Origin: Phascolarctobacterium sp.
GTDB taxonomy: Bacteria; Bacillota; Negativicutes; Acidaminococcales; Acidaminococcaceae
Reading direction: 5' to 3'
NCBI GenBank assembly: GCA_021201965.1
Contig: JAJQDY010000051.1
Location: 1-35,328, forward strand
Length of the DNA stretch: 35,328 bases
Positions 1-35,328 of this stretch are shown here, piece by piece (within the stretch, counting starts at the first letter, position 1; the number at the start of each line of letters is the position of its first letter). The translations under genes and the position numbers were made by a program. The notes under the pieces were generated by a model. That model saw only the letters and a list, made by a program, of their open reading frames with translations, was not told the DNA's origin and did not search any database.

Positions 1-39
1 TATAATTATGGTAGGATATTTTAATTTCCAGGAGGCAGG

Positions 40-738
40 ATGAAACTTACGGCACGGCTTCAGGCCATAGCAGGAATGGTTCCCCATGGCAGCCGCCTTG
101 CGGACATAGGCAGCGACCACGCATATCTTCACGCAGGGCTTTTGGAGCAGGGGAAAATTGTTTCCGCTATTGCGACGGATATTGCGGAAGGGCCGCTTAA
201 GGTCGCAAAAAACAGCGTCGCCATGAAGGGGCTTGGTAAAAAAAATAGCGCTCAGGAAAGGCGGCGGGCTTTCCGTTATAGGAAAAGGCGAAGCGGACTG
301 CATCGTCATTGCCGGCATGGGTGCGTGCACCATAATATGGAACATTGAAGGCGGGATGGAGGCGGCAAAAGCCGCAAAAAGGCTCATCCTCCATCCAATG
401 GCGGGAGCACCGCTGCTCCGGGAGTGGCTTTCCGAAAACGGCTGGAAGCTTACCGGGGAAGACCTTGTGGAAGAAGGGGGACGCCTCTATGAAATAATTG
501 CGGCGGAGCGCAGGGAAGGGGAAAAATATTCCCCGGCCCTTTATGAAGCGGGGCCGCTCCCTTTAAGGGAAAAACAACCGCTCTTTTACAGGCATCTGGA
601 AAAAAGATAGAAGGCTACCGCGCATTCCTTGCGGAGATGAATAAAAGCGGGGAAGCGCAGGCAGGCGTAAAATACACGGAACTTAAAAATTTACTGTGCG
701 ACATGGAGGTACTTTCGGATGAGCGTAACCGTAAATGA
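40..738 (+). pseudogene. trmK: tRNA (adenine(22)-N1)-methyltransferase TrmK, broken by two frameshifts
   Basis: TrmK uses SAM to methylate N1 of A22 in tRNA. The conserved pieces are present but spread over three frames: the SAM-binding LADIGSDHAYL near residue 21, IVIAGMGA, and HPMAGAPLLREWL. The first shift is at an eight-A run (238-245), where seven would restore the frame; the second is at a six-A run (600-605), where seven would restore it. The last frame ends at a TGA at 736-738 and overlaps the next gene. The start ATG at 40 follows AGGAGG. The trmK then Nif3-like order is usual in Firmicutes, which supports the identity. Both lesions lie in A homopolymers, so sequencing error or transcriptional slippage is as likely as true decay; trmK is important in several Firmicutes. 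Confidence 0.85.
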
Positions 739-1498
739 CATTATTAAACTACTGAAAGAAATGGTGCCGAAGGAACTGGCGGAAAAATGGGATAACGTGG
801 GGCTCATGCTCGGGCGGCGGGAAAAGCCGGTCAAAAGCATAATGCTTGCCCTTGACATAACGCCAGAAGTGGTGGAGCAGGCGCTTGCCCGCAAGGCGGA
901 CCTTATAATCACCCACCACCCTGCTATTTTCAAAAAGCTCGGCAGCATAACCGACGACAACTGGCAGCAAGGACTGCTCCTCAAACTTGCGGAAAGCGGC
1001 ATTGCCGTTTACAGCGCCCATACCAACATGGACTGCGCCGCCAGCGGCGTGAACGACGTCCTTGCGGCAAGGCTGAAGCTTAATGACGTGAATCCCCTTG
1101 ACGAGGAAAGCGGGCTCGGGCGGCTTGGCACAACGGATATTTCTGATGCGGAGGAATTCGCCGCCTTTGCCAAAAAGGCCCTTAAGGCGGAATACGTGGT
1201 CCTCGGCAATGCCGGGAAAAAGGTGTGCAAGGTGCTAGTCTGCGGCGGCGCCGGCAGTGAGCTTATAGAAACCGCGAAGGAAAAAGGTGCGGATACCATG
1301 GTAACTGGTGACGTGAGATACCATGATGCCCAGAACGCGGTCTTCAGCGGGATTAATATTATTGATGCGGGACACCAGGCAACGGAGCTGCCGATCCTCG
1401 AAAAACTGGCGGACAGGCTCAGCGCACGGCTGGCGGACCGCAATGCGCACATTGTGATAACCATTGCGGCGGAAACGCTTCTACTGCGGCATATTTAA
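719..1498 (+). CDS. Nif3-like dinuclear metal center hexameric protein (YqfO/GTP cyclohydrolase 1 type 2 family)
   Basis: Nif3/YbgI-family protein that binds two metal ions in a toroidal hexamer; the biochemical role is unsettled (proposed hydrolase; annotated as GTP cyclohydrolase 1 type 2). Visible signatures are KWDNVGLMLG (23-32), the metal-ligand pair in THHPAIF (His66, His67) and YSAHTNMD, and a C-terminal DAGHQATE. At 259 residues it is the short form, lacking the YqfO insert domain. GGAGGT at 705-710 lies 8 nt before ATG 719, which fixes the start inside the end of trmK. Pairing with trmK is conserved in Firmicutes. The gene is intact. Confidence 0.9.
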   Translation: MSVTVNDIIKLLKEMVPKELAEKWDNVGLMLGRREKPVKSIMLALDITPEVVEQALARKADLIITHHPAIFKKLGSITDDNWQQGLLLKLAESGIAVYSAHTNMDCAASGVNDVLAARLKLNDVNPLDEESGLGRLGTTDISDAEEFAAFAKKALKAEYVVLGNAGKKVCKVLVCGGAGSELIETAKEKGADTMVTGDVRYHDAQNAVFSGINIIDAGHQATELPILEKLADRLSARLADRNAHIVITIAAETLLLRHI

Positions 1499-1519
1499 AA
1501 AGCGGTAAAAGCAGGTGTA

Positions 1520-2452
1520 ATGATGATTAAGGATTTCAAGGCCGGCGGCAAAATCTGCCAGGCCCTCCTGGTACGGGTACAGAAAATAGGTGCCTCCTCC
1601 AACGGAGGGGTATTTGCAAGGGGGCTGCTTGAGGACAACAGCGGTAAGATCCCCTTCATATGTTTTAAGGAAGTGGGGGTGGACCGCCTGCGCGAGGCGG
1701 AGGGGCCCATGCCCTTTATGATCGCTGGCAGCGTTGACGTGGGGAAATTCCAGTCGGAAATAAACAACCTCCAGGTGGTTGTCCAGCGGGTCAGCAACCT
1801 GATGCCGGAAGACGACGTGAGCAACCTCCTGCCAAGGGGGAATTTCGACATTGAGGAATACAAGGTAAGGCTTGCCAACCTCATAAAAAGCGTTCGTGTG
1901 CCGTCCATAAGGACGCTTCTTGAAAATATCTTCAGCGGGGATTTTTACGAAAAGTTCGCGGCAAACCCGGCTGGGATGCGAATGCACCATGCCTATATCG
2001 GCGGGCTGCTCCAGCACACGGTGGACGTGACGTCCCTGGCCCTTGCCATGGCGGTGCAGATAGGGGACGTGGACAAGGACCTGGTAATCGCCGGCGGCCT
2101 CCTCCACGATATCGGGAAGGTCAGGGAGATGTCATCCCAGGTGGGCTTTCCCTATACGGATGATGGAAGGTTCCTCGGGCATATTACCATAACCGTCATG
2201 ATGGTGAGGGATGCCGCCGCAAAACTCGGCATACCCGAGGTAAAGATGCAGCGCCTGGAACATATCCTCATTTCCCACCACGGGGACACGGATAAGGGAT
2301 CCCCCATCGCATGTTCCACCAAGGAGGCATTTATCGTACACTATGCTGACGAGCTGAACGCCATCATGAACCAGTTCGCCACCCATGAGGGGAAAAATCC
2401 CTGGGAATACAACAGGATGACCAGCCGCTTCCTGCACCATGAAAAGCCATGA
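1520..2452 (+). CDS. yhaM: 3'-5' exoribonuclease YhaM-type protein (OB fold plus HD domain)
   Basis: YhaM-family exonuclease degrades RNA, and in vitro DNA, from the 3' end. The roughly 130-residue N-terminal part fits the OB-fold nucleic-acid-binding domain; the HD phosphohydrolase domain follows with HHAYIGGLLQHT (from His156) and LLHDIGK (His196-Asp197), then HHGD further on. Length of 310 residues matches Bacillus subtilis YhaM (about 314). It is close behind the Nif3-like gene and probably co-transcribed. ATG 1520 is followed at once by a second ATG at 1523; either could be used. Intact. Confidence 0.85.
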   Translation: MMIKDFKAGGKICQALLVRVQKIGASSNGGVFARGLLEDNSGKIPFICFKEVGVDRLREAEGPMPFMIAGSVDVGKFQSEINNLQVVVQRVSNLMPEDDVSNLLPRGNFDIEEYKVRLANLIKSVRVPSIRTLLENIFSGDFYEKFAANPAGMRMHHAYIGGLLQHTVDVTSLALAMAVQIGDVDKDLVIAGGLLHDIGKVREMSSQVGFPYTDDGRFLGHITITVMMVRDAAAKLGIPEVKMQRLEHILISHHGDTDKGSPIACSTKEAFIVHYADELNAIMNQFATHEGKNPWEYNRMTSRFLHHEKP

Positions 2453-2516
2453 AAATGGCGAAAGGCGCATAAATGTGTAAATCTTTTGTGAACGGGCTAG
2501 GAATTGCATTCAGCCG

Positions 2517-2525
2517 TGGTATAAT
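2517..2525 (+). promoter_or_regulatory. Extended -10 promoter for the two-component operon
   Basis: TGGTATAAT in the gap between yhaM and the response regulator is a full TGn extended -10 with a perfect TATAAT at 2520-2525. No good -35 lies 17 bp upstream, which is tolerated with an extended -10. The response-regulator start is 34 nt downstream of the -10. Confidence 0.55.
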
Positions 2526-2558
2526 TAAGCAGATTATGAGTCTGAATGGGAGGAAATT

Positions 2559-3260
2559 ATGGCAAAGCAGAAGATAATTATTGCTGATGATGAGGAACAG
2601 ATAAGGGAGATACTGCGTATCTATTTCGAAAAGGAAGGCTTCGAGGTCATTGAGGCGGAAGACGGGGCGGCTGCCATTTTAAAGGTGCAGTCGGAAAAAC
2701 CGGACATCATGCTCCTTGACATTATGATGCCCGTGCTTGACGGGGTGGAAGTATGCAAGCAGGTGCGGAAGATTTCGGACCTGCCCATTATCATGGTAAC
2801 GGCAAAGGATGAGGATGACGACATGATCGCAGGCCTTGAAATAGGCGCCGACGATTATATCACGAAGCCATTCAATTCATGCGAGGTTGTGGCCCGCATG
2901 AAGGCGGTTTTGAGGCGCAGCGGCACCAAGGAATCAAAGCGCAAGGTATCAAGGATTGACTACGACGGCCTTACCATCGACATGGAGGCATACCAGGTAA
3001 CCGCCTTCGGGCACAAGATGACATTCACCGCCAAGGAAATGGAACTCCTCTGGTGCCTGGCAGCGAATGCCGGCAAGGTATTTTCAAGGAATCAGCTCCT
3101 CGAGACCATCTGGGGCTATTCCTACTACGGCGACACGCGCACGGTGGATACCCACATTAAGCGTATCCGCCAGAAACTCGATATTCCCGAGGACTCCACC
3201 TGGGACATTACGACCATCTGGGGCGTGGGGTACAAATTCGAACTTAAGGGCGAAAAATGA
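2559..3260 (+). CDS. Response regulator, OmpR/PhoB family
   Basis: Cytoplasmic DNA-binding regulator activated by phosphorylation from the adjacent kinase. The receiver domain (about 1-120) has the acidic pocket Asp10-Asp11, phospho-acceptor Asp54 in LLDIMMP, Thr81, and Lys103 in YITKPF. A winged-helix domain follows (about 133-230) with RTVDTHIKRIRQK and WGVGYKF. GGGAGG precedes ATG 2559. Its TGA overlaps the kinase ATG (ATGA), so the two are translationally coupled. The regulon cannot be deduced from this window; downstream genes in the same run include a VanX-like dipeptidase and MurB, so an envelope role is possible but only inferred. Confidence 0.93.
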   Translation: MAKQKIIIADDEEQIREILRIYFEKEGFEVIEAEDGAAAILKVQSEKPDIMLLDIMMPVLDGVEVCKQVRKISDLPIIMVTAKDEDDDMIAGLEIGADDYITKPFNSCEVVARMKAVLRRSGTKESKRKVSRIDYDGLTIDMEAYQVTAFGHKMTFTAKEMELLWCLAANAGKVFSRNQLLETIWGYSYYGDTRTVDTHIKRIRQKLDIPEDSTWDITTIWGVGYKFELKGEK

Positions 3261-4807
3261 GACGATCGCTCAGTACCCGCCTGATGTACAGCTTCATGAC
3301 CGTTATCGTCATAATAGTCGTGGGGGTTACTGCAGGCCTGTCATTTATCATTACCGACTATTTCTATAAGGACAAGGAGCAGGAACTGGCGGAGAAGGGC
3401 AATAAAATCTCCTCCAACATTGAATACCTGCTTCGGGCAAGCGACAGGAACGACCTGTACCGCTACATGCTTGTGGCGGACAGGTTGGTGGGGGCAAGGA
3501 TCTGGCTTTTCAACAGACAGTACGAGCTCATGGCGGTATCCCATGCCGGCAGGGAATCAGAGGGCGAGGATGCGAAGTTCATCTTTAACAATGCCACTGC
3601 CCAGGTAAACAAGGCACTGCAGGAAGAGACCGCCATGCTGCATGAGGAGATTAAGAGCGGCAACCTTTCCGACAAGGTAAGGGAAATTTTAAACGACATT
3701 TACGCAGGCAATTCCGTAAAATCACAGATTTACCATCCTTACTACAAGGAACATGTAATACTCGTGGGCGTGCCCTATACGGAACCCTACAGCAACGAAC
3801 AGGGCGCAATTTTAATGACGGAGGCATTAAGTGGCTTTGACCGCTTCATGCGGAACATATACATTTACACCGTGGTTGTCGGGATTATTGCCCTCATTTT
3901 CAGCCTTTTCCTCGTAAGGAGTCTGTCAGGGGTCATCGTGAAACCCCTCATTGACATGGCGGAAAGCGCCGCAGCCATAGCATCTGGGGACTATACCAAG
4001 CACATAGAGGTCACGGGGGATGATAAAATAGCGGAGCTCGGCACGGCGCTCAACTCCCTCTCATCCAACCTTGAGGACTATATGCAGAAGATGGAGAAGA
4101 CGGAAAAGATCCGCCGGGATTTCGTGGCCAACGTTTCCCATGAGCTCCGGACCCCCATAACGATAATAAGGGGCTATAACGAAGTAATAAGCGAAAACAT
4201 AGTTACGGACCAGAATATGATCCAGCGCTACCGCAGACTCATAAACGAAGAGACGGTGCGACTTGAAAGGATGGTCCGGGAACTGCTTGACATAAGCCGT
4301 CTTGAGGCAAGCGAAGCCTTAACGGCAAAGAACATGGAAGAGCTGCCCCTTGCGGCAGTAGTCAGGAACGCCGTGGAAAAGGTCATGGTAAACGGCGTCG
4401 CGAACAATATAAAGTTCAGCGTGCATGTTAACGAAAATATAAAAATTCTCGGCAACGGCGACCAGATGATGCAGCTTGTCATGATACTTGCGGACAATGC
4501 CTTGAAATATTCGCCCGAAAATGGTACTGTATCATTAGGCGCAAAAAAACTTGAGGACGGTTCCGTCATGCTCACCGTGTCTGACGAGGGCCCAGGGATC
4601 CCCGAAGAAGACATCCCCTTTATCTGGGAGAGGTTCTACAAGGTGGACAAATCCCATAACCGCAATGTTTCGGGTACTGGTCTCGGGCTTGCCATAGCAA
4701 AGGAGATAATCCGCATGCACGGCGCAGAGGCTGAAATAATAAGCAGACCGGGTGAAGGCACCAGGTTTGAAATAAAATTTCTAAAGGATAAGGTAATAAA
4801 TGTTTAA
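3257..4807 (+). CDS. Membrane sensor histidine kinase
   Basis: Partner kinase of the preceding response regulator. TM1 is about 11-35, followed by an extracytoplasmic sensor segment (about 36-195), TM2 about 198-222, HAMP about 223-275, then HisKA with phospho-acceptor His295 in ANVSHELRTPIT. The ATPase domain shows the N box LADNALKYSPENG, G1 DEGPGIPEED, F box FYKVDKS and G2 GTGLGLAI. Length (516 aa) is normal for this architecture. Overlaps its neighbours on both sides (4 nt and 8 nt), so it belongs to a tightly coupled operon. The signal sensed is unknown. Confidence 0.93.
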   Translation: MRRSLSTRLMYSFMTVIVIIVVGVTAGLSFIITDYFYKDKEQELAEKGNKISSNIEYLLRASDRNDLYRYMLVADRLVGARIWLFNRQYELMAVSHAGRESEGEDAKFIFNNATAQVNKALQEETAMLHEEIKSGNLSDKVREILNDIYAGNSVKSQIYHPYYKEHVILVGVPYTEPYSNEQGAILMTEALSGFDRFMRNIYIYTVVVGIIALIFSLFLVRSLSGVIVKPLIDMAESAAAIASGDYTKHIEVTGDDKIAELGTALNSLSSNLEDYMQKMEKTEKIRRDFVANVSHELRTPITIIRGYNEVISENIVTDQNMIQRYRRLINEETVRLERMVRELLDISRLEASEALTAKNMEELPLAAVVRNAVEKVMVNGVANNIKFSVHVNENIKILGNGDQMMQLVMILADNALKYSPENGTVSLGAKKLEDGSVMLTVSDEGPGIPEEDIPFIWERFYKVDKSHNRNVSGTGLGLAIAKEIIRMHGAEAEIISRPGEGTRFEIKFLKDKVINV

Positions 4808-5315
4808 GTATTTCTGTCCGGACTACAAAGTAAAAAGCATATTCGACATTTCCGCAAAATGGCTCAGGCGGAATGGCTACATGAAGGTGGTCGTTGACAT
4901 TGACAACACGCTGCTCCCGAGGGACAAGAACATTGTTGGCCCGAGGGCCATGACATGGATCAGGCAGATGCGACAGCAGGGCATAAATGTGGCCCTCATT
5001 ACCAACAACAGCGGCAAGCGCATTGACACCATTGTCCGCCAGACGGGCTGCGGCGCAGTCATGCGGGCATCAAAACCGTTACCCTTTGCCTTTAAGAAAA
5101 TAGTAAAAGGTATGGGCGGCGGCAAGGTGCTTTTCGTCGGTGACCAGATCATGACGGATGTTTTAGGCGCCAAGGTTTCAGGTATGCCCATAGTCCTCGT
5201 TGATTCCTTGGGCGGCAGGGAGCATTTCATCACCCGCGGCACCCGCAAGGTGGAAAGGCTGGTCAAGGAGCATCTCGTAAGCAGCGGAAGGATGCCGAAG
5301 GAGCGCACGTTATGA
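4800..5315 (+). CDS. yqeG: YqeG family HAD-IIIA phosphatase
   Basis: Small HAD-superfamily phosphatase related to phosphatidylglycerophosphate phosphatases. The DxDxT catalytic motif is VVVDIDNTLLPRD (Asp33, Asp35); ALITNNSGKR supplies motif II and FVGDQIMTDVLGA motif IV. Length of 171 residues is typical. The ATG lies within the last codons of the kinase gene (8-nt overlap) and the stop overlaps the next ATG by 4 nt. In Bacillus yqeG precedes yqeH-aroE; here the downstream partner is a nitrilase-family gene. PGP phosphatase activity is possible from the family but not demonstrable here. Confidence 0.85.
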   Translation: MFKYFCPDYKVKSIFDISAKWLRRNGYMKVVVDIDNTLLPRDKNIVGPRAMTWIRQMRQQGINVALITNNSGKRIDTIVRQTGCGAVMRASKPLPFAFKKIVKGMGGGKVLFVGDQIMTDVLGAKVSGMPIVLVDSLGGREHFITRGTRKVERLVKEHLVSSGRMPKERTL

Positions 5316-6088
5316 AGGCGGCGTTGCTGCAGATGGCTGTCCTTGAAAAAAACAGGACGGCCAATGTGGCCCGTGGCCTTTATCTTCTAGAGGAAGCGGC
5401 AAAGGTCAACGACATAATGGTCCTGCCGGAAATATGGACGACGGGCTATTCCATAGGCCACCTCGAGGAAGAGGCGGAAAAGGAAAACGGTTCACTCGTA
5501 ATGGATATCTGCGCCATTGCGAAAAAAAATTCCTGCGCCGTCATTGCAGGCTCCATCCCCATGATGAGGAGCGGTAAGGTCTACAATACCTCTCTTGCCA
5601 TAGATAAAAAAGGGAAAATAGTAAGCGTTTACGATAAGGCGCATCTTTTCGGCCTCTTCGATGAGGAAAAATACTTTGCCCCTGGCAATAATTTTGACGT
5701 CTTCACCATGGACGGGGTATGCTGCGGCTCGACCATCTGCTACGACCTGCGCTTTCCGGAGCTTTACAGGCACCTTGCCATTAAGGGCGCGGAAATTATT
5801 TTTTGCCCGGCCGAATGGCCGACAGCAAGGGGCAATGTCTGGGACCTCTTAATGAGGGCAAGGGCCATGGAGAACCAGCTCTTCATGATCGGCGTGAACT
5901 GCGCCGGGGAATTTAAGGGGGCGCCATTTTACGGGCATTCCATGGCGGTTGACCCCTACGGCGAAATAATAGGCGAAGTGGGGCACGGCGAGGAAATACT
6001 TTCCGTGGAAATAGACCTTTCAAAATGTGAAAAGCTTCGCAAAACCATAAACGTCCTCGCAGATGTGCGCAAGGAGCTGATCAGGTAG
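5312..6088 (+). CDS. Carbon-nitrogen hydrolase family protein (omega-amidase/MtnU-like)
   Basis: Nitrilase-superfamily amidase with the full catalytic triad: Glu40 in LPEIWTTGY, Lys109 in YDKAHLF, and Cys143 in STICYDLRFPELYR. Length of 258 residues and FDEEKYFAPG fit the omega-amidase/YafV/MtnU branch, which removes ammonia from 2-oxo-amides such as 2-oxoglutaramate; the substrate here is inferred only. Coupled by ATGA overlap to yqeG. It ends at a TAG (6086-6088) whose last G starts the next gene's GTG, a clear case of TAG acting as a true terminator in this genome. Confidence 0.85.
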   Translation: MKAALLQMAVLEKNRTANVARGLYLLEEAAKVNDIMVLPEIWTTGYSIGHLEEEAEKENGSLVMDICAIAKKNSCAVIAGSIPMMRSGKVYNTSLAIDKKGKIVSVYDKAHLFGLFDEEKYFAPGNNFDVFTMDGVCCGSTICYDLRFPELYRHLAIKGAEIIFCPAEWPTARGNVWDLLMRARAMENQLFMIGVNCAGEFKGAPFYGHSMAVDPYGEIIGEVGHGEEILSVEIDLSKCEKLRKTINVLADVRKELIR

Positions 6089-7134
6089 TGGGCTTTAGAA
6101 GGATTCTGGCCGGTCTTCTTGCCGGCTTCTTTTTATATTCGGGCGGCACAGCCTCAGCAGCCCTCCCGCTTGATGCGCCGAAGGATATTAAATACATCCT
6201 CGGCTTTTACTACGGCAACGGGGAAAATATCATAATAAGGGAAAACAGTGGCGACCTGGAGCTCCTCTTCAGGACGCTTAAGGAAGACATTTCCTTTGCG
6301 AAGGCGAACGTCTTCCCGTTAAAAAAGGAACGCTACGATTCTTATACAATGCGGGAGGCGGGGCCGCTTATGAGCCAGGAGAACAGCGTGCGCTTTGAAA
6401 GGAATCCGGACGGTTACGGCGTGACATGCAAGGTCGGCGGGCACCGCTACAGCAGGATGTTCCTTGGGAGCGGCACGGGGGAAAATGCGAAACCCTTCCG
6501 CCTGAAGCCGCCTGAAGACTGGATGAAGCTGAGGGAGGAAGCGAAAAACGCCTCCATGCCGCAGGCGCTTGCCTCAGGTAGCACGGCAAAACTGGTGGAT
6601 CTTGCGGGGTATAAGGGGATTAAGCTTGACCCCGTATATGCCGGGAGCAGCAACTGTTTCGGCGTGCCGCTCTGCATGTCGGAAAAGATGTATCTCGGAA
6701 GCTCTGCGGCTGATGCCCTCGCAAAGGTTCATAAGGATCTTGCAAGGCATGGATTCGGGATCATGGTCTGGGAGGCATACAGGCCCTGGTCCGTGAGCAA
6801 GCTCGCATATCTTGCGCTTCCCGAGGAGCGCAAGTCATTGCTCGAAGACCCGGACAAAAAGGGCAGCCCGCACAACACGGGCAATGCCGTTGACGTTACT
6901 TTATACAGCCTGGAAACGGGGGAGCCCTTAGAAATGATAAGCGGCTTTGACGAACCCTCTCCGAGGCAGTTTGCCCATTATGCGGGCGGCACCACTAGGC
7001 AGAGGTATTTAAGGGACATGCTGCGCGATGCGATGGAAATGAACGGTTTCCGCAGCATTGAAGACGAATGGTGGCATTTTGAATACGGCGTGGGAAGCTA
7101 CGCGCATTTAAACTACCCCCTGGAAATCCTGTAA
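6088..7134 (+). CDS. Secreted D-alanyl-D-alanine dipeptidase (VanX/DdpX family) with N-terminal extension
   Basis: Zinc peptidase of the M15D family that cleaves D-Ala-D-Ala. The catalytic domain (about 190-348) carries EAYRPWSVSK, the zinc-ligand motif SPHNTGNAVDVT (His262, Asp269) and the general base plus third ligand in EWWHFEY (Glu327, His330). The GTG start at 6088 (AAGGAG 11 nt upstream) gives a hydrophobic N-terminus (about 5-25) that looks like a signal peptide, so the enzyme should act in the periplasm. Residues about 30-180 form an extra N-terminal region I do not recognise. No vanH/vanA-like neighbours, so peptide salvage or wall recycling is more likely than glycopeptide resistance. 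Confidence 0.88.
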   Translation: MGFRRILAGLLAGFFLYSGGTASAALPLDAPKDIKYILGFYYGNGENIIIRENSGDLELLFRTLKEDISFAKANVFPLKKERYDSYTMREAGPLMSQENSVRFERNPDGYGVTCKVGGHRYSRMFLGSGTGENAKPFRLKPPEDWMKLREEAKNASMPQALASGSTAKLVDLAGYKGIKLDPVYAGSSNCFGVPLCMSEKMYLGSSAADALAKVHKDLARHGFGIMVWEAYRPWSVSKLAYLALPEERKSLLEDPDKKGSPHNTGNAVDVTLYSLETGEPLEMISGFDEPSPRQFAHYAGGTTRQRYLRDMLRDAMEMNGFRSIEDEWWHFEYGVGSYAHLNYPLEIL

Positions 7135-7154
7135 AATTTTACGGAGGTAAGGAC

Positions 7155-7499
7155 ATGAACGTATACGACTGTGCCAATGAACTGGCAAAGGCCCTCAGGG
7201 AGAGCCATGAACTTTTAAAACTTAAGGAAGCGAAGGAAGCCCTTGACAAGGACGGGGAAGCCACAAAGATGGTGGACGAATTCCTGGCCCTCAGCCAGGA
7301 AGTGGAACTTGCCAAATACCAGGGCAAGGAACCGGACAAGGAAAAGAGCGACAAGCTGCAGAAGCTTTATTCCGTACTTGCGCTGAATAAAGACGCCATG
7401 GAATACCTTAACGCCTTCATGCGCTTCCAAATGATGATGGCGGACATTTCAAAGACCATAAGCGAACCGGTAAAAGGAGTAATCGGGGAAGAGAAATAA
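7155..7499 (+). CDS. YlbF family regulator (Com_YlbF domain)
   Basis: Small all-helical protein of 114 residues, highly charged, of the YlbF/YmcA family. In Bacillus these proteins act with YaaT and RNase Y in RNA maturation and affect competence, biofilm and sporulation. The helical repeat with ANELAKALRES near the N-terminus and FLALSQEVELAKYQGK in the middle fits the family. GGAGGT precedes the ATG. The stop TAA overlaps the murB ATG (TAATG). Function in this organism is inferred from family only. Confidence 0.8.
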   Translation: MNVYDCANELAKALRESHELLKLKEAKEALDKDGEATKMVDEFLALSQEVELAKYQGKEPDKEKSDKLQKLYSVLALNKDAMEYLNAFMRFQMMMADISKTISEPVKGVIGEEK

Positions 7500-8407
7500 T
7501 GGCTGGCAACCTGGAAAAATTCTTCAGCGGCTGCACGAAGCGGCCGCTGCTTATAAAAGAACCTATGAAAAGGCATACATCCTTCCGCATCGGCGGGCCT
7601 GCGGACCTTATGGCGCAGCCGAGGGATGATGGAGAGCTCTGCGCCCTTTTAAAGTGCGCGAAAAAGGCTGGGGTGCCCGTTACCATAATAGGGAACGGCT
7701 CAAACCTCCTGGTGCGCGATAAGGGAATAAGGGGGCTTGTAATAAAGCTCGGCAGCATGCTGACATGCATTAAGGCGGCAGGAGACAGGATCACCTTCGG
7801 CAGCGGCGTGCCGCTTGCGCTTGCGGCAAAAAGGGCGGCGGAAGAAGGGCTTTCGGGCCTTGAATTTGCCGTTGGTATTCCAGGATCCATCGGCGGCGCG
7901 GTTTACATGAACGCGGGCGCCTACGGCGGCGAGATGGCGGACGTCGTGGAATCGGTGCGCGCCATTGACAGGGAAGGCAATGTATCCGGTTTTTCTGCGG
8001 ATGAAATGGATTTTGCCTACAGGAAGACCGTCATTCAGGAAAAGGACCTTATAATAACATCCATAACCGTTGCCCTGAAAGAGGGAGACAGTGGCGAAAT
8101 TGCGGCCAGGATGGAAGATTTCAGCAGCCGCAGGATTATAAAGCAGCCCCTCGACCTTCCGAGCGCGGGGAGCACCTTCAAGCGTCCCGAGGGCCACTTT
8201 GCGGGGACCCTCATTGAAGAAACCGGGCTTAAGGGCTACAGGGTAGGCGGCGCGAAGATCTCTGAAAAGCATGCAGGATTCGTGGTAAATACAGGGGATG
8301 CGACGGCGGAAGACGTGCTGCAACTTATAAAGGACGTGCAGGAAAAGGTATTTGAAAAGCACGGCGTAAGGCTGTACCCCGAAGTGCTCATAATAGGCGA
8401 AAAATAG
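7499..8407 (+). CDS. murB: UDP-N-acetylmuramate dehydrogenase
   Basis: MurB reduces UDP-GlcNAc-enolpyruvate to UDP-MurNAc with NADPH and FAD, the second committed step of peptidoglycan synthesis, in the cytoplasm. FAD-binding signatures HTSFRIGGPAD and IIGNGSNLLVRD are near the N-terminus, IPGSIGGAVYMNAGAYGG in the middle, and the catalytic region includes QPLDLPSAGSTFKRP (Ser) and the C-terminal YPEVLIIG (Glu). Length 302 is normal for the type II form. TAATG overlap with ylbF. It ends at TAG in the usual family position, another genuine TAG stop. Confidence 0.95.
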   Translation: MAGNLEKFFSGCTKRPLLIKEPMKRHTSFRIGGPADLMAQPRDDGELCALLKCAKKAGVPVTIIGNGSNLLVRDKGIRGLVIKLGSMLTCIKAAGDRITFGSGVPLALAAKRAAEEGLSGLEFAVGIPGSIGGAVYMNAGAYGGEMADVVESVRAIDREGNVSGFSADEMDFAYRKTVIQEKDLIITSITVALKEGDSGEIAARMEDFSSRRIIKQPLDLPSAGSTFKRPEGHFAGTLIEETGLKGYRVGGAKISEKHAGFVVNTGDATAEDVLQLIKDVQEKVFEKHGVRLYPEVLIIGEK

Positions 8408-8416
8408 CGCATAATG

Positions 8417-8430
8417 GTCCCATGTGGGAC
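8417..8430. repeat. Perfect 14-bp palindrome
   Basis: GTCCCATGTGGGAC, perfectly self-complementary, lies 10 nt after murB and before the terminator hairpin. It could be a protein-binding site or a small hairpin; no T-run follows, so it is not itself a terminator. Confidence 0.4.
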
Positions 8431-8442
8431 AAAAAACGGCAG

Positions 8443-8476
8443 ACACGGCTGCGGAAAAAGGTAGCCGTGTTTTTTT
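8443..8476 (+). terminator. Rho-independent terminator after murB
   Basis: Stem ACACGGCT / AGCCGTGT (8443-8450, 8463-8470) with a 12-nt loop, followed by a run of T to 8476. It closes the operon that ends with murB. Confidence 0.9.
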
Positions 8477-8512
8477 GCGGGCACGGCCGAAAAATAAATA
8501 CGCCGCTAAATG

Positions 8513-8541
8513 TTGACTCACCAGTCCAGATTTTGTAAAAT
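8513..8541 (+). promoter_or_regulatory. Sigma-70 promoter for the ferredoxin-nitroreductase
   Basis: TTGACT (8513-8518), 17-bp spacer, TAAAAT (8536-8541). The gene starts about 70 nt downstream, leaving a leader with a hairpin. Confidence 0.75.
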
Positions 8542-8559
8542 TAGATGAGGATTAAAACT

Positions 8560-8590
8560 GCTGCGAATTTTTCCGGCAGCAATTTTTCTG
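8560..8590 (+). promoter_or_regulatory. Leader hairpin with T-rich tail, possible attenuator
   Basis: GCTGC (8560-8564) pairs with GCAGC (8576-8580) and is followed by AATTTTTCTG. It sits between the promoter and the start codon, so it may be a weak intrinsic terminator. The stem is only 5 bp; regulation is a guess. Confidence 0.35.
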
Positions 8591-8617
8591 TATTTTCAAA
8601 GATAGAGGTGTGGCAGG

Positions 8618-9427
8618 TTGGAATTATTACAAGTCAACAGGGAAAAATGCCTGAAATGCGGGATCTGCGTGGAATACTGCCCGGCGTGCATTTTATACCT
8701 TGGTGAGAACGGGCCGGAAAGCATAACGGACCGCGGTTGCATGGGCTGCGGGCACTGCGTGGCGATCTGCCCCGCAGGGGCAATGGAAAACAAGTTCGTC
8801 CCCCTGGACAGGCAGAGACCAGTGACAAAACCCATGCTGAGCGCTGAAGACGCCTATGAATTCCTGCGCATGCGCAGGAGCATCAGGAACTTTAAAAAGG
8901 AAGTCCCGACGGAAGAAGAGCTGGAAAGGCTCCTTGACATATGCCGCTACGCACCGACTGCGGGCAATTCCCAGGGCATGTACTACATTGTTTTCAGGGA
9001 CCCTGCAAAGATAAATGCCATTGCGGACGTCACGGTGGACTGGATGGAAGATGAGGTTGCGGCGGCTACGGAAAACAAACGCTATTTCGTGAACGTGATT
9101 AAGGCATACCGCGAGCGGCACAAGGACATTATCGCAAGGAACGCGCCGGTACTCATTTTCGCCTTTGCCAAGCGCCTTAACATAACGGCAGTAAGCAATG
9201 CGGAGCAGTCCTTTGCCTACGCCAGCCTTTTTGCCCCGGCAATAGGGCTCGGGACGACCATCGCGGGCTTCATCCAAACCTGTGGCATAGCGGGCTACAA
9301 ACCGCTGCTGGATCTTCTGGATATCCCCGCCAAGCACAAGGTTGCGGGCGCCATGATGGCGGGCTACCCCAAATATAAATTCCACCGCATGCCCGAGCGG
9401 CAGCATTTAAAGGTTGAATTCAGGTAA
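8618..9427 (+). CDS. Nitroreductase family protein with N-terminal 2[4Fe-4S] ferredoxin domain
   Basis: Fusion of a bacterial ferredoxin domain with an FMN-dependent nitroreductase domain. Two CxxCxxCxxxC clusters are visible: Cys11/14/17/21 and Cys41/44/47/51. The nitroreductase part begins about residue 80 with RMRRSIRNFK and includes YAPTAGNSQGMYY, a typical FMN-binding segment. Such fusions are common in anaerobic Firmicutes and probably pass electrons from ferredoxin to FMN; the electron acceptor is not known. The start is TTG at 8618, with GAGGTG at 8605-8610 seven nt upstream. Monocistronic, with its own promoter and a possible leader attenuator. Confidence 0.88.
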   Translation: MELLQVNREKCLKCGICVEYCPACILYLGENGPESITDRGCMGCGHCVAICPAGAMENKFVPLDRQRPVTKPMLSAEDAYEFLRMRRSIRNFKKEVPTEEELERLLDICRYAPTAGNSQGMYYIVFRDPAKINAIADVTVDWMEDEVAAATENKRYFVNVIKAYRERHKDIIARNAPVLIFAFAKRLNITAVSNAEQSFAYASLFAPAIGLGTTIAGFIQTCGIAGYKPLLDLLDIPAKHKVAGAMMAGYPKYKFHRMPERQHLKVEFR

Positions 9428-9493
9428 TACAGCGTGACACCTTTACATACCATAAACTAACCGGAATACCCACAAGTGACAGGAGGCAGGAAG

Positions 9494-11080
9494 ATGTATT
9501 TAAAAGACGTTAACGAGATCCTTTTCTGCAATGAAGGCGAAAAGGATATTATGATGGAGCCGAAGATGGCAAACCGCCACTGGCTCATAGCAGGCGCACG
9601 GGCACCGGGAAGACCGTGACCTTAAAGGGCATGGCGGAATCCTTCAGCGAGATTGGGGTTCCGGTATTCCTCGCGGACATTAAGGGAGGCGTTTCGGGAC
9701 TTGCCCAGGCGGTGGTCATGAGTGACGGCTTTCAGAAACGCCTCGACAAGCTCGGGGTCAAGGATTTCAAGCTTGACGCATATCTCGTGTGTTTCTTTGA
9801 CGTTTACGGGAAACACGGCCATCCCGTGCGCACCACCATATCGGAAATAGGCCCGGAACTTCTTGCAAGGCTCCTTGAACTTAACGATACCCAGGCAGTC
9901 GTGCTGCTCATAATTTTCAGGATTGCGGACGACAGCGGGCTCCTGCTCATTGACCTTAAGGACCTCAGGAGCATGGCGCAGTATGTTGGCGACCATGCGG
10001 CGGATTATAAGACCAAATACGGCAACATTGCCGCACAGAGCATCGGCGCAATCCAGCGTGCGCTCCTTAAACTTGAGGACCAGGGCGGCGACATCTTCTT
10101 CGGCGAGCTGGCACTTGACATAAAGGACTGGTTGACCACGGCCCCAGACGGACGCGGCATGATAAACATCCTCCACTGCGTGGAGCTTTTCCAGCAGCCG
10201 CTCCTTTACTCCACATTCCTCCTCTGGATGTTATCCGAGCTTTATAACCTCCTGCTCTAGGCAGGCGACATGGATAAACCGAAAATCATCTTCTTCTTCG
10301 ACGAGGCCCACCTCATCTTTAAGGATGCGCCGAAATCGCTCCTTGACTAGGTTGAGCAGATCGTGCGGCTCATTCGTTCCAAGAGAGCCGGCATCTACTT
10401 CATTACCCAGTCGCCGACGGATGTCCTGGACAACGTCTTAAGCTAGCTGGGCAACAAGGTGCAGCATGCGCTGCGCGCCTATTCCCCGAAGGACCAGAAG
10501 AACCTCAAGGTAACCGCCCAGACATTCAGGCAGGAAGAGGGCTTTAATGCGGAAAAAGTGCTCCACGAGCTCGGGACCGGTGAAGTCATCGTCTCCATGC
10601 TGAGTGATGAGGGCGTGCACCAGATGGCATGCTGCGCTTTCGTAATGCCACCGAGGAGCTTTATGGGCGCCGTTGACGAAAACCTGAGGAACTGGCTTAT
10701 AGCTACGAGCCCGCTCTTTAACAAATACAATACCCACATAGACCGTGAATCGGCTTATGAGGTGCTCCTGGCAAAGGCCAACCAGTGGGGCCGCGCAGCC
10801 CAAGCAAGCGGCAGGCCATGCACCGCAGCAGCAGATGCCCAAGGATTACTACCAGAAGCCCCAGGGCGCCGGCGGCATGGGCGACCTTTTAGGCAGCATC
10901 GCAGGCACCATTTTAAGCGGCGCCATGCAGGGAGGCACTACATCAGGCCATGCGCCGGCACGCGGAGGGCGCCAGCAGAAGACCGTCGTGGACCAGGTGC
11001 GCAACAAGATCATGCACCGCATGAAAACACAGATCTGCAACAGCATCGTGCGTAGCATCTTTGGCTGCCTGAAGAAATAA
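9494..11080 (+). pseudogene. HerA-like ATPase/helicase (DUF853, YjgR family), broken by two frameshifts and three TAG codons
   Basis: ATG 9494 follows AGGAGG, and the product resembles Escherichia coli YjgR over about 529 codons. A base is missing at about 9595-9598, inside the Walker A motif: GA before it, TGTGKTVTLKG after it in the next frame. The frame then runs to about 10800 with in-frame TAG at 10258, 10348 and 10444, and shifts back for the C-terminal tail ending at 11080. Walker B is IIFFFDEAHLIF. The 10444 TAG sits where the family has Gln (VLGQLGN in YjgR); the 10348 TAG lies in SLLD-x-VEQIVRLIRS, where Lys or Gln is usual. With a broken Walker A the ATPase cannot be made without frameshifting. 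Confidence 0.88.
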
Positions 11081-11100
11081 CACAAAGCTTAAAAAAGATA

Positions 11101-11141
11101 TTTAGTCAACCATAGGAAAGTTTACGGTTGACTAAATTTTT
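11101..11141. terminator. Strong hairpin terminator overlapping the next promoter
   Basis: An 11-bp perfect stem, TTTAGTCAACC (11101-11111) with GGTTGACTAAA (11126-11136), followed by TTTTT. An A-rich stretch precedes it, so it could work in both directions. Its 3' arm contains the -35 of the ecf promoter. Confidence 0.85.
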
Positions 11142-11156
11142 AATATTCTATATAAT
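11127..11156 (+). promoter_or_regulatory. Sigma-70 promoter for ecfA1-ecfA2-ecfT-truA
   Basis: TTGACT (11127-11132), 18-bp spacer, TATAAT (11151-11156). The -35 is embedded in the 3' arm of the preceding terminator. Confidence 0.75.
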
Positions 11157-11188
11157 AATGGCATAACTTTATTTTGGGAGGTATGATT

Positions 11189-12013
11189 TTGATATACCTG
11201 GAAAACCTTAAACATGTGTATAAGGATGCGGAAGGCGATGACATAACCGCCCTTGACGAGATAGACCTCCACATAAAAAAGGGGGAATTCGTTGCCATAA
11301 TAGGTGCGAACGGCAGCGGGAAATCGACGCTGGCGCGGCACCTTAATGCGCTGCTTCTGCCGGACGGGGGCAAATGCACCGTTGCAGGGCTGGACACGGC
11401 GGATGAGAAAAACCTCTGGGAGATCCGCCAGCATGTGGGCATGGTCTTCCAGAACCCTGACAACCAGATCGTGGCCTCCATCGTGGAAGAGGACGTGGCC
11501 TTCGGGCCTGAGAACCTCGGCATTGAGGCGGGGGAAATAAGGCGCCGGGTGGATAAGGCGCTTGCCGCCGTTGACATGGCTGATTACGCGAAGCATGCGC
11601 CGCACCTCTTAAGCGGCGGGCAGAAGCAGCGGGTGGCCATTGCGGGGGTGCTTGCCATAGCCCCTGAATGCATTGTGCTGGACGAACCCACCGCCATGCT
11701 GGACCCTAAGGGCAGGCGGGAAATAATAAAGACCGTAAAGAAGCTTAAGGAAGACTACGGCATGACAATAGTCTATATAACCCACAACATGACTGAAGCC
11801 ATGGAAGCGGACAGGGTCATCGTTATGGATAAGGGGAAAATCTCCTTTTCCGGCACGGTTAGGGAAGTCTTCAGCCGCGTGACGGACCTTGAAAAGCTCG
11901 GGCTTGAAGCGCCCCTTGCGGCAAAAATTGCCCTGGAGCTTAGGAAAGCCGGGGCGGGCCTTAAAAAGGACATTATAACGGATGAGGAGCTGGCGGAGGC
12001 ATTATGCCGATAG
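11189..12013 (+). CDS. ecfA1: Energy-coupling factor transporter ATPase EcfA1
   Basis: First ATPase of the shared energy-coupling module that drives vitamin- and metal-specific S components. Walker A is GANGSGKST, Q loop MVFQNPDNQIV, signature LSGGQKQRVAIAG, Walker B CIVLDEPTAML, H loop YITHNMTEA. I choose TTG at 11189 as start because GGGAGGT (11176-11182) is 6 nt upstream and the protein then begins MIYLENL, as in the family; the ATG at 11183 directly abuts the ribosome site. The stop is TAG and overlaps the start of ecfA2. No S component is in the window, so the substrate cannot be told. Confidence 0.92.
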   Translation: MIYLENLKHVYKDAEGDDITALDEIDLHIKKGEFVAIIGANGSGKSTLARHLNALLLPDGGKCTVAGLDTADEKNLWEIRQHVGMVFQNPDNQIVASIVEEDVAFGPENLGIEAGEIRRRVDKALAAVDMADYAKHAPHLLSGGQKQRVAIAGVLAIAPECIVLDEPTAMLDPKGRREIIKTVKKLKEDYGMTIVYITHNMTEAMEADRVIVMDKGKISFSGTVREVFSRVTDLEKLGLEAPLAAKIALELRKAGAGLKKDIITDEELAEALCR

Positions 12014-12861
12014 AACTTAAGAACGTATACCATACATATATGCCTAGAACTGCCTTTGAGCGCTGCGCCTTAAAGAATATTTCCCTGACCCTTAGAAAAG
12101 GCGAGACCGTTGCGGTGATAGGCCCGACGGGAAGCGGGAAATCTACCCTCATGCAGCACCTGAACGGCCTTCTTGCGCCTGATAAGGGCTGCGTCATGGT
12201 AGCAGGGACGGATCTGGCCGCAAAGGGCGATGCGGCGAAAAAGGTGCGGAATTCCGTAGGCATGGTCTTCCAGTACCCGGAGCAGCAGATTTTTTCCGAA
12301 ACGATTTACGACGATATCGCCTTCGGGCCGAAAAACAGGGGGCTTACCCCTGAAGAAACTGACGCATGCGTCAGGGAGGCCATGGCATTCGTGGGCCTTG
12401 ATTTTGACGCCTTTTCAAAACGCGACCCGTTCAGGCTTAGTGGCGGCCAGGTAAGGCGCGTCGCCATAGCAGGGATCATCGCCATGGACCCTGACTACCT
12501 GGTACTTGACGAGCCCTCCGCGGGGCTTGATCCTGCGAGCAAGGAAGCCATTCTTAAGGAAATAATGGAACTCAGGGAGAAAAAGGGCATAGCCATAATC
12601 CTTGTCACCCACAGTATGGAGGAAGCCGCAAGGTATGCGGGGAGGATGCTTGTCATATCGGGCGGTGAGCTCCTTTTTGACGGGGAGCCGGCGGCCATTT
12701 TCAGGGAGCATAAAAAAGAGCTTCTTGAAATCGGCCTTGACGAACCCCAGGTCTTTAAGCTCTCGGGGATCCTCAAAAGTTCAGGCATGGACATCCCTGA
12801 AGGAATCTTAAGCGCAATGGACCTGGTCAAAGAGATTAAAAAGGCAAAGGGGTGGAAATGA
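12004..12861 (+). CDS. ecfA2: Energy-coupling factor transporter ATPase EcfA2
   Basis: Second ECF ATPase, forming a heterodimer with EcfA1. Motifs are GPTGSGKST (Walker A), MVFQYPEQQIF (Q loop), LSGGQVRRVAIAG (signature), YLVLDEPSAGL (Walker B) and LVTHSMEEA (H loop). Length of 285 aa is typical. The ATG overlaps the end of ecfA1 by 10 nt, and its TGA overlaps the ecfT start, so the module is translationally coupled. Confidence 0.93.
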   Translation: MPIELKNVYHTYMPRTAFERCALKNISLTLRKGETVAVIGPTGSGKSTLMQHLNGLLAPDKGCVMVAGTDLAAKGDAAKKVRNSVGMVFQYPEQQIFSETIYDDIAFGPKNRGLTPEETDACVREAMAFVGLDFDAFSKRDPFRLSGGQVRRVAIAGIIAMDPDYLVLDEPSAGLDPASKEAILKEIMELREKKGIAIILVTHSMEEAARYAGRMLVISGGELLFDGEPAAIFREHKKELLEIGLDEPQVFKLSGILKSSGMDIPEGILSAMDLVKEIKKAKGWK

Positions 12862-13664
12862 TGCTGAAAGACATTACCTTGTGGCAGTATTTCCCGGGCG
12901 ACTCCTTTATCTATAAACTGGACCCGAGGACCAAGATCCTTGCAACATTCATCTATATAGTGGCGATATTTTTCGCGTATGATCCCGCATCCTATGCCGT
13001 GCTCATTGCCTTTGCGGCATTCGTTATCGGGGCAAGCCGCCTTCCGATATGGCTTGTGGTAAAATCCTTAAAGCCCGTCTGGCTGATTGCCATAATCACA
13101 CTTTTAGTCCATATGCTGACATTCCCCGGGGAAAACGTCATCTATACCTGGAGCGTTTTTAAGGTGACGGCGGAGGGCCTCGAGACTGGGCTCAAGATGT
13201 GCCTGCGGCTAATCCTGCTCCTCCTTTTTTCTTCGGTGCTGACATTTACAACGTCGCCAATAGTCTTAACGGACGGCATAGAAAGCCTCTTGTGGCCCTT
13301 TAAGAGGATAGGGGTCCCTGCGCACGAAATAGCAATGATGATGACCATAGCCCTGCGCTTTATCCCGACGCTCCTTGAAGAGATGGAGAGGATTATAAAG
13401 GCCCAGACAGCGCGCGGCGCCGATTTTTCGGAAGGGAACTTCCTTAAAAGGCTGAAGGGCATGCTGCCCATCCTGGTACCCCTTTTCGTGAGCGCCTTCA
13501 GACGGGCGGACGAGCTTGCCATTGCCATGGAGGCAAGGTGCTACAGGGGCGGCGAGGGGAGGACTGCCATGCACAGCCTCATCTATAAGGCACGGGATTA
13601 CGCATCCCTTGCCATTGTCATAATCCTTGCGGCGGTGGAGGCCTTTATGAGGTGGGGAGCATGA
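12858..13664 (+). CDS. ecfT: Energy-coupling factor transporter transmembrane protein EcfT
   Basis: Membrane scaffold of the ECF transporter that couples the ATPases to an S component. Several hydrophobic segments are visible (about 25-60, 70-90, 115-135, 245-265), and the two cytoplasmic coupling-helix motifs appear as AQTARGAD and EARCYRGG. Length about 268 aa is normal. I take ATG 12858, which gives the ATGA overlap with ecfA2; ATG 12861 is also possible. The stop overlaps the truA ATG (ATGA). Confidence 0.92.
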   Translation: MMLKDITLWQYFPGDSFIYKLDPRTKILATFIYIVAIFFAYDPASYAVLIAFAAFVIGASRLPIWLVVKSLKPVWLIAIITLLVHMLTFPGENVIYTWSVFKVTAEGLETGLKMCLRLILLLLFSSVLTFTTSPIVLTDGIESLLWPFKRIGVPAHEIAMMMTIALRFIPTLLEEMERIIKAQTARGADFSEGNFLKRLKGMLPILVPLFVSAFRRADELAIAMEARCYRGGEGRTAMHSLIYKARDYASLAIVIILAAVEAFMRWGA

Positions 13665-14419
13665 GGACGGTAAAACTCACTATTTCCTACGACGGGAGCT
13701 CCTACCACGGCTTCCAGAAACAGAAGAATGCGAAAACGGTACAGGAAGTCCTGGAGGATTTTTTAGGCCGCATCTGCGGGAAAAAGATAAACACGACTGG
13801 AAGCGGCAGGACGGACGCCGGGGTGCACGCCTTAAAACAGGTGGTTTCATTCCACACGGAATCAAAGATTCCCTGCAAAAACCTCCTTCGTGCGGCGGAA
13901 AGGATGTTGCCCTCTGATATTGCGCTCCTTGCCGCGGAAGATGAAAGGGAGGGCTTTAATGCGAGGCGCAGCGCCAGGTGGAAGCGCTATGTCTACAGGA
14001 TTATTCCATGTTGCGTGAACGACCCATTCCGCATGAAATACGCATGGTGCATGAAGGAAATGCCGGACATGGCCGCCATGGAAAAAGCGGCGGAATATCT
14101 TTTGGGCGAGCACGATTTTTCCGCCTTCAGGAGCACGGGGAGCACGGAAGGATCCCCGGTAAAGACAATATACGAGGCAAAGTGGGAGGAAAGGCACGGC
14201 AACCTTTTTTTCACCATAAGCGGGAGCGGCTTTTTATACCACATGGCAATGAACCTCGTCTGGTCCATGGTGCAGGTGGGATTTCACGCAAGGACCCCCG
14301 AAGACTTTAAAAAGGAACTTTCCTCAAAGCGCTGCGATTTTTTAAACGAACCCGCTCCCGCCGCAGGGCTCTACCTTGCCGGGGTGTTTTATAAGGAGTA
14401 CCCCGAAGAAGACGGGTAA
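13661..14419 (+). CDS. truA: tRNA pseudouridine(38-40) synthase TruA
   Basis: Converts U38, U39 and U40 of the anticodon arm to pseudouridine. The catalytic aspartate is Asp52 in GSGRTDAGVHA; the N-terminal ISYDGSSYHGFQ and the later GSGFLYHMAMNLVWSMVQVG are family signatures. The last segment is often RN.VR in other TruA proteins; here it is MNLVWSM, a mild variation. Start ATG 13661 overlaps ecfT by ATGA. The ecfA1-ecfA2-ecfT-truA order, followed by rplM-rpsI, is a classic Firmicute arrangement. Confidence 0.94.
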   Translation: MRTVKLTISYDGSSYHGFQKQKNAKTVQEVLEDFLGRICGKKINTTGSGRTDAGVHALKQVVSFHTESKIPCKNLLRAAERMLPSDIALLAAEDEREGFNARRSARWKRYVYRIIPCCVNDPFRMKYAWCMKEMPDMAAMEKAAEYLLGEHDFSAFRSTGSTEGSPVKTIYEAKWEERHGNLFFTISGSGFLYHMAMNLVWSMVQVGFHARTPEDFKKELSSKRCDFLNEPAPAAGLYLAGVFYKEYPEEDG

Positions 14420-14452
14420 GGGTAAAAGCGTAAAATTTTTGACAATTTCCCC

Positions 14453-14481
14453 TTGACTAAAAATATTTATCTGGATATAAT
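14453..14481 (+). promoter_or_regulatory. Sigma-70 promoter for rplM-rpsI
   Basis: TTGACT (14453-14458), exactly 17 bp, TATAAT (14476-14481). A second possible -35, TTGACA at 14439-14444, pairs less well. About 90 nt of leader separates the promoter from rplM. Confidence 0.85.
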
Positions 14482-14572
14482 GTAGGTACGTGATTTTCCG
14501 TATGCTTTCAACAGCCCCGAAAGATGCGGGGAAACGCATTGAATCGTATATTCTTTTGGGAGGAATATAAAA
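14482..14572 (+). promoter_or_regulatory. Putative r-protein leader upstream of rplM
   Basis: Two mutually exclusive stems are visible: CCCCG (14515-14519) with CGGGG (14527-14531), and ATGCG (14524-14528) with CGCAT (14535-14539). L13 leaders are known in Firmicutes as autoregulatory RNA elements; I infer the same role from position and structure. The ribosome site GGGAGG is at 14558-14563. Confidence 0.5.
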
Positions 14573-15010
14573 ATGAAATCATTTATGGCTAACCCGTCCA
14601 ACATTGAGCGCAAATGGTTCATCGTGGACGCGGAGGGTAAGGTCCTCGGACGCATGGCAACGGAAGTCGCAAAGGTCCTGCGCGGCAAGCATAAACCGAC
14701 GTTTACCCCGCACATGGACACTGGCGATTACGTGATTGTAATTAATGCGGACAAGGTCGTGCTGACAGGCAGTAAGCTTGATAAAAAGACTTACTTCCAC
14801 CATACGGGATACCTTGGCGGCGCAAGATACGAGGCCGCGAAGGAGCTCATGAAAAAGCACCCCGTAAGGGTCGTGGAACATGCCATAATGGGCATGCTCC
14901 CGAAAAACAGCCTGGGACACACGATCTACGGCAAACTCCACGTATACGCAGGCAGCGAGCATCCGCACGCAGCCCAGAAACCAGAAGTACTTGAAATGGA
15001 CATGAGATAA
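14573..15010 (+). CDS. rplM: 50S ribosomal protein L13
   Basis: Early-assembly large-subunit protein. The 145-residue product starts [10 protein letters not shown] and contains [30 protein letters not shown] and [12 protein letters not shown], all characteristic of L13. GGGAGG lies 9 nt before ATG 14573. It is followed by rpsI after 19 nt, the standard pair. Confidence 0.97.
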
Positions 15011-15029
15011 TCCAGGAGGGAACAGTTAA

Positions 15030-15422
15030 ATGGCAGCAGTTACATATGACGCTACAGGACGCCGCAAAGCTTCAATTGCCTGCGTACGCCTTATTCCTGG
15101 TGAAGGGAAGATAACTATAAACGACCGCAAGCTGGATCAGTATTTCGGCCTTAAGACGTTGGAACTTATTATAAACCAGCCCCTCGAAGTCACCGAGACC
15201 AAGGGCAAATATGACGTACTTGCCAATGTCTACGGCGGCGGCTTCTCCGGCCAGTCAGGCGCCATCCGCCACGGGATTGCCCGCGCGCTCCTTAAGGTGG
15301 ACATGGACTACCATCCCATACTTAAAAAGGCAGGACTCTTAACTCGTGACCCCCGCAAGAAGGAACGCCGTAAATACGGTCTTAAGAAAGCCCGTAAGGC
15401 GAGCCAGTACTCGAAGCGTTAA
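15030..15422 (+). CDS. rpsI: 30S ribosomal protein S9
   Basis: Small-subunit protein whose C-terminal tail reaches the P site. [14 protein letters not shown] at the N-terminus, [19 protein letters not shown] in the middle and the ending [12 protein letters not shown] identify it. 130 residues, normal. CAGGAGGG precedes the ATG. Confidence 0.97.
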
Positions 15423-15433
15423 TACAAAAAAAG

Positions 15434-15463
15434 AAAACCTGCCTTTTTACGGCGGGTTTTTTT
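15434..15463. terminator. Bidirectional terminator between rpsI and nadE
   Basis: Stem AACCTGCC (15436-15443) with GGCGGGTT (15451-15458, one G-U pair), followed by T to 15463; an A-run before it gives a T-run on the minus strand. It serves the convergent rpsI and nadE transcripts. Confidence 0.85.
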
Positions 15464-15481
15464 ATGCCTTTTTACATATCT

Positions 15482-17374
15482 TTATTTTTTAAGGATCTCC
15501 TTTTTAAGCACCGCGTAATCCCTCGGGAAATAGGGCTCAAGCTGCGCCTCCCTGTGGTCGTAGCCGAAGGCTCTTTTCGTTATGGAAAGTACTGGTGGCG
15601 CCTGGATGCGCTTTGCCACGGAAAAGCCGGCGAAAAGCTTCCACCAGCGTTCAAGGTCCTCTATGAAGTCTTCCGGCCCATTAAATGTTTCCTTAAATGC
15701 CTTTTCGCTGCAGCCAAGTTTTTCTGCGAGGATTCCGTCCCTGTACCAGCGGAGGATTTCCGCGGAGGTGGTCTTGTGCCAGTTTTCGATGAAGGCGCGT
15801 AGGAGATAGTCGTGGTATTCGTAGATGAGGGGGTCGCCGCCTTTCCCCACGGTCTGCTCGGGGGAGAGCTCGGCGCTCGGCCTTATGTTAAAGATTTCTT
15901 CAGGGATTACTTCCCGCCTGAAGATTTTTTCATTTAAATACCTGCCCAAAGCGTAGACCTGGAACTTCCAGATATCGCCAAAAATGGCAAGGACGCCGCA
16001 GATGTCGCCGTAGAACGTGGCGTAGCCTATGGCGATCTCAGCCTTATTGGAATTGCAGGAAAAGGCGCCGCCGAAAGCTGCGGCGGCAGCCGCTATGATG
16101 CGGGCGCCCCGGTCGCGGGCCTGGATGTTTTCCATGATAAGTCCTGAAAGCTTAAGGTTAAAGGTTTTCCCATCTTTTCCCATTACTGGTACTTCGCTAA
16201 GCTGCGCAGCCGTATGGCTGCTGCTTTCCCAGATGGGGATGACGGCGTAATTTGCACTGAGGTTTGCGGCTATTTTTTCAGCAAGGGCTTTCGTTATGTC
16301 TGAATTGTATTCTGACGGCAGGTTCAGAAGGAGCACGTTTTCAGGGCCGAGGATATGGCAGTACATGGCCGCCGCAACGGCGGAATCTATACCGCCTGAG
16401 AGCCCTAAGGTCATCTTTTTTATGCCGCACTGGGCAAGGAATTTTTCCGTCCCGTATTTTAACGATCTGTATACGGATTCAGGCTCCTCAGGGAGCGGCG
16501 CGGGCCCACATTCCGCTTTTATGGCGCGCTTTTTTGCGTCCCACTTTACGGAAAGGAGCGTGTCATCGTAGAGCCCTGCGGAGGTTACCAGTTTTCCCAT
16601 GCCGTCATAGACCGACGTGCAGCCGTCATAGGTAAAGACGTTTTTCCCGTTATTCTGGATGCCTACGTTATTGCAGTAGATGAGGGGGATCCCGGCGTCT
16701 TTTGCCTGCTTGGAAAAAAGCCTGTTGCGCTTTTTGTTTTTCCCTAAGGCGTAAGGCGAGCAGGAAAGGTTAAAGAGGATGTCAGCGCCGTTTGCGGCAA
16801 GGGTCTGTGGTACGTTAAGGTGGTAATTTTTCGTCCAGCCGTCCTCGCAGAGCATGAGGCCTATTTTTACCCTTTCGCCGCAGATGGCAAGTTCAAGGGG
16901 TTTTAAGGCGGATTTTACGGAGGCACCTTCCTCGTAGCAGAGCTTCTGCAGGCTGTAGAAATAGCGGCAGTCGTCAAACTCACGGTAATTGGGGAGGGAA
17001 TTTTTCATGATGAAATCCCGCCCGAGGTACCCCTTTAAAAGTTTTCCGTCCTGCGCAGCAAAGGCGGCGTTATATTTCCTGACGCGCCCGTCCTCGTTAA
17101 GCTTATCCCTTTCAAAGGCCACGCTGCCGAACATGACACAGAGGCCGCCAGATGCGGCGGCGATTTCACGGGCGTAGTAGGCGCAGTCGTCAAGGAAGGC
17201 CTGCTGCTCCCAGACGTCGCCTATAAGGTAGCCAGGTATGCACATTTCCGGGAAGAGGAGGATATTCGCCTTATCTTCCCTCGCCTTTTTTATGATTTCA
17301 AGCATCCTCTTGAAATTTCTGTCCGGGTGCCCAGGAATGACTTCCATCTGGGCACAAGAGATATTGATATACAT
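15482..17374 (-). CDS. nadE: Glutamine-dependent NAD(+) synthase
   Basis: Converts deamido-NAD to NAD using ammonia released from glutamine. The N-terminal nitrilase-like glutaminase domain (about 1-290) has LLFPEMCIPGY (Glu), a Lys region near YLGRDFIMKN and the nucleophile Cys in IGLMLCEDGW. The synthetase domain has the P-loop LGLSGGIDSAVAAAMY and NLPSEYNSD. I choose ATG at 17374 (protein MYINISCAQMEV), preceded by a G-rich ribosome site; an upstream in-frame start would add about 24 residues that do not look like family sequence. About 630 residues, typical of the long form. Divergent from ybaK. Confidence 0.92.
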   Translation of the reverse strand: MYINISCAQMEVIPGHPDRNFKRMLEIIKKAREDKANILLFPEMCIPGYLIGDVWEQQAFLDDCAYYAREIAAASGGLCVMFGSVAFERDKLNEDGRVRKYNAAFAAQDGKLLKGYLGRDFIMKNSLPNYREFDDCRYFYSLQKLCYEEGASVKSALKPLELAICGERVKIGLMLCEDGWTKNYHLNVPQTLAANGADILFNLSCSPYALGKNKKRNRLFSKQAKDAGIPLIYCNNVGIQNNGKNVFTYDGCTSVYDGMGKLVTSAGLYDDTLLSVKWDAKKRAIKAECGPAPLPEEPESVYRSLKYGTEKFLAQCGIKKMTLGLSGGIDSAVAAAMYCHILGPENVLLLNLPSEYNSDITKALAEKIAANLSANYAVIPIWESSSHTAAQLSEVPVMGKDGKTFNLKLSGLIMENIQARDRGARIIAAAAAAFGGAFSCNSNKAEIAIGYATFYGDICGVLAIFGDIWKFQVYALGRYLNEKIFRREVIPEEIFNIRPSAELSPEQTVGKGGDPLIYEYHDYLLRAFIENWHKTTSAEILRWYRDGILAEKLGCSEKAFKETFNGPEDFIEDLERWWKLFAGFSVAKRIQAPPVLSITKRAFGYDHREAQLEPYFPRDYAVLKKEILKK

Positions 17375-17391
17375 TTTCCCGCCTTCCGGAT

Positions 17392-17421
17392 TTGCAAAAG
17401 ATATCTTTACTCTGATATTAT
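17392..17421 (+). promoter_or_regulatory. Possible promoter for ybaK inside the 5' end of nadE
   Basis: TTGCAA (17392-17397), 18-bp spacer, TATTAT (17416-17421), about 45 nt before the ybaK start. It lies just upstream of nadE, which reads the other way. Confidence 0.45.
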
Positions 17422-17467
17422 AACAGAGCTGGAAGAAAACCGCCACTTTTTAAAGGAGATATTGGCA

Positions 17468-17950
17468 GTGAAGCATAATAAAAAGACCAACGCGGTAAGG
17501 ATCCTTGACGGGCTTGGGATTAAGTACAGGATAGCTGAATACGAGGTTGACGAAAACCACCTTGACGCCGTGACGGTAGCTGCAAAGACGGGGATGCCTT
17601 CAGGCCAGGTCTTTAAGACGCTGGTTGCAAGGGGCGACAGGACCGGTGTCATAATGGCGGTGATCTCCGGGGACGCAGAGCTTGACCTAAAGGCCCTCGC
17701 CAGGGCCAGCGGCAATAAAAGTGTTGCCATGGTGCACCTTAAGGAGGTGCTCCCATTAACGTGGTATATAAGGGGCGGCTGCTCGCCCCTTGGCGCCAAA
17801 AAGGATTACCCGGTCTATCTTGACGAATCCTCCGGGAAATTTGAGGAAATTGCGGTAAGCGCGGGCCAGCGGGGCATGCAACTCATTCTGTCGCCAGAAG
17901 ACCTCAAAAGGGCCGCGAACGCGGCCGTTGCGCCCATTTCGAGGGCCTGA
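17468..17950 (+). CDS. ybaK: Cys-tRNA(Pro)/Cys-tRNA(Cys) deacylase (YbaK/EbsC family)
   Basis: Trans-editing enzyme that hydrolyses misacylated Cys-tRNA(Pro). The 160-residue product has the family pattern: VFKTLVARGD, the catalytic lysine region GNKSVAMVHLKEV, RGGCSPLGAKK and GQRGMQLILSPEDL. The start is GTG 17468 with AAGGAG (17453-17458) 9 nt upstream; an in-frame TTG at 17462 is too close to that site. Intact. Confidence 0.9.
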   Translation: MKHNKKTNAVRILDGLGIKYRIAEYEVDENHLDAVTVAAKTGMPSGQVFKTLVARGDRTGVIMAVISGDAELDLKALARASGNKSVAMVHLKEVLPLTWYIRGGCSPLGAKKDYPVYLDESSGKFEEIAVSAGQRGMQLILSPEDLKRAANAAVAPISRA

Positions 17951-17960
17951 TGTTACAAAC

Positions 17961-17989
17961 TTGCAACATAAGAGCAAATGTGGTAATAT
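17961..17989 (+). promoter_or_regulatory. Sigma-70 promoter for thrC
   Basis: TTGCAA (17961-17966), 17-bp spacer, TAATAT (17984-17989) with TGG just before the -10. The thrC ATG is about 25 nt downstream. Confidence 0.7.
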
Positions 17990-18013
17990 GTCTTTTATAC
18001 AAAGCGAGAAAGC

Positions 18014-19537
18014 ATGGTGAACTTTAAGATGCTATTTGAAAGTACCCGCGGTAAAGCAGACATTGTCCCATCGGCACATGCCATAGCCCGCGGGCTTGCG
18101 GACGACGGCGGGCTTTTCGTGCCCCAGTCCTTCCCGTCCGTGCGCCTTGTGGACATTAAGGCCATGGTCGGGAAAAGCTACGTGGAAAGGGCGGCCGACG
18201 TTATGGGACGCTACCTTACGGATTTCACTGGCGATGAGCTCATGGAATGCGTGGAAGGCGCCTACAGAACTGGGAAATTTGACAGCCTCAAGATCGCACC
18301 CTTAAGAGAAGTAAACTATAACACGGCGGTCCTCGAGCTCTGGCACGGGCTGACGGCTGCATTTAAGGACATGGCCCTCCAGATCATGCCCAGGCTTTTA
18401 ACGAAGTCCATGGCAAAGACGGGGGCACTATATAAGACGGCGATACTCGTCGCAACGAGCGGCGATACTGGCAAGGCGGCCCTTGAAGGCTTCGCGGATG
18501 TCCCGGGGACGGATATTATAGTCTTTTACCCAGCGGACGGCGTGAGCGAAATCCAGAAGCGGCAGATGGCGACCCAGAAGGGGAAGAACGTCAGCGTCTT
18601 CGGGGTAAAGGGCAACTTTGACGATATCCAGAAGGGCGTCAAGGATATTTTTTCTGATAAGGAAATGGCGGAAAGGATCGCAAAGGACGGGTATGCCTTT
18701 TCCTCTGCGAACTCCATTAATTTCGGGCGCCTCGTGCCGCAGATAGCCTACTATTTCAGCGCCTACGCGGACGCCATCGAAAAAGGCTTCGCAAAACCGG
18801 GCGAACTCTTAAACTTCGTTGTCCCAACCGGCAATTTCGGCAACATCCTTGCGGGCTACTACGCAAAGGAGATGGGGCTTCCTGCGGCAAGGCTCATCTG
18901 TGCATCAAACAGCAACAACATCCTCACGGATTTCATAAATACCGGCGTCTACGACAGGCGCCGCGAGTTCTACAGGACCATGTCGCCTTCCATGGACATA
19001 CTCATATCAAGTAACCTGGAAAGGCTGCTCTACCTTGTAACGGGGAAAAAGCCGGAGCGGGTAAGGTCCTTCATGGAAAAACTCGCAGAGGACGGGGTCT
19101 ATGAGATAAACAGCGAGGAACTTGAAAAGGTCCACGGCGGATTTTTCGCCGCCTGGGTGGACGAGCTGGAAACGAAGGAAACCATAGGCCGTATCTTCAG
19201 CGACTACGGCTACCTTATGGATCCCCATACGGCGGTGGCTTGGCGGTCCCTTGAAAAATACCGCCTGCTCACAGGGGATGACACCTGTAGTATAGTCCTT
19301 TCCACAGCAAGCCCGTATAAGTTCTGTGACAGCGTGCTGTCCGCCATAGAAAGGGACTGGAAGGAAAAGGACGGGGCGGAACCCATGGAGCTTCTCAGGG
19401 AGCTTTCCCAGAAGACGGGGACCAAGGCGCCCCTAAACCTCCTTGCCCTTGAAAGGCTGCCCGTGATCCACACGGGCGTCATCGAAAAGGAAGACATGGC
19501 GCAGGCGGTCCTTCAGAGCCTCAATATTAAAGAATAA
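18014..19537 (+). CDS. thrC: Threonine synthase
   Basis: PLP enzyme that converts O-phosphohomoserine to threonine. The N-terminal Thr_synth_N domain starts with ESTRGKA, and the PLP lysine is Lys118 in HGLTAAFKDMALQ. Phosphate-binding glycines are in ATSGDTGKAALEGF, and NFVVPTGNFGNILAGYYAKEMG (shown here only for its NFG core) completes the family pattern. Length 507 is usual for the long bacterial form. The ATG at 18014 has a poor ribosome site; ATG 18029 is an alternative. No other threonine genes are nearby. Confidence 0.94.
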   Translation: MVNFKMLFESTRGKADIVPSAHAIARGLADDGGLFVPQSFPSVRLVDIKAMVGKSYVERAADVMGRYLTDFTGDELMECVEGAYRTGKFDSLKIAPLREVNYNTAVLELWHGLTAAFKDMALQIMPRLLTKSMAKTGALYKTAILVATSGDTGKAALEGFADVPGTDIIVFYPADGVSEIQKRQMATQKGKNVSVFGVKGNFDDIQKGVKDIFSDKEMAERIAKDGYAFSSANSINFGRLVPQIAYYFSAYADAIEKGFAKPGELLNFVVPTGNFGNILAGYYAKEMGLPAARLICASNSNNILTDFINTGVYDRRREFYRTMSPSMDILISSNLERLLYLVTGKKPERVRSFMEKLAEDGVYEINSEELEKVHGGFFAAWVDELETKETIGRIFSDYGYLMDPHTAVAWRSLEKYRLLTGDDTCSIVLSTASPYKFCDSVLSAIERDWKEKDGAEPMELLRELSQKTGTKAPLNLLALERLPVIHTGVIEKEDMAQAVLQSLNIKE

Positions 19538-19562
19538 AAAAAGATAAAAAATATAAAATACA

Positions 19563-19590
19563 GCGGTGAAAAAATCCGCAAGATTTTTTT
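19563..19590 (+). terminator. Probable terminator after thrC
   Basis: AAAAAATC (19569-19576) pairs with GATTTTTT (19582-19589) around CGCAA; a competing GCGG/CCGC stem overlaps it. A+T-rich and therefore weak, but placed directly after thrC. Confidence 0.5.
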
Positions 19591-19608
19591 ATGCTTAAAA
19601 TCGGAATT

Positions 19609-19620
19609 ACAGTATCTGTC
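19609..19620. promoter_or_regulatory. ACAG-N3-CTGTC inverted repeat, copy 1
   Basis: ACAGTATCTGTC. The same arms occur again at 20527-20538, just upstream of another accessory promoter. A shared operator is possible; the binding protein is unknown. Confidence 0.3.
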
Positions 19621-19676
19621 ACTTAGTGGAATTATAGTGGCATATTAGGAAGGGGAAAATTTTATTGAAAAAATGC

Positions 19677-19704
19677 TTGATATTATTTCCAATCTGATTA
19701 ATAT
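19677..19704 (+). promoter_or_regulatory. Probable promoter for the 19.7-kb accessory gene
   Basis: TTGATA (19677-19682), 16-bp spacer, TAATAT (19699-19704), 35 nt before the start codon. Confidence 0.5.
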
Positions 19705-19738
19705 ATTAGGATAGCTTAAAAAACGGGAGGAAAAAGAC

Positions 19739-20131
19739 ATGCTTTGGCAATGGGGCACGGCGCCCTCACAGCGGGACGAAAAGCCTATTGGGAAAAGGGG
19801 AAAGAGATGGGCGATGATTGAGCAGCAGCCTACGGGGCAGCGCACGTACCTTGAAAGCCCGTCAGAATACGTCTACGGAGTATGCGAAGACAGGACCATT
19901 GTGGAGCCGCGCATTTCGGGGAAAAGGCTCCTCATGGACGAAGACGTAATGCCCATAGAACTTACGACATTCTGTATGGGGGTTACCGAGGAATGGGATG
20001 GCCTCAGGGAGGCGGAGATGCATTTCTTGCGGGGGACACTCTCCGTACGGGATGAGGAGAAGGCAAAATACCTTAAGGTCTACGATGAAATAAGGAAGAG
20101 CCTTTCCATCTGCACGGACGGGAAGCTCTGA
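19739..20131 (+). CDS. Hypothetical protein
   Basis: Open frame of 130 residues with GGGAGG (19725-19730) 8 nt before the ATG, a promoter upstream and a terminator hairpin downstream, so it is probably a real monocistronic gene. The product is charged and soluble with no signal peptide or membrane segment; a basic N-terminal stretch (KPIGKRGKRW) is followed by a mixed acidic region and a helical C-terminus with DEEKAKYLKVYDEIRKS. I recognise no family. Codon use resembles the surrounding genes. Confidence 0.6.
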   Translation: MLWQWGTAPSQRDEKPIGKRGKRWAMIEQQPTGQRTYLESPSEYVYGVCEDRTIVEPRISGKRLLMDEDVMPIELTTFCMGVTEEWDGLREAEMHFLRGTLSVRDEEKAKYLKVYDEIRKSLSICTDGKL

Positions 20132-20177
20132 AAAAAATTCCGGAGAAGGAGAAAAAATAGCAAAAAAAGCAGGAAAA

Positions 20178-20208
20178 GGCATGTATAGTGTGTGCATGCC
20201 GCTTTTTT
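20178..20208 (+). terminator. Terminator after the 19.7-kb gene
   Basis: GGCATG (20178-20183) pairs with CATGCC (20195-20200), then GC and a run of six T. Confidence 0.7.
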
Positions 20209-20261
20209 ATAAAACGCCGGGAAAGGGCATGGCAGCGTGTTCTAAGTGGCCAAGTGGAAGT

Positions 20262-20277
20262 GTGCGTTAAAACGCAC
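20262..20277. repeat. Perfect palindrome
   Basis: GTGCGTT-AA-AACGCAC, perfect 7-bp arms. The right arm shares AACGCA with the direct repeats at 20440-20483. Confidence 0.55.
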
Positions 20278-20285
20278 GAAAAAAA

Positions 20286-20303
20286 GGTGGGGTGGGGGGT
20301 GGG
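20286..20303 (+). other. G-rich tract with weak quadruplex potential
   Basis: Runs of 2, 4, 6 and 3 G separated by single T. Two-tier G-quadruplex formation is possible; the strict four-run G3 rule is not met. Confidence 0.3.
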
Positions 20304-20439
20304 ATGCATTTTGGAAAGGCCCGATGCTGAAATTTCCCGCACCACTCAAAGCAAGCGCCCGTGCGGCTTTTAGGGGTGCGGTGATGGCAAAAAAGCGTGT
20401 TTTTTGAAGGAAAAATACACACTATAAAAAAGGGTGTGC

Positions 20440-20483
20440 AAAAACGCATATGTGTGCATAATGAAAAACGCATATGTGTGCAT
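20440..20483 (+). repeat. Two identical 20-bp direct repeats, 24-bp period
   Basis: AAAAACGCATATGTGTGCAT at 20440-20459 and again, identical, at 20464-20483, separated by AATG. T-rich sequence follows. Upstream of the next promoter, so a regulatory-site array is possible. Confidence 0.75.
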
Positions 20484-20525
20484 TTTTTTATTGCGGAAAG
20501 GATATTTGGAACAGGAATTCAAAAT

Positions 20526-20556
20526 GACAGATTCTGTCCATCTTATACAATATAAT
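20526..20556 (+). promoter_or_regulatory. -10 element with ACAG-N3-CTGTC operator-like repeat, copy 2
   Basis: GACAG-ATT-CTGTC (20526-20538) is a perfect inverted repeat where the -35 would be, followed by TATAAT at 20551-20556. No clear -35, which suggests a regulated or activator-dependent promoter. Confidence 0.4.
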
Positions 20557-20576
20557 ATATACAGGAGGTGATGAAA

Positions 20577-20822
20577 ATGGTATGGAAAAGGAAACCGGAC
20601 TGCGAATACAAATTCTCAAAGCCCGCCCCCGGAAAGAAGGTATGGTGCGTCCAGGAAATGTATGAAGGCGAGCAGACCGTATAGCCGATGCTCCTCGTAA
20701 GCTTCTACGGGAAGAAAATTTACAACCTTTACGGGGACTACCCTGATAACATGACGCCTGAAGAAGTGGAGATCCTTGATATGGAAAAACCGGGACTGGT
20801 AGAGTTTTTCAAGAAACGCTAG
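20577..20822 (+). pseudogene. Hypothetical protein interrupted by one in-frame TAG
   Basis: A small gene of about 81 codons. AGGAGG (20563-20568) is 8 nt before ATG 20577; an ATG at 20571 is too close. The frame begins MVWKRKPDCEYKF and is stopped by TAG at 20682-20684 in EGEQTV-x-PMLLVSFYGKK, then continues without shift through YNLYGDYPDNMTPEEVE to a TAG at 20820. I accept that last TAG as the true end because the next gene starts 18 nt later. No family recognised. The upstream part alone would be a 35-residue peptide. Confidence 0.55.
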
Positions 20823-20839
20823 GACTGGAAAGGGGAAAA

Positions 20840-21208
20840 ATGGGTAAGAGGACTGAAGTGGCGGAAGATTGAAAGGTACTTATCTGGAAAAGTTTTACAA
20901 TGGACCCTGATGACGCCTTATGGTCGGATGAGAAACTGAGCCTTGACGCGGCCCCGTATCTCGGGATCCTTCCCTAGGGCTTCAGGCGGAAGGTAGAGGG
21001 AGAGCGGATCATCTACGAACGCGTGGGAAAGGTTTATACCATACGTCCCCAGGGGAAGCTGTCCCTTTTCATGTACCCTTAGGTGAGGAGCGGAGGCGCT
21101 GAACCAGTGGAGATGGAAGTTGCGGGGCGCCTTGCCTGGCACCCGAAATATGATGACGGACCCTTTTTTGACGGGCCTTTCGGGGAAGTAGTAGAGGATT
21201 ATGATTAA
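20840..21208 (+). pseudogene. Hypothetical protein interrupted by TGA and two TAG
   Basis: Reading frame of 122 codons from ATG 20840, preceded by AAAGGGG, to TAA 21206. Internal stops are TGA 20870 (AED-x-KVLIWKSF), TAG 20975 (LGILP-x-GFRRKVEGE) and TAG 21080 (LSLFMYP-x-VRSGG). No frameshift is needed, and the translated product looks coherent: a compact, mixed charged protein ending in a Gly/Phe-rich FDGPFGEVVEDYD. Gly at the TGA and Gln at both TAG would be natural. I do not recognise the family. Placed right after the 20.6-kb gene, probably one transcript. Confidence 0.5.
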
Positions 21209-21257
21209 ATTTAGTGACGGGCTGTGCAAATGGACTAACTACTGAAATACATTATTA

Positions 21258-21266
21258 TGCTATAAT
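21258..21266 (+). promoter_or_regulatory. Extended -10 promoter for the riboswitch transcript
   Basis: TGCTATAAT, a TGn extended -10 with perfect TATAAT at 21261-21266, immediately before the riboswitch P1 stem. No clear -35. Confidence 0.6.
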
Positions 21267-21268
21267 AT

Positions 21269-21369
21269 AAATAACCATAAAGAGCACGCAAGGGACAGGC
21301 CCTATGACCGTGCAGCAACCTGCCTTATTGGTAAGGTGCTAAAGCCTTGATGATGGGCCATATGGATTT
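21269..21369 (+). promoter_or_regulatory. SAM-I (S-box) riboswitch aptamer
   Basis: Conserved S-box core is readable: AAGGGACAGGCCCTATGA, then CAGCAACC, then AAGGTGCTAAAGCC. P1 pairs 21269-21279 with 21361-21369 (two unpaired A). P2 is GCACG (21284-21288) with CGTGC (21309-21313), with the kink-turn region and GGCCC loop between them. P3 is CCTT (21323-21326) with AAGG (21333-21336). An intrinsic terminator follows directly. S-box RNAs switch off methionine, cysteine and SAM genes when SAM is high; here the downstream gene is not a recognised one of these. Confidence 0.85.
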
Positions 21370-21376
21370 CTGCACG

Positions 21377-21407
21377 GACCCGTCATCGCGATGGGTCTTT
21401 TCTTTAT
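21377..21407 (+). terminator. Riboswitch expression-platform terminator
   Basis: GACCCGTC (21377-21384) pairs with GATGGGTC (21390-21397, one G-U), followed by TTTTCTTTAT. CTGCACGG (21370-21377), just before it, is perfectly complementary to CCGTGCAG (21308-21315) in the aptamer, giving an alternative fold. Confidence 0.85.
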
Positions 21408-21435
21408 GGGCAAAAACATGAAGGAGGGACGGAAA

Positions 21436-21759
21436 ATGCTGATGGAAGTGTATTACGAACACTACATGGAAAACTGCATGGGGAGGTACTGGGAAGAGGA
21501 AAAATACATTCACTATATGGTTAACATCCATGACAAAAATAAGCGGGAAAAGTTCAGGAGGTTCTTTGAGTCTGAGAGCTTTACCTGCGTGGACTGGAAT
21601 CCTGATTACACTGGGGTCCTCGTCAATATTAAGCTGCGCCGTTTTGCGCTTATCTATATGGCCTGCAGGCATTCCTGCGTGGATGAAAGGCCGTATACCC
21701 CGGAGGAATTCATGGATGAAGTATATAACAAGAAAGACGTAATGGAAGGCGGAATCTGA
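21436..21759 (+). CDS. Hypothetical protein under the S-box riboswitch
   Basis: Intact frame of 107 residues. I start at ATG 21436 because AAGGAGG (21421-21427) lies 8 nt upstream and earlier in-frame starts fall in the terminator. The product is rich in Tyr, Glu and Arg, starts MLMEVYYEHYMENC, has five Met in the first 30 residues or so, three Cys, no signal peptide and no membrane segment. No family recognised. As the first gene after a SAM riboswitch it should respond to SAM or methionine supply, which is an unusual position for an unknown small protein. Confidence 0.6.
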   Translation: MLMEVYYEHYMENCMGRYWEEEKYIHYMVNIHDKNKREKFRRFFESESFTCVDWNPDYTGVLVNIKLRRFALIYMACRHSCVDERPYTPEEFMDEVYNKKDVMEGGI

Positions 21760-21838
21760 TGGCTGTGGTATAACGGTATAATAGGATTATATTTACCGCA
21801 GCAGGATTATTAAAGCATAAAAAAGGAGAGTAAAACAG

Positions 21839-22462
21839 ATGAAATGTCCTAAATGCGGGAGCAGGAAAGTTGCGCCTATAATGTACGGGCTGCCTGCATT
21901 GAGCAAGGACCTGGAAGAGAGACTCAATAACAAAAAATTAGTGCTCGGCGGCTGCTGCGTTTCCGATAACGATCCCAGATACTACTGCTTCGGCTGCGAG
22001 CAGAAGATAGGCTATCCGGCACATTACGGTGACGTGGCATCCGTAAGTTTTTCCAGGGGATAATGGGATCCTGCGCCTGCCAGGGTACTTATGGAAAACA
22101 GCGTCGTCATGGGACCGGTAACGGTATCTGACGCCGTGATCGTGAAATACCGGCGGAAGATGGTTTACCATGAATGGGACAGGGTTTTAAAGAAGCTCTA
22201 CGAAAAATTTTATTTTGCCGAGTGGGAGAAAACCTTGGATGAGCCGGGAGTGGTCGACGGCGAGGAATGGGAACTGGAAGTAGGCCTGAAAAGCGGGAAG
22301 AAAGTGATATTCGTCGGCAGCAACGCCTATCCCCAATACTGGGATGAGCTTAACAAGCTCTTTAAACCATATTTTGAAAGCAGCGATTCACCTGCGGTCC
22401 CTAAACGCTGCGGGAAGAAATACCGGAGGGAGCACCACTACCGGGGACCGGTGATAGAGTAA
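21839..22462 (+). pseudogene. Zinc-ribbon two-domain hypothetical protein split by an in-frame TAA
   Basis: GGAGAG precedes ATG 21839. The N-terminal part has a zinc ribbon, CPKCGSRKVAP near residue 3 and CFGCEQK near 51, with GGCCVSDNDPRYYC between. TAA at 22061-22063 ends the first frame after SFSRG, but the same frame stays open to 22462 and gives WELEVGLKSGKKVIFVGSNAYPQYWDEL. I recall zinc-ribbon proteins from Firmicutes and Bacteroidetes with just this second half (ending WEL...GSNAYP.YW.EL), so both pieces look like one 207-residue protein with a nonsense codon. ATG 22091 could restart the second half. The molecular function of the family is not known to me. Confidence 0.6.
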
Positions 22463-22583
22463 CTTTTAAAAATTTATCCTGAAAACAGTAATTTCACCAA
22501 TGTATGAAAGGCAGATGGTACATCAAACGGATGGATAGTAACCGTAAAGTTCGGAAACAGGATTGCCGGAAGGAGCTGATACT

Positions 22584-24465
22584 ATGCATTGGCTGAGTGT
22601 TATAGGACTTGACAGTTTTAAGGAATATTTAGGCGCAGCAGCAGGATACGCCGATGAGGAAGGAAAGGTATTCCCTGGTTACAGCGGGGAATACAGTTAT
22701 GCGAATATAGGATCTGCCGAGTTTGTCTTCCACAGAGAGGCCAAAGGCGGGAAAAAGAAATACATCGGCTTCAGCAGCCATGTAATTGGCGAGAATATCT
22801 GGGAAGCGGATGTAAGCCATGAAGCACCCGTGGTCCTTGAAGATGACGACAGGCTATGCATATGCCCGCGTTTTAAAGGTGCGGTAAAAGGCGGGGCCAG
22901 GAAGCCGGCAACGCTGCCTATAAGGCTCATCCACGGAGACGTGCTGCCATGTGTGTCGCCGAACGCGGTCATTAAGATGCAGGTGGCGGCATTCCCTTTT
23001 GAAGTGCACTATTTCCCATTGACGGCCAGGTGGTCGAAAAAAATAGGACATGGGCTTATGGCAACGATAATCCATGCCTACGGGAATATAATGGGAAGCA
23101 TGAAGGAAGATCAGTGCTCAAGCGTCATAGAAGCCATGGTAAGGCGGATAGAGAAGCGGGAGACCTGCGGCTATAAAGTGGAGCCGGTAACATTTTATGC
23201 AGTTACCGTCGACACCGCCTATGGCGAGATAGAAATCTGCCACAGCATTGACCAGGTGGCCGAGGAGGAACGGGAGTTTTTCAAGGAATGGTCCTGCATC
23301 TTTGCCTGGGTAGTTGTCCAGGGTGACGTGGCAATTGACGAATACCAGGAGGACGCCGTTTATGACGATGAGCACCTCCGAAGCTTCTGCAGGGTGCCTT
23401 TGAAAATTACGACTTTTCAATGGCCGAATACGCACTGTCAAGCCACGCGATCTACTCCGTGGCGGGCCAGAGGATAATGGGAAAATGGAAGGTAATTGAT
23501 GCCCTGAAAGGCATGTACGGGAAAAAAGTGCATGCCCACATGGGAAAGCAGGGCGACCGGCCCGTGCTCATCCTTGCTGACAAAAATCCGTCCTCTTTTG
23601 ACAGGCTCATATTCATCGAAGTGGACGGTAACAATATAAAGAAAATCACGTCCACGCCGGAGCTTGGGACGCTGAGCCTTGCGGAAGGCTTCAGCTACAG
23701 GAAGGACAGCGCATACATAATTCTTAAAATAATGTCGTACATGATTTATGAAAATGACTGCTCGGGCTCCTTAACTACCTCTCTGAAGATGTGGTCTATG
23801 TGGACGGGGACGGTGAAACTGGAGGATGCTATGCGGCACTTCGGAAACTGGAAAACCTGTGTGAAGATAAGGACGGGAAAAGGCCTGACGTGTACATAGT
23901 CGAGGCGACCGCGCCCGGTGAAAAATACGGGAAACTTGCCCTTGGCCTATCCTTCGCCGGGCCCGATTCATGCCACAAGGTTATTTTCATTCGTCTCGAG
24001 GACGGTAAGATTACATGGATCAAGGCGGATGACAACAATTACCGCATTGAGGAGCTGCATAAGGGATATATGGGGCGCATCCCCAATACCGCCAGTGGGT
24101 GGCTGGAATACTTAAGGTACTGGATTTTGGGAAAACCAATGCCGGAGGAATTTTTCAAGGACCGGGTTGGCAGCGACTGCGTGCTTGACATAGTGAGCTG
24201 CGGCATTATGAGCAAGAAGACCGGCAAAGTGATAAGGCATATTGAGGAAAATGATGATATTTTCTGGATACTGACGAAACTACTGTTTAAGCTGGTTATC
24301 GGCCATCCGTGCAAAGTGGAAGGGGATGCCCTTATATGGCTCCAGTTCAGGATGACGCTGGAATGCGGCGCAAGGGAGAGGATGAAACCGCTTTATGAAA
24401 AAAGCTCAATAAATGAAATAAAGGCGATTAAGTTCGAAGCGATCCTGCCGAGTAAATATCATTGA
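22584..24465 (+). pseudogene. Large hypothetical protein broken by two frameshifts
   Basis: AGGAG at 22571-22575 precedes ATG 22584 (MHWLSVIGLDSFKEY). The first frame is open to about 23388, the second from there to about 23765, the third to TGA 24465; joined, they give about 626 residues. The joins are smooth (DDEHLRS into LLQGAFENYDFS; MIYENDC into LLNYLSEDVVYVDGDGE). The shift sites are not homopolymers. The second and third parts look like diverged copies of one domain: FDRLIFIEVDGNNIKKI and CHKVIFIRLEDGKITWI. No signal peptide, no membrane segment, no known motif. Each fragment has open sequence without nonsense codons, so the frameshifts are recent. Confidence 0.5.
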
Positions 24466-24493
24466 AAAAGCCACGGAAAAATATAAAAAGAAC

Positions 24494-24522
24494 AGCCACA
24501 GAACCTTAACTGGTTCGTGGCT
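24494..24522 (+). terminator. Hairpin after the 22.6-24.5-kb gene
   Basis: AGCCAC-A-GAACC pairs with GGTTCGTGGCT around TTAACT. The downstream tail is only moderately T-rich. Confidence 0.55.
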
Positions 24523-24535
24523 TCAATTCGTATAT

Positions 24536-24676
24536 TTATATTTTCACTATTCTAATGCGGGTGGGAAAAGCTTCCATGTATTCAAATAATGCTTCTTTTA
24601 ACTTGGTTTTATCAAATGACGTGGCAAGCCACCATATTAATTCTTCGGTATTATTTACTATACCACAATATGCACT
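24536..24676 (-). pseudogene. Minus-strand C-terminal gene remnant
   Basis: On the minus strand a 46-codon open stretch ends at TAA (24538-24536) and has no start codon at its upstream edge, where an in-frame stop closes it. It reads TEELIWWLATSFDKTKLK, then EALFEYMEAFPTRIRIVKI, a coherent helical C-terminus. I do not recognise the family. The strand and composition differ from the neighbours, so it looks like the leftover end of a lost gene. Confidence 0.4.
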
Positions 24677-24796
24677 TTACAAATAGATAGATCATTAGCT
24701 ATTCTTTTTTATGTCATTATACTGTGTTATAATGTTACCATTCTCTCTAAAGAGAATTATGACACACTTGATGAAGAACTAAAAAAGAACTACGAT

Positions 24797-25390
24797 ATGG
24801 AGATTTTCGAGCTTAAGAAACCTCATAAGGAAGAAAAGAAAAAGTATAAGATTCATGTGATGTTGCCTGAGCGTACTTTTGTCATAAAGAAGTTACGACA
24901 CGAATATTCGCTTATTGAAAAAGAATATATCGCATCGCTTGATTTCGGTATTGCAACATTGGATACTGCGAAATATAAGCCAATAATATACGATACTAGT
25001 AGTTTAGGAACAGGTGCAGATGAGGAAATTAATACCATTAATGTCGAAATAGAACGAATGAAATATAGCGAATTGACCTTGGTTGGTGAAATATCCCGCC
25101 GCATGAATATCCCCTGTCTTAAAATTTCCAAAATACCAGAAGAATCAGTTGACGAAAAGGACGGCAATAAAGGAACAATTATTAATGCAGTAAATGAATA
25201 TAACGAGATCATTGATGATGTTATTATTTCCAGATTTAAAAACAATGAAGATGAAAATAAACGAAATAAAAGACCTTCTTGGAAGCAATCCCACAACAGA
25301 ACAGCTGGCAGCCTTAGAAAAAGACAAGCGCACGGGCGTGCGGAAGCTCCTTGCCGCCTACCGGAAACGCCTGTAAAAGGAAGCCGTTGA
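24797..25390 (+). CDS. Truncated A+T-rich hypothetical protein fused out of frame onto rnhB
   Basis: Open frame of 197 codons, but only the first 150 or so are plausible protein: MEIFELKKPHKEEKKKYK, then ISRRMNIPCLKISKIPEES and NEYNEIIDDVIISRFK. From about 25245 it reads the rnhB coding sequence in the wrong frame, so the natural C-terminus is missing. There is no good ribosome site at 24797 and the frame is open further upstream, so the N-terminus is also uncertain. Visibly low in G+C and rich in Ile, Asn and Lys, unlike the rest of the window. Faintly like the C-terminal part of restriction-type helicases, but I cannot support that. Likely a transferred remnant. Confidence 0.4.
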   Translation: MEIFELKKPHKEEKKKYKIHVMLPERTFVIKKLRHEYSLIEKEYIASLDFGIATLDTAKYKPIIYDTSSLGTGADEEINTINVEIERMKYSELTLVGEISRRMNIPCLKISKIPEESVDEKDGNKGTIINAVNEYNEIIDDVIISRFKNNEDENKRNKRPSWKQSHNRTAGSLRKRQAHGRAEAPCRLPETPVKGSR

Positions 25391-26108
25391 AAAAGAACGC
25401 CTGGATACCCTCATGCGCTATGAACGCCAGTACTATGCCTACGGCGCAAAATATATAGCGGACGTCGATGAGGTAGGTAGGGGCCCCTTAGCAGGCTCCC
25501 TCGTCGTAGCCGCAGTCATCCTACCGAAGGACGTTTTCATTGAGGGCATAGACGACTCCAAGCAGCTCACGCCCCATAAACGGCAGGTCCTCTACGTGGA
25601 AATAATGGCAAAGGCCATAGACGTGACCGTCAATATCGTAAGCGTGAGCAATATAGATAAGCTCAACATCTACAAGGTCACGCAGGCTGCCATGGAAGAA
25701 GCCATAGCATACCTTAAGTCTGCGCCGAGCGTGGTCTTCATAGACGTCATGCCGCTCCGCGCCAAAACGGCAAAGACCGTCTCCATCGTCCACGGCGATG
25801 CCGTAAGCGCATCCATAGTAGCGAAGGTCACCCGTGACCGGATCATGGAAAAGCTGTAGCTCCTTTACCCCCTCTACGGTTTTGAAAGCAACAAGGGCTA
25901 CGGCCGCAGGAGCTACATGGATGCGATAAAGCAGCACGGCGCATCCCACTGGCACAGGCGGAGCTTTGAGCCCTGCCGCAGCATGGAGCTTACCCCCCAC
26001 GTTGAAGAAAAAGAAAACATCATTTATGCCACGAAAAGGGAAAACTTCGTCTTTGAGCCCAAGGCGGACAAAATCGGCGAAGGCGCCATGGGTGTCATTT
26101 TCCGCTAG
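25245..26108 (+). pseudogene. rnhB: Ribonuclease HII, interrupted by TAA and TAG
   Basis: RNase HII removes ribonucleotides and RNA primers from DNA. A single frame runs from ATG 25245 (or 25251, MKINEIKDLL) to TAG 26106. The N-terminal extension is of the Firmicute type. The catalytic start is DVDEVGRGPLAGS; IDDSKQL, FIDVMP and HGDAVSASIVAKVTRD follow, then YPLYGFESNKGYG and WHRRSF. Internal stops: TAA 25374 (AYRKRL-x-KEAVEKE) and TAG 25857 (DRIMEKL-x-LLYPLYG). GDAVS-ASIVAKV seems to lack about five residues compared with the usual GDAKSLSIAAASI.AKV, so an in-frame deletion is likely. Its start sits at the edge of the A+T-rich segment and its promoter may be lost. Confidence 0.85.
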
Positions 26109-26180
26109 CGGTGCAAAAAAACATAAGGGTCGCGGGAAACTTTCCCAAAAAATGAAAAATGTGTTAAAATAAAATTGCCA

Positions 26181-26186
26181 TATAAT
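26181..26186 (+). promoter_or_regulatory. Possible -10 for the ACT-UPF0210 operon
   Basis: TATAAT in an A+T-rich gap about 52 nt before the ACT gene start. No clear -35 found. Confidence 0.35.
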
Positions 26187-26237
26187 AATATGGTAGTTTT
26201 ATTTTACATGAATTTTTTAAATGAAAGGATGGCGGCC

Positions 26238-26504
26238 ATGCGCTTAGTAATGACAATCGTAGGGGAAGACAAGGTGGGAATCATAGCAAAGGTGAGCAAT
26301 GCCCTGGCAGAGGACGGGATTAATATCATAAATATTAACCAGAACATCATGCATGGCTTTTTCAATATGGTCCTCATAGCGGAAGCTGAGGAATCAAAGC
26401 TGAACCTGAAGGCGGAAAAGGAGAAGTTTGCCGCGCTCGGTAAGGAAATAGGCGTCGACATACGCCTGCAGAGCGAGAAAATCTTTACCGCCATGCACAG
26501 GATT
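26238..26504 (+). CDS. ACT domain-containing protein (UPF0237 family)
   Basis: Single ACT domain of 89 residues, a small-molecule-binding fold that regulates amino-acid metabolism. [24 protein letters not shown] followed by ININININQ-like [16 protein letters not shown] is the family pattern (core motifs shown in part). I start at ATG 26238 because AAAGGAT lies 7-13 nt upstream and the length is then normal; upstream in-frame starts would add non-conserved sequence. Followed after 11 nt by the UPF0210 gene, a pairing conserved in Streptococcus and other Firmicutes. The stop is TAG (26505-26507). Confidence 0.88.
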
Positions 26505-26515
26505 TAGGAATGGCC

Positions 26516-27877
26516 ATGCTTTTTAACACAAGTGACATCCTTGAAACCACCCGCATGATAATGGAGCACAACTTGGACGTTAGAACCATTACCATGGGCA
26601 TAAGCCTCCGTGACTGCTCATCATCCGATATAAAAACCGCCGCAGGAAAGGTACATGACAAAATCTCCAAGAAGGCGGAAAACCTCGTAAAGATAGGGGA
26701 TGAGCTTGAAGTCGAGCTCGGCGTCCCCATTATAAATAAGCGCATCTCCGTAACCCCTATATCACTTATCGGCGAAAGCAGCAATGCCAAAAGCTACGTG
26801 CCCATTGCGGAGGCCTTAGATAAGGCCGGGAAAAACGTCGGCGTAAACTTCATCGGCGGCTTTTCGGCGCTTGTCGACAAGGGCTTTACGATGGGCGACA
26901 AGGTGCTCATGGCGTCAATCCCGGAGGCTCTTGCCAGAACGGACATCGTCTGCTCATCCGTAAGCGTTGGCTCCATCAAAGCCGGCATCAACATGGATGC
27001 CGTTGCGGAAATGGGGAAAATCATAAAGGCAACCGCGGAAAAGACGAAAGATAAGGATGCCATAGGCTGTGCGAAGCTTGTGGTATTCTGCAATAGCGTC
27101 TCGGACAACCCCTTCATGGCGGGCGCCTTCCACGGCGTCACGGAGCCTGAGACCGTCATAAACGTCGGCGTAAGCGGCCCGGGCGTCGTAAAGCATGCCC
27201 TGGAAACCGTAAAGGGCGCCAATATCAGCGAAGTCGCGGAGACCATAAAAAAGACTGCGTTTAAGATTACTCGCGTGGGCCAGCTGGTTGCCCAGGAAGC
27301 GGCAAAAAGGCTGGACGCGGAATTCGGCATTATAGACCTCTCCCTTGCGCCGACGCTCGCCATAGGCGACAGCGTTGCGCATATTTTGGAAGAAATAGGC
27401 CTTGAAAGCTGCGGCTGCCCGGGCACCACGGCGGCGCTCGCGCTCCTTAACGACGCAGTGAAAAAAGGCGGGCTCATGGCATCAAGCTACGTTGGCGGGC
27501 TCTCAGGCGCCTTCATCCCCGTGAGCGAGGATTCGGGCATGATAGAAGCAGCTGAAAAAGGGAGCCTCACAATAGAAAAACTCGAAGCCATGTCATGCGT
27601 CTGTTCCGTAGGCCTTGACATGATAGCAATCCCGGGCGACACCAGCGCGGAAACCATAGCCGCAATAATAGCTGACGAAGCCGCCATCGGCATGGTAAAC
27701 AATAAGACCACCGCCGTGCGCCTCATCCCGGTACCAGGGAAAAAGGTCGGTGACAGGGTGGAATTCGGCGGGCTCCTAGGCTATGCGCCCATAATGGCCG
27801 TAAACCCCTTTAAGGCGGACGCCTTCATCTCCCGCGGCGGGAGGATCCCCGCACCGGTAAGGAGTATGACCAACTGA
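26516..27877 (+). CDS. PFL family protein (UPF0210/DUF711)
   Basis: About 453 residues of the UPF0210 family, structurally related to glycyl-radical enzymes (pyruvate formate-lyase fold) but of unknown activity. The start [15 protein letters not shown] and [10 protein letters not shown], then [24 protein letters not shown] and [20 protein letters not shown] are family signatures. I choose ATG 26516 because AGGA (26506-26509) is 6 nt upstream and because other members start that way; ATG 26510 is possible. The adjacent ACT protein probably regulates or binds it. TGATG overlap with nth. Confidence 0.88.
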
Positions 27878-28533
27878 TGCTTAAAAAGACGCGGGATGAA
27901 ATTTTAAGGCTCCTTGAGGAAAAATATAAGGACACGAAGACGGCACTTAAGTACTCATCACCCTTTGAGCTCCTTATTGCCGTGATCCTCTCCGCCCAGT
28001 GCACGGACGAGAGGGTCAATATAATAACGCAAAGGCTCTTCCCCAAATACAATACCCCGGCTAAGATGCTGAAACTCACCCAGGATGAGATGGAAGATGC
28101 CATTCGCGATTGCGGGCTTTTCAGGGCGAAGGAGAAAAACATCCTCGGCGCCTGTAGGATGATTGAAGATGATTTCAAAGGGCAGGTGCCTGACAGCATT
28201 GAGGCTTTAATGAAGCTCCCCGGCGTCGGCAGGAAGACCGCGAACGTCGTGGCAAGCATCATTTACGATATCCCCGCTATCGCGGTGGATACCCACGTCT
28301 TCCGCGTGTCGCATAGACTAGGCCTTGCAAGTGGACAGGATCAAGAGACAACGGAAGAGGAGCTTGAAAAAATAATCCCCAGGGAAAAATGGGGTGCCGC
28401 CCACCACTGGCTCATCTGGCACGGGAGGAATATCTGTAAGGCAAGAAACGCCCTCTGCGGGGAATGCATGCTGAGGGACCTCTGCCCAGAATGGCGGGAA
28501 GCAGGGAAAAAGTTTAAGGCACCGAATAGGTAA
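27877..28533 (+). CDS. nth: Endonuclease III
   Basis: DNA glycosylase/AP lyase of base-excision repair that removes oxidised pyrimidines. The helix-hairpin-helix LPGVGRKTANVV contains the catalytic Lys; the catalytic Asp is in AVDTHVFRVSHRLGL. The C-terminal iron-sulfur loop is C-x6-C-x2-C-x5-C (CKARNALCGECMLRDLC). 218 residues, typical. Its ATG overlaps the UPF0210 stop. Confidence 0.95.
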   Translation: MLKKTRDEILRLLEEKYKDTKTALKYSSPFELLIAVILSAQCTDERVNIITQRLFPKYNTPAKMLKLTQDEMEDAIRDCGLFRAKEKNILGACRMIEDDFKGQVPDSIEALMKLPGVGRKTANVVASIIYDIPAIAVDTHVFRVSHRLGLASGQDQETTEEELEKIIPREKWGAAHHWLIWHGRNICKARNALCGECMLRDLCPEWREAGKKFKAPNR

Positions 28534-28584
28534 TAATAGAAAAACCGGGAAAGGAAAAAACTAAAGGAAACCGGAGGCAAACCC

Positions 28585-30192
28585 ATGAAAATCACATTCT
28601 TAGGCGCGGCAAGGACCGTTACCGGCTCCTGCTACTTCATTGAAACGGGAACGAGGAAAATCCTCGTGGACTGCGGCATGTTCCAGGGATCGAAACTTGT
28701 CAGCGCATTTAACGAAAAGGATTTCGTCTTTTCGCCGGCGGACATTGACGCCGTAGTACTTACCCACGCCCACGTGGACCACAGCGGGCTATTGCCGAAG
28801 CTTGTGAAATACGGTTTCAAGGGCCCCATCCACTGCACGAAATCGACCCAGGAGCTCTGCTCGATCCTCCTCCCGGACAGCGCCCACATCCAGGAAAGCG
28901 ATGCGGAGTTTTCAAACAGGAAGGGGCTCCGTGCAGGAAAAAACCGCGTCGAGCCGCTCTTTACCGTGGACGATGCCTTCATCACGATGAAATATTTCAA
29001 GATCCACTTATTCGACACCGCATTTGAAGTTGTGCCGGGGATTACCGTAACCTTCCGCGTGGCGGGCCACATCCTTGGCAGCGCCTTTGCGGAAATGATC
29101 GTTAAGGAAGGTGAGGAGCATACCCGTCTCGTATTTACTGGGGACATCGGCCAGCCCCATCAGCCCATTATTGAGGACCCTGAAAAAATCTCGGGGGCCG
29201 ATTTCATCATTACGGAATCGACTTACGGGGACCGCCTACACAAGGCGTATGATAAGGAAGGCGAGCTTGCCCAGATCGTAAACGAGACCGTTGAGCGGGG
29301 CGGCAACCTCGTCATCCCGGCCTTTGCCGTCGGGCGTACCCAGGTTCTCCTCTACTATTTCCAGAAACTCACGAAAGCGGGAAAGATCCCCGAGATTCCC
29401 ATTATAGTCGACAGCCCCATGGCGAACAAGGCGACGAAGATAACCATGACGAACCAGTCGGAATATGACGAGGACGCGCGGGCGCTTTATGAAATGCAGG
29501 GGCAGCGCCTCGTTGACATGAGGAACCTCCACTTTACGGCAACCCCGGAGCAGTCGCGTGCAATAAACGGCATGACGGGAAGCAGCATCATCATTTCCGC
29601 AAGCGGCATGGCTGATGCGGGGAGGATCCTCCACCACTTAAAGCACAACCTCTGGCGGGAGGAGAGCAGCGTCCTTTTCGCAGGCTACCTTGCTGAAGGC
29701 TGCCTGGGCAGGAGGATCGTCGAAGGGGCAAAGACGGTAAAAATAATGGGCGAAGACATTAAGGTAAACGCCCACATCTATAACATGCGGGGCTGTTCCG
29801 CCCATGCGGATTACGAGCAGCTTCTTGACTGGTACGGGAAGATGAGCGTCCAGCCGAAGGCCTTTTTCGTGACCCACGGGGAGATAGGCGCCTCGACCCA
29901 CCTTGCGGGAGAGCTCCAGAAGAGGCTCGGCACAGCAAGCTACATCCCCCAGTTCGGCGACTGCGTCGAGATTGAAGGGGATACATGGAAGGTAATTGAG
30001 AGCACGCTCGTCGAGGCATCGCCTGCTGCGCTTGAACTCCGCGATTACATCATCGATATGGAAAAGAAATACGGCGCCTACAAGACGAGAATCGAGCAGA
30101 TCGTGGCAAGGGACGATACCCGCGCCAGTGCCATCATGAAAAAGCTCAACAAGCTCAAAAAATACATGGACGACATCCTGGGCGACCTGTAA
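28585..30192 (+). CDS. MBL-fold beta-CASP metallo-hydrolase (putative RNA exonuclease)
   Basis: Metallo-beta-lactamase fold with beta-CASP insert, as in RNA-processing nucleases of the CPSF/Ysh1 type. Motif 2 is THAHVDHSG (His61, His63, Asp65, His66), motif 3 includes RVAGHILGSAF, motif 4 VFTGDIG. The beta-CASP part has GGNLVIPAFAVGRTQ, SASGMADAGRILHH, SCSAHADY-like GCSAHADYEQLLDW, and THGE at the end. 535 residues. GGAGG lies 8-12 nt before ATG. Substrate is inferred from family only. Terminated by the hairpin at 30232. Confidence 0.9.
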   Translation: MKITFLGAARTVTGSCYFIETGTRKILVDCGMFQGSKLVSAFNEKDFVFSPADIDAVVLTHAHVDHSGLLPKLVKYGFKGPIHCTKSTQELCSILLPDSAHIQESDAEFSNRKGLRAGKNRVEPLFTVDDAFITMKYFKIHLFDTAFEVVPGITVTFRVAGHILGSAFAEMIVKEGEEHTRLVFTGDIGQPHQPIIEDPEKISGADFIITESTYGDRLHKAYDKEGELAQIVNETVERGGNLVIPAFAVGRTQVLLYYFQKLTKAGKIPEIPIIVDSPMANKATKITMTNQSEYDEDARALYEMQGQRLVDMRNLHFTATPEQSRAINGMTGSSIIISASGMADAGRILHHLKHNLWREESSVLFAGYLAEGCLGRRIVEGAKTVKIMGEDIKVNAHIYNMRGCSAHADYEQLLDWYGKMSVQPKAFFVTHGEIGASTHLAGELQKRLGTASYIPQFGDCVEIEGDTWKVIESTLVEASPAALELRDYIIDMEKKYGAYKTRIEQIVARDDTRASAIMKKLNKLKKYMDDILGDL

Positions 30193-30231
30193 AAGGTGCG
30201 CGTAGGGGCGGTTTTACGGGATATTTAAGAA

Positions 30232-30266
30232 GACAGCCTCCTTTATTAAGGGGGGCTGCCTTTTTT
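30232..30266 (+). terminator. Terminator before the autotransporter
   Basis: CAGCCTCC pairs with GGGGGGCTG around TTTATTAA (G-U pairs), followed by six T. Related in sequence to the hairpin at 35197. Confidence 0.8.
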
Positions 30267-30301
30267 GCATTAAATATTTTTAAAAACTCGCTTAAAAATC
30301 C

Positions 30302-30330
30302 TTGTCTTGAAAATCTTTCCGTATTATGAT
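30302..30330 (+). promoter_or_regulatory. Promoter of the autotransporter gene
   Basis: TTGTCT (30302-30307), 17 bp, TATGAT (30325-30330). AAGGAGA at 30370-30376 is 19 nt before ATG 30396, longer than usual. Confidence 0.6.
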
Positions 30331-30395
30331 ATAAATGGGAAGTGTTATGTATGATTATTTAAATATTTTAAGGAGAACATTAAAGTGGTAAAAAA

Positions 30396-33300
30396 ATGAA
30401 ACTTACGAAGAAAAAGACGGAAATGATCCTCCTCACGCTGGCCCTATGCGGATATTTTGCTGCGCGGTGTGAGGCCAATGCTTATGATCCCGGGGCCCGA
30501 TACTGCAATCAGGGCGAGTATGTGGGCGTAATAGCAGATGAGACCATCACAAAAGACTTTTAGCACGATATATATGATATGTCCTACGCTTTTATAAACA
30601 CCACGAAAAAGAAGGCTGCAAGTGCAGGAGGCATAATTGACGGTATTTATAACTGCGAATTTCTTGACAATAAGGCCAATGGGGAGAGGAAATGGAAGCT
30701 CGTCTAGGGTGCGGCTCTCGTTAACGAAGAGGGCTGCAGCATAGGCTACATTGAAAATTGCAAATTCACGAATAACAATGCCAATGTGTGGCAGTCTACA
30801 GTAGGCAATGTTGCTCTTGTTAATTATGTAGGCGCATACGGCGCTGCCATCTATAACGAAGGCACTATCGGCAATATCACTGGAACTTCCTTCAGCGGTA
30901 ACGAATCCGACGCGGGGAGCCTTTTCCAGGGCAGTGCGTACGCCGGCGCCATCTATAACAGTAACAGTATTGGAAACATAGAAAACTGTGCGTTTGATGC
31001 TAACATTGCCGATGCCTGCGGGATTTTTAGAGGAACCTGCGCGGGCGGCGCCATCTATAACAAAGGAACCATTACCACACTTGACAGCCTGATTACGGTA
31101 AACACTGCCGAAAAAGGCGGCGGCGTCTATAACGAAGGGAAAATATGAAGCATTACCGCCACCTTTGCGGAAAATTCCGCCGGGGAGGGCGGCACCATCT
31201 ATAATACGGGAACCATAGAAAGCATTACGGGTGAATTCAGCGGCAGCACGGCAGGGGCCAGTGGCGGCGTTATAAATAACAACGCAGATGCCAGTGGTAT
31301 TTATGCGGAAATCAAGGAAATTTCCGCCGATTTCACGGGCAACAGTGCAGGACGGAGCGGCGGCGCCATTACCAATATGGCGACGGCGGCAACCAGTGCT
31401 CTTGAGGCGGGTACTGCCAAAATAGTTGACATTGTCGGCAGCTTTACGGAAAACTATGCAAAAGCCGCCGCCGGCAGTTCAAGCGGCCTGGTCGATGGCG
31501 GCGCCATCTTAAACAGGGCCTTTGATGGGACCGCGGAAATTGAGAATATAACCGGCTATTTCACAAATAGCTATGTACAGCTGACGGGCGGGACCGGAAG
31601 CATCTACAACAGCATGGCCTACGGCGGCTCCATCTATAACGCTGCGGAGAATGCGTCCGAGTCTTACGCAATAATAGACAGCATCACGGGCATTTTTCCC
31701 GGCAACCATGCCGATGCGGAAAACGGAGCTGCCGGAGGCGGCGCCATCTTTAACGGCACAACCAGCAGCACGAACTAAGCCATAATAGGCGACATTACTG
31801 GCAATTTTGCGGCAAACTACGCGCAGTCGGATGAGTCCTATGCATGGGGCGGCGCCATCTATAACGGAGGCGCGCTGTCAGCAGACGGGAAAGCAGAAAT
31901 AGGTGACATCGAGGGCAGCTTTACCGGAAACTATGCGGAAGCAGGCACGGGAGATGCCTGGGGAGGCGCAATATATAATAATACAAATCAGGAAACACAC
32001 TTTACCATCACTTCCATTACGGGAAACCATGCCGCATCAGAAGGAGGCAGTGCCTACAGCGGCGGACTTGTCAATACGCCAAGCGCGTCACGCAGCAGCA
32101 GCGTCAGCGTCACGGGCGACATAGAGGATAACTATGCGGAAGCGACAGTAAACGCCTGGGGAGGCGTAATATATAATAACAGTACCGGCACGCTTACGGT
32201 CAATGCGGATTCACTTACCGGCAACTACGCGAAAGTAGGCACGGGCTATGCCGTAGGCGGCGGCATCTACGACGGAGAATCGAACAATACCATTACCGTA
32301 ACGGGTGATGTTACGGAGAACTACGCCTAAAGTGAAAGCAGCTATGCCGTAGGCGGCGCCATTGGCGTCGTGGGCGAAAGCAGCATTATCGTGGCAGATG
32401 TTTCCGGAAACCATGCGGAAGGCGTAGCGAGGGCCTATGGCGGCGCCATCTATAACGCGGGAACCATAACGGGCGGTGAAGAAGGAGAACTTGTTGTCGG
32501 CAATCTTATAGGCAACTACGTCATAGGCGCAACGGAGGCCAATGGCGGCGCAATTTACGACACCGTAAGCACAAAGGTTGCCATAGACGGCGATGCCTCG
32601 GGCAACTATGTCAAAGTAACTGACAATAGTGACGTGGCAGGCGGCGTAATTTATCTTAAAAAGATTGAGGAAGGCGAAGGGACCACCATTACCGTGAGCG
32701 GCAATGTCACGGAAAGCCATGCGGGAACGGCAGGCGGCAGCGCCTATGGCGGAGCCTTCTATACGGGTAAGTACGATGAGGAAAACTACGATACCGTAAC
32801 CATAAGCGGGGAGATCATTTCCGGCAACTACGTCAGCGCCATGGAAAATGCCTTAGGCGGAGCAATCTGCAACGAAGGCGTCCTTAATATAGAAGAGGGC
32901 GTGGACCTCATCGGCAATTATACCGTATCAACGGAGGGTGCAGCAGTAGGCGGCGCCATCTTTGATACCATCAGTACGGAAGTCCATATCACGGGCGATG
33001 CGTCGGATAACTATGTGAAGACCTTGGAAGGCGATGTCTACGGAGGCGTAATTTACCTTACCCAAGCGGCAGAAGCTTCAACCGTCATTACCGCCAGGGG
33101 AGACGTTTCGGGCAACCATACGGAAACGGAAAACGGCAGTGCCTATGGCGGAGTGTTCTACACTGATGAGGATGACATCGTCGTCATTGATTGTGACATT
33201 TCGTGGAACTTGGTTAAGGCAAGCGGCGACTTCATGGGCGGCGCAGTCTATAACGCAGGCTCCCTTACCCTTGAAGATGGCGTAAACCTTTCCGGTAACT

Positions 33301-35180
33301 ACGCAAAAGGAGCGGAAGCTGCGACGGGTGGAGCCATTGCCGCCATGGACAGCAGCAGTATCACAATATCGTGGAGAGTCACGGGCAATTACGCGGAAAG
33401 CAGTGACGGCGATGCGGCAGGAGGAGCAATTTCTCTTGCTGACGGCAGCCTTACAATAGAGGGCGACGTAACTGGCAACTATGCGGAAGGTGCGGGCACG
33501 GTCATGGGCGGCGCCATCGTCAATATGGGCGAACTTATCGTAACGGGCAGCATCACGGATAACCGTGCCGAAGGCGAAGAAGCAGCAGGCGGCGCCATCT
33601 ACAACGCCGGCATCATGAACATAATTGCGGACAGTGGCCTCCTTTCCATCAGCGGCAATACGGCAGTAAGCGGCGGCGCTGCGGAAGACAATGCCATCTA
33701 CAGTGACAGGTGGAGCGAAATAAACATCACCCTTTCAGGAATCGGCGAAGTGCTCATGAATGACAGCATTGACGGCGAGGACTACACCGTAACCGTGACG
33801 AGCGAAGATGCGGGCAGCAATATCCTCTACATCTATAACGATATGAACAATGCCGACCTTATCATGGGCAGTATTACGTTAAATACCATAAATAACGAGG
33901 TCCACACCTATGCGATTAAATCATTCAGCCTCAGCGGCGACGTGAACATGGTTGCCGACGTGGACCTGGCAAATGAAACTATGGACAGGATCACGGCCAA
34001 AAGCTACGGCGAGCATGCGGGTACGATCAACATATCCGGAATGAACCTCATCAGCGACACGTCAAAGAGCAGTGTGGAAATAGCCTTTGCGGAAGACGGG
34101 CTTAAGGATTACGTAACGTCATTGGTGGGGACGCTGTCTGACAGCAATAACCAGCAGAAGGCCTACACGCCCCTCTACCAGTACGACTTAAGCTACGACG
34201 ACCGGGATGACGTTGGATACTTCGCCTTTGACAAGGTGGAGAACAACCCTGCGGCCCTGACGTCCCAGGCATCCCAGATGGGACTTTACAATGCTGCCTC
34301 CATGATGTATAACTACGCTTTCGAACACTCGGAATATTACATCCGGCTGCCGAAGGGCGAGCGGCTTAACGCAGAGGGTGAAGAAGGCGGAATATATAGG
34401 AACAACGAACTTACGGAGCAGGGAGTATGGGCAAGGCTCTTCTCCTCCTTTGAGACGGTACCCTTCAAGGGGAACATGACGCTGAAGGCCAAATACTACG
34501 GCGTCCTGGTAGGAGTGGACAGTGCCGTGAAGGACTACGGCAAATGGGCAGGAGTTTTAACGGGATATGTGGGCTATGACGGCATCTATCAGAAGTTTGA
34601 AGGAAACAGCATCAGTCAGAACGGCGGCATAGCAGGAGTTACGGGAACGCTCTATAACAGAAACTTTTATGTTGCGGCAACGGTGGCAGGAGGATGGACA
34701 ACCGCCAAGATCCGCACGATGTACGGATATGAGAACACTCATCTCTACAACTACGGCATTGCGGCAAAGGCAGGATACAACCTGGAGTTCAGAAACGGGA
34801 AATATTCCTTCCTGCCGACGTTCATGGCATCCTACACGAATGTCGGAGCGGATGACTACACGAATGCCGCAGGGTTAAGGATTGACACGAAGGCCATGCA
34901 TGCCTTCCAGCTGAACCCGAACGTTAAGCTGGTAAGGAACCTTGGTAGCGGCTGGCAGCCGTATATTACGATAGGCGAAATATGGACGGTAGGTCAGAGC
35001 ATGGGAGGTACCGCAGACGGGACATCCATCAGCTAGCTGCACATGAGGCCCTTCACGGAATACGGCATAGGCGTGCAGAAACGCATGCAAGGCTCAGGCG
35101 ACGGCTACTCGCAGATCCTGGGACACGCAGGCGGCCGGCGCAGCGCACTCTTTAACCTGGGCTTCCGCTGGAGCTTCTAA
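30396..35180 (+). pseudogene. Autotransporter adhesin-like protein with six in-frame stop codons
   Basis: One frame of 1594 codons with no frameshift. Residues 1-30 form a signal peptide (MILLTLALCGYFA then an AxA-like site). Residues about 150-1070 are a passenger of about 29 imperfect repeats of 33 residues with GGAIYN-type cores and I.G.F.GNYAE, which should fold as a beta-helix. Residues about 1340-1594 are the outer-membrane beta-barrel, starting WARLFSSFE and ending NLGFRWSF with terminal Phe. Internal stops: TAG 30561, TAG 30705, TGA 31146, TAA 31776, TAA 32328, TAG 35034. The longest open piece (32370-35036) has no signal peptide and lacks the last 48 codons, so no functional product is expected without suppression. 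Confidence 0.88.
30838..33606 (+). repeat. Passenger repeat array, about 29 units of ~99 bp
   Basis: Units are marked by GGAIYN, GGVIYN, GGAIFN and similar, each followed or preceded by GNYAE and an I..ITG strand. Spacing averages about 98-99 bp, judged by eye. Units have diverged considerably, so this is an old amplification. Confidence 0.75.
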
Positions 35181-35196
35181 ATCAAACAATCTGAAA

Positions 35197-35230
35197 AGGC
35201 AGCTTCCCTTAGGAGGCTGCCTCTTTTTTA
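35197..35230 (+). terminator. Terminator after the autotransporter
   Basis: AGGCAGC-TTCCCT pairs with AGGAGGCTGCCT, followed by C and six T. The 3' flank is related to that of the hairpin at 30232. Confidence 0.85.
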
Positions 35231-35262
35231 TTGCCTGAAATATTAAAAAAACGCTTAAAAAC

Positions 35263-35292
35263 TTGTTTTAGAAGAATTTGGCCGATTGTAAA
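35263..35292 (+). promoter_or_regulatory. Probable promoter of a gene beyond the window
   Basis: TTGTTT (35263-35268), 18 bp, TGTAAA (35287-35292). It aligns in position with the autotransporter promoter at 30302, after the same terminator-type spacer, so the next gene may be a second autotransporter. Confidence 0.4.
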
Positions 35293-35328
35293 ATGAAGTT
35301 GAACAGTTAAAAAATCCATAGCGATTGA

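Follow-up and report, generated by a model that had tools for sequence, protein, structure and literature searches.

Sixteen in-frame stop codons on one contig of a small bacterial genome very probably mark ordinary pseudogenes

We analysed a window of 35,328 nucleotides (one entire contig of a draft genome of 1.375 Mb in 92 contigs, 96% complete) and conclude that the sixteen in-frame stop codons in six of its genes very probably mark ordinary pseudogenes of a small, eroding genome. The residues facing these stops in homologues are mixed, the genes for decoding are standard and more interrupted genes lie elsewhere in the genome. All sixteen stops (10 TAG, 4 TAA and 2 TGA) were found at the coordinates and in the contexts given for them by a first-pass annotation, whose title miscounted the affected genes as five reading frames. 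The six genes are:

9494..11080, + strand, DUF853 / HerA_C (YjgR-type) probable pseudogene; PF05872, 574 bits; stops at 10258, 10348 and 10444
20571..20822, + strand, DUF7675 gene; stop at 20682; PF24723 downstream of the stop, E 7.9e-16
20840..21208, + strand, small gene of no known family; stops at 20870, 20975 and 21080; codon score 22.7, other five frames -1.2 or below
21839..22462, + strand, gene labelled zinc ribbon; stop at 22061; codon score 21.7, other frames -2.3 or below
25251..26108, + strand, rnhB (ribonuclease HII) probable pseudogene; stops at 25374 and 25857; NF000594, E 1.5e-48 between the stops
30396..35180, + strand, autotransporter-like repeat protein, probable pseudogene; stops at 30561, 30705, 31146, 31776, 32328 and 35034

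By codon usage, the frame listed for each gene outscored the other five frames of its region, which indicates that the interrupted frames are coding relics. The frame of the autotransporter-like gene (30402-35176) holds 6 stops in 1591 codons, and each of the remaining five has 19 to 94. The small gene at 20840-21208 has 122 codons, for which three stops are unremarkable on their own (other frames: 1 to 11) and a search of 299 other genomes of the class gave no match, so that it is the codon score which points to a gene here. The gene at 21839-22462 had partial matches in six of 299 other genomes of the class, none of them across the stop; its zinc-ribbon label is that of the first-pass annotation and is backed by no library match. 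Three other DUF7675 copies are present in the source genome, and one of them was likewise listed with a TAG. A TAG in the DUF7675 gene of genome G013 was considered as a conserved stop and rejected, as it falls where the match ends and appears to be that gene's own terminator. The autotransporter-like gene matched nothing in Pfam (at 1e-3) or NCBIfam, and its putative name reflects its repeats and its terminal F; a single-sequence structure model of its barrel-like part reached a mean pLDDT of 31, too low for use.

Six sites in the window could be resolved with homologues (10258, 10348, 10444, 25374, 25857 and 35034), and 32328, 31146, 31776 and 30705 were compared only with repeats inside the same gene. 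Among eight relatives of the DUF853 gene, 10258 faces E in all eight, 10348 faces K in seven and R in one, and 10444 faces Q in all eight, as had been proposed. In rnhB, the residues in the second copy of the source genome, in genome G022 and at locus L047 are E, A and E at 25374 and A, A and D at 25857. At 35034 three paralogues carry E, E and D. Glutamine is therefore found at one of the six resolved sites, and the claim that many of the stops fall on expected glutamine positions was not borne out. Six contexts had been singled out as reading well with glutamine, of which only 10444 holds; 35034, 32328 and 30705 face mostly other residues. The comparison of 32328 with NYAQSDESYA in the same gene is correct, but the 14 other repeat copies found by motif search carry E (five), K (five) and D, A, I and S (one each). 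At 30705 (WKLV-x-GAALVN), the sole other GAA repeat found by motif search has Y. Twelve other repeats carry G (five), E and T (two each) and K, D and V (one each) at 31146, and four carry Y (two), K and T (one each) at 31776.

From the homologue residues, a one-base step to the stop is possible at five of the six resolved sites (E, K, Q, E and E), and none of the residues A, A and D at 25857 is one base from TAG. The proposed recent decay of CAG and CAA codons can thus be kept as decay, but not as decay mainly of glutamine codons, as Glu, Lys, Gln, Ala and Asp face the resolved sites. We also predicted the nonsense spectrum from codon usage. At a transition bias of 2-4, the expected shares were.41-.45 for TAG,.39-.34 for TAA and.21 for TGA; at a bias of 1 to 8, the TAG share was.38 to.51, with 7 to 31% from Gln codons. 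The probability of at least 10 TAG among 16 stops was 0.04 to 0.25 overall (0.04 at bias 1; 0.07-0.12 at bias 2-4), which makes the TAG excess slight at most.

A suppressor tRNA had been put forward as one explanation, and our checks did not support it. The prfA gene (RF1) is intact (530 bits versus a cut-off of 423, 361 aa, no stop), and so is prfB (RF2), with one TGA inside. The single TGA in prfB is accounted for by the programmed frameshift of this gene. ARAGORN assigned a type to all 49 tRNA matches, and none of these 49 has a CUA, UUA or UCA anticodon in an assembly that is 96% complete and whose tRNA set is incomplete, since tRNA-Ala and tRNA-Ile(GAU) are missing from the list. The best tRNA-Sec candidate (42.8 bits) fell below the 47-bit cut-off and coincides with a tRNA-Ser. 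As the first-pass annotation had stated, intact genes of the window end in TAG (5312-6088 and the genes it named murB, ecfA1 and the ACT gene); so do 87 of the 396 genes predicted in 411 kb sampled from the genome. Judging from these sequences, TAG, TAA and TGA all still terminate translation. The contig also carries what we take to be housekeeping genes, such as murB and those for ribosomal proteins, going partly by the annotation's names.

Interrupted genes were also found outside the window. In gene pairs with genome G022, internal stops remained after review in 4 of 103 source-genome genes and in 0 of 99 in the reverse comparison. The raw counts had been 7 and 2: two of the source-genome cases were query extensions ahead of the probable start, a third was a frame outscored by the opposite strand, and the stops dropped from G022 (query residues 24 of 654 and 21 of 273) likewise lie ahead of the probable start. 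The four genes kept were a sodium:alanine symporter (three stops), FtsH, RsgA and a gene that we presume to be phosphatase-like. A copy of an FAD-linked oxidase and a branched-chain amino acid permease are likewise broken. FtsH (L127:7335) and RsgA (L183:13844) each have their in-frame TAG late in the gene, which in RsgA removes no more than about the last 20 residues; such late stops would not be expected from the decay of dispensable genes alone.

Thirteen sites outside the window had a usable homologue, and they face E (four), S (two), G (two), K (one), W (one) and, in at least one homologue, Gln (three). This tally omits L131:774, 1472, 1872 and 2645, L133:9377, L139:1145, 1868 and 13130, the other sites at L127, L134 and L138, the sites at L130, L129 and L140, and L183:384 and 690, L184:3100 and L185:6673, which on inspection by eye seemed weak, antisense, upstream of starts or part of repeats; L131:1436, at 33% identity, stayed in. 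These comparisons supersede a first tblastn census, which antisense frames had overwhelmed. Scanning for internal stops by codon usage gave 15 sites in 356 kb here and 18 in 370 kb of G022 and did not separate the two genomes; the scan is underpowered, as it caught only 2 of the 16 window sites.

We suggest that selection lapsed on six dispensable or redundant genes. The rnhB gene would be redundant, as a second, uninterrupted copy lies on another contig (C8). The DUF853 gene would be accessory, as PF05872 was absent from 18 of the 26 other genomes searched and has a single match in the source genome. The autotransporter-like gene would belong to a surface-protein-like family found only in the source genome: its C-terminal part has three paralogues there (contigs C2, C29 and C72), all three of them interrupted, and no relative of this part was found in 26 other genomes. 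Single-base changes would then have converted codons of several different amino acids into stops; rnhB would also have suffered a deletion and the DUF853 gene its frame changes, and the function of the protein has probably been lost in all six cases.

The three stops of the DUF853 gene are all TAG and lie inside the PF05872 match, and a three-frame reading revealed two frame changes, one near 9590 and one between about 10780 and 10850. Seven of the eight relatives with a match were listed without an internal stop, and the eighth (G003) has one TAA. The first-pass annotation had held that five of the six genes carry no frameshift; by eye we saw none in these five frames, but the window rnhB lacks five residues (SASIVAKV versus SASIAAASVIAKV in the uninterrupted copy) from a stretch that we take to be conserved in the ribonuclease HII family. 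The window rnhB lies near DUF711, as in G022, which also has an uninterrupted rnhB. The uninterrupted copy on C8 is flanked on one side by an ISL3 transposase and on the other by what is presumably the reading frame of a type I restriction subunit. The transposase (L148:2522-3500) is itself interrupted.

These sequences show only faint signs of lost constraint, so that the pseudogenes would be young. The DUF853 gene of the window alters 19 of 168 positions that are invariant among its relatives, and more distant relatives reach 26 of 194. Relative to G022, 43% of codons (109/254) change the residue in the window rnhB and 35% (96/272) in the uninterrupted copy, with differences still mostly at third codon positions. 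Uninterrupted homologues exist for the interrupted DUF853 and rnhB genes; the paralogues of the autotransporter-like gene are all broken.

The source is a 92-contig draft, and stops were found in FtsH and RsgA as well, as might be expected if base-calling or consensus errors had created the stops. Several observations argue against such errors. Random scatter of the stops by gene length would hit a mean of 11.6 genes, but they occupy 6 of 33 [P(6 or fewer)=0.00015]; this clustering argues against evenly spread sequencing error. Moreover, the paralogues of the autotransporter-like family are broken together, one rnhB copy is broken and the other is not, and internal stops are absent from all 14 window genes that were paired with genes of G022. 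We therefore regard base-calling or consensus error as an unlikely source of the stops.

Belinky and co-workers argue that many bacterial genes with in-frame stops are not pseudogenes (PMC7918605), and genes with several stops together with frame changes or deletions, as here, are poor candidates for the case made there. By analogy with that proposal (PMC7918605), leaky readthrough might still yield functional proteins from the interrupted genes, and the constraint in DUF853 and rnhB is indeed not visibly gone. With three or six stops in a gene, and as many as three kinds of stop, the losses would compound; the two frame changes in DUF853 would stand in the way as well, as would the gap in rnhB, which falls in a stretch taken to be conserved in its family. 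We consider readthrough to functional protein very unlikely. An equally slim chance is given to a weaker form, in which some multi-stop genes yield low amounts of full-length protein and the broken surface-protein family is dimmed rather than dead. A general reading of TAG and TAA as glutamine, via reassignment or a suppressor tRNA-Gln, fits position 10444 and three of the 13 outside sites, but is almost certainly wrong in view of the single Gln among the six resolved sites, which by itself largely refutes it, the lack of a suppressor among the 49 tRNAs, the intact prfA, the many sampled genes that end in TAG, and the TGA stops found in two of the same six interrupted genes.

Genome size ranged from 1.3 to 2.5 Mb in the 18 genomes at least 95% complete among 24 of the same genus and family, and one of these 18 was smaller than 1.6 Mb; the source genome has ~1.38 Mb. 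The closest relatives of its DUF711 protein were in genomes of the same family (82% identity), and the nearest named records, including two Phascolarctobacterium MAGs and one Acidaminococcaceae MAG, reached 78-83%. By this comparison, the source genome appears akin to Phascolarctobacterium. The end of the window (35276-35328) carries a repeat of ~50-55 bases that is common to the ends of 5 or 7 sampled contigs, which points to multi-copy elements as the cause of breaks in the assembly. A stretch of ~300 bases 5' of the DUF7675 gene (20162-20459) recurs at L130:7461-7747 and L139:15552-15839 with 76-77% identity, and an Rfam search of the window stretch gave no match. A SAM riboswitch (S-box leader; 21272-21368, 57.1 bits) lies directly 5' of a gene of 122 aa (21391-21759) that belongs to no assigned family and sits among the decaying small genes. 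This riboswitch may have been left behind when a methionine gene was lost.

Our findings remove a possible claim of a change in the genetic code. They also show that a few well-chosen contexts can hint at glutamine where relatives disagree. Gene loss, which extends to an entire repeat-rich protein family, seems to be under way in a small lineage near Phascolarctobacterium, and this lineage may help the study of early genome erosion.

In Code 15, described for crAss-like phages, TAG encodes Gln (PMC9523058). The present locus resembles that account in its in-frame TAG codons within otherwise coding frames; unlike in Code 15 as described there, the residues are mixed, no suppressor tRNA turned up, genes here still end in TAG, and the sequence is a bacterial contig that carries housekeeping genes. 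Closer is the situation noted by Shulgina and Eddy, in which pseudogene stops mimic codon reassignment (PMC8629427). Here too single-base pseudogene stops mimic reassignment and a suppressor tRNA was not found; the passage in question concerns yeasts, whereas our case is a bacterium. A further comparison is offered by Sodalis glossinidius, which is recently host-restricted and reportedly has almost 50% of its genes disabled (PMC7067036). The extent is far lower here, with about 4 of 103 genes paired with G022 broken. As in Sodalis, disabled genes lie beside intact neighbours, and the source genome likewise combines a size that is small for its family with contig-end repeats and an ISL3 transposase.

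Follow-up and report, generated by a model that had tools for sequence, protein, structure and literature searches.

A P4-less SAM-I riboswitch and the small protein gene behind it in a Phascolarctobacterium genome

The window analysed here is a stretch of 35,328 nucleotides (contig JAJQDY010000051.1, positions 1 to 35,328) from Phascolarctobacterium sp., assembly GCA_021201965.1, a 1.38 Mb draft genome in 92 contigs that contains three S-boxes. Two of these precede metNIQ and metK, and the third, in the window, stands before a gene for a 107-aa protein that is followed by a Cys-rich ORF and by an ORF matching a phage family (Table 1). A sequence-only reading of the locus had noticed broken genes in the neighbourhood, and this is confirmed by the coding stretch upstream of the riboswitch, by the long gene downstream, for which no family was found, and by rnhB; the other broken ORFs of the window have no relatives among the S-box loci compared. 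Recoding of the TAG codons in the upstream stretch was considered and ruled out, since TAG, like TAA and TGA, also serves as the stop of conserved genes in the window and the damage in other broken genes includes TAA, TGA and frameshifts, which indicates decay instead. Breaks in trmK, the HerA-type helicase gene and the autotransporter-like gene suggest that reductive decay extends to the genome as a whole. Judged from the sequence, the riboswitch and the 107-aa gene look like an intact unit amid these decaying neighbours. The zinc-ribbon gene expected next corresponds to the 74-aa ORF, which by its position is possibly part of the riboswitch transcript.

Table 1. Features of the window, numbered from its first nucleotide.
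Feature	Position	Strand	Basis or remark
trmK, broken	40-610
HerA-type helicase gene (herA), broken	9616-11055
Pseudogene-like coding stretch upstream of riboswitch	20577-21208		four in-frame TAG, one frameshift
Extended -10, TGCTATAAT	21258-21266	+	read by eye from the sequence
P4-less SAM-I aptamer	21274-21357	+	Rfam 57.1 bits; R1 97.2 bits; covariation
P1 of aptamer	21275-21278/21353-21356	+	4 bp, CCAU/AUGG
P2a of aptamer	21284-21288/21309-21313	+
P2b of aptamer	21292-21294/21300-21302	+
Aptamer pseudoknot	21296-21299/21345-21348	+
P3 of aptamer	21314-21324/21330-21340	+
Antiterminator, GAUGAUGGG (21349-21357) with CCCGUCAUC (21379-21387)	21349-21387	+	fold; 10-nt complement
Intrinsic terminator hairpin, then T-run	21376-21398	+
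Ribosome-binding site AAGGAGG	21421-21427	+	8 nt upstream of start
107-aa protein, apparent remote family-c member	21436-21759	+	native codons; iterated profile match
74-aa Cys-rich, zinc-ribbon-like ORF	21839-22063	+	best Pfam match only E 0.06
123-aa ORF matching phage family phrog_24571	22091-22462		E 5e-6; function uncharacterised
Single long gene that frameshifts appear to have divided among three frames	22584-24465
rnhB (RNase HII)	25235-25859		stop codons in frame near 25377 and 25857
PMP-repeat autotransporter-like gene, broken	30786-35036

A complete SAM-I aptamer, an extended -10 promoter and an intrinsic terminator had been read from the letters, and all three hold. The Rfam covariance search matches RF00162 (SAM) to positions 21272-21368 of the forward strand with a score above the gathering score of 44.4 bits, and RF00162 is the best member of its clan for this element. 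Inspection of the alignment and of the pair counts, including the pseudoknot, revealed that P1, the K-turn P2, P3 and the pseudoknot between the P2 loop and J3-4 are all present. The core SAM-contacting positions, taken from PMC6890682 and mapped by eye, are retained with the exception of position 8, where C is replaced by A. The extended -10 is evident from direct reading and receives no score from a -35/-10 consensus scanner because a -35 box is absent, and the terminator is a hairpin followed by a T-run.

The description of the element as an orphan S-box did not hold, as it belongs to a recurring subgroup of compact SAM-I aptamers without P4. The subgroup was first seen when all S-boxes of 59 genomes of the family were listed, in which its members have weak Rfam scores, occur several per genome and come mostly from one genus. 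The window element and the aligned members share a 4-bp P1 of the form CCAU...AUGG, a 9-nt linker between P3 and P1 that leaves no space for P4 (14 of 14 aligned members) and a terminator and antiterminator formed with that same strand. Pair counts in the alignment of 14 sequences give 99.7% paired and 14 cells changed on both sides, the window itself contributing compensations to P2a, to P2b and to the pseudoknot. A covariance model of the subgroup, R1, was built from these 14 rows and separates 33 elements at 85-113 bits from everything else, at about 62 bits or less, in 380 Negativicutes genomes; the Negativicutes members fall into families f1 and f15, the latter including Anaerovibrio lipolyticus.

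We also searched for the P4-less core by an exact pattern (AGCAACC N9-32 GGTGCTAA N9 GATGG), which matches at least 119 genome stretches and 41 viral contigs, and R1 gives a strong match to 33 of the 41 viral contigs and to every listed genome stretch except two. The subgroup is spread widely through gut Firmicutes and their phages, ranging over Clostridia, Bacilli, Anaerovibrio and phages, with an aptamer present in Ruminococcus phage NatCom_28274. Pairing over the whole structure, pseudoknot included, reaches 98.3% in 88 of these aptamers, and compensatory cells number 233, compared with 55 in shuffled and 8-29 in slid controls; since columns 44-50, 89-96 and 106-110 of this alignment were fixed by the pattern, conservation in those columns is not independent evidence. 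The open-access literature, to which our search was confined, gave no description of a P4-less SAM-I class or of phage SAM riboswitches.

Compared with SAM-I (RF00162), the window element shares the K-turn, P1-P3, the pseudoknot, the SAM-contacting core, the terminator/antiterminator platform and a score above gathering, but it has no P4 and a P1 of only 4 bp, and in Negativicutes the subgroup stands mostly before accessory genes. Since it keeps the SAM-I score and core while P4 is missing, we file it as a SAM-I variant. The ligand core is the same in SAM-IV and SAM-I/IV, the other members of the SAM clan. In SAM-IV, P4 is likewise absent, but P5 and a second pseudoknot are present (PMC6890682), features absent from the window element, in which the terminator/antiterminator stands after P1; SAM-I/IV, unlike the subgroup, carries P4 and is without the first pseudoknot. 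For all subgroup members tested, Rfam prefers RF00162 over the clan alternatives.

The expression platform consists of pairings that are mutually exclusive, with the antiterminator, for which a sequence search finds a 10-nt complement, competing with both P1 and the terminator. A leader ending at 21388 folds the antiterminator (-41 kcal/mol), and once the 3' arm of the terminator is included the minimum-energy fold contains P1 and the terminator. We infer from these folds a transcriptional OFF switch that is on at low SAM. When SAM is plentiful, the bound aptamer would form P1, exclude the antiterminator and let the terminator end transcription, whereas at scarce SAM GAUGAUGGG would pair with CCCGUCAUC, the terminator would be blocked and the 107-aa protein would be made.

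The 107-aa protein was said to have no known family, and indeed neither Pfam nor PHROG has a family that fits; a Pfam match to Med25 (E 0.001-0.009) lies below the Pfam cut-off and is attributed to chance. Its ORF has a codon score of 0.31 per codon, within the range of 0.24-0.57 of 19 conserved genes of the window, compared with -0.49 and -0.70 for the shifted frames. The earlier suggestion that homologues might be sought behind other S-boxes was answered in two parts. Direct searches of 100 relatives, genome contigs, viral contigs, phages and plasmids found no close homologue, the protein being found in this genome only, and a remote relation emerged to family c, whose members follow P4-less S-boxes.

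The relation to family c comes from profiles. Without iteration the family-c profile gives the 107-aa protein an E value of 0.077 among 3,606 ORFs, ranking just below the proteins of S-box loci; iterated without the 107-aa protein, it gives 0.0018 and then 0.0006-0.0007 in the same set, and none of 5000 shuffles equals the iterated-profile score. This was a follow-up whose idea came from viewing the sequences, and it was not blind. Iterated profiles alone find the relation: identity to family c is only about 15-23%, pairwise BLASTP against the second domain of L290 gave no match, and a six-frame genome search with the un-iterated family-c profile misses the protein. The gene also lies directly behind a P4-less S-box (21274-21436), as in family c, a likeness that is not independent because loci of this kind were the source of the family. 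Taken together, the profile data suggest that the 107-aa protein is a distant relative of family c.

An AlphaFold2 (AF2) model of the 107-aa protein with family c as the alignment has the order strand-helix-strand-strand-strand-helix at moderate confidence (pLDDT 76.5), and a model of family a displays a similar layout at higher confidence, the comparison being one of layouts. The 107-aa protein shares with families a and c its size, a position about 80 nt past the aptamer and a similar strand-helix-strand-strand layout in the AF2 models, and with family c additionally the remote profile match. Foldseek searches of both models against the PDB gave nothing significant and profile searches of PDB sequences were empty, while against a viral library Foldseek returned just weak matches to uncharacterised phage proteins.

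Families a (A5, about 100 aa) and c (A3), which find no identity in Pfam, PHROG or NCBIfam, are fused to each other in both orders at L305 and L242. Of 159 elements listed, a sample that depends on the search pattern, 47 have metK as their first gene, 40 have one of the two small-protein families, 8 priA, 7 FGase (PF05013) and 57 something else. As metK is the commonest gene among these matches and stands behind the subgroup in many genera and in viral contigs, SAM is likely to be the ligand. The proposal that the unknown genes take part in SAM metabolism is supported by association, through this frequency of metK and a Clostridia locus (L215) in which the riboswitch is followed by a family-a protein, an FGase-like protein and metK. 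FGase genes stand behind the subgroup riboswitch in Anaerovibrio, genus g13 and Clostridia (L188, L192, L197, L294 and L324). In genus g13, one locus (L196, 6363-11700) carries three tandem P4-less S-boxes with one cassette each, with a truncated 114-aa copy of metK at the end of the array.

On these data we place a probability of about 0.7 on a functional P4-less SAM-I OFF switch whose 107-aa protein is a remote member of a small alpha/beta family found behind the subgroup; we infer a role in the response to low SAM, which is probable since the family repeatedly follows this riboswitch in Firmicutes and phages. The same element could be drawn as an ordinary S-box in which a small P4 is present. 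In the Rfam alignment the 3' strand of P1 lies further downstream (AUAUGG), and the full leader in its lowest-energy fold likewise pairs CCAUA with UAUGG at 21360-21364 and allows, for the window alone, a P4 of GCC/GGC. Comparison with the relatives places the strand at 21353-21356 (AUGG) without P4, and the downstream register would disrupt a pseudoknot that covaries across the subgroup, while both the 9-nt linker and the AUGG strand recur in the closest relatives and the window element reaches 97.2 bits with R1, of which it is a training row, against at most 62 for other S-boxes. We consider an ordinary S-box highly improbable.

We give still less credence to a changed ligand, although it has been proven that SAM-I variants can come to sense something else, namely spermidine (PMC10853860, Salvail et al. 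2023), and many genes behind the subgroup are not methionine genes. The spermidine variants resemble the window element in SAM-I architecture, in acting as transcriptional OFF switches and in their unusual downstream genes, but they keep four stems and change the SAM pocket, at J1/2 and the P3 internal loop, whereas the window element has lost P4 and kept the SAM-contacting positions; in the wider set of aptamers, only columns 4, 5, 9 and 10 show this conservation independently of the search pattern. That metK is the commonest downstream gene among the matches listed also speaks against such a change. The remaining explanation, already raised from the sequence, is that the riboswitch outlived its methionine or SAM gene, which disappeared as the genome was reduced, and now stands beside an unrelated or dying ORF. 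It fits with the broken genes on both sides, with the lack of a close homologue of the protein in anything searched and with the canonical S-boxes that already cover metK and metNIQ. The aptamer, platform, ribosome-binding site and ORF are all intact, however, and the codon usage is native; P2a, P2b and the pseudoknot all show compensatory changes, and related small-protein families stand behind the same RNA elsewhere, which also argues against a relic, a reading that we regard as unlikely.

SAM-I is the best-studied SAM riboswitch, and despite this the P4-less subgroup often controls genes of no named family. If the association is true, the riboswitch points to low SAM as a condition under which the function of several orphan small-protein families can be tested, both in bacteria and in phages with their own metK or DNA methyltransferase. 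For structural studies, the subgroup is in addition a natural source of minimal SAM-I aptamers.

In phages, a search starting from a family-a protein found a P4-less S-box about 90 nt upstream in all 11 viral loci that have upstream DNA. Phage family-a genes stand tail-to-tail with a long gene on the opposite strand, a DNA methyltransferase or similar (L339, L343, L368 and L370-L380), and at L339 this is a C5 DNA methyltransferase (PF00145, 4.9e-40); in the Ruminococcus phage, an annotated DNA methyltransferase lies in the same cluster as the aptamer. PADLOC gave no convincing defence match. Given the tail-to-tail arrangement, read-through from the S-box could be antisense to the opposing gene. 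We tentatively raise the possibility, doubtful as it is at present, of a mobile, partly phage-carried regulon in which P4-less SAM-I riboswitches have become the usual control of an unnamed superfamily of low-SAM response proteins that protect or adjust the use of SAM, with the window protein as a bacterial branch; DNA methylation is offered as an example of such use because of the C5 DNA methyltransferase gene that faces the phage gene. In other viral contigs (L341, L345, L347, L350 and further IMG/VR contigs) it is metK that apparently follows the P4-less S-box, either as a phage gene or as host DNA.
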